64,000 nt of DNA from Saprospiraceae bacterium (GTDB lineage: Bacteria; Bacteroidota; Bacteroidia; Chitinophagales; Saprospiraceae): NCBI GenBank assembly GCA_029212405.1, contig JARGNR010000006.1, positions 41,532 to 105,531 of the forward strand, given 5' to 3'. Within the stretch, counting starts at the first letter, position 1; each line of letters starts with the position of its first letter. The translations under genes and the position numbers were made by a program. Below are positions 1 to 64,000 of the stretch, one piece after another. The notes beneath the pieces were generated by a model. The model was not told where the DNA came from and made no database searches. It worked only from the letters and a program-made list of their open reading frames with translations.

Positions 1-30
1 AATCTTTCCAATCTTTCTCAATCTTTCTCA
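1..30. repeat. Three-copy 10-bp tandem repeat after the lactonase stop codon
   Basis: Three near-identical 10-base units of the form AATCTTTCTC lie side by side at the very edge of the window and run into the stop codon of the minus-strand lactonase gene at 28-30. The first unit differs slightly. The array may continue to the left of the window. No function is assigned; it is simply a short low-complexity repeat at a gene end. Confidence 0.6.
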
Positions 31-1083
31 ACCTCCCCCTTCCTCCCTTTCCAAAATCAAAAATGAATCATCAAAAACATTGCCCATAAAAATCAAGTTG
101 CCAAAAGGAGCCGCCACGGTAGAAGCCGACATTTCATCCCCCTCTTCGACATAGATTTGCTCCACCAAATAATCTCCTTTTTTATGATAGGATACTTTGA
201 TTATCTCAGAAGGTGCAGTTGCCTTTTTCCCTTTTGCATAGGCTCCAAATCTCAATAAATTGGGATGTGAACCGATCCAAAGATTCCCCTCCAGATCAAA
301 TTCAATATTATCTACCCCCGTTCCACACGGAATATTTTCAATAAATGATAGAGAGCCATCCTCATTTCTGGAATAGACCTTCACTAAGAAATGACGAGGA
401 GAAGCAACAAATAATAAATTCCGCTTTTCATCGTAATTAATCCCATTTGCATAGGCAATCCCATCGGCAACCTCCCTATAATTCTCTCCATCAAAGTAGA
501 CTACATTAGAGAGCGCTAGTCCACCATATTCTTCCACTAATTTACCAAACCCCTTATCATACCCATGATCATTGGTAAAGTAAAAACGGTCTTCATCCAA
601 CAATACAATGTCATTTGGTGATATCATGGTCGGATGCCTTAGCGTCCTTACATGATGCATTTCTTTGTCCTTTAATTCAAAAACTTCAATAGAATGACCA
701 TTTTTTGTATGGTTTACCGCCATTACCTGGTACGTGCTGTCTTTTTTACAAAAGGATATTCCATGTGGTCCAAAAGCCTCCGTAAAGGATTCGGTCAATA
801 GAATGGGTGCATAATCTTTGGATGTTAAATCAATCAAATAAAGGTCTCCCGTATCTTCTCCATCAGCCTTATGTATAACACGATCTGTAGCCGAAATCAA
901 TGCAAAACTGTCTGTAGGACTGACCATTATATCTTCTGCACCTTTTAATTCCACTTTTTTCAGTATTGTCCCATCAAACTGTGCTTCAATGGACCTGAAA
1001 TAGCCCGTGGTAATCAAAACATAAGCTACAAAAAAGAGGATTAGTACAATCAGAAGTAAAACAATTCTTTTGACAAGGCGCAT
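28..1083 (-). CDS. Paraoxonase/arylesterase-like calcium-dependent lactonase, membrane-anchored
   Basis: This 351-residue protein matches the paraoxonase (PON) six-bladed propeller family in length and in its key residues. Seen in the sequence: an uncleaved-looking hydrophobic N-terminal helix (residues 7-25), then E50-D51, 'GPHGIS' with H107, 'VNH' with H125, 'SPNDIV' with N157-D158, 'TNDH' at 170-173, 'YANGIN' with N213, 'GVDNIEFD' with D258-N259, and 'GSHPN' with H273. In PON1 the equivalent Glu/Asp/Asn residues bind the two calcium ions and the two histidines (H115, H134) form the catalytic dyad, so lactone or aryl-ester hydrolysis at the outer face of a membrane is a reasonable inference. 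The natural substrate is unknown. The gene is divergent from the CPBP protease gene, with 270 bp between them. An SMP-30/gluconolactonase label would be a less precise alternative. Confidence 0.85.
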   Translation of the reverse strand: MRLVKRIVLLLIVLILFFVAYVLITTGYFRSIEAQFDGTILKKVELKGAEDIMVSPTDSFALISATDRVIHKADGEDTGDLYLIDLTSKDYAPILLTESFTEAFGPHGISFCKKDSTYQVMAVNHTKNGHSIEVFELKDKEMHHVRTLRHPTMISPNDIVLLDEDRFYFTNDHGYDKGFGKLVEEYGGLALSNVVYFDGENYREVADGIAYANGINYDEKRNLLFVASPRHFLVKVYSRNEDGSLSFIENIPCGTGVDNIEFDLEGNLWIGSHPNLLRFGAYAKGKKATAPSEIIKVSYHKKGDYLVEQIYVEEGDEMSASTVAAPFGNLIFMGNVFDDSFLILEREEGGG

Positions 1084-1353
1084 AGTAGTGATTTGTAAAC
1101 TCAGCTAGAAATTATGTTTTCAAAATATGAATTAGATTGTAATATAACAGATTCTGTTTTGTTCTCATACCAATCTAAGATGACCACACCATTAAAAGGC
1201 TATCCATTCATTTTCATAGATTGGATTAAAAATGTAACATATCAATAGCACATTAAGAAGTGAATACCTAAATCGGATTTCTAAGATCATTGGTCTGCAT
1301 TATTTGAACATTTACGGGTTTCTTCTGAATTTCTAAGAAGAAAAAGCGCATAA

Positions 1354-2010
1354 ATGACACTACTAAAATCTATCGGAAACACCGCATTATTTATTGTTTT
1401 CTTGCATCTAATTTCATGCTGGATATGGTTTGAGGCCTCATTAAAATTAGAGACAGTTTTAGTGTTGGATCACTTTATTACTCCTATTGTGACTTTACTA
1501 ATTGTATTGATTTACTTAGGAATGATAAAAGATGCTAATTTTTTAATGGTCTCTAAAAGTCCTCCATTTTATTACGTTCTTGCATTTTTCTTAGGTGTTA
1601 CCTTTGTCTATTTACAGACCCCATTAAATAATTTATACAACATCATTTTTGGGACCGATTATAACATCGAATATGAATTTACCCTTGAAAACTTAATGAA
1701 TTACCAAGCATTTTCTACCATTCTAATCGTCCCTGTCTATGAAGAGTTTTTCTTTAGAAAGTTTATTCAAAACAATCTTCAGAAATCCATTCACCCAGTG
1801 ATAGCTTTTGCAGTATCTTCTTTATTATTTGGAGTGATTCACCTACCATTTTATACTTTACTATTTGAGGGACTTACCTTTACTATTCATCACGCGTACA
1901 TAACATTTTTTGGTGGAATGATTTCTGGCTTCTTGTTTTATAAGTCAAAGTCCATAGGTCCATCTATTGTGATGCATTGCATGTGGAATTTTGGTGCATG
2001 TGTATTATAA
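1354..2010 (+). CDS. CPBP-family intramembrane glutamic/metallo-protease
   Basis: This 218-residue polytopic membrane protein has the signature of the CPBP (CAAX protease and bacteriocin-processing, 'Abi') family. Visible motifs are the EExxxR box 'EEFFFR' (E130, E131, R135), 'FGVIH' with H163, and 'HCMWN' with H208 and N212. Hydrophobic segments occupy roughly residues 8-26, 40-58, 72-90, 120-130, 148-165 and 183-197. These motifs form the active site of the Rce1-like fold, so proteolysis inside the membrane is likely; the substrate is unknown. It is a lone plus-strand gene among minus-strand neighbours and converges on the acetyltransferase gene. A short 7-bp inverted repeat (1320-1326 / 1336-1342) lies just upstream of the ATG, with an A-rich stretch that may act as the translation-initiation region. 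Confidence 0.85.
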   Translation: MTLLKSIGNTALFIVFLHLISCWIWFEASLKLETVLVLDHFITPIVTLLIVLIYLGMIKDANFLMVSKSPPFYYVLAFFLGVTFVYLQTPLNNLYNIIFGTDYNIEYEFTLENLMNYQAFSTILIVPVYEEFFFRKFIQNNLQKSIHPVIAFAVSSLLFGVIHLPFYTLLFEGLTFTIHHAYITFFGGMISGFLFYKSKSIGPSIVMHCMWNFGACVL

Positions 2011-2026
2011 ATTAAACTATCGCTGA

Positions 2027-2476
2027 CTATATCAATTTCATTTTCATCCCTTCATGAGTTGCTAAAAACCCAAGTCGTTCATAAAACCGAAGCGCTTCTG
2101 GACGTTGCTTATCCGTAGTTAACTGTAAAACATGCGCACCCTTTATTTTAGCTCGTTGAATGGCCCATTCAAATACCTCTTGACCTATTCCATATCCCCG
2201 AAAATCTTCATGGATTCGTACCGCCTCAATCTGGGCGCGCACTCCTCCTTGGTAAGTCAAATAAGGAATAAAACTTAATTGCAAGGTTCCAATCACCCTT
2301 CCCTCTCGTTCTATTACCACCAATTCCTGATTATCGTCTTTATCTATCTTCTCAAATGCATCATAATAAGTTTCTGGTAATGGATCACTAAAGTTTTCTC
2401 TCAAACGACCCAATTTATCGTTGGCTAGCATTTCAACAATCGCTACCACATCCTCTTTCATAGCCTTCCGTATCAT
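2027..2476 (-). CDS. GNAT-family N-acetyltransferase
   Basis: This 149-residue, single-domain protein carries the GNAT acetyl-CoA-binding motif A, 'RGYGIG' at residues 93-98, followed by the helix typical of the fold, and the C-terminal motif B 'ALRFYERLGF' at 128-137. The N-terminal beta-alpha part starts 'MIRKAMKEDV'. The arrangement is that of small-molecule or aminoglycoside-type acetyltransferases, but no acceptor can be named. It lies convergent to the CPBP protease (16 bp apart) and 56 bp downstream of the membrane-protein gene on the same strand, so it may be the last gene of that transcript. Confidence 0.85.
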   Translation of the reverse strand: MIRKAMKEDVVAIVEMLANDKLGRLRENFSDPLPETYYDAFEKIDKDDNQELVVIEREGRVIGTLQLSFIPYLTYQGGVRAQIEAVRIHEDFRGYGIGQEVFEWAIQRAKIKGAHVLQLTTDKQRPEALRFYERLGFLATHEGMKMKLI

Positions 2477-2532
2477 AAATGTTTCATTTTTTGAGTTCCT
2501 TTTACATCACTGCACCTAAGTTTGATCTATCC

Positions 2533-3084
2533 TCATTTTTTGTTTCCAGCACCGATCTCATACCTCATTTTACCTCCCCCCATACTCGTTACATATCCTT
2601 GTACCTGCTCTTTTTTATCCTCCGTTCCCAATTGATAATTCAACATTATTTCACAATCCCCCGAAATAGGGATCCAAACTGTTTCATTCTCATTCGGTGC
2701 CAAATCTTTGACCAATATGTGCGCACAGCCCTCTGTCTCTACCTTAGTAATATGCGCTCCAGTGGAATTCACGAATGTAACTCGAAGTACGTTTTGAAAG
2801 TAAAACCCTACGTTCATATACCCAATAGCAATAGGTATATTTATAAGCATCAAAAAAGCAGAAATCAACAATCCCTTCCTATTGATTTTGTCTTTGTACG
2901 CATTCAGCAATAAAACACTCCAAAAAATCAAGTTGATAAAAAATGCGATGAGTAAATAGCAATATCCTATCAACAATAAAGATGGGTTCATCGTAAGTAT
3001 AAATACTACAAGTATGAGTGTCCCTCCTAAAAAACTGAATAAAGCTAATTTTCGCCCTCTTCTGATATTTAAGTTTGCATCCAT
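2533..3084 (-). CDS. Unknown membrane protein, three TM helices plus C-terminal soluble domain
   Basis: I do not recognise the family. The 183-residue protein begins with a short basic cytoplasmic stretch, then has three hydrophobic segments at about residues 13-31, 35-60 and 71-92. A soluble domain of roughly 90 residues (95-183) follows, with two cysteines (in 'EGCAHI' and 'SGDCEI') that could pair, and a glycine-rich end 'SMGGGKMRYEIGAG'. The start ATG at 3084 is the first one after the upstream AT-rich gap. An overlapping reading frame on the plus strand is judged an antisense shadow because it lacks any protein-like pattern. The gene lies 121 bp downstream of the 158-residue lipoprotein gene. 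Confidence 0.7.
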   Translation of the reverse strand: MDANLNIRRGRKLALFSFLGGTLILVVFILTMNPSLLLIGYCYLLIAFFINLIFWSVLLLNAYKDKINRKGLLISAFLMLINIPIAIGYMNVGFYFQNVLRVTFVNSTGAHITKVETEGCAHILVKDLAPNENETVWIPISGDCEIMLNYQLGTEDKKEQVQGYVTSMGGGKMRYEIGAGNKK

Positions 3085-3205
3085 ATGCTATTGAATTGGT
3101 TTTCGTTTTAAAATTGTAATCCTGAAGTATATGTAAAACAAAACAAATTTTCATTTCATGACAAAAAAGATCATTTATTAGACCATTCTTCCTTAAATGT
3201 TTCTA

Positions 3206-3682
3206 TTAAATCGATACCGTAAAAATTCTCCCTTCTTGCTTCACTCCATTGAACCAAACACTTGTAACCACCTCACTATTATCTGATAAATCAAATTCAC
3301 AACGTAATGTATCAATATGATTTTCATTCAATTCAATCACCGTAGTGGATTGAGATTCTTCATAATAATAGGATGGAAAAATCGTCAAAACCTGGCTGCT
3401 ATCGGATGCAGTATCAATTCTATATCCTTTTGAATAGGTTAAATTTCCATTATAAAAATATTCAAATTCATCTCCATTTTTATAGTATAATTTGATACTC
3501 GATTCATTGTACTCATCACTGTTGTTGATCACAAACTCGCCGTCACTATTTTGATAGCGTATCCCTACCGTAACATCAATAGAAGTGCAACATGAATTAT
3601 CCGAGCAGCTATACCCCATAATTCCTATTGCAATACAGCACAAGAGAGCTCTCAATTTTATTGTAGTCTTTATCTTCCTCAT
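3206..3682 (-). CDS. Unknown small lipoprotein
   Basis: This 158-residue protein starts with a basic region, a hydrophobic stretch (residues 11-23) and a lipobox-like 'GYSC' with C26, so it is probably exported and lipidated. The -3 position is glycine, weaker than the usual leucine or valine. The mature part is rich in Asp, Asn, Ser and Tyr and predicted beta, without a recognisable domain. It begins only 7 bp after the stop of the 631-residue secreted protein, so the two are almost certainly co-transcribed and may act together at the outer membrane. No function is assigned. Confidence 0.65.
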   Translation of the reverse strand: MRKIKTTIKLRALLCCIAIGIMGYSCSDNSCCTSIDVTVGIRYQNSDGEFVINNSDEYNESSIKLYYKNGDEFEYFYNGNLTYSKGYRIDTASDSSQVLTIFPSYYYEESQSTTVIELNENHIDTLRCEFDLSDNSEVVTSVWFNGVKQEGRIFTVSI

Positions 3683-3689
3683 AGCTTAA

Positions 3690-5585
3690 TTAATTTTTAT
3701 AATTTTCATTCAAATCGAGAAATAGATCACTATAGTTTTCTTTTAAAAACTCATATTGCTCATCGTTCAAAAAAATGTACCCCCTAACTTCACCATCGTC
3801 CGAACAAAGATACCACTGCCCTTCAATATTGTTTTCTCTTCTTGCTTGGTTTATTAAACTCAAAAATTCAGGATCCAACCAATCAAAATTGGATTTTAAT
3901 TGAATTTCATATTTTTTATTTCCCAGCTCAAAGCCAAATTTTGTATTATTTTTGCCCCAACTATCACTAAAAGTATCCACGATTCGTTCAGGTCTAAATG
4001 CTCCTCTCGATATTGAAGCAAAATTGCGGGTCAGCTCTTCATATGGATTCTTATAATTACCTGTTTCCAAATCAAAATAAGTGACAACATTTTCAAAACA
4101 ACTCAAGATGGAGGGATAGTTTTCAATAGTAGAAGAAAAGACACAATCCATCCCATCGGCAATCTCTGATGGAGTTAAATGGGCAAACAATCCATTCTCC
4201 ATGAATGCATCTATACTTTGCTCAATTTGCATGGTTGAAAATGACAAATCAAAATCTTCACGTGATAAGTATTGATTTGTATTTACTTTTCCAAGTGCAT
4301 CATATTCATTTTTATCCAATACCACCAGTCCAAATTCAGACTCATCTATTGCACTATCGAAAACTTTTTTCTTTTTGACAAAGAATAAGCGATAGGGTGA
4401 TGCCTCGTCCAATAAAAATTTATTTACAAGAACGTGAATATCACCTCTTACGATCAATGGTTCTTTTTCTATTATACTATCTTTTGGATAAAAGTTTAAA
4501 AACGTTTCTCCCTTATAAATTCTATCCTTCACCTTAAACTGAATTTGAATTTTAGACTCCACAAAGTCCCCTCCCCATGGATCTTTATTATATACAACCT
4601 TAGATTCAAACTCAGTAAATTTAAAGTCGGGTACAATCAATTGCATGGATTCATAAATCTGTTTATACCCAATTTCCGCATTCGAATCAAAATCTTCCAA
4701 TTTGAAAATCCTTCCCAATTGAAAATAAGGTACCAAATCAAATAATTGAATAGGAATTGTTTGTGAATTATACTCCATAGCATCCGCTAAGTTGTCTTTG
4801 GGGACCACATTTTGTTGATATAAATGTTGAATATATGATCGTACATTATTTTGATTTTCTACAACATCTTCAAAAGGCATTGTTTCATCAACGGCCATGG
4901 ACAATAACTCATGTTCGCTCACTTTATGTGAATGAATTTTCTTTTCTATCTTTTCAAATACATATGGATTGATCAACCTTAAAGCAAGTAGATCCCGTAG
5001 TGTTCTCGTCTTCGTCTTCCCCATCACACTCCGTTTTGAATGGATCCTATTAATTTCATCTCCAATCTTAGATCCCAATAAGGAGGGAAACGCCGTCCAG
5101 CCTAAAACACTCGAATCTCCTTCAAAGGGAATCGCCTTTTCTATTTCAAATCCCTCAAAATCTACCATCAATTCATCAATCTTGTGATGATAAGCCTTGA
5201 TTTGTTTTTGTGCTTCTTTCGATGTAGTATTCCCTTTGATATTAATAGGACCAAATTTCTCCATCAACGCTCTTCTTCTCAGAATTCCTGTGCGATGATA
5301 ATAATCGGTAAAAAAAGCATCTCGTAAATAAATTAGCACTTGAGATTTTGATAATCCTCTCTTTACTTTTGGTCCACCAAATTCTATTAAATTAGTTAAC
5401 GGTCGCTCAAACTTATTTATGTTAATCAATTCTTTTAACTCCTTCCTCCCTTTATCCGATAATAATTCAATATCGTATAGACCATCAGCTAACGCGTTGC
5501 CTTCTTCCACCGTCAATTTCTGAGCAGTAGAAAAATTGATTAAAATAAAATAGAAAATTAGGCATATAACACTTTTAAATTTCAT
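3690..5585 (-). CDS. Unknown secreted 631-residue protein
   Basis: I do not recognise this protein. The ATG at 5585 is chosen because it gives a clean signal peptide (Lys-Phe-Lys, hydrophobic core, ending 'NFSTAQ', cleavage expected near residue 22) and avoids running back into the PhyH gene; the longer frame to 5660 would overlap that gene. The mature protein looks soluble and mixed alpha/beta, with no membrane segment, no obvious repeat and no T9SS tail. Features include an Arg/Lys-rich segment near residues 90-105, a basic run 'KKKKV' near residue 400, and a region near residues 530-560 with 'RNFASISRGAFRPERI'. It sits 31 bp downstream of the PhyH-like gene and 7 bp upstream of a small lipoprotein, suggesting a shared transcript. 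Confidence 0.65.
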   Translation of the reverse strand: MKFKSVICLIFYFILINFSTAQKLTVEEGNALADGLYDIELLSDKGRKELKELININKFERPLTNLIEFGGPKVKRGLSKSQVLIYLRDAFFTDYYHRTGILRRRALMEKFGPINIKGNTTSKEAQKQIKAYHHKIDELMVDFEGFEIEKAIPFEGDSSVLGWTAFPSLLGSKIGDEINRIHSKRSVMGKTKTRTLRDLLALRLINPYVFEKIEKKIHSHKVSEHELLSMAVDETMPFEDVVENQNNVRSYIQHLYQQNVVPKDNLADAMEYNSQTIPIQLFDLVPYFQLGRIFKLEDFDSNAEIGYKQIYESMQLIVPDFKFTEFESKVVYNKDPWGGDFVESKIQIQFKVKDRIYKGETFLNFYPKDSIIEKEPLIVRGDIHVLVNKFLLDEASPYRLFFVKKKKVFDSAIDESEFGLVVLDKNEYDALGKVNTNQYLSREDFDLSFSTMQIEQSIDAFMENGLFAHLTPSEIADGMDCVFSSTIENYPSILSCFENVVTYFDLETGNYKNPYEELTRNFASISRGAFRPERIVDTFSDSWGKNNTKFGFELGNKKYEIQLKSNFDWLDPEFLSLINQARRENNIEGQWYLCSDDGEVRGYIFLNDEQYEFLKENYSDLFLDLNENYKN

Positions 5586-5616
5586 AATTGATGTAATTTG
5601 GCATTTCATGATTAAC

Positions 5617-6453
5617 CTATTTAGATAATGTTGGAATATACCTATCAGGTTTTTCACCATATAAAATCGGGTTTAAGTGAGAGTCTATGACTTCCCCAAC
5701 TTTGGCTCCAGGACACCAAGTTTCCCAATCATTCTGCTGCCCACTATTTTCAGGTGTCTTCAATCTCATGTTTTCATCCATATAAATAATTGTCATCACT
5801 TTTCGTGTCTGATTCGTTCTATTTGATCCTGCTCTGTGAAACACCCATCCACAATGGAAACTTACTTCACCTGCTTCAAAAGGTTCTATTACATGTTGAA
5901 AATTGTTCAACCTGACCTTTGCTCCAATTTCTTCCTCACTTTGGTCACTAATCGATAAATTCCTTCCTGAAATCAAATGTTGACTTGCCGCACTAAATTC
6001 CAAAGGTCCCATCTCCAAAGGAGTCTCTTGTAAAGGTATCCAAGCCGTTATTGTCTTGTCCGAACTCAAGGGCCAATAATATTGATCCGCGTGCCAAGGA
6101 GTAATCCCTCCGCCTGCTTCTTTAAAAAGAGCTTGATCGTGATACATCCGCACTCCTTTTGCACCCATTAATTCTGTGGCAATTTGTGCCAATTTTTGAT
6201 TAAACACAAGGGATTTCACTTCTTCATCCTCCGTCCAAAGGTTAAAAAGCTGCAAAAAAGCTCTACCATACGTATCTCGCTCCTCTAAAGGAGTGTCCTC
6301 CTTCTTCATCTTCATGACACACTTCGAAATAATCCGATTGTATTCTGCTACTTCCTCCTTATTGAAAACTTCTTTTAATTTAATAAACCCATTCTTTTGG
6401 TAGAATGATTTATGCTGGTCCGAAATGGTATATGTCGATCGTGAATGAAGCAT
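5617..6453 (-). CDS. Phytanoyl-CoA dioxygenase (PhyH)-like Fe(II)/2-oxoglutarate oxygenase
   Basis: This 278-residue cytoplasmic protein shows the double-stranded beta-helix signature of PhyH-type oxygenases. The facial triad is H121 and D123 in 'PWHADQYYW' plus H206 in 'WVFHRAGSN', and R217 in 'NQTRKVM' is placed to bind 2-oxoglutarate. The 'TAWIPL' stretch and 'MGPLEF' after the HxD motif are also typical. The family hydroxylates diverse small molecules (phytanoyl-CoA, ectoine, secondary metabolites), and the substrate cannot be told here; ectoine hydroxylase is not specifically supported because no ectoine genes are nearby. It lies 25 bp after the GH53 gene and 31 bp before the secreted 631-residue protein gene. 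Confidence 0.85.
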   Translation of the reverse strand: MLHSRSTYTISDQHKSFYQKNGFIKLKEVFNKEEVAEYNRIISKCVMKMKKEDTPLEERDTYGRAFLQLFNLWTEDEEVKSLVFNQKLAQIATELMGAKGVRMYHDQALFKEAGGGITPWHADQYYWPLSSDKTITAWIPLQETPLEMGPLEFSAASQHLISGRNLSISDQSEEEIGAKVRLNNFQHVIEPFEAGEVSFHCGWVFHRAGSNRTNQTRKVMTIIYMDENMRLKTPENSGQQNDWETWCPGAKVGEVIDSHLNPILYGEKPDRYIPTLSK

Positions 6454-6478
6454 AAATTACAACAACAATTAAAGGATT

Positions 6479-7891
6479 TTATTTATGGTGAAAAATTAGC
6501 TTTTTGGATTTGATGGCTCTATTGTTTAATAAAACTGAAACAATATAAATTCCTGCAGGTAATTCTTCTAAAGATAGGGTGATCACAGCTGTATTGAATT
6601 CACTGTTCATTACCGATTTACCCGTTACATCTGCTATGGATACCTGATACTTCTGCAAGGGAATTGACCGTTGTTTTACAATGATCTCTCCCAAAACACT
6701 ATTGGATAGGATCTGGACTTCATGCTTTTTATCTGTCTCGTTCACCTGTGTACTCACATCATAATCGTAAGACATCCATTCTATTCCCCCTGGCACCAAG
6801 ACGTTGTTTTCAAAATCAAAAAATGTTGCATGCTCCTGATGTGATCCTTGTCCCCATTGAGTATTGCACGGACTAGATACCCAGAAAGGCTCCCAATAAA
6901 TCACACCTATTCCATCCGATTGAATGACTTCTTGCATCAAATCAATCAACCAATCTCGCTGATTTACAGGACTTGCAGGATGATAATCTGGATGGGTAGA
7001 ACTAATGATGTTGTTGGCTTCGTCATTGGATGCAGTTGTCCATATGTATCCAGTCTCCACTATCAGCACCTCTTTTTCGGGGTACAATTCTTTTAATGTT
7101 TCAATGATTTCTCCGGTTTCCGATATGCTTGTAGGTAGATGCCAAGCCCAATAATAGGACATTCCGATTATATCAAAATCTGTTACTCCGTTGTCCACAA
7201 AACCATCAATGAGCCATTCCGCATTCGCAGGATCTGCAAGATGCAAGACCTTTTGTATGTCAGCTCCTTGAGCAATGTTGATATCATTTATCGCCTGAAT
7301 CGCACTATTGAATAATATGGCATTTCTTGTCCAATCCAAAGTCCACGCATTATTGTCTTCTGGAGAAAGCAAAATTCCCTTATTAGTTTCATTTCCAATC
7401 TGTACCATTTCTGGCAACAAGTTTTCATTACTCAATGCCGTCAACGTAGAATGGACATAATTGTACAAAGAATCTTTTAACACATTGGTATTGTCCACAA
7501 TAGGCAACCATGCCGCAGGAACCAATTGTTTGGATGGATCGGCCCAATTGTCAGAAAGATGGAAATCCAAAAGCACATTTAAACCTTGTGCCTTTGCTCT
7601 TTGTATGGCCTTCTTCACATCTTTCAAATCACTGTATCGTTGCCCATCATTGAGATCGTCATACCAACTTGGCGTATGCCACAATCTTAATCGTACCAAA
7701 TTCCCGCCATATTCGTTGAAAAGTGCATATGGATCTTTTGCAATCATATTGTCGGTATAAACGACTCCACAGGATTCCATTTCATTGACATAAGACATAT
7801 CCGCTCCATAGTACAAGGATTGTCCTGAACATTCATTCATTACACCGATACAACTCGTATAGACAAAAATAATCCAAAAAAATTCTTTCAT
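6479..7891 (-). CDS. GH53 endo-beta-1,4-galactanase with T9SS sorting tail
   Basis: This 470-residue secreted glycoside hydrolase belongs to family 53 (arabinogalactan endo-1,4-beta-galactanase). Diagnostic stretches are 'YYGADMSYVNEMESCG' at the start of the mature domain, 'GGNLVRLRLWHTPSW', 'DFHLSDNWADPSKQ' near residues 109-122, the acid/base glutamate in 'VQIGNET' (E168) and the nucleophile in 'VLIVETGY' (E279). After about residue 390 comes a T9SS type A sorting domain ending 'ELPAGIYIVSVLLNNR' plus a basic tail, so the enzyme is expected at the cell surface or secreted. The ATG at 7891 is used; an in-frame TTG five codons upstream (7906) follows a GAGG-like sequence and is an alternative. 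Degradation of pectic galactan side chains is the family role. Confidence 0.9.
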   Translation of the reverse strand: MKEFFWIIFVYTSCIGVMNECSGQSLYYGADMSYVNEMESCGVVYTDNMIAKDPYALFNEYGGNLVRLRLWHTPSWYDDLNDGQRYSDLKDVKKAIQRAKAQGLNVLLDFHLSDNWADPSKQLVPAAWLPIVDNTNVLKDSLYNYVHSTLTALSNENLLPEMVQIGNETNKGILLSPEDNNAWTLDWTRNAILFNSAIQAINDINIAQGADIQKVLHLADPANAEWLIDGFVDNGVTDFDIIGMSYYWAWHLPTSISETGEIIETLKELYPEKEVLIVETGYIWTTASNDEANNIISSTHPDYHPASPVNQRDWLIDLMQEVIQSDGIGVIYWEPFWVSSPCNTQWGQGSHQEHATFFDFENNVLVPGGIEWMSYDYDVSTQVNETDKKHEVQILSNSVLGEIIVKQRSIPLQKYQVSIADVTGKSVMNSEFNTAVITLSLEELPAGIYIVSVLLNNRAIKSKKLIFHHK

Positions 7892-7943
7892 AATTTCACG
7901 TATCAATTCTTTTCCTCAATATACTAAATTCCTTTTCTCTCCT

Positions 7944-7993
7944 AAACATCTTATCTTTTAAAAAGATAAGATGTTTAAAAAGATAAGATGTTT
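7944..7993. terminator. Hairpin with one left arm and two tandem right arms
   Basis: A perfect 16-bp inverted repeat (7944-7959 / 7961-7976, sequence AAACATCTTATCTTTT and its complement) is followed directly by a second copy of the right arm (7978-7993), so that the left arm can pair with either copy. It lies just after the stop codon of the minus-strand lipoprotein gene (stop at 7995) and before the GH53 gene. A transcription terminator or mRNA-processing hairpin is likely. The stem is AT-rich and there is no clear run of T after it, so strength is uncertain. Confidence 0.5.
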
Positions 7994-7994
7994 T

Positions 7995-8774
7995 TTACTC
8001 CGTCTTCTCCAAATCTTCAATCATCTTGTTAACCACATATAAATTCACATTATACAAACTATTTTTAACCATTTCTTTTTGTTTTCGTAATACCTTCAAA
8101 CTCTTCTCCAACTCCTCCTCATTGTCATCTCTATAGTTTTCAAATATATACTCCAATGCATGTATATTTTGATATTCAAATGCCCACCTTTTTATAGCAT
8201 TAATATCACTTTCCGAATACTCTTTTTCCTTTTCCAGTACAACTCCTAACAAAAATTGATGTTCCACATTCGCGTGCAGAATAAGACTATCTATCTTAGT
8301 TATAGACTCTGGTTCTCCCCTATCCGTAACGGGAAATTCATTTTCTCCAGGTTCAAACCTAAGTTTGTACAAGTATGCAAAATAAATTTTCTCAATAACA
8401 GTACTATTCATAATTTGACATCCACAGAATCCAGAAATAACACGAGAATCCTGGACATACTTTTTAAACAAATCCACTGGCTCTAAAAGTTCTCCTTCAA
8501 TCACAGCGAGACTTGCATACATGGCCACAGCAAGACTATCATGTTCTGTCAAACGTATTAAATCTTCGTCAGTAGCTTTTGCCTTTACCTTTTCAAATGC
8601 TTTAAATACTTGACTTTCACCTCCCGCTAGACCAATATGCTGACATTCATACACATTTTTTTCTGCTATAAATTGAATGAGATTTTCACGGTTTTCGCAT
8701 GAAACAAGACTCAACATTCCAATCAATACTACTACTAAAACAAAACTATTCCGTGGATTCCAACTTAAAATCAT
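7995..8774 (-). CDS. Unknown lipoprotein, 259 residues
   Basis: The family is not recognised. The N-terminus is a lipoprotein signal: hydrophobic segment at residues 11-24, then 'LVSC' with C26. The mature part is highly charged and looks mostly helical, ending with 'KSLKVLRKQKEMVKNSL' near the C-terminus. A 'GFCGCQIM' motif with two close cysteines lies near residue 116. Helical-repeat (TPR- or HEAT-like) architecture is possible because of alternating amphipathic segments, but no motif is clear enough to claim. The gene starts 29 bp after the stop of the intradiol-dioxygenase-like gene and is followed by a hairpin. Confidence 0.65.
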   Translation of the reverse strand: MILSWNPRNSFVLVVVLIGMLSLVSCENRENLIQFIAEKNVYECQHIGLAGGESQVFKAFEKVKAKATDEDLIRLTEHDSLAVAMYASLAVIEGELLEPVDLFKKYVQDSRVISGFCGCQIMNSTVIEKIYFAYLYKLRFEPGENEFPVTDRGEPESITKIDSLILHANVEHQFLLGVVLEKEKEYSESDINAIKRWAFEYQNIHALEYIFENYRDDNEEELEKSLKVLRKQKEMVKNSLYNVNLYVVNKMIEDLEKTE

Positions 8775-8803
8775 ATGAATTGGTCTTCTTTTAATCAGAA
8801 CTT

Positions 8804-9934
8804 CTATTGGGGTGGATTAATAATGATATCTCTATGAGCTATCCAATTTCCATTTTCATCTTTTTGCAAAGGTACAACATTTGAAAAGCCTCCTATTCGT
8901 GTTCTATTTTTCATCATATCTTCAGTAATAATTTCATCACCTTCAAACCAGGTGGAACTGATCCAGTACTCGTCAAAATCATCCCCTTTTAACGTCATAT
9001 GGACATGTGCTGGTTCTCCTAAGTTTGGATAGGGAGCGGGTTTAATCGTATAAAATTTATATCGTCCTTGTTCGTCTGTTTTTACCCAAGCCCGTATATG
9101 ACCATGTCGTAACCCATTTCCTGTTTCGTCCCCCTTCTTTTCATACAATCCTTTGGCATTGGTTTGATATGCATACACAATTACATTCTTCGCAGGTGAA
9201 ACTCCATCCTTCTGAAATATTGTACCCTCTAGGATCAATCTCTCTCCAGGTTCATCTTCTGTCGCAAGTTGTGCTTCCCATGAGATATCATTCGGAGCTT
9301 CATCCGCCCCACACCATTCGCAAGATGGTCGTTGGGTCCGATCCGTTTCTTTGACCAACACTGGCTTTTTGATCTCCATTTTCACAAAAGAGACCAATAC
9401 ACTATCTTGATTCTGTTTTAAATCTGCCAGAAAATGTTGGTCACTGCTGTTGATAAAGTTACTGCCCATTTTCCCTGTAAACTGTTTAAAATGAATATCA
9501 TATGCTTCGGGATGCGCTCCAATAACGGTGGTATGGATGTGTCTATTATCTGAAGAGGACCCATAATCTCCAGGTAAAATTGTTCGCACAAAAATTCTAC
9601 CTTGTTTATTCGTAATGGCCTCTCCATTGAGTCGAGCAGTTGTTTCATCTGATAAATTTGAAGGATGATATTCTCCGGTATCGTCCGTATGGTAAATGTG
9701 GATGCGTTGATTGGGTATGACTTGTTGTGTGGATTTATCAATCAATTCAATTCCTAACCATAGTGGTTTTCCAGGTTCATCTCCGTTCCCTATTTTAATA
9801 TGATGCGCTGGTGGCAACATAAAATACGCTTCCAATTCATTGAGATCAATGGAATTTAACTCAGCAATATTGCGATCAACGGCACAACTGAAAAGGCCAA
9901 CAATCAGTAATAACAAAGCAATTTTAGAGTTCAT
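8804..9934 (-). CDS. Lipoprotein with two tandem intradiol ring-cleavage dioxygenase-like domains
   Basis: This 376-residue protein has a lipoprotein signal ('GLFSC', C17) and two copies of the intradiol (protocatechuate/catechol 3,4-dioxygenase-like) beta fold. Copy 1 (about 55-185) has 'DDTGEYH' with Y89, 'ILPGDYG' with Y124 and 'NRHIHTT' with H132/H134. Copy 2 (about 230-372) has 'KGLYEKK' with Y264, 'IKPAPYPN' with Y302 and 'PAHVHMT' with H310/H312. In the known enzymes two Tyr and two His bind the catalytic Fe(III), so both copies keep a complete candidate set. A Cys pair 'CEWC' (205-208) sits in the linker. Extracytoplasmic cleavage of an aromatic diol is inferred; extracytoplasmic intradiol-like proteins are known but the substrate here is not. 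It follows the RibD-like gene by 28 bp. Confidence 0.8.
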   Translation of the reverse strand: MNSKIALLLLIVGLFSCAVDRNIAELNSIDLNELEAYFMLPPAHHIKIGNGDEPGKPLWLGIELIDKSTQQVIPNQRIHIYHTDDTGEYHPSNLSDETTARLNGEAITNKQGRIFVRTILPGDYGSSSDNRHIHTTVIGAHPEAYDIHFKQFTGKMGSNFINSSDQHFLADLKQNQDSVLVSFVKMEIKKPVLVKETDRTQRPSCEWCGADEAPNDISWEAQLATEDEPGERLILEGTIFQKDGVSPAKNVIVYAYQTNAKGLYEKKGDETGNGLRHGHIRAWVKTDEQGRYKFYTIKPAPYPNLGEPAHVHMTLKGDDFDEYWISSTWFEGDEIITEDMMKNRTRIGGFSNVVPLQKDENGNWIAHRDIIINPPQ

Positions 9935-9962
9935 AATGATCCATTTATATACTATGTATAAT

Positions 9963-10514
9963 TCATTCCTTTACCACTTTATAATGCAACTCCACCACCC
10001 CATCTCTATACGTCTGACTTTTCAATAAATGCAAAGTAAGTTCTTTCTGAATCTCATTAAAAAATAAGAGCCCTTCTCCAAGAATTATGGGTACTAGAGA
10101 AATCACGATGTCATCAACCAAGCCATTGTTCAAAAAGTTCGTAGCGGTTTCTGCACCTCCTACCATCCAAATATTTTTGAACCTTTTCTTTAAATCATCC
10201 TCAACCAGTTGTTTTATATCTCCTGAATAAAATGAAACACGATCACGATTTGATTGAAAAGGGCGCTTTGTCAAGACAATGACAGGAGTATTTGAATAGG
10301 GCCAACCCAATCTCAAAGCACCTTCATACGTTTTGGATCCCATTACATAACAATCAACGGATTGCATGAAGGTATGTATCTCTTCATCCGTCAATACATG
10401 TCCTCCTTCATAATGGTCTTTGGACTCCATCCAAGAAACACTCTCATCTGGTTTGGCAATAAATCCATCCAAACTGGATACCATATGAATTGTAACGGTA
10501 GATTCTGCCATCAT
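9963..10514 (-). CDS. RibD/DHFR-like reductase-domain protein
   Basis: The protein of about 183 residues resembles the stand-alone RibD C-terminal / dihydrofolate-reductase-like family. It has 'MVSSLDGFIA' near the N-terminus, 'YVMGSKTYEG' in the middle, 'PVIVLTKRPF', the nucleotide-binding 'IWMVGGAETATNFL' and 'LVPIILGEGLLFF'. These stretches fit an NAD(P)H-dependent reductase; the substrate is unknown and true DHFR or riboflavin function is not implied. Two consecutive ATGs (10514, 10511) are the plausible starts; an upstream in-frame TTG at 10526 is less likely. It is the first gene of a closely spaced minus-strand run that continues through the dioxygenase-like and lipoprotein genes. Confidence 0.8.
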   Translation of the reverse strand: MMAESTVTIHMVSSLDGFIAKPDESVSWMESKDHYEGGHVLTDEEIHTFMQSVDCYVMGSKTYEGALRLGWPYSNTPVIVLTKRPFQSNRDRVSFYSGDIKQLVEDDLKKRFKNIWMVGGAETATNFLNNGLVDDIVISLVPIILGEGLLFFNEIQKELTLHLLKSQTYRDGVVELHYKVVKE

Positions 10515-10709
10515 ATCTGACCACAAGTTTTAAAAATTAGAAAACTTTCTTAAAATAGATACTTTTTATGAGAATTGAATGAATTTAATGTTTGAATAAC
10601 ATTTCAATCTATCTCAATAGGCAGATGAATTTAAAACTTATCATAGGGAATGCACGACAATAAATGAAATTCATTAACGCAAAACTGTAATATGGTGTGG
10701 AATCAGTAC

Positions 10710-13265
10710 TTAAATTTTGATAAATATTTTTGAAGAAGTGCCTGATGTCAAAATATATGATCCCGCAGATAATCTACTTACATTGACTTGACTTCTATTG
10801 TTTTGCATGGTTTCCATCTTCATTGTTCCATCTAATGAAAATATCCTGACTTTCATTTGTTTGCTTGCATTTTCATCTTCTACAGTCAAATATGAATCCG
10901 TAACGGAAGGATAAATCTTCAAACTATTGTTCAGCTCTACTTCCTCAACACTGGTTTGATCCAACTGACTCAAATCGAATGTAAAAATCCCTCTTGCAAA
11001 ACTTCCAGCTACCAACAAATTATCAGGAGTTACAGCCAAATCAAAAGTTGGAAAAATAGGCATATTGTTCCCTAATCTATCCCATGTCTCTCCTCCATTT
11101 TGAGTAAAGAACACTCCTCCATCTGTTCCAACAAAAATTGTATTCTCTTCAGGATCACCAGGTAATATTAAAATATCATTGATGGCAATCTGAGGAAGGT
11201 TTCCATTGATGCTCACCCAATCATCCCCATTATTTGTAGATTTATAAATGTAGGGAGTATTGTCGTTGTCCTTATATCCCTGTATCGTCAAGTATACCGT
11301 ATTCTCATCATATAAGGAGGCCTTAATATCAGAAATATACCTTCTAGGTAAGCCATCATTGATTTGTTCCCAAGTGGTTCCAAAATTCAGAGATCTCCAT
11401 ACGAATCCATCTGATAACCCACAATACAAGATATTTTCATTAACAGGTGACTCATCTAAGGTTGTGATATTGTGTTCTATCCCATAGGTATCCAATGTAT
11501 CTGTCAAGTCCCCACTGATTGATTGCCAATCTGGCTGTCCGTCGATCACAAAGCTTCGGAACATTCGATTGGTCCCCGTATATAACAATGAAGGATCTAC
11601 CTTTGACATTATGTATTGCATATCCCAGTTTCTGCTGCCTGTTAAACCAGCAGATCCATTCTCATAATTCTCACCTCCATCAAATGTCACACGAATATTA
11701 CCCCGCTGCGTCTCCACATAATAGATTAATGGATTGGTAGGATGAAACACCATTTGAAATCCATCACCACCAAATATTCTAGGCCAATCGTTGACAAAAC
11801 TTTCATTTCCTCCTGTAGTACCATTATCTTGTGCACCTCCAAAGTACGATCCAACATCATGGGGACTAACGGCCACTCTATAAAACTGTGTAGAAATAAT
11901 GTTTTCTATATCTTCCCACTCTTCTGTAAAAACATTGCCCTTATACGCACCTCCATCGGTCGTCAAATACATATCTGTGCCATCAAACATCAAATCGTGT
12001 TTGTCTGCATGCACATCATACGACCACCAAGGAGGAGTGGATCTATTCCATGTTTGTCCTCCATCTTTCGTATCGTACATATCCACACCTAATACATAAA
12101 TGATGTCTTCATCAAACGGGCTTACTCTAATTTTACCAAAATACCATCCAAAACCGCCTAAAACGTTACATGGTAAACCAGTTTCTTCTGCAGTAGGTAC
12201 TTCGGTCCACGATTCTCCTGCATCACTGGTCTTATAAATTCCTTCCATATGATATCCACTATTGCAAAGTGTATCCATATTATCATGGACAAAAATACTA
12301 TACACCACATCTGGATTGCCTTCATACATTGCCAAACCCGGTCTTATCAGTTTGCCTTCTGGCAAGCCATTCCCAAGTCTAGTCCAATTTGCTCCCCCAT
12401 CTGTTGTTTTAAAAATCCCCACTTGATCACCTTCCAATATCGATTCTTCGTTATTTCGAATTCTAGTCCAGGAAGCAGCATATACAATATTGGGGTCTGC
12501 TGGATGTACTTCTATATCGATTATTCCTGTAGAGTCATTCAGATATAATACTTGTTCCCAATCGTCTCCTCCATTTATCGATTTATATAAACCTCGATCT
12601 GCTGTTCGAACAAATGGGATACCCATAGAAGCAGCATAAACTATATCAGAATTTGCTTTACTGATTCCAACTTCAGCAATGACTCCTGCATCTTCCAGAC
12701 CAGCCCTATTCCAGGATTCTCCACCGTCCACAGACTTGAATATGCCTCTTCCATTTTTTGCAAATCCAGAAATATTAAGATCTCCTGTCCCTACATAGAC
12801 CACTTCTCCATCATTCGGATCGTATTTCACATCACTTATCGTTGTTATATCTTCATTGTCAAAGACAGGATACCATTCTTCTCCAGCATTGGTGGTTTTA
12901 AATACACCTCCATAACCAAACCCAACCATCATTTCTGATTTATCAGTAGGATTCATAGCAATCGTATTAATTCTCCCTCCTATATTTCCAGGTCCTTCAT
13001 TTACCCAACTCCCATTTCGACTGGAAGAAGCATCCATTTGCTTTTTGACATCTGCAAGTGCTTTTTGATATGCTTTGTAAGCAAATTTGGTTTCAGGATA
13101 GTTTTTTGCCATCATGTGTCCTTCTTCCGGATAAAATTTTTCTTCCATTCTTTTTTCAAATGAAGTTTTAGCTTCAATTATTGGAGGAATCGGCTTTTCC
13201 TGACAAGCGGTAAACAAAAAAGAAGTGAATAGCAAGGATAAGATAAGTCTGTGCATGTATTTCAT
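10710..13265 (-). CDS. BNR/VPS10-sortilin-like beta-propeller with lipobox and T9SS tail
   Basis: This 851-residue exported protein is built of Asp-box (BNR) repeats: about eleven motifs of the S/T-x-D/N-x-G-x-x-W type are visible, such as 'TTNAGEEW', 'SVDGGESW', 'TTDGGANW', 'TSDAGESW', 'TKDGGQTW', 'STNNGDDW' and 'TQNGGETW'. This is the propeller of the sortilin/VPS10 and sialidase-like superfamily; there is no sign of a sialidase active site, so binding or scaffold function is likelier than hydrolysis. The N-terminus ends in 'FTAC' (C21), a good lipobox, while the last 70 residues ('LKIYPSVTDSYL' ... 'LSAGSYIL' ... 'KIFIKI') are a T9SS type A sorting domain. The combination of both signals is unusual. 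It follows upp with a 150-bp gap. Confidence 0.85.
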   Translation of the reverse strand: MKYMHRLILSLLFTSFLFTACQEKPIPPIIEAKTSFEKRMEEKFYPEEGHMMAKNYPETKFAYKAYQKALADVKKQMDASSSRNGSWVNEGPGNIGGRINTIAMNPTDKSEMMVGFGYGGVFKTTNAGEEWYPVFDNEDITTISDVKYDPNDGEVVYVGTGDLNISGFAKNGRGIFKSVDGGESWNRAGLEDAGVIAEVGISKANSDIVYAASMGIPFVRTADRGLYKSINGGDDWEQVLYLNDSTGIIDIEVHPADPNIVYAASWTRIRNNEESILEGDQVGIFKTTDGGANWTRLGNGLPEGKLIRPGLAMYEGNPDVVYSIFVHDNMDTLCNSGYHMEGIYKTSDAGESWTEVPTAEETGLPCNVLGGFGWYFGKIRVSPFDEDIIYVLGVDMYDTKDGGQTWNRSTPPWWSYDVHADKHDLMFDGTDMYLTTDGGAYKGNVFTEEWEDIENIISTQFYRVAVSPHDVGSYFGGAQDNGTTGGNESFVNDWPRIFGGDGFQMVFHPTNPLIYYVETQRGNIRVTFDGGENYENGSAGLTGSRNWDMQYIMSKVDPSLLYTGTNRMFRSFVIDGQPDWQSISGDLTDTLDTYGIEHNITTLDESPVNENILYCGLSDGFVWRSLNFGTTWEQINDGLPRRYISDIKASLYDENTVYLTIQGYKDNDNTPYIYKSTNNGDDWVSINGNLPQIAINDILILPGDPEENTIFVGTDGGVFFTQNGGETWDRLGNNMPIFPTFDLAVTPDNLLVAGSFARGIFTFDLSQLDQTSVEEVELNNSLKIYPSVTDSYLTVEDENASKQMKVRIFSLDGTMKMETMQNNRSQVNVSRLSAGSYILTSGTSSKIFIKI

Positions 13266-13326
13266 AAATGAGCGTTAAAGTAGAAACCGAAAATAGGGAT
13301 TGAATTAGAATTTCTGTGGTCATTTT

Positions 13327-13347
13327 CAGGAAACTAATAATTTCCTG
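13327..13347. terminator. Small hairpin between upp and the BNR-propeller gene
   Basis: A perfect 7-bp stem, CAGGAAA and TTTCCTG, with a 7-base loop lies about 70 bp after the stop of upp. It may end upp transcription, but on the minus strand no T run follows, so it could equally be a regulatory or chance structure. Confidence 0.3.
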
Positions 13348-13415
13348 TTTTCAACGGACAGTTTAATTACAATCATAAATGAAATTTCAAGAGTTTGGTT
13401 TTCCTACGAACAAAA

Positions 13416-14066
13416 TTAATCTTGCAACTTAGAACCATACGCTAAGTCGCCTGCATCTCCCAAACCTGGAACGATATAAGATTTTGCTGTCAATTCTTCA
13501 TCCTCTGCAGCTACCCAAAGGTGTGCATCTGGATAATGGCGTTCAATATAATTAATACCATTGGATGATGCTATCCCAATCGCAATATGAATCTGCTTTG
13601 GTTTTCCATGATCGAGAACGGCAGAAATCGTCTGTTGCATAGATGCCCCAGTCGCCAACATAGGATCTGAAATTACTAAAATAGCATCTTCAATAGAAGG
13701 GCAAGTCATGTATTGCATTTTAATCTCAAATGTACCGTCTTTGTGATGTTGTCGATAGGCAGAAACAAAAGCATTATCCGCTTTATCAAAGTAGGATAAC
13801 AGCCCATTATGGAGCGGTAGCCCAGCCCTTAAAATAGTTGCTAAAACTATGCGATCACTTGGAAGTTCACAATTGGATATACCAAGAGGAGTTTCTACTT
13901 GATTTGATTCAAACGTAAGATAACTACTTATTTCATAGGCAATAACTTGACCGATCCGTTCCAGGTTTTTTCTAAATCGCATCCGATCAGACTGTACATT
14001 CACATCTCTTATTTCAGCAACAAATTGGTTCAGTATGGTATTCTTATCAGATAGTCTATGCAACAT
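13416..14066 (-). CDS. upp: Uracil phosphoribosyltransferase
   Basis: This 216-residue enzyme converts uracil and PRPP to UMP in pyrimidine salvage. The PRPP loop 'DPMLATGAS' is at residues 134-142 and the uracil-binding C-terminal 'VPGLGDAGDLAYG' at 199-211; 'ATILRAGLPL' near residue 77 is also typical of the family. The ATG at 14066 gives the normal family length. A longer frame up to 14183 would overlap the divergent symporter gene and adds a non-conserved tail, so it is not used. The intergenic region of 108 bp with the symporter gene must hold divergent promoters. Confidence 0.93.
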   Translation of the reverse strand: MLHRLSDKNTILNQFVAEIRDVNVQSDRMRFRKNLERIGQVIAYEISSYLTFESNQVETPLGISNCELPSDRIVLATILRAGLPLHNGLLSYFDKADNAFVSAYRQHHKDGTFEIKMQYMTCPSIEDAILVISDPMLATGASMQQTISAVLDHGKPKQIHIAIGIASSNGINYIERHYPDAHLWVAAEDEELTAKSYIVPGLGDAGDLAYGSKLQD

Positions 14067-14116
14067 GTTCTTCTCTTTTTTGCAAACCCAATATAGCAAA
14101 GTGCGAGTGGCATTGT

Positions 14117-14124
14117 TACATTTG
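14117..14124 (+). promoter_or_regulatory. Candidate Bacteroidota -7 element for the symporter-murQ pair
   Basis: TACATTTG matches the TAnnTTTG -7 consensus of Bacteroidota vegetative sigma factor promoters and lies about 50 bp before the symporter ATG. No matching TTTG element is found at the usual spacing upstream, so the call rests on one box. Confidence 0.3.
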
Positions 14125-14174
14125 TGCTGTAAATTGATAAAAAAGTGGCTAAAAACCTCTAAAAATGTAAATAT

Positions 14175-15689
14175 ATGGGTCAACTTTCACCTACTTTGAT
14201 TCTGGCTATTATCGTCGGGTACTTTCTTGTTCTTATTGGGATTTCCTTTCTTTCATCGGGAAAGGGAGACAATAAAACATTCTTTACCGCCAATAAAAGT
14301 TCACCATGGTTATTAGTAGCCATTGGAATGATTGGCGCAAGTTTATCTGGTGTAACATTTGTATCCATACCCGGCTTGATTGGTAAAGAAAGTGGTCCAA
14401 ACATCAATTTCTCTTACATGCAAATGGTATTTGGATATTTATTAGGGTATGCTTTTATCGCTATGGTTTTATTGCCTATTTATTACAAATACAATCTAAC
14501 TTCTATTTATACCTACCTAGAAAAAAGATTAGGCCCCGCTGCATATAAGACGGGTGCTGGATACTTTTTATTATCCAGAGTAATTCAAGCTGCCTTCCGC
14601 TTGTATTTGGTGGCAATGATATTGGATATTTTTGTCACAGGTCCGCTAGGTGTTCCCTTTGTAGTTACGGTCATTATCACTATTATACTCATATGGATTT
14701 ATACGTTTAAAGGAGGTATTAAAACAATTGTAATCACGGACACTTTTCAGACGGTGAGCATGCTATTGGCCGTAGCCCTTACGATTTATGCCATTACGGA
14801 TAATATGGGAATTAGTTTCTCTGAAATGATAGACTTAATGAAGGAGGAAGGATATACCAGAACATTTTATTTTGAAGATGGATGGAACAACCCAAATAAC
14901 TTTTTCAAACAGTTTTTTAGTGGTGCTTTAATTGCTATTGTGATGACAGGCTTGGACCAGGATATGATGCAAAAAAACATTACATGCCGTACCATAGGTG
15001 ATGCACAAAAAAATGTATTTACATTTTCAATCATTTTAGTTTTTGCCAATCTATTATTTCTGACGTTAGGTGCATTGCTTTATATATTTGCTGCCAGCAA
15101 AGGGATAGAAGTTCCTGAACGTACAGATCAATTATTCCCGCTTATTGCCTTAAATCATCTTACTCCTACAGTAGGAATATTATTTATTTTGGGTTTAATT
15201 GCCGCAGCTTATTCCAGTGCTGATTCTGCTCTTACTAGTTTGACCACTTCCTTTTGTGTTGATTTCCTTGGAATGAATAGAGATGAAGATGAGGGAACAA
15301 ACCCCAATGCGCCAAAATCAAGAGTCAAAAACAATACTCGAACTCGATTATATGTGCATCTTGGATGGAGTACGATTTTACTATTTATCATCTTGATTTT
15401 TAATGCATTCAATGACGATTCAGTAATCAACAAGATATTTGTGGCTGCGACTTATACGTACGGCCCCATCCTAGGATTATTTTCTTTTGCAATCTTGACA
15501 ACTAGGAATACAAGAAATGATATGATACTTCCTATTTGTATTCTATCTCCAGTTTTATGTTATTTTATTAATAGCTATTCATCACAATTCCTTGGAGGGT
15601 TTACATGGGGATATCTCATACTAGCACTAAATGGAATACTCACTTTCACTGGACTTTTCATATTTTCAACTTCGAAGTCAAATGGATAA
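14175..15689 (+). CDS. Sodium:solute symporter (SSS family), probably for an amino sugar
   Basis: This 504-residue inner-membrane protein has about thirteen hydrophobic segments. Family landmarks are 'GASLSGVTFVSIPG' in the first repeat, 'YTFKGGIKTIVITDTFQ' at 176-192, and the Na+-site helix 'AAAYSSADSALTSL' at 343-356 with adjacent serines S347/S348. It uses the sodium gradient to import a small solute. The stop codon overlaps the murQ start by 8 bp (15682-15689), so the two are translationally coupled, and a role in importing N-acetylmuramic acid or an anhydro/peptide derivative is inferred from that neighbour. Sialic acid or another sugar remains possible. A charged insertion (residues 368-389) sits between helices. 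Confidence 0.85.
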   Translation: MGQLSPTLILAIIVGYFLVLIGISFLSSGKGDNKTFFTANKSSPWLLVAIGMIGASLSGVTFVSIPGLIGKESGPNINFSYMQMVFGYLLGYAFIAMVLLPIYYKYNLTSIYTYLEKRLGPAAYKTGAGYFLLSRVIQAAFRLYLVAMILDIFVTGPLGVPFVVTVIITIILIWIYTFKGGIKTIVITDTFQTVSMLLAVALTIYAITDNMGISFSEMIDLMKEEGYTRTFYFEDGWNNPNNFFKQFFSGALIAIVMTGLDQDMMQKNITCRTIGDAQKNVFTFSIILVFANLLFLTLGALLYIFAASKGIEVPERTDQLFPLIALNHLTPTVGILFILGLIAAAYSSADSALTSLTTSFCVDFLGMNRDEDEGTNPNAPKSRVKNNTRTRLYVHLGWSTILLFIILIFNAFNDDSVINKIFVAATYTYGPILGLFSFAILTTRNTRNDMILPICILSPVLCYFINSYSSQFLGGFTWGYLILALNGILTFTGLFIFSTSKSNG

Positions 15690-16488
15690 ACGAATAACAG
15701 AACAAGATTCTAACTATAGACATCTGGAGAAAAAATCAACGATCGAGATTCTCACTGATATAAACAATGAGGACAAAACCGTTCCTTTGGCTATTGAAAA
15801 GAGTCTACCTCAAATAGAAAAGCTTGCAGATGCTATTTTTGAGAAAATGAAAGTAGGTGGTCGCTTGTTTTATATCGGTGCAGGTACCAGTGGACGTTTG
15901 GGTATTGTGGATGCGAGTGAATGCCCTCCAACTTTTGGTGTTCCACATGACTGGGTAATAGGCCTGATGGCCGGAGGAGATAGTGCCATGAGAAAAGCAG
16001 TAGAATTTGCAGAAGACGATATCAATTTAGCATGGAAAGACTTGTCTGAATATGCGGTTGACTGCAATGATTTTGTTGTAGGTATCGCTGCATCAGGAAC
16101 AACTCCATATGTAGTAAATGGGTTGAAGGATTGTAATCAAAACAACATTCTCACCGGTTCTATTTCTTGTAATCCCAACTCAATTTTATCCCAAGCAGCA
16201 AAATTTCCTGTGGAGGTAATCGTGGGACCAGAATATGTAACAGGTTCTACTCGGATGAAGTCAGGTACTGCACAAAAACTTGTACTTAATATGATCAGTA
16301 CGTCCGTCATGATAAAATTAGGAAGAGTCAAAGACAACAAGATGGTCGATATGCAGCTGAGTAATAATAAACTCGTGGACCGAGGAACAAAAATGATAAT
16401 GGGTCGATCAGATTTGGAATATGAAGATGCTAAATCCCTACTTCTTGCTCATGGCAGTGTAAGAGCCGCACTAAAACAATTGTCTTAA
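15682..16488 (+). CDS. murQ: N-acetylmuramic acid 6-phosphate etherase
   Basis: This 268-residue SIS-domain enzyme cleaves the lactyl ether of MurNAc-6-phosphate to give GlcNAc-6-phosphate and D-lactate during cell-wall recycling. Motifs are 'GGRLFYIGAGTSGRLG' (59-74), 'DASECPPTFG' with E80, 'EFAEDD' with E111, 'GIAASGTTPYV' (134-144) and 'GSTRMKSGTAQK' (188-199). E80 and E111 align with the catalytic glutamates E83 and E114 of E. coli MurQ. The start at 15682 overlaps the symporter stop and removes a non-conserved 17-residue extension. A MurNAc kinase (MurK or AnmK) needed to make the substrate is not next to it. The gene converges on the first giant gene with only 34 bp between the stops. 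Confidence 0.93.
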   Translation: MDKRITEQDSNYRHLEKKSTIEILTDINNEDKTVPLAIEKSLPQIEKLADAIFEKMKVGGRLFYIGAGTSGRLGIVDASECPPTFGVPHDWVIGLMAGGDSAMRKAVEFAEDDINLAWKDLSEYAVDCNDFVVGIAASGTTPYVVNGLKDCNQNNILTGSISCNPNSILSQAAKFPVEVIVGPEYVTGSTRMKSGTAQKLVLNMISTSVMIKLGRVKDNKMVDMQLSNNKLVDRGTKMIMGRSDLEYEDAKSLLLAHGSVRAALKQLS

Positions 16489-16496
16489 TACGGCTC
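16463..16496. terminator. Weak inverted repeat between murQ and giant gene 1
   Basis: GAGCCG at 16463-16468 and CGGCTC at 16491-16496 can form a 6-bp stem over the murQ stop codon, with a 22-base loop. In the 34-bp gap between two converging genes it might serve as a bidirectional stop signal, but the loop is large and no T run follows on the plus strand. Confidence 0.25.
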
Positions 16497-16522
16497 AAGA
16501 CATTCTCTCCTTCTTTTATATT

Positions 16523-19500
16523 TTAGGGTTTGGGTACTTGCTCTAGGAGTGCATTAAAATTGGATAAAAAGGAAGTATTCAAAGGATATAAGAGAACTTG
16601 ACTGAATAGATAGTTCAAATCATCATTCGGATTGGTGTACTTTGCCTTGCTATTCATATTGTAATCCCCCGTAAAATACCCATACGCATTATCATAATTG
16701 ATCAAAAATTCTGGCGAACTAAATAATACATTGATATATAAAAGATTTTGATCATCATTCGGATTGGTAAATTTCACTTTTCCATTGGAATCAAAATCAC
16801 CGGCCCACAAAGACATATATCCATCTGCCACATCTGCTTTTTGTGATAATCCAGTAAAATCATTCGAATCGTCTAGTGAAGTTCCGTAATTAAATACAGG
16901 AAAATCTGGTGAGGTGAAATCAACCAATTCATCATTCTTCACCTTCATCGACATGGCACCCAAGTGAGATCTATGCTTGATGACAACATAAAAACTATCG
17001 ACATTTATGCCATTAAATCTCAAATCAGAAACTCCATCTAAATCAACTACATCTCCATCTCTTTGTAACAATCCTGACCGAGTCGCAATAGGAACCGTAT
17101 AATCATCTTTTGATCGTAATTCAACATGCACCCAATCCACAATGGCATTGTCTCCTTCTACCGAAAAAACGCCTAATGAGTCGGCGATGCTTGTATTTTC
17201 TGGTAATAACCCAGGCCCCATCTTTATAAATCTAGATGGCGTATCCATATACACATCGTTAGAAAAAGTATAAGGATCAGTGTCAGGAATAAAATTTTGA
17301 CCAGTAAATGGACTTACTCGTAGATCATCTCTCATCAACGGATGTCCACTTTCGGTAGACGTCCTTCCTTGATTCTCCATCAAGGCACCTTCTAGATATA
17401 CCCGAAGCTTTAAAGAAATATCTGGAAACACTAAAATGTGCAATGTTGCATTGGTACATGATGTACTGATTGCATTATCACAAATGGTATAGATGATTTC
17501 TGTTGCTCCTGAAAATGAACTGTTTGGTGTAAAGTTGAACAACCCATTTTCATCCATGTAATATGTACCATCATCCGTTATGATCTGATTCTCTTCACTG
17601 CCTTGACTTAAAACAGAAATAATATCTCCTTCTGGATCACTATCATTCAAAATAACAGATCCACTGATCGAATTCCCTTGTAATCCATAAGCAAAATCAT
17701 CTGCTGCTACAATTGAATTTAGGGCAGACGGATGATTGATGGTTACTACTTGAAAAGAATGAGAACAATCTAAAGGTTGGTCTTGAACACAAACTGAATA
17801 ATAAATGGTGTCTTTCCCTATAAATCCAGGCTGAGGAGTATAGGTGATCACTCCCGCTAAACTAACGGATGTATTGCCTTTATTTGATCCTCCGGTTATT
17901 GAAACTGAAGAAGGATCAAGATCGCATCCTTGAGTAAATACACAATTATCATTTGCAACTGTATGAATTTCAACAGGAGCGCCTTGTACCAATTCATCAG
18001 TATCTGCAAATGTGGTAGAAAATTCAAGATTGCCTATTGGATTCGCTGTTGCATATACATCCTCTACAACATTTATTTCTAAATATGTAGCAGGACATCC
18101 TACGATTTGAGGGGATATACAGACTGGAACTGCATAGATGTATTTGCCTTTTTTATTTGCTTGGAACGTATACGTCCCATCTGGATTTATTGTTAATGTT
18201 ACTAAACTCGAAGGCGGCTTTGAAACAAGACTATATTGACCATTATATGTAGTTCCACTCGGCACATTATCATTGGTATTGATATTTCCTTCAATCTCAA
18301 GATCAACTGCTGTCACATTAAAATCATGATTGGTACAAAGCAATACAGTAATCGGGTCCGTTGGAGAGCTTGCTACACACCCTGTACTTGATTCAGTAAA
18401 CTCAAATGTAACAATTCCAGGTGCTCTTGCAGTCACTATTCCAGAATTGGTCACTGAGGCAATCCCTGGATTACTACTGGTCCAAAAACCTCCAGATGAA
18501 GGAGATAAATTAGTCGTATAACCTATGCATATTTCAGAATCCCCCAATATGTCTACATCGAACGACTCGATCACTTGGATGTTCGTATTGCTATCGGATA
18601 CACATCCCGTATTATCATCCGTAAATACAAAGTAAGCCGTTCCTGTTGAGTGTCCAGTTACATTACCATTCAAATCAACAGACGCAATATCTGGATTCAA
18701 ACTGGCCCAAGCACCTCCTGAAGAAGGTGAAAGTGTGGTAGTACTGTTTAAGCAAATACTTGAAGGTCCCGAAACAAATACAGTAGGAACACCATTGACA
18801 GTTAAAGATGCACTTAAATTGGAAGTACAACCAGTGGACAGGTCTACATATGTAAACTGCACACTGCCTTGTCCTACAGCTGTAATAGTACCTGAATTAT
18901 CAATTGTTGCTACATTTTCATTCGAACTGGACCACACCCCACCTGAAGAAGGTGACATACTACTTGTTTCTCCTATGCATAAATAAACAGGTCCCGTAAA
19001 GCTAATATCTGGCCCTGACTCCACCGTAATTAATTCATTTGCTGTTAATTCACATCCTGTTGCTAAATCAGTAAATATAAAAGATGCAGTTCCAGGAGAA
19101 ATTGCAATTACTTCCCCATTATTTTGAATCGAGGCAATAGCAGGATGGAGGCTTGTCCATATACCTCCTGATGTAGGAGTTAAATTCGTTGAATTGCCCA
19201 CGCATATATTGGCGGGTCCTATCACTGAGATATCAGGAACATCGTTGACTATTATTTCTTGTGACTCATCCGAAACACATCCTGTAGTACTATCAGTAAA
19301 TATAAATCGTACTGTACCTGGAGCAATTGCCGTAAATATTCCATCATTGTTAATGGTGGCAATACTTGTATTCGTACTTGTCCATGTGCCTTCAGCAGTT
19401 GATATCATTTGACCTGTATCGTTGGCACAAAGCAAATTCGGTCCATCTAACACGATGCTTGGCTTGTCAAATACAATAACAGGAGCGGACTCATTCGAAA

Positions 19501-22500
19501 TACATCCCTCATTAGATATAAAGGTAAACTTGGCCAAGCCTTGTCCTATACCCGTAACTACTCCTTGATCAGTAATTATTGCAACATTTTCGTTATTACT
19601 TACCCATGCTCCTCCAGTTGAAGGCTCCAGAGTAGTTTCTTCTCCAACACATATAGCAGTACTTCCTGTAACTTCCACATTTGGTTTAGGTAATATCGTA
19701 ATAGGTGCGGATGCATTCGATACACATCCTGATCCATTTTCATAAAAAGTAAACGTTGCAGTCCCCGCATGCATACCCAAAACTATCCCATTTGAACTTA
19801 TCGTAGCAACATAATTATCACTGCTTACCCATGTTCCTCCTGAGCTTGGCAACATATTGGTCGTGCCTCCAATACATATTTCATCACTACCAGAAATAGA
19901 AACTGAAGGATTTTCATATACTGTAAACAAAGCATCTGGCGTTGCTGAACATCCTGTCAAATTATCAACAAAAGTGAAATTGACACTTCCTACAGAAATC
20001 CCTGTAATCAAACCATTATTATCTATAGTTGCAATCGAGGGGTTAGAACTTTCCCATACTCCACCAGTGGAAGGAGAAATAGTTGTCGTTGATCCAATAC
20101 AGACTGAATTGGACTCTAGATATTCAACATACGGATCAGGTTCAATGGTAATTTCTGTAGATGGGTTGGATGTACAGCCTAATGCACTATCAAAAGTAAA
20201 GGTAACTGAACCAGGAGCCAGGCCTGTAACAAGCCCACTATTCGTAATCATTGCAATATTATCGTCACTAGAACTCCAAACTCCACCAGTGGCAGGAGAT
20301 AATGTGGTAGTCGAACCAATACAAATAGATGAAGGTCCGGTTATCTCAATTTCCGTTGGGTCTTCAACAATCAAATTTTCACTGCTTTGAGAAGTACAAC
20401 CAGTAAAGTCATTTGTGTACATAAACTGAACACTACCAGGTGATATCCCGGTTATTGTTCCATCAGAGGTGATTGTAGCTACTGCAACATCTGTACTATA
20501 CCAATATCCACCAGCTGAAGGTGAAATTGAACTGGTCTCCCCAACACAAATAGATGTTGGACCAGTAAATCCAATAGTTGGTTCATTTTCAACAGTCAAT
20601 GGCAAGGATGCAATAGATGTACAACCCGTCAAGGTATTGGTAAATGTAAATGTAGCAGCACCAGCACCAACTGCTGTGATTAATCCTGAATTAGTAATAG
20701 TAGCTATTGAAGAATTTGAACTGGTCCATATTCCACCTGATGATGGAGTTATTGTGGTTGTTTCTCCAATACATAAACTACTTTCGTCAAGTCCGTTAAT
20801 CGAAGGATTATCGTTGACATTAACCGTAATAAAATTATCTGAAATACAGCCATTGGTAAACTCTACAAAAGTAAACGTAGCAATACCTGGATTGACACCA
20901 GTGACAATTCCTGAACTACTAACTGTAGCTACATTTGAATTGCTGCTCATCCAAATACCACCAGTACTGGGTAGCAATGATGTGGTCGAATTTATGCAAA
21001 TATCAGCCGGCCCATTTAAGCTGGTTTCTGGATTACCAATTACCGTAATCGGTGTACTTAATGTTTCTGGACATCCATTTGAAGTTACAAAGTCAAAAGT
21101 TACAGTACCCGCATTGATTGCGGTAACTACACCCGAAGGCGAAACCACGGCAATAGCTGTATTGCTACTTGTCCAAACACCTGCCAAGGTTGAAGAGAGA
21201 TATGTTTGATTGTTTTCACAAATCGTTGATGGTCCATTGACACTTAAAAGTGGCGTACCGTATACATTAATTTCAAAAGTAGCATCCATATAACAATCAT
21301 CAGAAACTGGACTATAAGTTATGATGGCATCACCAACAGAAATAGGTGTTATAATACCATCATTATTGATTTGTGCAATGGCATTATTGCTACTACTCCA
21401 AACACCTCCGCCTACTGTTGCTGTCAAGGTTATATTTTCATTTAAACAAAGTTGATTCTCTCCAACTATTTCAAGCATTCCATTTTCAGATACTGTTATT
21501 GGACTACTTGGCTCTGAAAAACATCCAGTCTCATCGTTCCTAAAAGTAAATGTTGCCGTACCATTTGAAATCCCTGTAACCAATCCTGTATTATCCACTG
21601 TAGCAACTGCATAATTGTCACTGGTCCAAACCCCTCCTGAATTAGGAATTAATTGACTCGTGCCATTAACACATATTTCATCAGGTCCGTTGATTGATAT
21701 AGGAGGAGAGACATTCACATCGATAACAGCAGTAGCTTCAGTCGTACATCCTATACTGTTTGTAACTGTTACATTATATGCCGTTGATGGAGCACCAGGT
21801 ACAACAGTCACAGATTGGTTCGTTGAATTGCCGGCATTACTCCCCCATTGATACGAAGCTGCAGAGGAAGAGTTGACTGAAAGTGTAACTTCTTCTCCTT
21901 CACAAATTTCTGTGTTTAATGCAAAAATAAAAGGTTCATATGCTTCATATACAAAGGCTGTTGTATTCGAACTACATCCCTTGCTATCCGTCACTGTTAA
22001 ACTGTAATTTCCATTCAATGAGATATCTATTGATTGAGTATTGGCAGAAAATCCACCAGGCCCATTCCAATTGTAAGTAAATTCTGATGTACCTCCTGTT
22101 ACGATGGCACTCAATTGAGAATCATCCTTCAAACATAAAGATCCGTTAAAATCTACACTGACTTCTACCGACGGATCAATTGTGATCAAACTTGTAGCAG
22201 AAGATTCGCATCCATTAGAATTAGTATAATTAAAAGAGACCGAACCAGCACTCACTCCTACCACTGTTCCTGTAGATGATACAATCGCAATCTCAGGATC
22301 ACTACTGGTCCAAAAACCATTTGATCCACTTGTTGTTAATTGAGTATTCTCGCCTACGCATATGGTCGTTGTTCCAGATAATGAGACTGTAGGTTTAGAT
22401 ATTATTTCCACCAAAAAGCTTGGGTCTGATGTACACGATGAAGAATTCCCTTCATATGAAATCATCACAAATCCAGCTGCAACTCCTGTTACGACTCCAC

Positions 22501-25500
22501 TGGAATTAATCGTGGCAATGGATGTATTTGATGATGCCCAAAATCCTCCATTCCCATTTACACTTAATGTAGTTGATTCATCTTCACATAGAAGTGATTC
22601 TCCTGTAATTTCAATTGTTCCTTCTGGATCTACCGTGATTGGTATTGATGGATTCGAAATACATCCATCATTAGAAATAAATGTAAAAGTAGCGGTCCCT
22701 TCTGCTAAAGCAGTTACTATTCCTCCATTAGAGACCACAGCAATTGAATTGTCGCTACTTGTCCATAGTCCACCTGAAGTAGGTGTCAATGACGTATTGG
22801 CGCCAATGCAGATATTTTCAGGTCCTGTAACATTTACAACAGGTAAAGCCACTACGGCTATTGGTTGTGTGGCATCAGAAGTACAACCCGTGTCATTCTG
22901 TGTGAATACAAATGTTGTATTTCCTTGACTTACACCTGTTACCACTCCATTATTATCTACAGTTGCAACACTCTCATCATTGCTGGACCATACCCCTCCT
23001 GTTGTTGGATTTAATTGAGATGTAAACCCTTCACATATTTGAGTAGGTCCTGTAACAGAAACAATAGGTTTTGGACGAACCGTAATCTCAGTACTTGGAT
23101 TTGACTCACATTGAGTTGAGGAATTAGTGAATATAAAACGTGCATTTCCTTCTGACAAGGCGGTTATAGTACCATCATTAGATACTACAGCAACTGTATT
23201 ATTGGTACTTTCCCATGTGCCTCCTGTAGTAGGCGAAAGAGTAGAAGTCTCCCCTACGCAAATAGTTTCAGGCCCCGTTACCACCACTTCAGGTCGAGCA
23301 ATGACATCTATGGTAGCTGTTGCCGATGTCTCACATCCTAAATCATTGGTTACAGTTACGGTATAACTGGTTGATGGTGGTGATGGAGTGACTGTAACAG
23401 ATGAAGAAGTAGCATTTCCTGCATTCGCATCCCATAAAAATCCGACTGCCGAAGATGAATTAATTTCTAAATCAACACTCTCTCCTTCACAGACTTCGGT
23501 ATTTAAAGTGAAAATAAATGGTTGATACGCTTCGTAAACATAAGCAGACATGGAGGTTGAACAGCCAGCATCATCTGTAACTGTTACATAATAATTTCCA
23601 CTTACATTTACATCAATAGATTGAGCAACAGACACAAAAGAGTTGGGTCCAGTCCATTCGTATTGATAATTAGGTACACCTCCGTTGACATTTGCCGAGA
23701 GCTGGGAATCCTCTTCTAAGCAAATTGTTCCATTGAAATCTATATCCAGAGTTAGTTCTGGATATACCTGCACTGTTGTTTGTGCAGTATTCATACATCC
23801 TTGATCATTGGTAACAGTGACAGTGTAAGTGGTTGTTTCTGATGGAGTCACGATAACTTGCGCAGATGTAGCTGAAGTATGTCCCCATGCATAGGTATAA
23901 TTTGAACTGGAAGAATTATCACTTGCCGTAAGTGTGGCATATCCTTCTCCAAAGCAATTGTTGGGACTGGAATTGTTAATACTCGCTGAAAGTATATTTA
24001 TTGTTGTTGTTGCTTCTGCACAACAATCGAAAGTAGGAATCTCTGCGCACAGTTGACTTGACGCTGAAATGAGTCCTACCCCAAAGGAATCTCCATTATT
24101 GTCTGGAGAGCATACTTCAATAGTCGCTACTTGTACATCACCAGGCACATCTGACAATGTAATTTCAATTTCTCCCGCTCCTTCACCAATAGAAGTCCAT
24201 GAAGTGGTACTCCCACTTCCAGATATTCCTCCAGCAATAATCGTTGCATTGACTGTTCGAACATTATCTTTTTCGTGCAATGGAATGGTAAATGTAATGT
24301 CTCGATTGGTATCGCTCATTCCTATGGGCATACTATACACAAAACAATCATCTCCTCCTACATAGGAATGGTATAAATCAATATCACTCTGTATCAGAGA
24401 AGAAGATCCTTGCCCATTGGATTGAATACGTTCTACATAGGCAGCAGCACTAGACAAGGGACAAGATCCAGTTTTTGATATTTCTATTAATCCATCGTCA
24501 CTCACTGTTGTCAATTCAGCTCGATATAATCGCTCTGAATCAAGAGTACCATCCGTTCGATACAATTCGTATTCTACTGCCGTTCGACCTTCTATGGTAA
24601 CAGAACCACAAGAAGACTCCGCCCATACTTCCACAACAACTTTTGTGAAATCGTCAGGATCTGTTATTTGTATAGAGGGTGAAGTTTCTCCTTCTATTCC
24701 CTCAATATATGTATCAATAATCTTTCCCTCTCCACAAGGGTTAAAAATCACATTGGAAAGTCCTAAGTCATTCTCAAATGAATAACATCGTTCGTACGTA
24801 AATTCATCTTGTCCCGAGGCATCAGAATCTGGCGTATACACAAACGATCCATCTTCATTGAATTGAATTTCTCCCTTTGTTGGTGGAGTTGTTATTTGAT
24901 AATTTAAATTAAAAGTGTTTTCAGGCGAATCATCATTGGTTGCTACAGAGTTAGTCAATACCTCTTCATCACATATAGTATAAGATTCTGAAATGGGTAG
25001 TAAACATTCGGGATCAGGACAAGTTTCCTTGAGTTGAACATTATCGATCCATACTGTTCCAGTTGTTTGCCCCAAATTAAAAGTAAGGTCTACATTATTA
25101 TCTGTTGCGTCCGCGGTAAATTCAAAAACATATTGTCCATTAAAATTAGCAATAGATACATCTTGCACAAAATAGGTGGTAAATGGGATTAACGTTTTTT
25201 GGACCATTATCTGAATCTCACGACTATTGGATGCTTTGGCTTCAAAATAAATCCTGTAGGTTTTACCGCTTTCAATACTAAGGTTATTGTGTTCTAATTG
25301 AGTATACCAGGATTGACTCCCAACTGATGTTATGTCAATTTTTGCAGAATTAATTCCTGAAAGCTGGCTGGTATTATCAATAGTAAACGTGCTTTGGTTT
25401 CCCATAAAATTATAGTGGTTCCAATTCGTTGTACCTTGTTTAAATTCATTATTTTCTATGAAACCACAGTCAATATCTTCACAGTCTACCAAGCCATCTT

Positions 25501-26986
25501 CATCATCATCTATCCCATTTTCACAGATCTCTTTTTTTTCTTCCGGACAAAAGGTAAATCCATTTATTCGAATTGCATGATCGTCACTTTGTCCCTCATC
25601 GTCTGGTCCATTTGAATACGTAAATGTTATAGAAGTAACTTTCCCTAGAGAAGTAATCGTAGCTTGTCCATCTGGGTCTGTGTGGTCAAGATTGCCCTCC
25701 AAACTCGATCCATATTCGGAGAGTAATTTTAAATTGGGGGTGTTATTGTTAAATACATTTATTTTACTCCCAATGACGGCATTTAACGCAACGGGTGTAC
25801 CCATGCTATCTGCTACAACATCCACTTCATCTTGCCAACTTTCTAGAGCCGTAAAGGCAATACCTTGATGATCGATATCACCAATAAGTAGATTACATAA
25901 TTGAGAAGGATATTCAAATTCATAGGTTATTGACGTTGTTTGATCACTATTGTCTGCGGTTATACCAAACGTTAGAAATTCGCAACCATATGAAAATTGA
26001 CCATCATCTGTATCGGGATCTCCATCACAATTGACCGTAGCATTAGGGTCATTACAAGTTCCGGTATAAAAATGGTCACCTGGATAGCCGCAATTTGAAA
26101 AATCAATATTTTGACCGTCGGGATTGTTTAGTGTAACACTCACATTATATGTACCTTTAGCACCAGATATTGGATAAACACGGGTCACATTACTTTGTCC
26201 ATTTGTTATTTCCCAAACACTTCCATTCCCAATTCCATCATACCAGTCAAATGAATACAGAGTTTCACACTCATTGGAAGCATTACAATCTACACCACAA
26301 TCAGGATCATATTCATCAATAAGCATATCTCCATCATTATCTATATTATCTCCACAAATTTCTTCGGCAATATTTGACGTGATATTTACATTATCAATAG
26401 CGACATCCGATTGATATGTACCTGTGATTACGTTGAACCTCAACTGTACATCTTGTCCTACATACGCATTTAAATTTATGTTGGCGTTTAACCAGTTACT
26501 TCCTTGATCACCTGACATACTCCATAACGTATTCCATGTATTCCCATCATCTGTTGAAATATCTAAATTAAAAGACCCCATGCCTGACCCTCTCATATGA
26601 TATGCAAATACAATTTGGGTATTGAGATTAGAAAGAACAGAAAAACAAGGAGAGATTAAGTTTGCTACCTTACTTGGGTTGTTTGGAGTAGTAGCTTCTG
26701 TATATAAATAATACGTACCTTCAAATGCTGCTGTTGGCCCTGTGCCTCCGGATGTAGTTGATCCCGACCAAAGCAACCAATCAAAATCATCGGAATTGTC
26801 CTGCATCCAATTTTCTATGGAATTAGATTCAAAATCCTCAAAAATAGGAAAGGAATTGGTGGGGTTTGAGCAGGCATATATTTTACCCGAAGAAAAGACA
26901 ACGACAGTTATTCCTATAACTATCTGTACGATTCTTGCAAAGTAAGGGTATTTGCTTGAATTCATCAGGTTGTTTGTTTCGTCCAT
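16523..26986 (-). CDS. Giant surface protein 1: MAM head, PKD/BIG2 stalk, conserved C-terminal module
   Basis: This 3487-residue protein has a signal sequence (hydrophobic residues 18-33). Its head is an MAM-like domain (about 46-205), a calcium-type linker 'CGDNIDNDGDMLIDEYDPDC', an uncharacterised beta domain, a second Asp-rich linker near 485-505, and a CBM4/9-like galactose-binding domain (about 508-655). A Big_9-like segment and an unclassified region follow to about residue 990. The stalk is a PKD-like domain, a PKD pair (about 23303-23760), 5 BIG2-like repeats, a second PKD pair (about 21710-22182) and 15 more BIG2-like repeats (18338-21709). The last 604 residues (16523-18337) start at 'CTNHDFNV' and end in two EF-hand-like loops, 'GDFDSNGKVKFTNPNDD' and 'GDYNMNSKAKYTNPNDD'. 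No type A or B T9SS tail is visible. Surface adhesion or matrix function is inferred from architecture only. Confidence 0.88.
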   Translation of the reverse strand: MDETNNLMNSSKYPYFARIVQIVIGITVVVFSSGKIYACSNPTNSFPIFEDFESNSIENWMQDNSDDFDWLLWSGSTTSGGTGPTAAFEGTYYLYTEATTPNNPSKVANLISPCFSVLSNLNTQIVFAYHMRGSGMGSFNLDISTDDGNTWNTLWSMSGDQGSNWLNANINLNAYVGQDVQLRFNVITGTYQSDVAIDNVNITSNIAEEICGDNIDNDGDMLIDEYDPDCGVDCNASNECETLYSFDWYDGIGNGSVWEITNGQSNVTRVYPISGAKGTYNVSVTLNNPDGQNIDFSNCGYPGDHFYTGTCNDPNATVNCDGDPDTDDGQFSYGCEFLTFGITADNSDQTTSITYEFEYPSQLCNLLIGDIDHQGIAFTALESWQDEVDVVADSMGTPVALNAVIGSKINVFNNNTPNLKLLSEYGSSLEGNLDHTDPDGQATITSLGKVTSITFTYSNGPDDEGQSDDHAIRINGFTFCPEEKKEICENGIDDDEDGLVDCEDIDCGFIENNEFKQGTTNWNHYNFMGNQSTFTIDNTSQLSGINSAKIDITSVGSQSWYTQLEHNNLSIESGKTYRIYFEAKASNSREIQIMVQKTLIPFTTYFVQDVSIANFNGQYVFEFTADATDNNVDLTFNLGQTTGTVWIDNVQLKETCPDPECLLPISESYTICDEEVLTNSVATNDDSPENTFNLNYQITTPPTKGEIQFNEDGSFVYTPDSDASGQDEFTYERCYSFENDLGLSNVIFNPCGEGKIIDTYIEGIEGETSPSIQITDPDDFTKVVVEVWAESSCGSVTIEGRTAVEYELYRTDGTLDSERLYRAELTTVSDDGLIEISKTGSCPLSSAAAYVERIQSNGQGSSSLIQSDIDLYHSYVGGDDCFVYSMPIGMSDTNRDITFTIPLHEKDNVRTVNATIIAGGISGSGSTTSWTSIGEGAGEIEITLSDVPGDVQVATIEVCSPDNNGDSFGVGLISASSQLCAEIPTFDCCAEATTTINILSASINNSSPNNCFGEGYATLTASDNSSSSNYTYAWGHTSATSAQVIVTPSETTTYTVTVTNDQGCMNTAQTTVQVYPELTLDIDFNGTICLEEDSQLSANVNGGVPNYQYEWTGPNSFVSVAQSIDVNVSGNYYVTVTDDAGCSTSMSAYVYEAYQPFIFTLNTEVCEGESVDLEINSSSAVGFLWDANAGNATSSSVTVTPSPPSTSYTVTVTNDLGCETSATATIDVIARPEVVVTGPETICVGETSTLSPTTGGTWESTNNTVAVVSNDGTITALSEGNARFIFTNSSTQCESNPSTEITVRPKPIVSVTGPTQICEGFTSQLNPTTGGVWSSNDESVATVDNNGVVTGVSQGNTTFVFTQNDTGCTSDATQPIAVVALPVVNVTGPENICIGANTSLTPTSGGLWTSSDNSIAVVSNGGIVTALAEGTATFTFISNDGCISNPSIPITVDPEGTIEITGESLLCEDESTTLSVNGNGGFWASSNTSIATINSSGVVTGVAAGFVMISYEGNSSSCTSDPSFLVEIISKPTVSLSGTTTICVGENTQLTTSGSNGFWTSSDPEIAIVSSTGTVVGVSAGSVSFNYTNSNGCESSATSLITIDPSVEVSVDFNGSLCLKDDSQLSAIVTGGTSEFTYNWNGPGGFSANTQSIDISLNGNYSLTVTDSKGCSSNTTAFVYEAYEPFIFALNTEICEGEEVTLSVNSSSAASYQWGSNAGNSTNQSVTVVPGAPSTAYNVTVTNSIGCTTEATAVIDVNVSPPISINGPDEICVNGTSQLIPNSGGVWTSDNYAVATVDNTGLVTGISNGTATFTFRNDETGCFSEPSSPITVSENGMLEIVGENQLCLNENITLTATVGGGVWSSSNNAIAQINNDGIITPISVGDAIITYSPVSDDCYMDATFEINVYGTPLLSVNGPSTICENNQTYLSSTLAGVWTSSNTAIAVVSPSGVVTAINAGTVTFDFVTSNGCPETLSTPITVIGNPETSLNGPADICINSTTSLLPSTGGIWMSSNSNVATVSSSGIVTGVNPGIATFTFVEFTNGCISDNFITVNVNDNPSINGLDESSLCIGETTTITPSSGGIWTSSNSSIATITNSGLITAVGAGAATFTFTNTLTGCTSIASLPLTVENEPTIGFTGPTSICVGETSSISPSAGGYWYSTDVAVATITSDGTITGISPGSVQFMYTNDFTGCTSQSSENLIVEDPTEIEITGPSSICIGSTTTLSPATGGVWSSSDDNIAMITNSGLVTGLAPGSVTFTFDSALGCTSNPSTEITIEPDPYVEYLESNSVCIGSTTTISPSTGGVWESSNPSIATIDNNGLITGISVGSVNFTFVDNLTGCSATPDALFTVYENPSVSISGSDEICIGGTTNMLPSSGGTWVSSDNYVATISSNGIVLGMHAGTATFTFYENGSGCVSNASAPITILPKPNVEVTGSTAICVGEETTLEPSTGGAWVSNNENVAIITDQGVVTGIGQGLAKFTFISNEGCISNESAPVIVFDKPSIVLDGPNLLCANDTGQMISTAEGTWTSTNTSIATINNDGIFTAIAPGTVRFIFTDSTTGCVSDESQEIIVNDVPDISVIGPANICVGNSTNLTPTSGGIWTSLHPAIASIQNNGEVIAISPGTASFIFTDLATGCELTANELITVESGPDISFTGPVYLCIGETSSMSPSSGGVWSSSNENVATIDNSGTITAVGQGSVQFTYVDLSTGCTSNLSASLTVNGVPTVFVSGPSSICLNSTTTLSPSSGGAWASLNPDIASVDLNGNVTGHSTGTAYFVFTDDNTGCVSDSNTNIQVIESFDVDILGDSEICIGYTTNLSPSSGGFWTSSNPGIASVTNSGIVTARAPGIVTFEFTESSTGCVASSPTDPITVLLCTNHDFNVTAVDLEIEGNINTNDNVPSGTTYNGQYSLVSKPPSSLVTLTINPDGTYTFQANKKGKYIYAVPVCISPQIVGCPATYLEINVVEDVYATANPIGNLEFSTTFADTDELVQGAPVEIHTVANDNCVFTQGCDLDPSSVSITGGSNKGNTSVSLAGVITYTPQPGFIGKDTIYYSVCVQDQPLDCSHSFQVVTINHPSALNSIVAADDFAYGLQGNSISGSVILNDSDPEGDIISVLSQGSEENQIITDDGTYYMDENGLFNFTPNSSFSGATEIIYTICDNAISTSCTNATLHILVFPDISLKLRVYLEGALMENQGRTSTESGHPLMRDDLRVSPFTGQNFIPDTDPYTFSNDVYMDTPSRFIKMGPGLLPENTSIADSLGVFSVEGDNAIVDWVHVELRSKDDYTVPIATRSGLLQRDGDVVDLDGVSDLRFNGINVDSFYVVIKHRSHLGAMSMKVKNDELVDFTSPDFPVFNYGTSLDDSNDFTGLSQKADVADGYMSLWAGDFDSNGKVKFTNPNDDQNLLYINVLFSSPEFLINYDNAYGYFTGDYNMNSKAKYTNPNDDLNYLFSQVLLYPLNTSFLSNFNALLEQVPKP
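18338..21709 (-). repeat. 15 BIG2-like Ig repeats of giant gene 1
   Basis: Fifteen consecutive repeats of 74-76 codons (about 225 bp each) follow the second PKD pair. The consensus is a cysteine box 'ICxGxTTxLSP', then 'GGxWxSSNxxIATV', 'xGxVTGxxxGxxxFxF' and 'TGCxS'. Each repeat has two conserved cysteines, expected to form one disulfide. Five more copies of the same repeat lie at about 22183-23302. Confidence 0.85.
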
Positions 26987-27278
26987 ATTAATGTTCGAAC
27001 CACTGCAGAATAAGTCTAACTTTAATCAATTGGTAAACAAATCACTTGGTTTCAATAGAAAGTGGTAAAGTTTCTATGGTTAAAAAACCACTTAAATTTT
27101 GTTCAAATATCGAATCGCTAAAATCTAAACTCCTTTGTAAATGACACTTTAATAAAAGTGACAACTACATTGCAATAATTCGAGATTAAAGCTACTTCTT
27201 ACCTACTATTTTTTACAAATTCCAACTTCTAATGACTGCTACTTTACTAAAGAAGATTCACTTTTGTAAAGTAGTTTA

Positions 27279-27286
27279 CAAAAATA
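27279..27286 (-). promoter_or_regulatory. Candidate -7 element upstream of giant gene 1
   Basis: Read on the minus strand this is TATTTTTG, a match to TAnnTTTG. It is 293 bp from the start codon, which would mean a long leader, and no -33 TTTG box is found at the normal spacing. The identical octamer occurs upstream of giant gene 2. Confidence 0.2.
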
Positions 27287-27462
27287 ATATTCATATATAT
27301 TTTTTCATAATGTGTTTAAATACAAGTATTTAAATTGAAAGAATCCATCATTAAAAATAAATACCCAACATAGGACAATATCAAATTTTCAAAAGTAACC
27401 TACTTCCAAACTCTAGAATCGTGATGATAAACTTAGAAAACGTTTTTAAAATGAGCAGGAAC

Positions 27463-27487
27463 AAAAAAAGAGAGCATTACTGCTCTC
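27463..27487 (-). terminator. Rho-independent terminator of giant gene 2
   Basis: On the minus strand a 7-bp stem GAGAGCA / TGCTCTC with a 4-base loop is followed immediately by a run of seven T. It lies about 60 bp past the stop of giant gene 2, so the giant genes are at least partly separate transcription units. Confidence 0.8.
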
Positions 27488-27495
27488 CTTTATAC

Positions 27496-27521
27496 AATTC
27501 TATGATTTTTCTCATAGAATT
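27496..27521 (-). terminator. Second hairpin after giant gene 2
   Basis: A perfect 10-bp AT-rich stem (AATTCTATGA and its complement) with a 6-base loop lies between the stop codon and the terminator. It may stabilise the mRNA 3' end or assist termination. Confidence 0.45.
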
Positions 27522-27544
27522 AAAAACCCCTTATTTTATTCTTA

Positions 27545-30500
27545 TTATTCTGGTATTTGCTCGATAATTCCATTAAAATTTGAAAGGAAAGAACTATTCA
27601 AAGGATATAACAACACTTGACTGAATAAGTAATTTAAATCATCATTCGGATTGGTATATTTTGCTTTTCCATTCATATCAAAGTCACCCACATAATATCC
27701 ATATGCATTGTCATAATTGATCAAAAATTCTGGTGAACTAAACAATACACCAATAAATAATACATTTTGATCATCCTCAGGATTTGTAAACTTTATTTTA
27801 CCATTGGAATCAAAATCTCCCGCATAAAGAGCAGAATATCCGTTGCCCATATTTTTTTGAGATAAACCAGAATAATCTAGACCATTTCCTTTTGAGGTTT
27901 CAAAATTAAATACAGGATACGTTGGATCTGTAAAATCAATAAGGTCTTCACTTGTGACCAATTGGGACATTACACCCAAATGAGATCTATGTTTAACGAC
28001 CACATAAAAACTATCCGCATTGACTCCGGTAAATCTCAAAGAACTGATCCCATCCAGGTCAACAACATCCCCATCTCTTTGAACCAATCCTGATCGAGTT
28101 CCTAATACCGTCACACTATCCAATTTTGATCTTATTTCAACATGTACCCAATCCACAATTGCATTATCTCCTTCCACACCAAAAACACCCAATGAATCTG
28201 TGATAAATTGATTTTTAACCATCAATCCAGGACCTACTTTGTCAAATTGGTCTTTGGTAGGCATAAAAAGGTCATGATCAAAACTGTAAGGATCTGAAAG
28301 TGGGATATGATTTTCTCCTGTAAATGGACTTACTCTCAAATCATCTCTCATTAAAGGCAAACCTGATTCTGTTTCTTCATTTCCATTGAATATCAATGAA
28401 CCCTCCAGGTATACCCGTATGTTTAATCCTAAATCATCCAAAACCATAAGATGAATGGTAGCATCTGTACAATAAGACTCATCATCACAAAGTGTATAAA
28501 TAATTTCTGTTGTCCCAATAAACTCGTCAGACGGCGTAAATTCAAAATTTCCACTACCATCTATAAAGTAAGATCCCTCAGCATTCACAATTGGAATCTC
28601 TTGAGTTCCTTGAGCTTGAATTGAAATGATATTTCCTTCTGGATCAAAATCATTTCGAATTATATTTCCAGAAACCGAGGTTGCTTTCATGGTATAATAG
28701 AAGTCGTCATTCGCTACAGTTGAATTCACTGCTGAAGTATCATTCACAATCACTATTTGAGTAGAATTTGTGCACGTTACACCATCACTCATACATATCG
28801 AATACATGATTGTGTCTATTCCAATAAATCCAGTATTGGGTGTATATTCAATTTTGTCTTCTTGTATTAATATAGTTCCATTTATAGGCAGTTTTGTGGT
28901 TGTCAGCGTGGAAGGATCCAACGTACAACCTCCCGTAAATACACACGTATCATTTGCCATAGCATTGATGATTACCATTTCTCCCACTTCTGTGTCCAAT
29001 TGCCCTCTGTAAGTAGTGGTATACTCCATATTGGCCACTGGATTGGATTTTGCAGTAACATTTTCAATGACATTGATTTCTAACGTTGTCCCACTGCAGC
29101 CAGAAAGTACAGGAGGTATGCAAATTGGTATTCTAAATATGTATTTACCAGCTTTATTCGCGCTAAATGAATACGTGCCATCAAGGTTTACTAATAAGTT
29201 AGGAATACTATTTGAAGGCTTACTCATGACTTCTATATTCTCACCATAAATGGCATCAATTGAAGTTTTATCATTGGTTCTCAAATTTCCTGTTACGATT
29301 TCATTCTTTTTGACAACATTAAAATCATGGTTGGTACAATTTGATATTGTGATCGGATCTGACCATGCTTCTATTCCGCAACCTGAACTCATATCAAGGT
29401 AGTGAATCTGTACTACTCCAGGTGCATGAGCAGTGACGACACCCAAATTTGATACCGTGGCAATTGCAGGATTGGTACTGGACCAAATTCCCAATTGTGC
29501 TGGTTGCAAAGCCCTCGTATACCCCAAACAAATTTCATCGTCCCCAGTAATTTCCAATTGACTTATTGATGCTACTTCAATAGCAATCGATTCGTCTGAA
29601 GTACAACCGGTACTCCCATCCGTATAGACAAAATATGCTGTTCCATCCGCAATTCCAGTGACCATGCCATTGGCATCCACTGAAGCCACATTCGGGTCAG
29701 AACTGGACCATACCCCTCCTGAAGATGGCGTAAGGTAAGTTACCCCTCCCAAACAAATTGAATTAGGACCTGCGACTCCTACCCCAGGCGCACCGTGTAT
29801 GGTCAATTCATCACTCCATTCTGATTGGCAAGAGGTAGATGAATCTGTAAATTTAAATTGTACAGTTCCCTGACCTTCGCTTATAATCATTCCTGAATTG
29901 TTAATGGTTGCAACTGCAGCGTTAGAGCTTTCCCATATTCCACCCGAAGAAGGTAATATATACGTTGTGTCTCCTGCACAAATTGAAGTGGGTCCGTCAA
30001 AATTTATGCTTGGACTTGGCAATACTGTAACCACTTCTGATGTATCAGAATAACATCCTGTAGAGAGATTCATGAAAATAAATCGAGTTTCCCCAGTACC
30101 CATTCCCGTAATCACACCATTGTTTTGAATAGTGGCAATTGCAGGGTTAAGACTTGTCCATAATCCACCTGTAGTAGGAGAAATAATCGTAGTTGAACCA
30201 ATGCAAATTTCGTCAGGCCCTGTTACAGTTACTTCCTCAGTCGCTTCAACGGTTAAGAGTTCTGAAGGATTTGAAATACATCCTGTCGTTGAATCCGTAA
30301 ATCTAAATGTTGTGGTTCCAGCTGATATTCCAGTCACCAAACCTGAATCATCAATGGTAGCTATCGCAGGATTATCACTGACCCATGTCCCTCCCGATGA
30401 CGGCAGCATTTGAGATACAGATCCAATACAAATAGTGGAAGGGCCCCCTATGGTCGCATTTGGATTTTCAAACACAATTACTGGTGAAGTAGCATTTGAA

Positions 30501-33500
30501 ACACAACCATCAGTAGTCGTAAATGTAAATCGCGCAATTCCTTGGCTAATACCCGTAACCACTCCTGAATTCGTTACAGTCGCCACAAATTCATTATCAC
30601 TCGTCCAAGTTCCTCCAGAAGAAGGGGTTAAGTTGGTACTGGTTCCTTCACAAATCATATTCGAACCATTTATCGCAACGTTTGGTCTAGGTTTCACAGT
30701 CACAGGAACAGACTCTGCAGAGGTACATCCTGTGGAACTTTCTATAAATGAAAAAGTTACCTGACCTGCACTTATTCCTGTGATCGTCCCATTAAATCCT
30801 ATGGTAGCTATACTATTATCATTGCTTATCCAAGATCCGATCGCTGGCGAAGACATCATAGTTGTCTCTCCAATGCATATCTCATCCGGACCGTTTAGAT
30901 TGATCGTTGGAGGAGTTGAGACAGATAATGGAGAAGTTGTACCCGCCGAACATCCTGTTGTTGAGTTCGTAAAAGTTAGTGTAACTGAACCTTCAGCAAG
31001 TGCTGAAACTTCTCCATCATTTGTTATTGTAGCAATTAAGGGATTGCTGCTGTTCCATGTACCTCCTGTTGTAGGCGATACGATTGTCGTTTCACCAATA
31101 CAAATTGATGAAGGGCCAATATAAGTGATTATTGGATCAGGATTTATTGTTATTTCCATGGTAGATTCAGAAGCACATCCAGTTTCATTTGTAAAAATAA
31201 AGCTTACAATACCAGGAGATACCGCTGTTACAGTCCCCTCATTACTTACCATAGCTTTACTCACATCACTACTAGACCATGTTCCTCCAGTAGTGGGTGT
31301 TAGAGTAGTCGTTTCACCAATACACAAATTGGAAGGCCCTGTTACTGCAACTGTTGCCGGTTGAATGATTGTCAAAACATCACTTGAATCCGAAACACAC
31401 CCTGTGGAGGTATTGGTAAATATAAACCGAACATCTCCTGGTGCAATGGCTGTTATCATTCCTAAATTGGTCACCGTAGCAACAGATACATTGGTACTTG
31501 ACCATATCCCTCCAGAATTCGGTGAAATTGTTGTTGTTTCTCCTTCACATACTTCGGTTGGACCTGAAAAATTTATCGTAGGGATCGGATGAACAGTTAC
31601 TGGACTGGAAGCTGCTGAAGAACATCCTGTCAAATCGCTGATAAAGATAAATGATGCACTCCCTGCAGAAAGTGCAGTTATGGATCCATTATCATCAATC
31701 CCTGCAACAGATGGATTAGTGCTTTCCCATCTTCCTCCAGTACTTGGTGTGATCGTCGTTGATTCACCTACACATAATGCATTTTCATTTGGAGAAGAAA
31801 TAGCTGGATCTCCATTCACGGTAATGGTCACTTGGTCTTCCGACATACATCCATTGCTTGATTCAATAAAAGTGAATGAAGCACTACCTGCCGCTTTTCC
31901 TGTGACAACACCCTCATTTGTTACTGTGGCTACAGAATTATTACTGCTGATCCAAACTCCTCCTGTTGTTGGACTTAAGAGAGTCATTCCATTTATACAA
32001 ATGCTATTGGGTCCTGTAATAGATACCTCTGGATTGGCAATCACCGTCAGAGGAGTGCCTAATTCGACCTCACATCCTATGGAAGAAATAAATGTAAAAT
32101 ATGCAGATCCCGCTCCAATTGCAGTGACTTCACCAGATACAGAAACAATAGCTACACTTTCATCACTACTAACCCAAGAACCACTAGTAGACGCATTCAC
32201 ATAGGTAATCGAACCCTCACAAATTGTACTCGGACCATTGTAAGAAACCGTTGGGGTATTGTAAATATTTATATTGTAAGATCCTGCAGAATAACATGCG
32301 TTTGATGAAGGGGTATAGGTGATAATTGTATTCCCTGGGTTGACAGGTAAGATTTCTCCAGTATTGGCATCAATCGTTGCAACAGTATTATTGCTGCTTG
32401 ACCATGTACCTCCAACTATGGTCGCATTCAGAATAGAGGTTTCATCCAAACATAGTTGATCGTCACCGGAAATCACCACAGTACTATTGGGGTTTACCAA
32501 TATTGCTGCAGTAGGATCAGAATAACAACCGGTATTATCATCTCGAAAAACAAATGAAGCTGTACCTTCTCCCAATGCTGTGACAATTCCAAAATCGTCT
32601 ACAGTCGCAACTCCATAATTTGTGCTGGTCCATGTTCCCCCGCTTGTAGGAGACAATTCAGTAGTCTGGCCTACACATATTGTATCCTGCCCTGTAATAT
32701 CAACGCTCGGCTTGGCGATAACATCAATGACGGCAGTGGCCGTAGTCGAACAACCAATAGAATTCGTTACGGTAATCGTATAGGTTGTCGCTGGATAAAC
32801 CGGAGTTACGGTTACACTTGATGCAGTAGAATTGTTGGCGTTGCCCCCCCATTGATAGGTAGTTTCAGAATCTCCATTCACTGATAATGTTACATCTTCC
32901 CCTTCACAAACTTCTGAATTTAAAGTAAATATAAAAGGCTCATAAGATGCATACACAAAGGCTGTAGTATTGGAGCTACATCCTTTACTATCAGTTACAG
33001 TAAGGCTATAATTTCCATCATCCGTAATGCTGACTGTTTCCAAACTGGATGAAAACCCATTCGGTCCAGTCCAGGTATATGAATAGTTAGAAGTACCCCC
33101 TGAAACGAGTGCACTCAATTGTGAATCCTCTTCAAGACATAACGATCCATTAAAGTCAATGGTCACATCTACCTGAGGATGAACAGTAATAAGATCAGAT
33201 GAGGAAGATGTGCATCCATTGGCATTGGTATAGGTAAAACTGGTGACTCCTTCTGAAACGCCAACTACAATTCCTTCTGAGGATACAATCGCAATATTTG
33301 AATCTCCACTTGTCCAGAATCCTCCAGTAGCTGTTGATGCGAGTTGTGTATTTTCTCCAACGCAAATTTCTGTTTCCCCTGAGATGGTAACTACAGGATC
33401 TGCGTTGATTGTAATTCCAAATGTTGGATCTTGCGGACACGACTGTGAATTGTGATCGTACGTAATTACAACATTTCCAGAGGCTATAGCCGTGACTAGA

Positions 33501-36500
33501 CCACTGGAATTAATAGTGGCAATTGATGGATTGCTGGAAATCCAATTCCCTCCACCTTGTGATGCATTAAATTGAGATGTTTCTCCAATGCAAAGTATTG
33601 GATCACCATCTATGGTTACTTTTCCTTTATTGTCTACCAGAATTTCTTCGGTAGGTACAGATATACATCCTGCATCAGTAGTAAAAATAAACGTAGCCGT
33701 TCCTGGTCCTACTGCAGTTACAATCCCAACATTTGAGACTGTTGCTACATCTGTATTGCTACTACTCCATGTTCCACCAGTGGTTGGGCTCAAATTGGAA
33801 GTGGACCCAATACACAATTCTACCGGACCCATCACCTCGACAATTGCTACCTCATTAACTGTAACAGTACAATTCAGAATTTCATCGCATCCATTGGAAT
33901 TGGTAACAGTTACAAAATATGTAGTTGTAGACGTAGGATTGACTGTATGACTAGCACCTGTTCCCAATCCATGACTCCATGCATAAGAAGCTCCTCCTGA
34001 CGCAAGTATGTCCACACTTTCTCCTTCACAAATCTCCTGATCCGATGATATGGATGCAGTTTCTCCATCATCACTACAATCAGGATCCAAACAATCAATC
34101 AAGCCATCTTCATCATTATCAATGCCATCATCACAAATTTCACAAATCACTAAAGTATCTGTAATACCGTCTGATTTGGGCTTTATCCCAAATGCAGCAA
34201 AATTAAATCCTGATACAAAAACATTATTTACTATGGGTGGATTATCGATCATATCTTGCGTAATCACAATATCCTGAGAAGCACTCAATTGGCTATTCGC
34301 AGGTAGAACAGAAGCCCCAAAATCTATACTCCCTCCTAAAGAAGAATTAGCGTTTAAGTTTTGAAATTCTGCATCTGCAAAATTATAAACGATGTAATCG
34401 TAAACGATGGTATCTCCAACTGAGACACATTCTGCATTTGTTTCAGCTGTTATTACAAGATTCTGATCACATTCCACTATGGCAGCGACATATCCCGATA
34501 GTAAAGCTGATTGTCCATTGGAAGCTGGAGATTTTATCACGATATGAATGCTGTCTGCGTCGGGAAGAATTTCTTCAATGTTTGTAAATTGAAGATGCAA
34601 TGTATTTCCTTTATTGGGTTCATAAATTGTATCTGTCTGGATTGCTCCATCTCCAAAAGCACTCACATAAATCTCCGTCCCATCATTTTCAATGCCAGAT
34701 AAGCTAACATTGACATAGGCTTCTTTATGGTTTATAGTATTTGTCAAAGGAAAACTAACTTTGTACTCTTGCCCAGGTAATAGTTCCTTATGTATTGCTT
34801 TCCCAAAACTTTCAAAACCCTTTGCTGCACTGCTAAAATTGTCCATAGTGGCTACAGTGTACACAACAAATGATTCAGCTAAAGAAATATCCCCATTGTA
34901 GGATAAGAAAATTGAATCAGATGGAGGTAGAATAGTTCTAAAAAATCGATCTCCGTCTACCCCACTTTCCCCTTCGTAGTGTTGTTTATTGACCACTCGC
35001 TGCTCACCTTCCAGCGTATTAAAAATAACTTGTTCCGCTGCACCAACTCCTCCACTAAATGTAGCCTCTACAATGTAGTACTCCATGAAAGTTGGATTTA
35101 GTACTCTGACTGCTGGATTTTCTACCCCTTTGATTCCTGATCCTGATGGTGAAATTTTATATCCGATTTCACAATCAAAATCAAAACTTTCATCTTCAAG
35201 GCAAATGGGCAATGAGTTGTCTACAATTTTTGCAATGATATTCGAATATAATTCAGTCCCACATAAATCATTTATAGTAAGTCTTCTAAAATACGTAGTA
35301 GTAGTAATATTTCCAGGAGTATAACTCAGACCATTTTCACCTGCAATAGTGCTCCAATTGATACTATCCGTACTCATCTGCCACTGATTAGTAAATGTGC
35401 CCTCTGCAAAATAGGGATCTTCATAGGATAGTATTTCTCCTGATGTAAATGCAGCACAAAAGATTTCATCGCCAGAAAGTATTCCTGGATTAAAGTCTGT
35501 CTGTATACATTCAGGATCTGCACAATCTGTCAATCCATCCTGATCATTGTCAATCCCATCATCACAGATTTCATCTATACAATTTGTTGCAGCATACACC
35601 AATGCCTGATCAAATAATTCTTTTCCTTTTAATGTTAAATGCTTTTCAGGTGTAAACCAACTTGAAGCTGGACTTGGCAATGCTCCACCATTTTCATCAT
35701 TCGCATATATCCCGTTAAAATGATATCCAAGATACACTCTATTTCCATGTGTCGATGAAATTCCTGGCAATGCATCTTCTGACGAATTCTTAAATATAAT
35801 ACCGTCTGTTTCATTGGCAACACCCGCAGAAGATGACCATAAACTGGTTACTGCATCACTTGAAAAATCACCTTTTGTAAATAGATTACTCCCCCAAGCT
35901 GTAGGATTGTCAAAAGTATAGATTTGCTCAAACGTAACAGGGTCAGTATATGCAGACGTATTCCAAAATACCGTTCCAGCAGAACTACTTAAACCAAAGT
36001 CATCCAAGAGATTGTAATTACTTACTAATATACTGTTGGACATATTTTTTAATGAATCTACCAGATCTGAAGAAATATGTCCTTCAGTTGTTCCTGATAT
36101 AATAATGATCTCATACGCTGAAAAATCAACATTTACAAATGTATTTTGATTCATCACATCATATGTACCGAGTCCACTTTCATTTTTTGTTAAAATGGGT
36201 AGTATGGTATTATCTCCATTTACCGCATCTAAGTACTCAATCCATCCATGGTCCCACGCATCTCCATCATAGGGTTTATCCAAGCCACACAGATATAATA
36301 TATCACATCCAATTTCTTCTGTCGAACAGGGTGAGGGTATATCAACTAGCTGGGTATCTCCACAGTAATTTCCAACTTTCCAAATTGCGCTCACCTCATT
36401 ATTACTACTTCCATCTGCAACAACATTAAACGTCACTACATATGGAGAAGTAGCCCCGTTCACAACATCAATTTCCTCTTTGCGATCACCCATTGTTACT

Positions 36501-39500
36501 TCAATGACATCATTGGAGGGTGCAAAATTCCAAGCTACTTCTATGGTTACTGTTGCCACATCTCGTAGCGGTTGATTTATACAATCACTTACACTTACAC
36601 TATTTATGGTTAAAGGCTCATAACACGCATCAGGACAGTCGGGAACAGGAGCAAATAATACTCCATTTGGTCCAGGAGCTGCCGCTAAATTCTCTACAAA
36701 AGCGCCTGTCGTACCGTCATATTTTAATACCCCAATTTCATCGCTTTGCGAACTCACATACAAATATCCATCACCATTAAACGAAAGATGGACAGGATCT
36801 TGAAGTCCTCCCGATTGATACGGTACAAACGTACTCATATATGCCCCTGTACTTCCATTGTATTTGACGACTTTGTCGTTGTATCTACCCGTTACATATA
36901 AATTGCCATCTGGTCCAAAAGTAAGATCTGAAGGTGCATTTATATAACTGGAATTAGCCGTCACAAATACATCCATAAATGCTCCGGTAGTTCCGTTGTA
37001 TCTCAATATTTCATCGGTATAAAAACTTGAGACATAAAGATTTCCATCCGGCCCAAATTCAATGCCCCATTTATTTCCATCTAATCCCCCAGCTCCACTT
37101 AGCACAAAAATACTTGTTGCACCCGTCGCTGGATCTAATTTCAAAACTTCATCTCTATCATCATTATTGATGTAAATATTTCCATCAGGACCAATTGTTA
37201 ATCCATGAGGATCATCAATTTTATCTGTAAAGGTTTCAATCAATACTCCAGTAACTAAACTATATTTTCGGATAGAATTTTCATCACTATTACTTACATA
37301 CAACCAGTTATCTGATCCTACGACCATCTCAATTGGTCCATTTAATCCTTGAATAAAATTATCAATTAACGCACCCGAATTTTGATCATATCGTATGATA
37401 TTTCCATTATTATCTGCTACAAACAATTCACCTACATTGTTACAATCTCTAACTACAGGGTTCGTATTCAACAAACCTGCATCAATGGTTAAATTATTGG
37501 TACTATTGCTTAAGGTAATAATTGAAGTTCGTCCATCAGAAGTATTCGCATTACTATCTTTCTCATTATCTGCCCCAACATTCTGAGGTGAAAAACTTGC
37601 CCCACTTGGTAAAACAAATTCTACTCTATATTGTCCTTCTGGTAAATTATTAAAAACGTACGCTCCAAAATTGTCTGTTACTGTACTCACTGGAGACCCT
37701 TCAACCATAAACGCACTTCCAGTATCAGTTAAAAGATTAACCACTACACCAGATACACCCGGCTCTTCAATATCTTGAATTCCATCACCATTCATATCTG
37801 CCCACACTTTGTCTCCAATCTGAAGATTGATTAAGTTGGCACTTACACAATCACACGCTTCCACATCTTCACCAGGTAGTATACTTCCTACATATGAAGC
37901 CAATCCAGATCCTGCATCAATCGTAAACAACTGATTTTTATTCGATCCACTTTTTCCTGTTGTTGCCACCATTTGCCCAGTCGCTGTGAAGGCTAATGAT
38001 TCAACATCTTGGATTCCATAATCTCCGATTTCAGTCCATTGACCGGTAGATGTATTAATCGTCCCAAAAGACTGATTCCCAGAACTGCCATAATTGGAAA
38101 TAGCATATAAAGTTCCATCTTTCCCCATGGCAATATCATCCAAATCATTCTCAGGAGTATTGATAACTAAATAATCTATCCCAACGCCAAAAGCGTCCTG
38201 TACTGCTAAACCTGTTATTGGATTGATCTGAAATAATAAATCATCCGGTGCTCCATCATTGTTTAAATAATTATCTCTTCTTTCTGTTGCCCAAATAACA
38301 GAATTGGTATTATCGAATGTCATCCCATCTATATCAGAAATTGAGAGTTGACCTTCGGCCCCATCTACATTCCCTACAGATGAGTTTAAAATAGAAAAAG
38401 ATCCTGTTATAGGATTTATCGTTCCAAAAATTCCACCATCCGCGGCATAAATAATTTCAGCAACTGTATCCATGGCCATTGCTTCAATAGAATTGGTACC
38501 TGTAGGTCCAATACTTACCACTTCACTCGTAATATAATTAAATGTATAAAACGAATCAGGAGCAGAGTTGTCGCCATTATCACCATCTGAAATAAAATAA
38601 CAAACTTCATTGTCAAAGCCAGCAAATTGTGTACATCCCACTTCTTCTAAAATCACATTATCTATCCATATATTATGTAGATCTTGACTTAAGTAAAACT
38701 TAAATGCAGCACTATTATCTGTTCCTGAGACTGTTATATTAGGAAAAGTGAATGTTTGCGCCGTTGTTGTCACCGTTATCTCTGGACTGTAATAATAAGT
38801 GGTATTAGGAGAACCCATTTGCTGAATAGCAACATTAATTAACTTCGACGCACTAGCCTTTGCTTCAAAACTAATGTTATACGTCTTTGAAGAACTGACA
38901 GCAATATTGTTATACCTTAATTGAGTATGCCATTCTGTTCCATCAGTATTTGTAATATCTATGTATGCAGAATTAGTTCCTGATAGTTGTCCTGTGTTAT
39001 CTATAGAAATAGTTGATGTAGCTGGAGAATTATTTTCTAGCACCCAATTGGTCGTCCCATTATCAAATTCATTGTTGTTTATTAAACTACAGTTCTCTTC
39101 ATTACTTCCATTATTCAAACCAAAATCTACATCTGTCCTTGATTGACCTTCAGTGATCGTAAACACCCCTGAAGAATTATTGTTATTTCCATCTAAATCA
39201 GAGGTTACATTAAACCCACTTGGAATATCGATTTCCACTTCATAAGAACCTGAAGGCAAATTATCAAAACTATAATAACCAAGATTATCGGTAAAGGTCC
39301 TACTTAATAGGTTGTTGCTATTATCATACAACGATACTTCAACATTATCAATTCCTGCTTCTCCACTTTGAAGTCCATCACCATTAACATCATTCCATAC
39401 AAAATCACCAATTTGACCGGATGGAATATCATTATCACAAAAGAAAAGGGTGGCAACAGAAAATGAATTATTCGCATCTACTTCTAATTTGCTAACATTA

Positions 39501-40813
39501 TTTGCTCCGATAACCAGTTTTTGATAACTGTTATCTCCAAACGCATATACTGGTACTTGTTTTATCAAGTTATTAGAAGCATCATACGCTTTAACATATC
39601 CATCTATCTTACCATGATCAAAATCCAACACTTCGATTGATGCTATCGTTCGGGGAGTGTCAAAATTAAAAATCAGCGTACCCCCATTAGACTTGTCATT
39701 TGGAGTATTAGAATTATCTGAATTGATAATCAGCACATTGTACAAATGTTTACTATTTTCTCCAATCGTTCCAGATCCTCCACCACTTCCATTTCCTGGT
39801 CCTCCAAAATCTTCATTTGGGGAACCTAGGTCCAAGTCCCACGATCCTGGATTTTCAGAATCAAAAATTCTTGGTGGATGATCTGTAGGATCATTCGTTG
39901 TGATATGGACTCCCCAAGTCGCCCAAATTTCTGAAGGATCAGAGCCTGCGGCTATTGTTTGTCCATTAGGATCAAAATCAAAATTAATATTTGGAAAAGT
40001 AAATCCACTGCACGGGCAATCTGGGTCAAAATCATCAATGAGGTTATCTCCATCATCATCTATTCCATTGGCACATATCTCGATAGAACTCGAACATTCT
40101 TTTGTAATTTCTAAGGTCCAACCATTCAGTGAGCCACCATCGGCGCTGGGATACACATCCTGTATAGTCAACGTCCAAGTCCCGTTCATCTCTTCTCCAT
40201 CAAAAACGTTCAGTGAATTTGTAGGCTGATATGCCAATCCATTTGTTGGAGGACAAGGAAAAACACCAGATGAAGCTTCGTCATCCAAGGACATGAAAAT
40301 ATTATCCTCACTATTACAAGGTTGACTCAATATAACTCTAGTCGTATTAGAAGGACTGGTTAAACTTACAATAACATCATCTATCCAGGTATGAGTAATA
40401 TCTAGATTCTTTACATTTATATCTTCGATTGTACCACTTTCTGAAATCGTTAAGGTTGAAGTGATCGTAACAGCGTTGGATGCTGATATAGATTTTGGAA
40501 CATCACTACTTGCATTTTCTGCTAAATAACAATCGGGGTCATCACAATCCACGAGCATATCCCCATCGTCATCAATACCATTACCGCAGATTTCATCTAC
40601 CGCTGTCATCGATGTTAGAAAAGGCCAATCGTTGATTGAAAATGAAGTGATAGAATTTCCAGTAGAAATAAAATCAGAATTTGACCTTGCTTTACTGCTT
40701 GGAATGGAGGTTATACATACAATGAAGAATACAAGAGATAATGAACTTATTCTTCTACTATTGCGTATAAACAAACTTGCGCTTGCACTTTTGGTGCTTA
40801 TTATTTCTTCCAT
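27545..40813 (-). CDS. Giant surface protein 2: P-domain, propellers and Rossmann-like head on BIG2 stalk
   Basis: This protein has 4422 residues. After a signal-like segment (residues 23-43) come an Asp-rich linker, a proprotein-convertase P-domain (about 100-232), a beta domain, an SdrD-B-like domain ('IGDFVWNDVNGDG', about 466-575), a CBM4/9-like domain (about 575-725), a propeller (about 725-985), a second SdrD-B-like domain, and an NHL-type propeller with four or more 'FGPDGNLYV'-type strands (about 1121-1391). An alpha/beta region follows with 'YEIIIISGTTEG', resembling ThuA or glutamine-amidotransferase folds, then several Ig-like domains with 'CDDGIDNDEDGLIDC' linkers. The stalk is shorter at its N-terminal end than in its paralogues: one PKD domain, 3 BIG2 repeats, a PKD pair (about 32714-33180), and 15 BIG2 repeats. 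The C-terminal 597 residues (27545-29338) are the shared module. Partner and ligand are unknown. Confidence 0.88.
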   Translation of the reverse strand: MEEIISTKSASASLFIRNSRRISSLSLVFFIVCITSIPSSKARSNSDFISTGNSITSFSINDWPFLTSMTAVDEICGNGIDDDGDMLVDCDDPDCYLAENASSDVPKSISASNAVTITSTLTISESGTIEDINVKNLDITHTWIDDVIVSLTSPSNTTRVILSQPCNSEDNIFMSLDDEASSGVFPCPPTNGLAYQPTNSLNVFDGEEMNGTWTLTIQDVYPSADGGSLNGWTLEITKECSSSIEICANGIDDDGDNLIDDFDPDCPCSGFTFPNINFDFDPNGQTIAAGSDPSEIWATWGVHITTNDPTDHPPRIFDSENPGSWDLDLGSPNEDFGGPGNGSGGGSGTIGENSKHLYNVLIINSDNSNTPNDKSNGGTLIFNFDTPRTIASIEVLDFDHGKIDGYVKAYDASNNLIKQVPVYAFGDNSYQKLVIGANNVSKLEVDANNSFSVATLFFCDNDIPSGQIGDFVWNDVNGDGLQSGEAGIDNVEVSLYDNSNNLLSRTFTDNLGYYSFDNLPSGSYEVEIDIPSGFNVTSDLDGNNNNSSGVFTITEGQSRTDVDFGLNNGSNEENCSLINNNEFDNGTTNWVLENNSPATSTISIDNTGQLSGTNSAYIDITNTDGTEWHTQLRYNNIAVSSSKTYNISFEAKASASKLINVAIQQMGSPNTTYYYSPEITVTTTAQTFTFPNITVSGTDNSAAFKFYLSQDLHNIWIDNVILEEVGCTQFAGFDNEVCYFISDGDNGDNSAPDSFYTFNYITSEVVSIGPTGTNSIEAMAMDTVAEIIYAADGGIFGTINPITGSFSILNSSVGNVDGAEGQLSISDIDGMTFDNTNSVIWATERRDNYLNNDGAPDDLLFQINPITGLAVQDAFGVGIDYLVINTPENDLDDIAMGKDGTLYAISNYGSSGNQSFGTINTSTGQWTEIGDYGIQDVESLAFTATGQMVATTGKSGSNKNQLFTIDAGSGLASYVGSILPGEDVEACDCVSANLINLQIGDKVWADMNGDGIQDIEEPGVSGVVVNLLTDTGSAFMVEGSPVSTVTDNFGAYVFNNLPEGQYRVEFVLPSGASFSPQNVGADNEKDSNANTSDGRTSIITLSNSTNNLTIDAGLLNTNPVVRDCNNVGELFVADNNGNIIRYDQNSGALIDNFIQGLNGPIEMVVGSDNWLYVSNSDENSIRKYSLVTGVLIETFTDKIDDPHGLTIGPDGNIYINNDDRDEVLKLDPATGATSIFVLSGAGGLDGNKWGIEFGPDGNLYVSSFYTDEILRYNGTTGAFMDVFVTANSSYINAPSDLTFGPDGNLYVTGRYNDKVVKYNGSTGAYMSTFVPYQSGGLQDPVHLSFNGDGYLYVSSQSDEIGVLKYDGTTGAFVENLAAAPGPNGVLFAPVPDCPDACYEPLTINSVSVSDCINQPLRDVATVTIEVAWNFAPSNDVIEVTMGDRKEEIDVVNGATSPYVVTFNVVADGSSNNEVSAIWKVGNYCGDTQLVDIPSPCSTEEIGCDILYLCGLDKPYDGDAWDHGWIEYLDAVNGDNTILPILTKNESGLGTYDVMNQNTFVNVDFSAYEIIIISGTTEGHISSDLVDSLKNMSNSILVSNYNLLDDFGLSSSAGTVFWNTSAYTDPVTFEQIYTFDNPTAWGSNLFTKGDFSSDAVTSLWSSSAGVANETDGIIFKNSSEDALPGISSTHGNRVYLGYHFNGIYANDENGGALPSPASSWFTPEKHLTLKGKELFDQALVYAATNCIDEICDDGIDNDQDGLTDCADPECIQTDFNPGILSGDEIFCAAFTSGEILSYEDPYFAEGTFTNQWQMSTDSINWSTIAGENGLSYTPGNITTTTYFRRLTINDLCGTELYSNIIAKIVDNSLPICLEDESFDFDCEIGYKISPSGSGIKGVENPAVRVLNPTFMEYYIVEATFSGGVGAAEQVIFNTLEGEQRVVNKQHYEGESGVDGDRFFRTILPPSDSIFLSYNGDISLAESFVVYTVATMDNFSSAAKGFESFGKAIHKELLPGQEYKVSFPLTNTINHKEAYVNVSLSGIENDGTEIYVSAFGDGAIQTDTIYEPNKGNTLHLQFTNIEEILPDADSIHIVIKSPASNGQSALLSGYVAAIVECDQNLVITAETNAECVSVGDTIVYDYIVYNFADAEFQNLNANSSLGGSIDFGASVLPANSQLSASQDIVITQDMIDNPPIVNNVFVSGFNFAAFGIKPKSDGITDTLVICEICDDGIDNDEDGLIDCLDPDCSDDGETASISSDQEICEGESVDILASGGASYAWSHGLGTGASHTVNPTSTTTYFVTVTNSNGCDEILNCTVTVNEVAIVEVMGPVELCIGSTSNLSPTTGGTWSSSNTDVATVSNVGIVTAVGPGTATFIFTTDAGCISVPTEEILVDNKGKVTIDGDPILCIGETSQFNASQGGGNWISSNPSIATINSSGLVTAIASGNVVITYDHNSQSCPQDPTFGITINADPVVTISGETEICVGENTQLASTATGGFWTSGDSNIAIVSSEGIVVGVSEGVTSFTYTNANGCTSSSSDLITVHPQVDVTIDFNGSLCLEEDSQLSALVSGGTSNYSYTWTGPNGFSSSLETVSITDDGNYSLTVTDSKGCSSNTTAFVYASYEPFIFTLNSEVCEGEDVTLSVNGDSETTYQWGGNANNSTASSVTVTPVYPATTYTITVTNSIGCSTTATAVIDVIAKPSVDITGQDTICVGQTTELSPTSGGTWTSTNYGVATVDDFGIVTALGEGTASFVFRDDNTGCYSDPTAAILVNPNSTVVISGDDQLCLDETSILNATIVGGTWSSSNNTVATIDANTGEILPVNPGNTIITYTPSSNACYSAGSYNINIYNTPTVSYNGPSTICEGSITYVNASTSGSWVSSDESVAIVSVSGEVTAIGAGSAYFTFISSIGCEVELGTPLTVIANPEVSITGPNSICINGMTLLSPTTGGVWISSNNSVATVTNEGVVTGKAAGSASFTFIESSNGCMSEDQVTITVNGDPAISSPNENALCVGESTTITPSTGGRWESTNPSVAGIDDNGSITALSAGSASFIFISDLTGCSSAASSPVTVHPIPTINFSGPTEVCEGETTTISPNSGGIWSSTNVSVATVTNLGMITAIAPGDVRFIFTNTSTGCVSDSSDVLTIIQPATVAVTGPSNLCIGETTTLTPTTGGTWSSSDVSKAMVSNEGTVTAVSPGIVSFIFTNETGCASESTMEITINPDPIITYIGPSSICIGETTIVSPTTGGTWNSSNPLIATITNDGEVSALAEGSVTLTFTNSTTGCSAGTTSPLSVSTPPTINLNGPDEICIGETTMMSSPAIGSWISNDNSIATIGFNGTITGISAGQVTFSFIESSTGCTSAESVPVTVKPRPNVAINGSNMICEGTSTNLTPSSGGTWTSDNEFVATVTNSGVVTGISQGIARFTFTTTDGCVSNATSPVIVFENPNATIGGPSTICIGSVSQMLPSSGGTWVSDNPAIATIDDSGLVTGISAGTTTFRFTDSTTGCISNPSELLTVEATEEVTVTGPDEICIGSTTIISPTTGGLWTSLNPAIATIQNNGVITGMGTGETRFIFMNLSTGCYSDTSEVVTVLPSPSINFDGPTSICAGDTTYILPSSGGIWESSNAAVATINNSGMIISEGQGTVQFKFTDSSTSCQSEWSDELTIHGAPGVGVAGPNSICLGGVTYLTPSSGGVWSSSDPNVASVDANGMVTGIADGTAYFVYTDGSTGCTSDESIAIEVASISQLEITGDDEICLGYTRALQPAQLGIWSSTNPAIATVSNLGVVTAHAPGVVQIHYLDMSSGCGIEAWSDPITISNCTNHDFNVVKKNEIVTGNLRTNDKTSIDAIYGENIEVMSKPSNSIPNLLVNLDGTYSFSANKAGKYIFRIPICIPPVLSGCSGTTLEINVIENVTAKSNPVANMEYTTTYRGQLDTEVGEMVIINAMANDTCVFTGGCTLDPSTLTTTKLPINGTILIQEDKIEYTPNTGFIGIDTIMYSICMSDGVTCTNSTQIVIVNDTSAVNSTVANDDFYYTMKATSVSGNIIRNDFDPEGNIISIQAQGTQEIPIVNAEGSYFIDGSGNFEFTPSDEFIGTTEIIYTLCDDESYCTDATIHLMVLDDLGLNIRVYLEGSLIFNGNEETESGLPLMRDDLRVSPFTGENHIPLSDPYSFDHDLFMPTKDQFDKVGPGLMVKNQFITDSLGVFGVEGDNAIVDWVHVEIRSKLDSVTVLGTRSGLVQRDGDVVDLDGISSLRFTGVNADSFYVVVKHRSHLGVMSQLVTSEDLIDFTDPTYPVFNFETSKGNGLDYSGLSQKNMGNGYSALYAGDFDSNGKIKFTNPEDDQNVLFIGVLFSSPEFLINYDNAYGYYVGDFDMNGKAKYTNPNDDLNYLFSQVLLYPLNSSFLSNFNGIIEQIPE
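29339..32713 (-). repeat. 15 BIG2-like Ig repeats of giant gene 2
   Basis: Fifteen repeats of about 225 bp lie in the same order as in the other giant genes. For example, the sixth from the end keeps the '...ARFTF..xDGC.SN..SPVIV' variant and the last keeps the 'CLGYT' variant in place of 'CxGxT'. Three further copies are at about 33180-33860, equivalent to repeats 3-5 of the upstream block in giant gene 1. Confidence 0.85.
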
Positions 40814-40960
40814 ATTACTTGGGCGTCTAGAATTAAAAACCCTAAACCTTCAAGCGGAAAAACTCATGAACCGAAACTGGTAATTTCTTGTGTTAGCACA
40901 AAAAGATTCAATGATTTTAAACACCAATTAAAAAAGTAAGGGTATTTTAATTGTATGTAC

Positions 40961-40968
40961 CAAAAATA
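40961..40968 (-). promoter_or_regulatory. Candidate -7 element upstream of giant gene 2
   Basis: TATTTTTG on the minus strand matches the TAnnTTTG box and is identical to the octamer upstream of giant gene 1. It is 148 bp from the start codon. No -33 box is seen at 19-bp spacing, so this is only a candidate. The rest of the 259-bp gap (40814-41072) is AT-rich and shows no GC-stem terminator for giant gene 3. Confidence 0.22.
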
Positions 40969-41072
40969 CAGAATGAAAGTCCAATAAGATAGCATGAACA
41001 TTGGAATAGACAGTACTTTACGATCAATTCTAACAAATGTCAAATTCTTACATTTCGCTTGTAAAAGTAATA

Positions 41073-44000
41073 TTATTCTTCTTCTGGAATTTGTTCAATT
41101 AAGGAGTTATAATTGGACAAAAATGAACTATTAAGTGGATACAATAAGATCTGACTAAAGAGATAATTGAGGTCATCACTTGGGTTGGTATACTTAGATT
41201 TACTATTCATATTGAAATCTCCCGTCAAATATCCATACGCTTGATCATAATTGATCAAGAAACTTGGAGACGTAAATAAAACATCGATGAAAAGTACATT
41301 TTGATCATCTCCCGGGTTCGTAAATTTCACCTTGCCATTGGAGTCAAAATCACCTGCCCAAAGCGCAGAATAACCATTAATAACATTAATATTTTGGGAT
41401 AGTCCCGTAAAGTCACTGAGGCCTTTGACTCCAAAATTAAAAACTGGATACGTTGGGTCTGTAAAATCAATCATATCCGTATGAGAGACCAATTCAGACA
41501 TCACACCCAAATGAGATCTATGTTTTACTACCACATAAAAGCTATCCACATTGACAGAATTAAATCTCAAATTAGATACCCCATCCAAATCCACAATATC
41601 TCCATCTCTTTGCAGTAATCCAGATCGAGTTGCGATGGGAACGGTTGAATCTTCTTTGGATCTCAATTCTACGTGAATCCAATCAACAATAGCATTCTCG
41701 CCATTCACTCCAAAAACGCCACTAGAATCAGTAACTACTTGATTCTCTGGCAATAAACCTGGTCCAATTTTATTAAATTTTGAAGGTGTTGAAATAAATG
41801 GATCTGCTGATATTGTATACGGGTCCAATATAGGAATATAATTTTCGCCTGTAAATGGACTCACTCTTAAATCATCTCTCATCAATGGTTTTCCAGTTGA
41901 GGAAATTGCACCCCCATTTTGCATCAAAGCACCTTGAATATATGCTCTTAATTCAACTGAAATATCATCAAAAACCAATAAATGAAGTGTAGCATTCATA
42001 CATGCCTGATCCGGATTATTATCACAAATTTGATATATGATCTCTGTATGTCCACTGAATGTTTCATTGGGAGTGAATGTAAAATCTCCCAGCGCATCAA
42101 TGTAGTATTCTCCTGCAACTGTTGTGATAGGAGCCATGAATGACCCTTGAGGGGTAATGCTTATACTATCCCCTTCTGCATCACTGTCATTCAATAATAA
42201 ATTGCCTGTTACAGAACTTCCACGCAATGTGAACTTGAAATCATCTGAAGCAATCACACTATTGGCTGCACTGGAGTGATTGATTGTTACTATTTGCATC
42301 GAGGTATTGCAATTGGCATATCCATCCGCACACATTCCATAATAAATCGTATCAAAACCAATAAAACCAGCTTCTGGAGTATACTCTATTATTCCATTTG
42401 GTTTTATTTCAGAGAATCCATTAAAAGTAACATCATCAATCCATGCTGTATTCCAATCCATATCACACCCTAATGTATAAACACAGATATCGTTGTTTGT
42501 GGTTTGTATCTCAAAAGTGCCCGGAGCACTACTTGATTTACCTGCATCTTCTACACCAAATATGGTTGCAATATCTAAATTTGTTACAGGATTCCCAGTA
42601 GAATACTGATTTTGTACCAACGTAAATTCGATAAGTGAGGTTGGGCATCCATTATCATTTTCATCCAAGCAAATTGGAACATTGTATCGATAATTACCTG
42701 GTTTACTTCCTGTAAAGGAGTAGCTACCATCTGTATTAATCGTAAAATCAACAATACTCGCATCTGGCTTTGAAATCAATTGAGGAAAACTACTGTAATA
42801 AACAACTTGTGGATAATTGTCATTTGTACTTACATTTCCAAATATCTCCTCATTAACAATAGCCACATTAAAATCATGATTCTTACAGCTGGTTACAGTT
42901 ATTGGATCTGATACATTAATGCTTACACAATTCGAACTTAGATCAGTAAAAGTAAATGTTACCACTCCTGGTGCACGTCCTGTTACAATTCCTGAATTAG
43001 AAATCGAAGCTATATCTTCATTGCTACTTTCCCAAAATCCTCCTGTAGACGGAGTCAGAGTAACTGTATATCCAATACAAATATCGCTTTCACCTAATAT
43101 ACTTACAGGTGAAGCATCTTCTACATCTATATTTAACGATCCATCTGTGGTACAACCCGTTATAGAATCCGTAAATGTAAAATAAGCAGTTCCAAGACCT
43201 ACTCCAGTAACCAATCCTGAATTATCTACCGTTGCAATACTAGGATTCAAGCTTACCCAAGTCCCACCATTGGAAGGAGATAAAGTTGTTGTTGATCCCA
43301 GGCATATTAAATCATCTCCATCTACTAAAACAGTTGATGGGGCATTTACTGTCAACGATGAACTCAAATTAGATATACAACCTGTAGTACTATTAGTATA
43401 CCTGAACTTTGCTGTTCCTTGACCTACACCAACAATGAGGCCACTATTTGTAATGGTTGCTACATTGGTATTGGTACTTTCCCAAGTACCATTCGAATCA
43501 GGAGTAATATAAGTGGTATCTCCAATACATATTACTTCTGAACCTGTGAACACTGGAGTAGCCTCACTAGTCACCGTAATTATTGAACTCGTATCTGAAA
43601 CACATCCTGTTATAAGGTCAGTAAACACAAATCTTGCTGTTCCTGAAGCAACTCCTGTTACTTCTCCATTATTACCGATCGTAGCAATTGAAGGATTTAT
43701 ACTTGTCCAAATTCCACCTGCAGACGGCGTAAAGTTAGTTGTCGATCCTATACAAATTGTTGAAGGTCCATTTATTGCTGTTATAGGTTGGGCATTTACT
43801 GTCAATACATCTGATGCTACGGATACACATCCTGTTGTTGTATCTGTAAATGTGAATGTTGCTGTACCTACAGATATAGTTGATACCCATCCATTATTGG
43901 CTATAGTAGCGACAGAATTATCACTTGAAGTCCATGTACCACCAGATGATGGTAACATTTGAACCCCATCTCCTTCACATAAATCAGAAGGACCATCTAT

Positions 44001-47000
44001 ACTGACTGAAGGAACACCATATACAACTATTGGAGCAGTTTGGGTGGATGCGCATCCATCATTTGAAATAAATGTAAACCTAGCTATACCTGGACCTACT
44101 GCAGTAACAAGTCCTTCATCCGTTACCGATGCTGCAGCTCCATTTGAACTTATCCAACTTCCCCCAGTAGTGGGTGCCAAAGAAGATGAACTACCTATAC
44201 ATAATTGATTTGGACCTGTTATTGAGGCTACTGGTTTTGGAAGAATAGTTACGATATCTGATACTTCTGAAACACAACTTGTACTATTTTCTATATAGGT
44301 AAACGTGACATTACCTTCAGATATTCCCGTAACTACCCCACTTGGATCAATGGTCGCAATACTTACGTCTGAACTAATCCATTGACCTCCCGAGGAAGGT
44401 AACATGTTTGTTGTGGCTCCAATACAAATTTCGTCATCTCCGGAAATGCTGATTATCGGTTCACTGTAGACAGTAAGTAAATTAGACGTGTTTGCAGTAC
44501 AACCTGTGGAAGAATCTGTAAACACAAAACCTACCACTCCACTAGATATACTTTGAACATTGCCCAAATTATCAACTGTTGCAACTGTGGTATCATTACT
44601 GGTCCAAGTTCCTCCAGTAGTTGGACTTAATGTGGTTGTAGATCCGATACATAAAAATTGAGGACCTGTAAACACTGGATTAGGATCTGGGTCTACTTGA
44701 ACATCAAACGTTGGGTTTGTAATACAAGATGCAAATGTGTTTAATGTTATCGTAACAACACCCGGCGCATTGGCAGAAACCAATCCCGAATTATTGACCG
44801 AAGCTATATTTACATCACTAGATTCCCATGTCCCTATCTCTGTTCCTGTTAACGTCATTGAAGTGCCGATACACATACTAGATGATCCTGTTATTGATGC
44901 TGATGTTGGATTGTTTACTGTAAATACATCACTTTGATTTGACGTACATCCTGTGGTATTACTAGTAAAAGTAAACGTAACATCACCTGCAGATACCGCA
45001 GTAACAGTTCCATCGTTTGAGATGGTTGCTATAGATATATCTGATGTACTCCAGATACCTCCTGATGAAGGCAACATGGATGATGTTTCTCCTACACACA
45101 ACTCTGTACTGCCATTAACATTAATCGTAGGATTACCTTCAACGGTCAATGATCCTGAAGAAACGGACTCACACCCTGTAGCATTATCTACATATATAAA
45201 TGAAGCAGCTCCTGCTCCTACTGCCGTTATGATACCACTTGTATTTATAGTGGCAACAGCCGTATTGCTACTTATCCAAGTTCCACCAGTAGTTGGTGAT
45301 ATGGTGGTCGTCTCACCTATACAGAGATTATTATCTCCTAGTCCTGTTATCGTAGGCACTGGGTTTACCGTGACTTCAATAAGATCTGATGATGTACACC
45401 CATTTGTAAATTCTACAAATGTAAATTGTGCAGTTCCTGGATTTTTTCCAATTACCAATCCAGAGCTATTCACAGTGGCAACAACAGTATTACTACTAAT
45501 CCAAACCCCTCCAGTTGTAGGAGTTAAATTTGTTGTTTCATCTATACAAATTGAAGAAGGCCCAGATATGTTTACAACAGGTTCTGGTACAATGGTTATA
45601 TGAGTTGCCAACGCTTGAACACAACCTGCATCTGAGGTAAAGGTAAACGATGCTGTACCTCCTGAAACTCCAGTTACTATTCCAATATTGGATACGGTAG
45701 CTACGGATGGATTATCACTTACCCATTCACCTCCACTACTTGGCACCAAATACGTAATTTCTCCTTCACAAATAGTGGAAGGTCCATTTATATTTACCGC
45801 GGGCAAATTGTTTACTGTTATTGATCGGGAAGCTACATCATAGCACATTCCAGATTGAGGCGTATAATAAATTTGAGTTGAACCAGCAGCTACAGGTGTT
45901 ACAACACCTAATGGACTTATGCTTGCGATTCCTGTATTTCCACTACTCCACGTTCCTCCGACCACTGAAGCTGTTAACGTTTCTGGAGATCCCACACATA
46001 TGTCATTATCTCCACTAATTATTATATTTTCATTTGCATTTACAGCTATCGTAGTCGTAGGTGCAGAATAACATCCTGTAGAAGTATCTCTGAATGTAAA
46101 TGTTACACCACCTGGTGCCAATCCAGTTACAACACCAGAATTCGTGACAGAAGCAACACTATAATTACTACTTGTCCATAAACCGCCAGTAGTGGGAGAT
46201 AATGTTGTTGTCGCTCCAATGCATATAGAATCTGCTCCTGTGACAGACACATTTGGTAATGCCTCAACATCTATAACCGCATTGGCTACTGTGGTACAAC
46301 CTTCTGGGCTGGTAATCGTCACGTAATACGTGTCCCCTGGAATCGGAGGCGTGACTGTTACAGATTGTGTCGTGGCTGAACCTGCATTAGCTCCCCATTG
46401 ATAGGTACCCCCTGAGGATCCATTCACGGAAAGTGTAATATCTTCTCCTTCACATATTTCTGTATCCAAGGTGAAAATGAAAGGATCATATGATTCGTAT
46501 ACATATGCTGTTTTATTACTTGAACAACCTGCACCATCGGTTACCAGAACATTATATAGTCCACTTAGTACTACATCAATTGTGTCTTCTGTTGACATAA
46601 AACCACCCGGTCCAGACCAGGAATAAGTATAGGTGGGAACTCCCCCCGTAATTGCAGCTAAGAGCTGTGTATTATCTTCTAGACAGACTGATCCTAAAAA
46701 GTCAATATCTACATCAATGGCCGGATTCACCGTCAACGTAAGTGAAGAATTGGATTCGCATGAATTTGAAGCAGTATATGTAAACGTAGCTGTCCCTGCC
46801 GACAAACCTACAACGGTTCCATCTACTGAAACAATGGCCACCGTTTCATCACTACTGTTCCAAAACCCACCTGAACTTGATGCTGAAACATGAGACACTT
46901 CTCCTGAACATATCTCTGCAGGCCCGTCTAACACAACCGTTGGTTTTTCAAGAACAGTTATTGGATACGTTGGATCGATCTCGCATTTATTCGGATCATG

Positions 47001-50000
47001 GGTATACGTTATCACAACATTTCCCGCTGCAATTCCTGTCACTTCGCCGATCGCACTTACCGTAGCAATTGAATTATTGCTGCTTGACCACGACCCTCCT
47101 GCAGAGGATGCGGATAGGACAATAGTCTCATCTTCGCAAACTTCTGTATCTCCTGAAATGGAAATAATATCTTTTGGTAATATAGTTAAAGGAGTGGTAG
47201 CCCCTGAAACACATGAATAATCACTGGTAAACGTAAATGTAACCGTGCCCGGTGTCAATGCAGTCACTACTCCAATATTGGAAACTGTAGCTATTGAAGG
47301 ATTACTTGTAGCCCACGTTCCTCCACTCGTAGGGGCTAAATAGGTCTGATTCCCTTCACATATTGAGTCTGGTCCCGTGAAGGAGGTTGTATATATTGGA
47401 TAAACGGTGATCTCTGTTGTAGCTAGTGATGTACAACCTGTGATTGAATCCACAAACTCAAAAGTGGTTGTACCTGCACTAATTGCTGTAACGATTCCAT
47501 TGTTGTTTACCGTTGCAATAGATGGATCATTGCTTGTCCATATTCCTCCTGATGAAGGGCTTACTGTTGTAGTCTCCCCTTCACATAGTGCATCTGGACC
47601 TGTTATATTTACTACTGGCCTATCCAATACTGTAACAGGGAGTGTCGGATCGGACTCACAATCAGATGAACTATCAAGAAAAATAAATGTGACGGTCCCT
47701 GGAGATAACCCAGTAACAATTCCGTCGTTTGTTATACCCGCTATTGAAGAATTTGAACTGGTCCAAATACCTCCTGTTGAAGGACTCAATTGAGTAGTTT
47801 CTCCAATACAAATCTCATCTCCACCACTTATATTTACAGCCGTTTTAGGTTTTACATCAATATGTACATAGGCTTCAGTCGTACATCCTAAATTATTGGT
47901 TACCGTTACATAATAATCCTCCGACGGTAATCCAGGAGTTACGGTTACTGCTTGAGTAGTGGCATTTCCAGCGTTTGCACCCCATTGGTAGGATACTGCC
48001 GTGGATGAATTTACGGACAGTGTTATTTCTTCATCTTCACATATCTCCGTATTCAGCGTAAAAATGAATGGATCATAGGCTTCATAGACATAGGCTGAAG
48101 TTGCATCTTGACAACCTGCCACATCAGTTACTGTTACATAATAATTCCCAGACATGAATATATCTACTACTTGAGATGACCCTGTGAATCCATATGGACC
48201 ACTCCAATTATAGGTAAAATCCATAGTACCACCAGTGACATTTGCAGAAAGTTGTGAATCATCATTAATACAAATACCTCCTACAAAGTCAATGGCTACG
48301 GATAAGTCTTCTGTGATCCTGATAGCTTCAGTAGCATCTGAAGGGCAACCCGTCGCCGCGCTTGTAAATGTAAATGTTGCCAATCCAGGGCTCAGTCCAT
48401 AGACAACGCCTGAACTTGATACGATGGCAATAGAATTATCGCTACTCTGCCACGTCCCTCCAGTTGTTGGAGAAAGTGTTGTAGTCGTTTGCACACATAT
48501 GGTATCCGAACCCGTTACATTTACGATAGGTTTTGGGTCTACAACAACAGTTACATCATCTACATCCTGGCAACCATTAGCTGCAGTAACGGTAACGGTA
48601 TAAGTTGTTGTCACAACTGGACTTACTGTCACAGTAGCTGTACTCCCTGCACTATTTGACCATTCATACGATATCCCACCTGAAGCAGTTAGATCTGTAC
48701 TTATTCCTTCACATATGAGTACGTCACTTCCAGCGTCTGCAGTCGGAGATGTAAGATCATCCGTTACTACTGTAGAAGCAGTAGACGTACATCCATTAGT
48801 GTCTGTCACTGTTACCATATATGTGCCTGAAGTTGATACAGTTGTGGTTTGACCAGACCCTCCACTTGACCATGAATATACCATTCCAAGCGGTAAAGCT
48901 GAAAGGGTTACATTAGGAAGAGAACATGTAATAGGACCATCATTTGCAGCTGAAGCCGTTGGCAATGGATTCACCGTTATGGTAACATTATCATCCGCTG
49001 TACAGCCATTGGCTGCGGTAACGGTCACTGTATATGTTGTTGTTGCTACAGGACTCACCGTTTGAGATGCTGTATTAATTCCATTTGACCATGCATAGGA
49101 TATACCTCCTGTTGCCGTCAAGTTTGCACTCTCTCCATCACATATTTCTTGATCACTTCCCGCATCTGGAACAGGCGGAGTCAAATCATCCGTAACTGTC
49201 GTTGATGCCGTGGAAGTACATCCATTGGAATCTGTCACGGTCACGGTATAGACCCCTGTTGTATTAACACTCTTTGTTTGTGCCATTCCACCTCCTGACC
49301 ATGCATAGGACATGCCAGCAGGTAAAGCCGTCAACGTTACATTCGGTAGATTGCACGTAATAGGTCCATTATTTGAAGCCGCTGCTGCGGGTAATGGATG
49401 AACGGTAATAATCACACTATCCACATCTGTACAGCCATTGGCTGCTGTCACAGTCACTGTGTAGGTTGTTGTTGATAGTGGGCTCACCGTTTGAGATGCT
49501 GTATTGCTTCCATTTGACCATGCATAGGAAATACCTCCACTTGCGAGTAAGTTGGCACTCTCTCCTTCACAAATTGCTTCGTCAAGACCTGCATCGGCAA
49601 CAGGCGGAGTTAAATCATCCGTAACTGTTGTTGATGCCGTGGAAGTACATCCATTGGAATCTGTCACAGTAACGGTATAGATCCCTGTTGTATTAACACT
49701 TTTAGTTTGTGCCGTTCCTCCTCCTGACCAAGCATAAGACATTCCAGCAGGTAAGGCCGTTAAGGTTACATTCGGTAGATTACAAGTTATAGGTCCATTA
49801 TTTGAAGCTGCTGCTGTTGGCAATGGATTAACAGTAATGATCACATTATCCACATCTGTACAGCCATTGGCTGCTGTCACAGTCACTGTATAAGTTGTTG
49901 TTGTAAGCGGACTGACCGATTGAGATGCAGTATTGATTCCATTTGACCATGCGTAGGAAACACCCCCTGTTGCGGTCAAGTTTGCACTCTCTCCTTCACA

Positions 50001-53000
50001 TATCGCTTCTGCAAGGCCTGCATCAGCTTCTGGTGGAGTCAAATCATCGGTGACCGTTGTAGACGTTGTTGAAGTACAGCCATTAGGGTCGGTTACTGTA
50101 ACAGAATAGACACCCGTTGAACTGACTATTTTTATTTGATCTGTTCCTCCATCTGACCAATTATATCTCATACCTGAAGGTAAGGCCGTTATTGTAACGT
50201 TAGGCAAATTACATGTTATGGGCCCATCGTTACTGGCAGATGCAATGGGGTTTGCATTAACAATAACATTAATGTTTAATGTACTCACACATCCATATTC
50301 ATTTGTATATACTCCAGTATACGTACCCGCATCATTTACATCAATATCTTGGAACGTTACTATTTCATCAACCTCACCATCTATGTTATTATCTTCATCA
50401 GTCCATACCCATCCAGTATTTAGGTTAGGTCCGCCATCAATTTGGATATCAGACAATCCATCTTCTTCACATATTTCAATTTCGCACACCCCAGTAAAGT
50501 TTATCCAACCTCCCCAGACATCATATTCTCTTATCCTGTATCTTTCACAGAATATTGTTGTTGGAGTCAAGTACTCATCTACGGTGATCTGTGCAGTATT
50601 TACACAACCATTGCCGTCTGTAACCGTAACATCATAGATACCTGAAGCGGTTACTGAAATCGTTTCTGTGGTCTCTGTTGTCGACCAAATATAAGATAAT
50701 CCAGAAGGTACTGCAGACAGTTGAACAGATGCATTATCACACTGAATATCTCCGTCTTTTACAATGGAAACATTTGGCAATGCATTGACAACAACACGTA
50801 CGGTATCAATATCAGTACATCCATTTGGACCTGTAACAGTTACAATATATTCTGAAGTTACAATTGGAGTGACGTTCCTTGTATTCATAGTAGATCCATC
50901 TTCCCATTCGTAGGTAACTCCGCCAGTTGCATTCAATAAAGCACTCTCACCGATACAGATTGCCTGATCTGCTCCTGCATCTGCGTTGGGTGGTGCGGTG
51001 TCATCTCCCACTGTTGTGCTTGCTGTATCCGTACATCCATTAGCGTCCGTAACTGTAACTGTATACACACCAGGTACAGTTACATCTTTGGTTTGGTTAC
51101 TTCCGCCCCCTGACCAGGCATAACTCAATCCAGCTGGTGAAGCTGTCAATTGAACGGAAGGATCAGCACAAGTAACATCACCATCATTTGAAGCACTGGC
51201 TGAAGGAGGTAAATTAACAATCACTTGCAGTTGATCTGTAGCAGTACATCCACTTGAATTTGTAACAGTAACTACATAAGTAGTCGTGGTTAAGGGGCTT
51301 ACTGAAGCCGTTTGATCGGTTCCTCCTCCTCCAGACCAAGTGTATGTTAAAAACCCTGGACTTCCTGAGGATTGTGCATTCAAAATGGCAGTCTCTCCTA
51401 AACAAATCTCGCTGTCTGCTGACGTTATAAAAACATTGACACCGTTTTCACAATCGGGATCCAAACAATCTGTAAGGCCATCTCCATCATCATCATCTCC
51501 ATTATCACAAATCTCAGGACATATGTATGGTGCAATATTGAGTGCGGGTATAATATTCCAAGTAGATGGGGCACTTGGTGTTCTCCAATATACTTGAAAA
51601 TGATCACCTCCAGTTCCTTCTTTCACCAATACTTCTACATAGTACCATACTCCAGCTCTTAATTCTATTTCTTGAGAAGTTTGAACTGCATATTTATTGT
51701 GCTCAGTAACTCCACTCCAACCTGTAACTGAAGCAATTTCACTTTTATTGGTATCGTTGACGTCTGTACTCAGATACAATATGGTGTTATCGTCCCCCGT
51801 AACATTAAACGTGAAAGTTCCACTTTCAGAGGGTATGATAAATCCTCTGATACGAGTTCCATAATCATTCGCATAATTGTTGGGACCTTGAAAAAGAGTA
51901 ATATAATCCAATTCGTCTGGAGAATCAGGATAGTTTGGATGAGAAGTTAAATCAGATACCACGGAGCCCGAAATACCAAACCATCTTTCCACAAATAATT
52001 TACCTGGATCACATGGTCCTTGACATAATACCTCTCCACTGCAATCATCGTCCTCACAATCCGTAAGACCATCTCCATCATCATCCTCCCCATTGTCACA
52101 AATTTCAGGGCAGTTTTGAGATATTCCTCCTTCTCCAGTTGGCATTTCATCACTTAATCCAACTTTTATTTTATCCAATCGTGTCCCATCTTCTCGATAG
52201 GCAAAATCAATCGTATTTGCCCCTGCAACAAGGGGAAATGTCACGACAGTACTTCCATTATCAGAATCATATACTTGTCCCCAAGTCCATCCTCCCGAAG
52301 CAAAGGAAGAAAGAGAATTCCATTTGTACCACGTTCCTCCATTGGCTCTTACCCAAAATGAATCATCGTTGGATCCTGGAGCGAAGACACGACCAAAAAT
52401 ATTATAATTTCCAGGATTCGTTATGGTTACATTAAATCGTATTCTATCGTCCACACCACTAGGAGGTGTACTTAAGGAATTGAATCCAGGATTAATTGTT
52501 GCATAATTATATCGTGACGCAGTACTATCTACCACTACATTCCAATTTGCTCCTACGTCTTCACATTCTGATTCTAACCAATATTCTTCGCAATTTCCGA
52601 CGAGGGTAATTGTTGGGTCATTGATATCTACGGTTGCAGGGTCATCCGAAACAATCTGCCCTCCAAATTCTGAGGCTATGTTGGTTAGACTTGCCTGATT
52701 GGAGATATCATCACAATAGTCTACTGGAACATTTAAATCAATATCAAATGAATTTAGTTCTCCAGGAGGTATATTAGAAATAACAAAATTAGCTGTGCCT
52801 GATCCGATAATACTTGGTGACCCTAATGAAAGTCCTGTAACATTATAAGGATTTGAAGCAAAAGTTAGGCCTGTAGGAAGAATATCTTCAAATGTTATAT
52901 TTGTTATTGTTTGCCCAGTTCTATTATATATCGTAAATGTGTAAGTAAATGAATCACCTGGCTCTACTGCTATTTCAGAACTAGCTTTGGTAAACCCAAC

Positions 53001-55853
53001 GCCAAAAGCACAAGAACATCCATCGTTCTCAGACGCTTCTGGCCCTACTCCAATAGGAGTAACGCTACCCGTTATTGTACTTATTTGTACTAATGTCTCT
53101 TGTCCCGTTCCACTTACATTTGTGTCATCCCCATAGGCAAGTAGATCTCCTTGCTCATTAAAAAACATAGATCCAAAAATTGCATATTGGCTATTGCTGC
53201 TGCCAATAGCAGTGGATGCACCATTAATCGGATTTATTGTATACAAGCGATTGGCATCTGAATTCCATGCATAAATTAAATTGTCGACGGGATTGATCGC
53301 CATATCATTACTTGCAAATCCGAGATTTGCAATTTCCGTGGCCGTTAATGTGTTAATGTTTATCTCATACAAGCGATCACTCGCACCTGAAACGTAATAC
53401 GATCCATTGGATGACATACACCCTGCATCATTTGTTCCAGATAAACCTGTGACATTTCCTAAATATTGGATGGCTCCTATGTTATTAATTCTGTATAGTT
53501 CATAATTACCTGTCTTTAATGGATTGAGTCCATATATAAATCGATCTACTGGATTAAATGCCATTGAATTAAAACCAGAAGCCGTCATTCCATTTATGGA
53601 TAAATCATACACATTATTAAAAGAAATAGGATCGGTACTAATTTCATCTAGTAAATATGTGGCCCCATTATCTGGTGAAAGAGATTGATATAGTGACTTA
53701 TCACAATCAAAAGGGGCATATAATGGACAATCTGGATCAAAACTATCTGCATAGCCATCCCCATCGTCATCTACCCCATTGTCACATATTTCCTCGTCAC
53801 AAAATTCTATTATTAACTCTATGGGTGTACTTGATGATTTGTCAAATGCTTCCGCCACTCTTTTTCCTGTTCCAGTTATGATTATCGAAAGACTATTGCC
53901 AGAGCTCCAGGTTCCCTGATCTATGATTTCTTGAATTACATCTGTGAAATAGACAGATGTATACATATTACCAGCGGTCCATGGTTCAATATCTGACCAG
54001 GTTGTCGAACTTGCTGTCCGATTTCGTGAGGTTAAATTTTGATCTACAGCAGTGAATGGTTGAGAATTCCCGGTCAATTCACCTTCAATGGTTAACGTAG
54101 TCGGATCCGAAGTAGTTTCGTCTGCTTTGAATACTAATCTAGCAGATTGAATATTGGCAATATCCGGGACATTAACATTATTAAAACGCAATCCAATGGT
54201 CTGTGAACTTGCATCAAAGGCCATTTCGATATCTGTACTATTCAGATACATCGTACTATCTTCTCGCTCCTCAACATCATCATCACCCGCACTTATAGAA
54301 TACGAGACTGTTGTTGGTGATGGGCACGCACATTGACTCACATCCACAGTTATTACATTAGAATTTTTGATATAAACTGGGCAACCTTGCGTCTTTGCTG
54401 CTCTTACAAAACAAGTTGTTTCATACAGTACACCATGATCATAGGTTTCTCCTGTCTCTCCTGGTATTTCTATCCAAGCAGGATCATTATTCAGAGGAGC
54501 TATACATGAAGTGGTACTATAAAACCATTTATATTCAATCGTTCCTCCAGATCCCTGAGTAGCACTCTCTACATTGGTAAAAGGTGCAACATCATCTCCT
54601 GCACATATGCTTTGATACGATCCAATTCTTCCACCTGAAGCTACATCATTACAAGGTTCTTCAGCAGAAACAAAACATACCAACGCTTCCACATCTGCTT
54701 CTGGCAAGGTGACAATAGCAGTCACACTACCTGTTGTTGTAGAATAATCGATTTCCCAAATGGTATTGTCCGTATATGGAGCACACTCTTCGAATCCTGA
54801 TGATCCGTACAAAACACCTGCATCATTAAAAGTAAGCCCTTCAATATCACAAGTTGGTAAATTTGAAATGGGTGTTACCGTACCATAATATTGATCAATA
54901 AGAACAATCTGGTCAAACGTGGTGCTATTTGATACTGTAGATACACCAAATAATTCATTGGTGACTGGATGAAAGGCAATATCATCCATATCTTGTAATG
55001 CTCCTACAATTTCACGATAATCTATACCTGGCCCAAAGTAATTTTTCTCTACGGTTCCCGTTCCGGGATTGATGACAAAAAACAAATCATTGTCTGAACT
55101 CCGTCTATGAACAGCCATGATATACCCATTGGTAGGGTTTATAGCCATCCCATCGACATCATCCAAAGTGATTGTCCCTAATGCTCCATCTGCATCCCCA
55201 ATTGGACCAATAGAGTTGAAATTTCCTGTGACAGAATTAACGGTTCCAAAATCTCCAGCGTTGGCCGTATAAATAGTTTGTCCATCAAAACTAAGTGCCA
55301 TGGTTTCAATCTCAGTGGCACCTAAGCTTCCCATAAATGAACTTCCTGCAGGCGATCCCGTCCAAGAATACAAATTTCCATTATTATTTTGTGCAATTGC
55401 TAAACACTCAGGTACTGGGGGTATATCAATACAGGAAAGATCGATAGAATATCCTGGTCTGGTTACCGTATAATCAGCTTGAAAGTTTATAGTAAGGTAT
55501 TGCCCTGAGGAGGTGATATCTGGTGGCAAAGAAGTTCCAGTATAGGTTCCAATCAAAGTTGAACTAGTTGTGGGACCATCGTAAATACGTAAATAATCAT
55601 ATCCACTTTCAAGGTTAAATGAGGTAAATGAAATCTCCATTAATTTATTCGCCCCCGCATCTAACGTTGTTGTAATGTTATCAAAATTACTGTAATTACC
55701 ACCACTCCCGCCTGAATCATAGATTGTTCCTGAACATTGACCGTGCCCCTCTGTATAGGTAATCGCTGTGGTAAAAACGACTACAATGCAGAGTACCAAG
55801 CCTTTATACAAGGCTGAGAATACTTCAGTATTGAGCGAAAAAGTTAATTTCAT
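41073..55853 (-). CDS. Giant surface protein 3: CUB, propellers, PA14 head on PKD/BIG2 stalk
   Basis: This protein has about 4926 residues. The ATG at 55853 is chosen because a signal peptide follows directly ('KGLVLCIVVVFTTAIT'); in-frame ATG (55919) and TTG (55922) starts add a hydrophilic lead. The head has a CUB domain (about 55430-55740), a propeller, an Ig-like domain, a DNRLRE-like domain (about 53800-54330), a second propeller (about 53000-53720), a DUF11-like domain, a CBM6-like galactose-binding domain (about 52110-52590) and a PA14 domain (about 51520-52010). Asp-rich linkers of the 'CDNGEDDDGDGLTDC' type join them. About 2.9 kb of PKD-like units follow, including a 429-bp tandem array, then BIG2, a PKD pair, 5 BIG2, a PKD pair, 15 BIG2 and the 604-residue C-terminal module (41073-42887). 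CUB, PA14 and CBM-like folds suggest carbohydrate or protein binding at the tip. Confidence 0.88.
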   Translation of the reverse strand: MKLTFSLNTEVFSALYKGLVLCIVVVFTTAITYTEGHGQCSGTIYDSGGSGGNYSNFDNITTTLDAGANKLMEISFTSFNLESGYDYLRIYDGPTTSSTLIGTYTGTSLPPDITSSGQYLTINFQADYTVTRPGYSIDLSCIDIPPVPECLAIAQNNNGNLYSWTGSPAGSSFMGSLGATEIETMALSFDGQTIYTANAGDFGTVNSVTGNFNSIGPIGDADGALGTITLDDVDGMAINPTNGYIMAVHRRSSDNDLFFVINPGTGTVEKNYFGPGIDYREIVGALQDMDDIAFHPVTNELFGVSTVSNSTTFDQIVLIDQYYGTVTPISNLPTCDIEGLTFNDAGVLYGSSGFEECAPYTDNTIWEIDYSTTTGSVTAIVTLPEADVEALVCFVSAEEPCNDVASGGRIGSYQSICAGDDVAPFTNVESATQGSGGTIEYKWFYSTTSCIAPLNNDPAWIEIPGETGETYDHGVLYETTCFVRAAKTQGCPVYIKNSNVITVDVSQCACPSPTTVSYSISAGDDDVEEREDSTMYLNSTDIEMAFDASSQTIGLRFNNVNVPDIANIQSARLVFKADETTSDPTTLTIEGELTGNSQPFTAVDQNLTSRNRTASSTTWSDIEPWTAGNMYTSVYFTDVIQEIIDQGTWSSGNSLSIIITGTGKRVAEAFDKSSSTPIELIIEFCDEEICDNGVDDDGDGYADSFDPDCPLYAPFDCDKSLYQSLSPDNGATYLLDEISTDPISFNNVYDLSINGMTASGFNSMAFNPVDRFIYGLNPLKTGNYELYRINNIGAIQYLGNVTGLSGTNDAGCMSSNGSYYVSGASDRLYEININTLTATEIANLGFASNDMAINPVDNLIYAWNSDANRLYTINPINGASTAIGSSNSQYAIFGSMFFNEQGDLLAYGDDTNVSGTGQETLVQISTITGSVTPIGVGPEASENDGCSCAFGVGFTKASSEIAVEPGDSFTYTFTIYNRTGQTITNITFEDILPTGLTFASNPYNVTGLSLGSPSIIGSGTANFVISNIPPGELNSFDIDLNVPVDYCDDISNQASLTNIASEFGGQIVSDDPATVDINDPTITLVGNCEEYWLESECEDVGANWNVVVDSTASRYNYATINPGFNSLSTPPSGVDDRIRFNVTITNPGNYNIFGRVFAPGSNDDSFWVRANGGTWYKWNSLSSFASGGWTWGQVYDSDNGSTVVTFPLVAGANTIDFAYREDGTRLDKIKVGLSDEMPTGEGGISQNCPEICDNGEDDDGDGLTDCEDDDCSGEVLCQGPCDPGKLFVERWFGISGSVVSDLTSHPNYPDSPDELDYITLFQGPNNYANDYGTRIRGFIIPSESGTFTFNVTGDDNTILYLSTDVNDTNKSEIASVTGWSGVTEHNKYAVQTSQEIELRAGVWYYVEVLVKEGTGGDHFQVYWRTPSAPSTWNIIPALNIAPYICPEICDNGDDDDGDGLTDCLDPDCENGVNVFITSADSEICLGETAILNAQSSGSPGFLTYTWSGGGGTDQTASVSPLTTTTYVVTVTNSSGCTATDQLQVIVNLPPSASASNDGDVTCADPSVQLTASPAGLSYAWSGGGSNQTKDVTVPGVYTVTVTDANGCTDTASTTVGDDTAPPNADAGADQAICIGESALLNATGGVTYEWEDGSTMNTRNVTPIVTSEYIVTVTGPNGCTDIDTVRVVVNALPNVSIVKDGDIQCDNASVQLSAVPSGLSYIWSTTETTETISVTASGIYDVTVTDGNGCVNTAQITVDEYLTPTTIFCERYRIREYDVWGGWINFTGVCEIEICEEDGLSDIQIDGGPNLNTGWVWTDEDNNIDGEVDEIVTFQDIDVNDAGTYTGVYTNEYGCVSTLNINVIVNANPIASASNDGPITCNLPNVTITALPSGMRYNWSDGGTDQIKIVSSTGVYSVTVTDPNGCTSTTSTTVTDDLTPPEADAGLAEAICEGESANLTATGGVSYAWSNGINTASQSVSPLTTTTYTVTVTAANGCTDVDNVIITVNPLPTAAASNNGPITCNLPNVTLTALPAGMSYAWSGGGTAQTKSVNTTGIYTVTVTDSNGCTSTASTTVTDDLTPPVADAGLDEAICEGESANLLASGGISYAWSNGSNTASQTVSPLSTTTYTVTVTAANGCTDVDSVIITVHPLPAAAASNNGPITCNLPNVTLTALPAGMSYAWSGGGMAQTKSVNTTGVYTVTVTDSNGCTSTASTTVTDDLTPPVPDAGSDQEICDGESANLTATGGISYAWSNGINTASQTVSPVATTTYTVTVTAANGCTADDNVTITVNPLPTASAANDGPITCSLPNVTLSALPLGMVYSWSSGGSGQTTTVSTSGTYMVTVTDTNGCTSTASTVVTDDLTSPTADAGSDVLICEGISTDLTASGGISYEWSNSAGSTATVTVSPVVTTTYTVTVTAANGCQDVDDVTVVVDPKPIVNVTGSDTICVQTTTTLSPTTGGTWQSSDNSIAIVSSSGVVYGLSPGLATFTFTSAATGCPSDATEAIRITEDLSVAIDFVGGICINDDSQLSANVTGGTMDFTYNWSGPYGFTGSSQVVDIFMSGNYYVTVTDVAGCQDATSAYVYEAYDPFIFTLNTEICEDEEITLSVNSSTAVSYQWGANAGNATTQAVTVTPGLPSEDYYVTVTNNLGCTTEAYVHIDVKPKTAVNISGGDEICIGETTQLSPSTGGIWTSSNSSIAGITNDGIVTGLSPGTVTFIFLDSSSDCESDPTLPVTVLDRPVVNITGPDALCEGETTTVSPSSGGIWTSNDPSIATVNNNGIVTAISAGTTTFEFVDSITGCTSLATTEITVYPIYTTSFTGPDSICEGNQTYLAPTSGGTWATSNPSIATVSNIGVVTALTPGTVTFTFTSDYSCVSGATTPLTILPKDIISISGDTEVCEDETIVLSASSAGGSWSSSNNSIATVSAIGEVTGIAAGNVVITYTHDPNKCEIDPTYPITVLEKPTVVLDGPAEICSGEVSHVSASSSGGFWNSSDETVAIVSVDGTVVGLSAGTATFTYTASNSCESNSSLTLTVNPAIDVDIDFLGSVCLEDNTQLLAAITGGVPTYTYSWSGPGGFMSTEDTIDVVLSGLYNVLVTDGAGCSSNKTAYVYESYDPFIFTLDTEICEGEDITLSVNGSSGGTYQWGANAGSATTQSVTVTPPIPGDTYYVTITSPEGCTTVANAVIDVEALPNVSVTGADSICIGATTTLSPTTGGLWTSSNYSVASVTNSGVVTGLAPGGVTFTFRDTSTGCYSAPTTTIAVNANENIIISGDNDICVGSPETLTASVVGGTWSSGNTGIASISPLGVVTPVAAGSTQIYYTPQSGMCYDVASRSITVNNLPAVNINGPSTICEGEITYLVPSSGGEWVSDNPSVATVSNIGIVTGVSGGTASFTFTSDAGCVQALATHITIVPEPVVNISGPSSICIDETTNLTPTTGGVWISSNTVVATVNSSGLVIGKNPGTAQFTFVEFTNGCTSSDLIEVTVNPVPTITGLGDNNLCIGETTTISPTTGGTWISSNTAVATINTSGIITAVGAGAASFIYVDNATGCESVSSGSLTVEGNPTINVNGSTELCVGETSSMLPSSGGIWSTSDISIATISNDGTVTAVSAGDVTFTFTSNTTGCTSNQSDVFTVNNPTSASITGSSSMCIGTSMTLTGTEIGTWESSDVNIASVNNSGLVSANAPGVVTITLNTFASCITNPTFDVQVDPDPNPVFTGPQFLCIGSTTTLSPTTGGTWTSNDTTVATVDNLGNVQSISSGVVGFVFTDSSTGCTANTSNLLTVYSEPIISISGDDEICIGATTNMLPSSGGQWISSDVSIATIDPSGVVTGISEGNVTFTYIENSTSCVSEVSDIVTILPKPVASITGPNQLCIGSSSSLAPTTGGSWISSNGAAASVTDEGLVTAVGPGIARFTFISNDGCASTQTAPIVVYGVPSVSIDGPSDLCEGDGVQMLPSSGGTWTSSDNSVATIANNGWVSTISVGTATFTFTDTTTGCVSVASDVLTVNAQPITAINGPSTICIGSTTNFTPSAGGIWTSINPSIATIGNNGEVTGVASGTARFVFTDLITGCVSDTSSIITVTSEATPVFTGSEVICIGDTTYITPDSNGTWESTNTNVATITNSGLIVGVGQGTAKFRYTNSTTGCISNLSSSLTVNAPSTVLVDGDDLICLGSTTTLSPSNGGTWVSLNPSIATVDNSGLVTGVGLGTAYFTFTDSITGCTTDGSLNIDVEDASPVSILGESDICIGYTVTLTPSTGGFWESSNEDIASISNSGIVTGRAPGVVTFTFTDLSSNCVSINVSDPITVTSCKNHDFNVAIVNEEIFGNVSTNDNYPQVVYYSSFPQLISKPDASIVDFTINTDGSYSFTGSKPGNYRYNVPICLDENDNGCPTSLIEFTLVQNQYSTGNPVTNLDIATIFGVEDAGKSSSAPGTFEIQTTNNDICVYTLGCDMDWNTAWIDDVTFNGFSEIKPNGIIEYTPEAGFIGFDTIYYGMCADGYANCNTSMQIVTINHSSAANSVIASDDFKFTLRGSSVTGNLLLNDSDAEGDSISITPQGSFMAPITTVAGEYYIDALGDFTFTPNETFSGHTEIIYQICDNNPDQACMNATLHLLVFDDISVELRAYIQGALMQNGGAISSTGKPLMRDDLRVSPFTGENYIPILDPYTISADPFISTPSKFNKIGPGLLPENQVVTDSSGVFGVNGENAIVDWIHVELRSKEDSTVPIATRSGLLQRDGDIVDLDGVSNLRFNSVNVDSFYVVVKHRSHLGVMSELVSHTDMIDFTDPTYPVFNFGVKGLSDFTGLSQNINVINGYSALWAGDFDSNGKVKFTNPGDDQNVLFIDVLFTSPSFLINYDQAYGYLTGDFNMNSKSKYTNPSDDLNYLFSQILLYPLNSSFLSNYNSLIEQIPEEE
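42888..46262 (-). repeat. 15 BIG2-like Ig repeats of giant gene 3
   Basis: Fifteen repeats averaging 225 bp sit between the second PKD pair (about 46260-46735) and the C-terminal module. Five more lie at about 46735-47850 and a single one at about 48310-48540, before the first PKD pair. Each has the paired cysteines and the 'GGxWxSSN' core. Confidence 0.85.
48506..50225 (-). repeat. Four-copy 429-bp tandem repeat (PKD-like pair) in giant gene 3
   Basis: The codons for 'DGPITC' or 'NGPITC' recur at exactly 429-bp steps (base landmarks 48934, 49363, 49792 and 50221), giving four 143-codon units. Each unit encodes two Ig/PKD-like domains, the first with 'YAWSGGG' and the second with 'DAGxxxxICEGESANL'. 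The inner copies are very similar at DNA level, with differences mainly at third positions. Two older, diverged units further upstream in the gene (landmarks about 50751 and 51180) keep the same 429-bp step but are separated from the array by a different Ig-like insert. Confidence 0.85.
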
Positions 55854-56291
55854 TTTAGGCTGTTCAAGTATTGAACCTAGACTACAACCATGTGCAAAAC
55901 CATTTTGCGTATCATCCATCAAATTCTACTTTATATATTAATATTCCGGGATTGAATATTTAATTGATAGACTTCCAACACCTATAAAACTAATTACTAC
56001 TTAATTTGTAGGGTGTTAAAAATGTATCAAAAGCAATACATAAATTAAGATTCAAGGATAATAATTACCACCTGTGTCTTAAGTTTAATACCTCTAATCT
56101 AGCTACTTTCATACCTATTCGAACGTTTAGATATCAAACTGCAAATTTGGCCTCAAAATAAAATTCATTATGTAAACTGGTTGTCACATTCTTTTACGCA
56201 TATTTATAATTTTTCTTCATTTATGTTTAAAAATAGCTCTCCATGACCGAATTGGAGAGCTTTCATTTCGTACATCTAATCTTTTCTGCCT
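55854..56291. other. Intergenic region between giant genes 3 and 4
   Basis: About 440 bp lie between the chosen start of giant gene 3 and the stop of giant gene 4. The side next to gene 4 has its terminator. The rest is AT-rich leader and promoter space for gene 3; a TAnnTTTG box on the minus strand was looked for and not found. No gene or RNA is apparent. Confidence 0.6.
56235..56261 (-). terminator. Rho-independent terminator of giant gene 4
   Basis: On the minus strand a 9-bp stem (AGCTCTCCA / TGGAGAGCT) with a 9-base loop is followed by ATTTTT. It lies 30 bp past the stop codon at 56292. Confidence 0.75.
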
Positions 56292-59200
56292 TTATTCTGG
56301 AACTTGCTCAATCATTGAGTTAAAGTTGGATAAAAACGATACATTATTAGGGTACAAAAGGAGTTGACTAAACAAATAATTTAAGTCATCGCTTGGATTG
56401 GTATACTTGGTTTTCCCATCCATATTGAAATCGCCGGTCAAGTAACCAAAAGCATTATTGTAGTTTATTAAAAATTCAGGCGAGTTAAACAATACATCCA
56501 CGAACATGATATTTTGATCATCATCAGGGTTTGAGAATTTTACTTTCCCATTAGAATCAAAGTCACCAGCCCACAAAGCATTAAACCCATTGACCACATT
56601 TGATTTTTGAGACAGTCCAGTATAATTATTGCCATCTCCTTTTGAAGTGCCGTAATTAAAGGTTTCGAAGTCTGGAGAGGTGAAATCAATAAGATCACTA
56701 TTACTCACTTTTTGAGACATCACCCCTAGGTGTGATCTGTGTTTGACCACTACATAGAAACTATCTACATTGATTCCTTTGAACTTAAGTAAACTGCTTC
56801 CATCTAAATCCACAATATCTCCATCTCGTTGCAATAGGCCACTACGTGTTGCAATTGGAACTAACATATCATCTTTTGAACGTAATTCTACATGAACCCA
56901 ATCCACAATTGCATTATCTCCAGTTACACTAAAGACGGTTAATGAATCTTCTATTTGAATATTCTCAGCCAATAACCCTGGACCTAACTTATTAAATTTA
57001 GATGGAGTGTTCATAAATTGATCTCTCATATAGGTATATGGATCATCAGTAGGAATGAAGTTTTCTCCAGTAAACGGATTGACTCTTAGATCATCCCTCA
57101 TCAGTGGAAATCCACTAGTTGTTGAAACTGCCCCATTATTTTGCATCAAAGCGCCTTCCAAATAAACTCTTATGTGTAAGGACATATCATCAAATACCAG
57201 GATGTGCATGGTTGCATCAGTGCACGCTATTACACTATTGTCGTCGCAAAGGGTATATACAAATTCTGTTGATCCTATAAACTCTTCATCAGGTGTAAAT
57301 GTATAATTTCCAAATCCATCGATATAATAAGTTCCTCCATTGATTGAAATCGGAGCAATTAACGAGCCCATTGGTACAACTGAAATATTGTCTCCCTCAG
57401 GATCAGAATCATTGTTGATCACGTTGCCCGTTAAAAGTTCACCTTTCAAGATATACCCAAAATCATCAACTGGAACCGTTGAATTAACCGCAGAATTATG
57501 ATTCACTGTAATAACTTGTGTGGATTGACTGCACTTCAAACCACTATCCATACAAACTTCATATTCTAATGTGTCCTGCCCAATAAAACCAGGATTCGAA
57601 CTATATGAAATTATTCCATTAATACCGATTGTCGCAGTTCCATTGTTTGGTTGTTTTAAAATAGCAACCGATGTATCATCCATTGAGCATCCTCCAGTAA
57701 AAATACAAGCATCATTTTCCAAGGTGTTAATATCTATTTCAATTCCGTTAACTGTTTCATCCACACCCATATACGTTGTGGCAAATTCTAAGTTACTGAC
57801 TGGTGTTCCTTCTGAATAAATATTGTCTACAACATTAATTTCAAAAACTGACTTAGGGCAGCTTGCTCCATATGGTGGTAAACAAACCGGTATGAAATAC
57901 AAATATTTCCCTTTTTTTGAAGATAAAAATTCATAACTTCCATCTGCATTCACCGTCAAGTCAGGTAAACTTCCTAAAGGCTTTGAAATTAAAATCGGAG
58001 TATTGCTATAGATTGCATTTTCTGATATATTATCATTGGTGCTTAAATCCCCTGTAATCACTTCATCCGCAATCGTTACATTGTAATCATGATTCAAACA
58101 ACTTCGAACCGTTATTTCATCTGTTGAATTCCCTTCAGTACATCCCGCAGAAGTATTAATAAATTCAAATGAAACCTTACCAGGCGCAATTCCTGTAACA
58201 ATTCCCGAACTGGATACTGTTGCAATAGCTGGATTGCTGCTCACCCAAATCCCTCCCGATGTAGGAAAAAGGCTGGTCGTGTAGCCCAAACAAATCACAT
58301 CATCTCCGAGAATAGAAACATCCGTATTTGCAATAACAGAAATTGTTGTTGATCCATCTGTTATACATCCTGTCTCCGTATCTTCAAATACAAATGCAGC
58401 AACTCCTGCAGACACACCAGTTATAATTCCATCGGAGGTCACGCTAGCTATAGATGGATTTAAACTCGTCCAACTTCCACCTGAATTTGGCGAAAGTGTG
58501 GTTAAAGAACCGATACAAATCTCAGTATTCCCTGTTACAATAACTGTTGGAGCTCCATTAACTTGAAGAGTTGCACTTAATTCAGATATACACCCTGACT
58601 CTGTTTGTGTAAATATGAAATTTGCACTTCCCTGAGATATGGCTTCAATTATACCATCATTTGATATTTGAGCTACTGCAGGATTTGTACTTATCCAAGA
58701 ACCACCTGTTGTAGGACTGATCGATGAATATTCTCCAATGCACAACTCAGTGTCTCCTATGAATGATATCCCCGGTCCACTACTGACTGTAATAACATCT
58801 GATTCAACTGACGAACACCCAGAAGCTAATTCTGTAAATATAAATGATGTTGTTCCTACTGAAACTCCAATTACCTCTCCTTCATTTGAAACGGTAGCGA
58901 TCTCAGGATTTAAACTTTCCCATATCCCTCCATCTGTAGGAGTTAAATTGGTAGATCCCCCAACACAAATATCATCAGGTCCTAAAATAGTAATTGTAGG
59001 GGGTTCATTAATCGTTACAATTTCGGACTCATCTGAGACGCATCCAGTATTGGTATCCGTGTACGTAAATACGACCTCTCCACTTGTCAATGCAGTGACC
59101 AATCCAGAATTAGAAATTGTTGCAATTGCGTTATTCGAACTTTCCCATGTTCCGTCATTTGAAGGAAGCAATTGGGTCTGATCTCCGACACATAATAAAT

Positions 59201-62200
59201 CCGAACCTTCGATCAGAATACTTGGTGCAGCAATGACAATCACTGGTGCTGTTTGATTTGAACTACAACCTTCATCAGAAATAAATGTAAATCTGGCAAT
59301 ACCTTGAGATACAGCTTCCACAATACCTTCATCGGTAACCGTGGCAGCAGCAGGATTAGAACTAATCCATGATCCACCACTATTGGGACTTAAAGTAGTT
59401 GTTTCTCCTACACAAAGAGCATTTTCTCCTTCGATTGTAACTGTTGGTTTTGGTAAAACTATTATTGGTTCAGTACTTGTCGATTGACACCCTGTCCCAT
59501 CTTCAATAAATGTGAACGTAGCAGTTCCTTCATTGATTGCAGTGATCAATCCTGATGTACTAATTGAAGCTATTTCAGGATTATTACTTAACCATATACC
59601 ACCAGATGAAGGGGACATACTCGATTGTTGGCCGACACACAATTCGCTCTGTCCTGAAATTGATATTGAAGGTGGTGTATATACATTAAGTGAGGTTATC
59701 GTTGTAGAACTACATCCCGTTGTTGAACTGGTAAACGTAAAATGAACACTTCCAGCTCCAACTGCAACAACTTCTCCTGCATTTGAAATCGTAGCAATGG
59801 TCTGATTACTACTTGACCAAGTTCCCCCAGTAGTAGGAAGCAAATTAGTCGATTCTCCCACACAAATATTGGTAGGTCCATTATAGGTGATCACTGGGTT
59901 AGGATCTATTTGTAATTCTGATGTTGGAATGGAGTTACAAAATTCATTGCTAATAAAAGTAAATGTCACGACTCCTGGAGCATTTGCTGTTACTAGTCCA
60001 GAATTTGAAACAGATGCAACATTCTCATTACTGCTTGCCCATGTTCCACCTGAAGAAGGAGACAAACTGGTCATTTCACCAACACAAATCTGATCGTCTC
60101 CTATAAATTCAACTTCCGTCGGCTCATTGATTGTAACCACTACACTGCTATCTGACATACAACCCGTTGAATTGCTTGTGAATAAAAATTGAACATCTCC
60201 TGATCCAACTGCAGTTATGGTTCCTTGATTATCAATCGTGGCTAAACTAACATTTGAACTGGACCATATTCCACCACTTAAAGGAGAAATGGTGGATGTT
60301 TCCCCAATACATAATTCGTCTGGTCCGATTAGAATTGTTGTTGGTTTTTCATTCACAACTATAGGTAAAGATTCACTTGAACTACATCCAGTAATTGAAT
60401 TTGTAAATATAAATGACACTGCTCCAGGGCCTACTGCAGTTATGGTCCCATCATTCCCAATAGAAGCAATTAAAGAATTTGTACTTGTCCACGTTCCACC
60501 TTCTGTAGGACTAATCGATGTTGTTTCTCCTATGCATAATTCATCTAATTCAGGTGCCGTGACCGTTGGTTTCGGATTGACCGTCACGGTTAGTATATCA
60601 TCAGACATACATCCATTCGCCAATTCGATAAAGGTGAATGTTACAGATCCTGCTTTTTTTCCAGTAACAATACCAGAACTATTTACTGTTGCTATATTGC
60701 TATTACTTGACACCCATATACCGCCTGAAGATGGTGAAAGTGTAGTCGTTTCATTGATACAAATATTAGAAGGTCCGGCAAAGCTAACTTCTGGACTCGC
60801 TAAAACAGAAATCGGAGTTGCTAACGTTTTTGTACACCCATACGCAGATGTAAATGTAAACGATGCCGTACCCCCAGAAACACCTGTAACGACACCAAAA
60901 TTAGATACAATCGCCACTGTAGGGTCACTACTTGCCCATGTCCCTCCAGATGTAGGTATTAAATAGGTTTGTTCTCCTTCGCAAATGGTGGATGGTCCAT
61001 TAATATTTATTGATGGTACATCGTTAACGGTAACTTCCAAAGATCCATCCTGATAGCATGCTCCTGATTGTATTGTATATATCAAGGTTGCTGTTCCTTG
61101 TGCAATTGGATTGGCTTCTCCATTTAAATCGATCGTAATGACTCCTGGATTACTGCTGCTCCATGTACCACCTGCCACCGATGCTGTAAATGTGGTAACT
61201 TCTCCTTGACACAATGTATTATTCCCATTGATAGAAACGGGTGTATTATTCCCAACTGTCACAGATTCTGTTTCCTCTGATAAGCAATCTGAAATTGCAT
61301 CTCTAAATGTAAACGTTGCTGTCCCTGAACTTACTCCAGTTACCACTCCATCATCGGTGACCGTAGCTACACTATTGTCACTACTGGTCCAGTAACCTCC
61401 ACTTGAAGGGCTTAATGTTGTGGTCGAGCCTTCACAAATTGTAGTATTCCCTTCCACCTCAACTTCTGGCACGGCAAAAACTGTAATTTCTGCACTAGCT
61501 ACTGTGGTACATCCTTCATTATTCGTGACGGTTACAAAATAGGTAGAAGATGGATAAGATGGAATAACCGAAACAGATTGTTCTGTGGCATCCCCCGTAT
61601 TTGGGCTCCATTCATAGCTGGCTACTGAAGACGAATTTACAGAGAGCGTTACGGACTCTCCTTCGCAAACTTCTGTATTTAAAGCAAATATAAAGGGTTC
61701 ATATGCTGCATAAACAAATGCAGATTTATTTGTAGAACATCCTGCATCATCCGTTACAACCAAATTGTAATTTCCATTAATTGTGATATCTATTATTTGT
61801 TGGTCGGATGCAAAACCACCAGGACCATTCCACGAATATTGGTAATTTGGTGTTCCTCCACTTACATTTGCAGTAAGCTGCATATTCTCTTCAAGACAGA
61901 CTGAACTTCCAAAATCAATATCTACATTTATATCAGGATTTACGGTCAATGTTCCTGTTTCCACAGAAGAACAATTATTATCAGCTGTAAATGTAAATGT
62001 CGCTGTTCCTCCGCTAATCCCTACTACATCACCATTGTTAGAAACAATGGCTATATCTGTATCACTGCTAGTCCAATACCCTGTCGTAGACGAGGTAAGC
62101 GTTGTATATTCTCCAACACATATATTTACAGATCCAGAAATAAATCCTGTAGGCTTAGATTTGATCTCCAATGGCATTTCAGCGTCTGAATAACATCCTG

Positions 62201-64000
62201 ATGAAGAATTTGAATATGTGACAATTACATTTCCATCTGCTATGCCAACTACCTCACCAGAATTAGGATCTACGGAAGCTATACTAGTATTGTTGGATGA
62301 CCATGTACCTCCAGCTACTGAAGCAGTCAATATTTGTGCCTCTCCTTCACACAATATATTCTCACCGATCAAGGTAACTTCTATGCTTTCATCCACTGTT
62401 ACTGTTCCAGAAATATCCCCAGGACATCCGAATGAATTTATGAACGTAAACTCCGCCGTTCCCGCACTTACACCTGTAATTACTCCAGTATTAGAAATTG
62501 TTGCCACATTTGTATTACTGCTTGTCCACATTCCTCCCGATGTTGGAGTAATAAAAGTCTGGTCTCCAATACATATAGTACTTGGTCCCGTGACAGTAAC
62601 GGTAGGTGTAGGATGAATAGTAATCGAAGATGTGGCATCAGATACACATCCTGTACTTGAATTAGTATATGTGAAGGAAACTGTTCCTTCTCCTTTTGAA
62701 GTAACTACACCATCATTTGTTACTGTAGCAATTAATTCATCTGAACTTACCCAAGTACCTCCAGTTGTTGGAGACAACGTCGTTGTTTCTCCTTCACATA
62801 ATATTGTTGGACCAGTTACTGAAACAGTAGTTTTTGGGTTTACTGTAATAGGAGTAGTTGGATCAGACTCACAATTGGTACCACTTTCGATAAATGTAAA
62901 AGTCGCACTTCCTTGATTTAATGCTGTAACCAAACCTGAATTAGATACTCCCGCTACAGAAGTATTGCTACTCACCCAAGTTCCTCCCGAAGTAGGTGCT
63001 AGTTGGCTGGTTTCTCCAATACAAATATCTGTGCCTCCACTAATAGAAACTGCGATTTTTGGGTGAACAGTTATTTCAGCCGAAGCAATAGTTGTACATC
63101 CTAAGTTATTCGTGACGGTTACGAAATATGTCGATGATGGAGGGCTTGGTATTACATTTATAGAAGAAGTAATTGCATTTCCAGCATTGGTACTCCATTG
63201 ATAAGAAACTGCTGATCCTGAATTAACACTTAAATTCACATCTTCGCCTTCACATACTTCTGTATTTAGGGTGAAAATATATGGGTCATATTGTTCATAC
63301 ACAAAGCCTGAAGTTTCCGCTGTACATCCAGCATCATCGGTTATGGTTAAATAATAATTTCCAGATTCTGAAACAGCTAATGCTTGAGCATTGGAACTGA
63401 GACCATTAGGACCAGACCATGAATATAAATATGGCGCTGTACCTCCTGAAGGAACTGCAATCAATTCAGAACCACTTTGTACACAAATTGCACTCTCATT
63501 ATCTATAGAAACGGATAATTCAGGATTGACCGTTATCAACTCTGTAGGTTCAGATGCACAACCTGTACCATCATCCGTAAATGTAAAAAAGGCTGTTCCA
63601 GGACCTATGCTGGCAACACTCCCATCATTCGCTACAATAGCTACTTCCGTATTACTGCTCGTCCAAACTCCTCCAGAAGATGGAGATAAGGTAGAGGTTT
63701 CACCTAAACATAGATTGGTAGGTCCTGTTACTTCTACGATTGGATTATCGGACGTACTTACTATCGTAGTAGCCGAATTTGTGCACATATCTCCATTTGT
63801 AACTGTAACGTTGTAGCTTCCAGATGTCGTTACATCCAATGTTGAATTTGTACTACCATCTCCCCAAAGGTATGACATCCCTGAGGGTTGCGCTGTTAAA
63901 GTAACCACGGGATCAGCACAAGTTATTGGACCATCATTAAGAATAGAAACGATAGGATTTGAATAGATTTCAACATCTACAATAGTATTTGAAGAACATC
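56292..64000 (-). CDS. Giant surface protein 4 (partial, N-terminus beyond the window)
   Basis: The reading frame is open to the right edge of the window; a GTG at 63908 is not a real start because the in-frame sequence upstream continues the same domain ('NDGPITCADP'). At least 2568 codons are present. Visible from the N-terminal side are part of a PKD-like unit of the 'GPITC' type, one BIG2 repeat (about 63520-63750), a PKD pair (about 63065-63520), 5 BIG2 repeats, a PKD pair (about 61475-61945), 15 BIG2 repeats (58101-61475) and the 602-residue C-terminal module (56292-58100) starting at 'CLNHDYNV'. The final loops are 'GDFDSNGKVKFSNPDDD' and 'GDFNMDGKTKYTNPSDD'. The second has a proper D-x-N-x-D-G calcium pattern. 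The head is unknown. The stalk is closest in layout to giant protein 3. Confidence 0.88.
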   Translation of the reverse strand, partial: CSSNTIVDVEIYSNPIVSILNDGPITCADPVVTLTAQPSGMSYLWGDGSTNSTLDVTTSGSYNVTVTNGDMCTNSATTIVSTSDNPIVEVTGPTNLCLGETSTLSPSSGGVWTSSNTEVAIVANDGSVASIGPGTAFFTFTDDGTGCASEPTELITVNPELSVSIDNESAICVQSGSELIAVPSGGTAPYLYSWSGPNGLSSNAQALAVSESGNYYLTITDDAGCTAETSGFVYEQYDPYIFTLNTEVCEGEDVNLSVNSGSAVSYQWSTNAGNAITSSINVIPSPPSSTYFVTVTNNLGCTTIASAEITVHPKIAVSISGGTDICIGETSQLAPTSGGTWVSSNTSVAGVSNSGLVTALNQGSATFTFIESGTNCESDPTTPITVNPKTTVSVTGPTILCEGETTTLSPTTGGTWVSSDELIATVTNDGVVTSKGEGTVSFTYTNSSTGCVSDATSSITIHPTPTVTVTGPSTICIGDQTFITPTSGGMWTSSNTNVATISNTGVITGVSAGTAEFTFINSFGCPGDISGTVTVDESIEVTLIGENILCEGEAQILTASVAGGTWSSNNTSIASVDPNSGEVVGIADGNVIVTYSNSSSGCYSDAEMPLEIKSKPTGFISGSVNICVGEYTTLTSSTTGYWTSSDTDIAIVSNNGDVVGISGGTATFTFTADNNCSSVETGTLTVNPDINVDIDFGSSVCLEENMQLTANVSGGTPNYQYSWNGPGGFASDQQIIDITINGNYNLVVTDDAGCSTNKSAFVYAAYEPFIFALNTEVCEGESVTLSVNSSSVASYEWSPNTGDATEQSVSVIPSYPSSTYFVTVTNNEGCTTVASAEITVFAVPEVEVEGNTTICEGSTTTLSPSSGGYWTSSDNSVATVTDDGVVTGVSSGTATFTFRDAISDCLSEETESVTVGNNTPVSINGNNTLCQGEVTTFTASVAGGTWSSSNPGVITIDLNGEANPIAQGTATLIYTIQSGACYQDGSLEVTVNDVPSININGPSTICEGEQTYLIPTSGGTWASSDPTVAIVSNFGVVTGVSGGTASFTFTSAYGCTKTLATPISVLASPEVSFAGPSNICINETTTLSPSSGGIWVSSNSNIATVNSSGIVTGKKAGSVTFTFIELANGCMSDDILTVTVNPKPTVTAPELDELCIGETTSISPTEGGTWTSTNSLIASIGNDGTITAVGPGAVSFIFTNSITGCSSSESLPIVVNEKPTTILIGPDELCIGETSTISPLSGGIWSSSNVSLATIDNQGTITAVGSGDVQFLFTSNSTGCMSDSSVVVTINEPTEVEFIGDDQICVGEMTSLSPSSGGTWASSNENVASVSNSGLVTANAPGVVTFTFISNEFCNSIPTSELQIDPNPVITYNGPTNICVGESTNLLPTTGGTWSSSNQTIATISNAGEVVAVGAGSVHFTFTSSTTGCSSTTITSLNVYTPPSISISGQSELCVGQQSSMSPSSGGIWLSNNPEIASISTSGLITAINEGTATFTFIEDGTGCQSTSTEPIIVLPKPTVTIEGENALCVGETTTLSPNSGGSWISSNPAAATVTDEGIVEAVSQGIARFTFISDEGCSSNQTAPVIVIAAPSILIEGSDLLCVGDQTQLLPSNDGTWESSNNAIATISNSGLVTALTSGEVVFTYTDTNTGCVSDESEIVTINEPPTITILGPDDICVGGSTNLTPTDGGIWESLNPEIATVSNEGEVIGVSVGTTSFIFTELASGCSSVESDVITVSSGPGISFIGDTELCIGEYSSISPTTGGSWISTNPAVAQISNDGIIEAISQGSANFIFTQTESGCISELSATLQVNGAPTVIVTGNTEICIGSLTTLSPNSGGSWTSLNPSIASVTSDGIITGVSAGVAAFVFEDTETGCITDGSTTISVIANTDVSILGDDVICLGYTTSLFPTSGGIWVSSNPAIATVSSSGIVTGIAPGKVSFEFINTSAGCTEGNSTDEITVRSCLNHDYNVTIADEVITGDLSTNDNISENAIYSNTPILISKPLGSLPDLTVNADGSYEFLSSKKGKYLYFIPVCLPPYGASCPKSVFEINVVDNIYSEGTPVSNLEFATTYMGVDETVNGIEIDINTLENDACIFTGGCSMDDTSVAILKQPNNGTATIGINGIISYSSNPGFIGQDTLEYEVCMDSGLKCSQSTQVITVNHNSAVNSTVPVDDFGYILKGELLTGNVINNDSDPEGDNISVVPMGSLIAPISINGGTYYIDGFGNYTFTPDEEFIGSTEFVYTLCDDNSVIACTDATMHILVFDDMSLHIRVYLEGALMQNNGAVSTTSGFPLMRDDLRVNPFTGENFIPTDDPYTYMRDQFMNTPSKFNKLGPGLLAENIQIEDSLTVFSVTGDNAIVDWVHVELRSKDDMLVPIATRSGLLQRDGDIVDLDGSSLLKFKGINVDSFYVVVKHRSHLGVMSQKVSNSDLIDFTSPDFETFNYGTSKGDGNNYTGLSQKSNVVNGFNALWAGDFDSNGKVKFSNPDDDQNIMFVDVLFNSPEFLINYNNAFGYLTGDFNMDGKTKYTNPSDDLNYLFSQLLLYPNNVSFLSNFNSMIEQVPE
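58101..61475 (-). repeat. 15 BIG2-like Ig repeats of giant gene 4
   Basis: Fifteen repeats of about 225 bp with the same register-specific variants as in giant genes 1-3. Five additional repeats are at about 61945-63065 and one at about 63520-63750, matching the 1 + 5 + 15 pattern of giant gene 3. Confidence 0.85.

Follow-up and report, generated by a model that had tools for sequence, protein, structure and literature searches.

The four giant proteins A–D, encoded in a window of 64,000 nucleotides from a Saprospiraceae bacterium (the whole stretch of DNA analysed), are best explained as fibrillar adhesins with exchangeable tips and an X-module-dockerin-like base that is perhaps held by cohesins on T9SS-anchored proteins. 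A probability of roughly 0.47 is assigned to this reading. The tips would be assembled from a shuffled pool of MAM, CUB, P-domain, PA14 and CBM4_9 modules, with an ice-binding-like module in relatives, and would sit on an almost invariable shaft built from 75-residue Ig-like repeats. The last ~300 residues would form an X-module-dockerin-like unit that replaces the T9SS sorting domain. Such tips may bind glycans or surfaces, and new ones may arise by recombination at the head/shaft border, while the base would dock onto the cohesin of a T9SS-anchored protein and so keep the giant on the cell.

The window belongs to a contig of 118,667 bases in a 6.80-Mb genome (G000). Genes A, B, C and D lie in a row on the minus strand (Table 1), as the first-pass annotation had described, with intergenic gaps of 558, 259 and 369 bp along A-B-C-D. 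Gene D runs past the end of the window, 2568 of its amino acids being encoded within it and 3925 on the contig. The annotation had proposed to extend the contig and count further paralogues; the array ends at four genes. Upstream of D are two open reading frames with weak PKD-like matches, the nearer of which also matches CHU_C, a domain of T9SS type B. On the opposite strand, a gene with a SIS domain and one for a sodium:solute symporter lie downstream of A.

Table 1. Positions of the giant genes and their parts in the window (aa, amino acid positions; P, PKD-like pair).
Feature	Position	Strand	Evidence or remark
Gene A, 3487 aa	16523..26986	-	head + shaft P-5-P-15 + 617-aa C-terminus
A head: MAM domain (aa 51-204)	26375..26836	-	Pfam PF00629, 82.4 bits
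A head: CBM_4_9 (aa 510-641)	25064..25459	-	common to B, D and heads of other genomes
A shaft (aa 1064-2870), 75-aa Ig-like repeats, P-5-P-15	18377..23797	-	
A cadherin/Big_9-like domains between shaft and base (aa 2871-3189)	17420..18376	-	Big_9, Cadherin_5
A base, X-module-dockerin-like module (aa 3190-3487)	16526..17419	-	
A base, two EF-like loops + following helices (dockerin-like tail)	16592..16804	-	
Gene B, 4422 aa	27545..40813	-	long head + shaft 3-P-15 + 610-aa C-terminus
B head: P_proprotein (aa 136-235)	40109..40408	-	PF01483, 43.5 bits
B head: CBM_4_9 (aa 577-708)	38690..39085	-	Pfam
B head: ~370-aa module (aa 1401-1769)	35507..36613	-	48% to G002_4 1032-1399
B shaft (aa 2247-3812)	29378..34075	-	repeat profiles
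B base, X-module-dockerin-like module	27548..28432	-	
Gene C, 4949 aa	41073..55922	-	head + distal repeats + shaft P-5-P-15 + 617-aa C-terminus
C head: CUB (aa 84-160)	55443..55673	-	PF00431, 46.9 bits
C head: DUF6923 (aa 778-972)	53007..53591	-	PF21959, 75.8 bits
C head: PA14 region (aa 1287-1491)	51450..52064	-	63-65% identical to D aa 49-254
C distal repeat region (aa 1492-2525)	48348..51449	-	repeat profile
C distal region: 429-bp DNA repeat	48906-50227		
C shaft P-5-P-15 (aa 2526-4332)	42927..48347	-	repeat profiles
C base, X-module-dockerin-like module	41076..41963	-	
Gene D, 3' part (aa ~1358-3925 of 3925)	56292..64000	-	head beyond window
D shaft P-5-P-15 (aa 1504-3310)	58140..63560	-	repeat profiles
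D base, X-module-dockerin-like module	56295..57170	-	

The base gives no match that names it in Pfam (A–D) or in NCBIfam (A, D and the stand-alone 337-aa module protein H), and none to TIGR04183/PF18962 or TIGR04131/PF13585, the T9SS type A and B models. Neither CHU_C, Por_Secre_tail nor any other anchor is among the Pfam matches of A–D or the NCBIfam matches of A and D. A sequence search of solved PDB structures with the base returned nothing at E 10. An AlphaFold model based on 33 sequences has a pLDDT of 84.5 and a pTM of 0.87, and displays a beta-sandwich followed by two loops, with a helix after each. With VIA-align the best eight entries are all X-module-dockerins (Z = 7.2–5.8; next entry 4.0), fitted with an rmsd of 3.8–4.3 Å over 141–152 residues at 11–13% identity, although a Z below 8 can mean just a common arrangement and alone would not carry the dockerin claim. 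Foldseek places X-module-dockerins at E = 0.04–0.3, behind CueP, an unrelated protein at first rank, and yields no match at E 0.001. This base was missed by the first-pass annotation and is possibly the most unusual part of the proteins.

Two further observations speak for kinship with dockerins. Both loops have Asp or Asn as potential calcium ligands at positions 1, 3 and 5, in loop 1 in 30, 30 and 31 of the 33 aligned rows and in loop 2 in 32, 32 and 31; both loops are longer than canonical dockerin loops. Among 111 module places listed, from seven genomes, 12 show a Dockerin_1 (PF00404) match directly after the module, and five of these exceed the Pfam cut-off. The 12 consist of G000_I, G002_11 and ten in G005; by genome this is 10/36 of the places listed in G005, 1/8 in G000, 1/11 in G002, 0/34 in G003, and 0/22 in G061, G062 and G064 together. 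In A–D and in the giants of other genomes, Dockerin_1 gives no match at E 0.1. Like the cellulosomal X-module-dockerins of types II and III (2b59, 5g5d, 4u3s), the base as modelled would combine a C-terminal beta-sandwich with a two-EF-loop dockerin-like part. Kinship of the base with dockerins is likely, and a docking function is possible. In R. champanellensis, according to PMC7456326, an X-module-dockerin attaches the network of the cellulosome to a cohesin in the cell wall and withstands high force. The present case differs from cellulosomes in its Bacteroidota host, in a giant adhesin as the cargo, in the 11–13% identity and longer loops, and in a cohesin partner that is putative.

The module is found well beyond A–D. 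It is present in 28 of 61 genomes of the family (7-row profile, E 0.001). Across the phylum, 39 of 296 genomes have it, the own genome included (33-row profile, E 1e-5), so that it is old and extends beyond this clade. The number of copies in a genome ranges from one to at least 36, the latter in each of two genomes. Its closest named matches, at 64–66% identity, are from uncultured Saprospiraceae/Saprospirales assemblies. Read by eye, the module forms the C-terminal end of the protein in the genes read (24 of 38 loci, followed to the stop; among the 14 left out, two are contig-cut). Also by eye, a protein of ~320–340 aa consisting of the module alone behind a signal peptide is found in G000, G002, G061, G062, G064, G065 and G066.

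A related locus places the module among known sorting signals. In G002 the gene order is E, F, X and giants 2–6. In G000 one contig contains E, two small genes of 376 and 206 aa, F and the beginning of an X-like gene. On the contig of the window, X-like sequence that ends in CHU_C is found upstream of D, which suggests that the two G000 contigs belong to a single, divided locus. An N-terminal domain of ~200 aa is common to E, F, X and the small genes (33–59% identity), but these genes differ in how they end. E has the base module at its end, F and the 376-aa gene have a T9SS type A domain there, and X of G002 has a type B domain; the 206-aa gene has no such end. Since the module takes the place of a sorting signal among these paralogues, a new T9SS signal is the main rival to docking. 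The ~300-aa module would then be a further class of T9SS sorting domain, its likeness to dockerins inherited and unused. The position of the module at the extreme C-terminus fits such a signal, as does its abundance in two genomes, each with at least 36 matches, and so do the type A CTDs, at least 119 in each of five genomes and at least 150 in the own genome, numbers that indicate a T9SS in use. A type C (ChiA-type) class of CTD is described in PMC10202324. However, the module matches neither the type A nor the type B model. Type A CTDs are small Ig-like beta-sandwiches as set out in PMC12618676, whereas the module ends in a two-loop helical tail that Pfam recognizes as dockerin in some relatives, and it makes up entire proteins of ~335 aa behind a signal peptide, which is odd for a mere tag. 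The sorting-domain alternative is less probable than the docked adhesin, yet it is the strongest of the rivals.

A docking base calls attention to cohesins. Three in the own genome are over the Pfam cut-off, and cohesins are near universal across the 61 family genomes. The counts depend on the setting, e.g. G003 has one cohesin at an E limit of 0.01 and none at 0.001. Twelve of 41 cohesin matches, mostly the best-scoring, were read as open reading frames, one of which is cut by a contig end. In all 11 complete ones, which come from five genomes, a type A-like T9SS CTD is recognized by eye at the end of the protein; in 10 of the 11 it is situated ~90–125 residues after the cohesin. These ends make the cohesins look cell-anchored. 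One of eight module proteins scanned (L047) carries cohesins over the cut-off together with the module, a scaffoldin-like arrangement; in a second module protein (L048) the cohesin match is sub-threshold (18.0 vs 24.1 bits). The search for a cohesin partner by co-occurrence gave no candidate, as there is no association with the module across the 61 family genomes (26/28 vs 29/33 genomes, p = 0.68), a result that counts in favor of the sorting-domain alternative. No Pfam cohesin is found at E 0.01 in G005, a genome in which the module has at least 36 matches. A rumen Bacteroidetes lineage has been described as having neither cohesins nor dockerins, as in other Bacteroidetes genomes, in the part of PMC5831590 consulted; in contrast, Pfam matches both cohesins and dockerins here.

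Dockerins usually connect secreted proteins to scaffolds. A–D might accordingly be released from the cell and act as matrix or scaffold components, linked to other secreted proteins by their dockerin-like end, a role in keeping with that usual function, with the absence of a known anchor in A–D and with the relatives that carry cohesin and module on one protein, one over the cut-off and one below. This is improbable, because the cohesin proteins read end in type A-like CTDs, suggesting a partner on the surface, and because a constant shaft length would better suit a tethered rod.

The shaft is the most uniform part of A–D. The C-terminal blocks of 2180–2610 alignment columns are collinear and 51–55% identical in all six A–D pairs (pairwise BLAST). 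A profile of the Big_2-like/Ig-like repeat gives a period of ~75 residues. Separate profiles for this repeat and for the PKD-like pair (P) resolve an order of P-5-P-15 in three of the giants (A, C and D) and of 3-P-15 in B, followed in each by 610–617 residues. The first-pass annotation had assigned PKD pairs, 5 and 15 repeats and a C-terminal module of about 600 aa to every stalk; this holds for A, C and D, while B has three repeats rather than five. Repeats with the same index share 0.51–0.54 identity among A–D and those with other indices 0.41, and the same-index excess is significant in all six pairs (permutation p = 0.0002). Thus the repeats have largely neither slipped nor been shuffled since the genes parted.

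All eight giants of G000, G061 and G065, which form one lineage, have 15 proximal repeats. The number is 12 in nine giants from G002, G062, G063 and G064, and 14 in the distinct E type (~2000 aa) in five genomes. Exceptions among the giants are G064_2 (11), G064_4 (13), G064_3 (8, 5′ cut), G002_5 (5) and G002_6 (2). Further exceptions are E-type G064_5 (8), the 5′-cut G063_1 and G063_4 (13 and 7) and G000_G, which has none. This near-constant number may reflect selection on length, or just the absence of recombination between diverged repeats. In Periscope proteins, as outlined in PMC9704523, a tandem-repeat rod likewise lifts an N-terminal adhesin, with repeats that are highly identical and vary in number. 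Unlike these, the repeats of A–D share ~41% identity and keep their position and, for the most part, their number.

The heads differ from gene to gene and yet have modules in common. PA14, CUB, MAM, P_proprotein, CBM_4_9 and, in relatives, pAdhesive_15 all lie N-terminal of the shaft, and binding by the heads is presumed from these domain families. Both the MAM and the CBM4/9-like domain that the annotation read in the A head are matched in Pfam. For B its P-domain is confirmed, whereas the propellers correspond just to sub-threshold NHL/WD40 matches; the B head also has SdrD_B and CarboxypepD_reg in Pfam. For C the CUB and PA14 domains stand, but no CBM6 match is seen at E 0.01, and DUF11 is an additional Pfam match. 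The D head, described from the window as of unknown type, is found on the contig past the window end and consists of PA14 and three CBM_4_9 stretches. The Rossmann-like part that the annotation read in B is putative; an AlphaFold model of B head residues 1395–1775, from an alignment of two sequences, has a pLDDT of 39.5, too low to be of use.

The CBM_4_9 module is 41–46% identical among A, B and D, and recurs in heads of G002, G061, G062, G063 and G064. A scan of thirteen head pieces of four genomes shows pAdhesive_15 (ice-binding-like), Gly_rich_2, PA14, CBM_4_9, Disaggr_repeat, SprB and GEVED in the heads of relatives; two pieces of the own genome, also scanned, gave no match or lay outside the array. 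The order of modules varies as well, e.g. the 370-aa module directly precedes CBM_4_9 in G002_4 and lies far behind it in B. The heads are therefore different in order and set, as proposed, but are not unrelated, CBM_4_9 being common to A, B and D and PA14 to C and D. Homology between the heads, named in the first-pass annotation as evidence against exchange, is found by half, in that the heads are mosaics drawn from a common pool of modules. Common modules in different orders fit domain shuffling better than unrelated heads.

Evidence for a tip changing on a kept shaft comes from a relative. The D head is collinear with the head of G061_3 (50% over 1159 columns), and the two group together at 100/100 by head in a six-row tree of a common module. 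By shaft and C-terminus, however, G061_3 groups with G061_2 and G065_1 at 100/100 in a 12-row tree, and constraining D and G061_3 together is rejected (p-AU = 2.4e-48; the pair was named after an earlier shaft tree was seen, so that the test is not blind). G061_2 and G061_3 are neighboring genes. Their heads are just 22–42% alike, that of G061_2 being A-like (57–65% in two slices, aa 301–600), while from about residue 700 on they share 63–90% aa identity, with 71% DNA identity over 6.3 kb. The comparison thus presents a head/shaft junction between neighboring genes, at which either a head would have moved or a shaft been overwritten. Breakpoint and tree conflict together imply at least one event of recombination, conversion or duplication with replacement.

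Among A–D themselves no recent exchange or gene-conversion tract of high DNA identity is seen, and recent conversion among them is rejected as a candidate. The C-terminal ~1 kb is 67–71% identical in DNA, so any homogenization among A–D would be old. Monophyly of the A–D shafts was not retained either, as it reaches 96/95 with 625 C-terminal residues and is unsupported with ~1750 (held together, p-AU = 0.19). A tree of the CBM_4_9 module alone is too weak for use. The proposal of a swapped tip and a kept shaft is supported by the breakpoint in the relative, the conflict of head and shaft trees and the lineage-constant number of proximal repeats in most giants. As an architecture, judged from sequence comparison, the combination of a conserved shaft with shuffled tips has good support. 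A history of tandem duplication and ordinary divergence, with slow gain, loss and duplication of domains, shafts alike by descent and neither exchange nor selection on length, would agree with the common modules of the heads, the lack of recent conversion tracts among A–D and repeats too dissimilar to slip, but it is already disfavored, and improbable, in view of the G061_2/G061_3 breakpoint and the head/shaft tree conflict.

The annotation knew of no named system with this architecture. The plan nevertheless matches that of fibrillar adhesins (tip, repeat stalk and anchor) as laid out in PMC8286594, and a word search of open PubMed Central papers did not find this exact architecture. As in the adhesins treated there, A–D have N-terminal adhesive domains, an Ig-like stalk (Big_2 is among those of the survey) and a C-terminal base. 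Adhesive domains and a repeat stalk are thus present in A–D, and a known anchor is not. The same source gives 1,785 FA-like proteins with no known anchor and considers novel anchors possible. A–D differ from fibrillar adhesins in that they are paralogues in a row with one shaft and a near-fixed repeat number, and in that the base is X-module-dockerin-like and not CHU_C, Por_Secre_tail or another anchor listed in the part of that survey consulted. The novel element is this base.

Two further systems share features with the array. Apilactobacillus kunkeei has an array of five genes, Giant1–5, for extracellular proteins of 3,000–8,000 aa shaped by recombination (PMC12863079). These are also consecutive giant genes with N-terminal domains thought to bind, but the host is Gram-positive and the tips are beta-solenoids. 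A kept shaft with swapped tips and a dockerin-like base are features of A–D that the available text of that paper does not describe for the A. kunkeei giants. The CshA/B NR2-like adhesins (PMC10952558) resemble A–D in tips that spread via domain shuffling; their tip has another fold, and a common shaft family is not described in the part of the paper at hand.

Adhesion and surface display of A–D would follow from their domain families. In a broader form, the docked adhesin may represent an alternative mode of display in Bacteroidota, in which the dockerin-like unit replaces the T9SS domain and plugs giants and other proteins into T9SS-anchored cohesins; tips would be freely exchangeable because base and shaft are common parts. 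This extension is doubtful, and less probable than the reading of A–D itself. The locus would also form a natural experiment, with one head domain joined to three C-terminal signals in one locus and one shaft joined to many heads, in which the roles of tip, shaft length and base are separable. If the proposal is true, adhesins would be anchored by cohesin and dockerin in a phylum that usually sorts its surface proteins via T9SS CTDs, and this would give a family-level answer for some fibrillar adhesins that lack a known anchor.

The four giants of the array (A–D) show signal peptides in which, judged by eye, the hydrophobic core is preceded by a long N-terminal extension. In C, the youngest-looking repeat growth of the window lies on the head side, in the distal repeats, while the proximal shaft consists of 15 diverged repeats.

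The E-F-X gene neighbourhood, beside which the giants of the related genome G002 lie, is conserved. Its proteins have a common N-terminal domain without a Pfam name, and this domain is found combined with three different C-terminal signals.

The core of the base module, the X-module-dockerin-like C-terminal end of the giants, gives at least 36 matches in each of two family genomes, G003 and G005, in open reading frames from a few hundred to approximately 3000 aa. A search of G005 for Pfam cohesin gave no hit at E 0.01. Other Bacteroidota assemblies encode scaffoldin-like proteins (L047, L048) in which the base module comes after one or more cohesin domains.

Coordinates of the features (L, locus read)
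Feature	Position	Remark
DNA repeat, 429 bp, 3.1 copies, 81% matches	window 48906-50227	distal repeats of C
Signal peptide region, A	window 26870-26986	by eye
Signal peptide region, B	window 40670-40813	by eye
Signal peptide region, C	window 55720-55922	by eye
GH53 family enzyme, T9SS type A signal	window 6479-7906	downstream of array
Sortilin-like BNR protein, T9SS type A signal	window 10710-13265	downstream of array
E-F-X neighbourhood	L012:4057-20000 + L013; L080:1-20000	
Dockerin-cohesin-T9SS CTD	L127:5044-11268; L128:8155-12591	examples
Cohesin + base module	L047:2009-4126	
Cohesin + base module	L048:2046-3221	cohesin match under Pfam's cut-off

The window's own genome and four related ones (G002, G061, G062, G064) gave 41 cohesin hits; upstream of 26 of these, on the same strand, lies a Dockerin_1 match. 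The spacing is even, 226–265 bases in 24 of the 26 pairs. All 11 complete cohesin open reading frames read in these five genomes end, by eye, in a type A-like T9SS C-terminal sorting domain (CTD). Such dockerin-cohesin-CTD proteins possibly form chains or pair with themselves at the surface.
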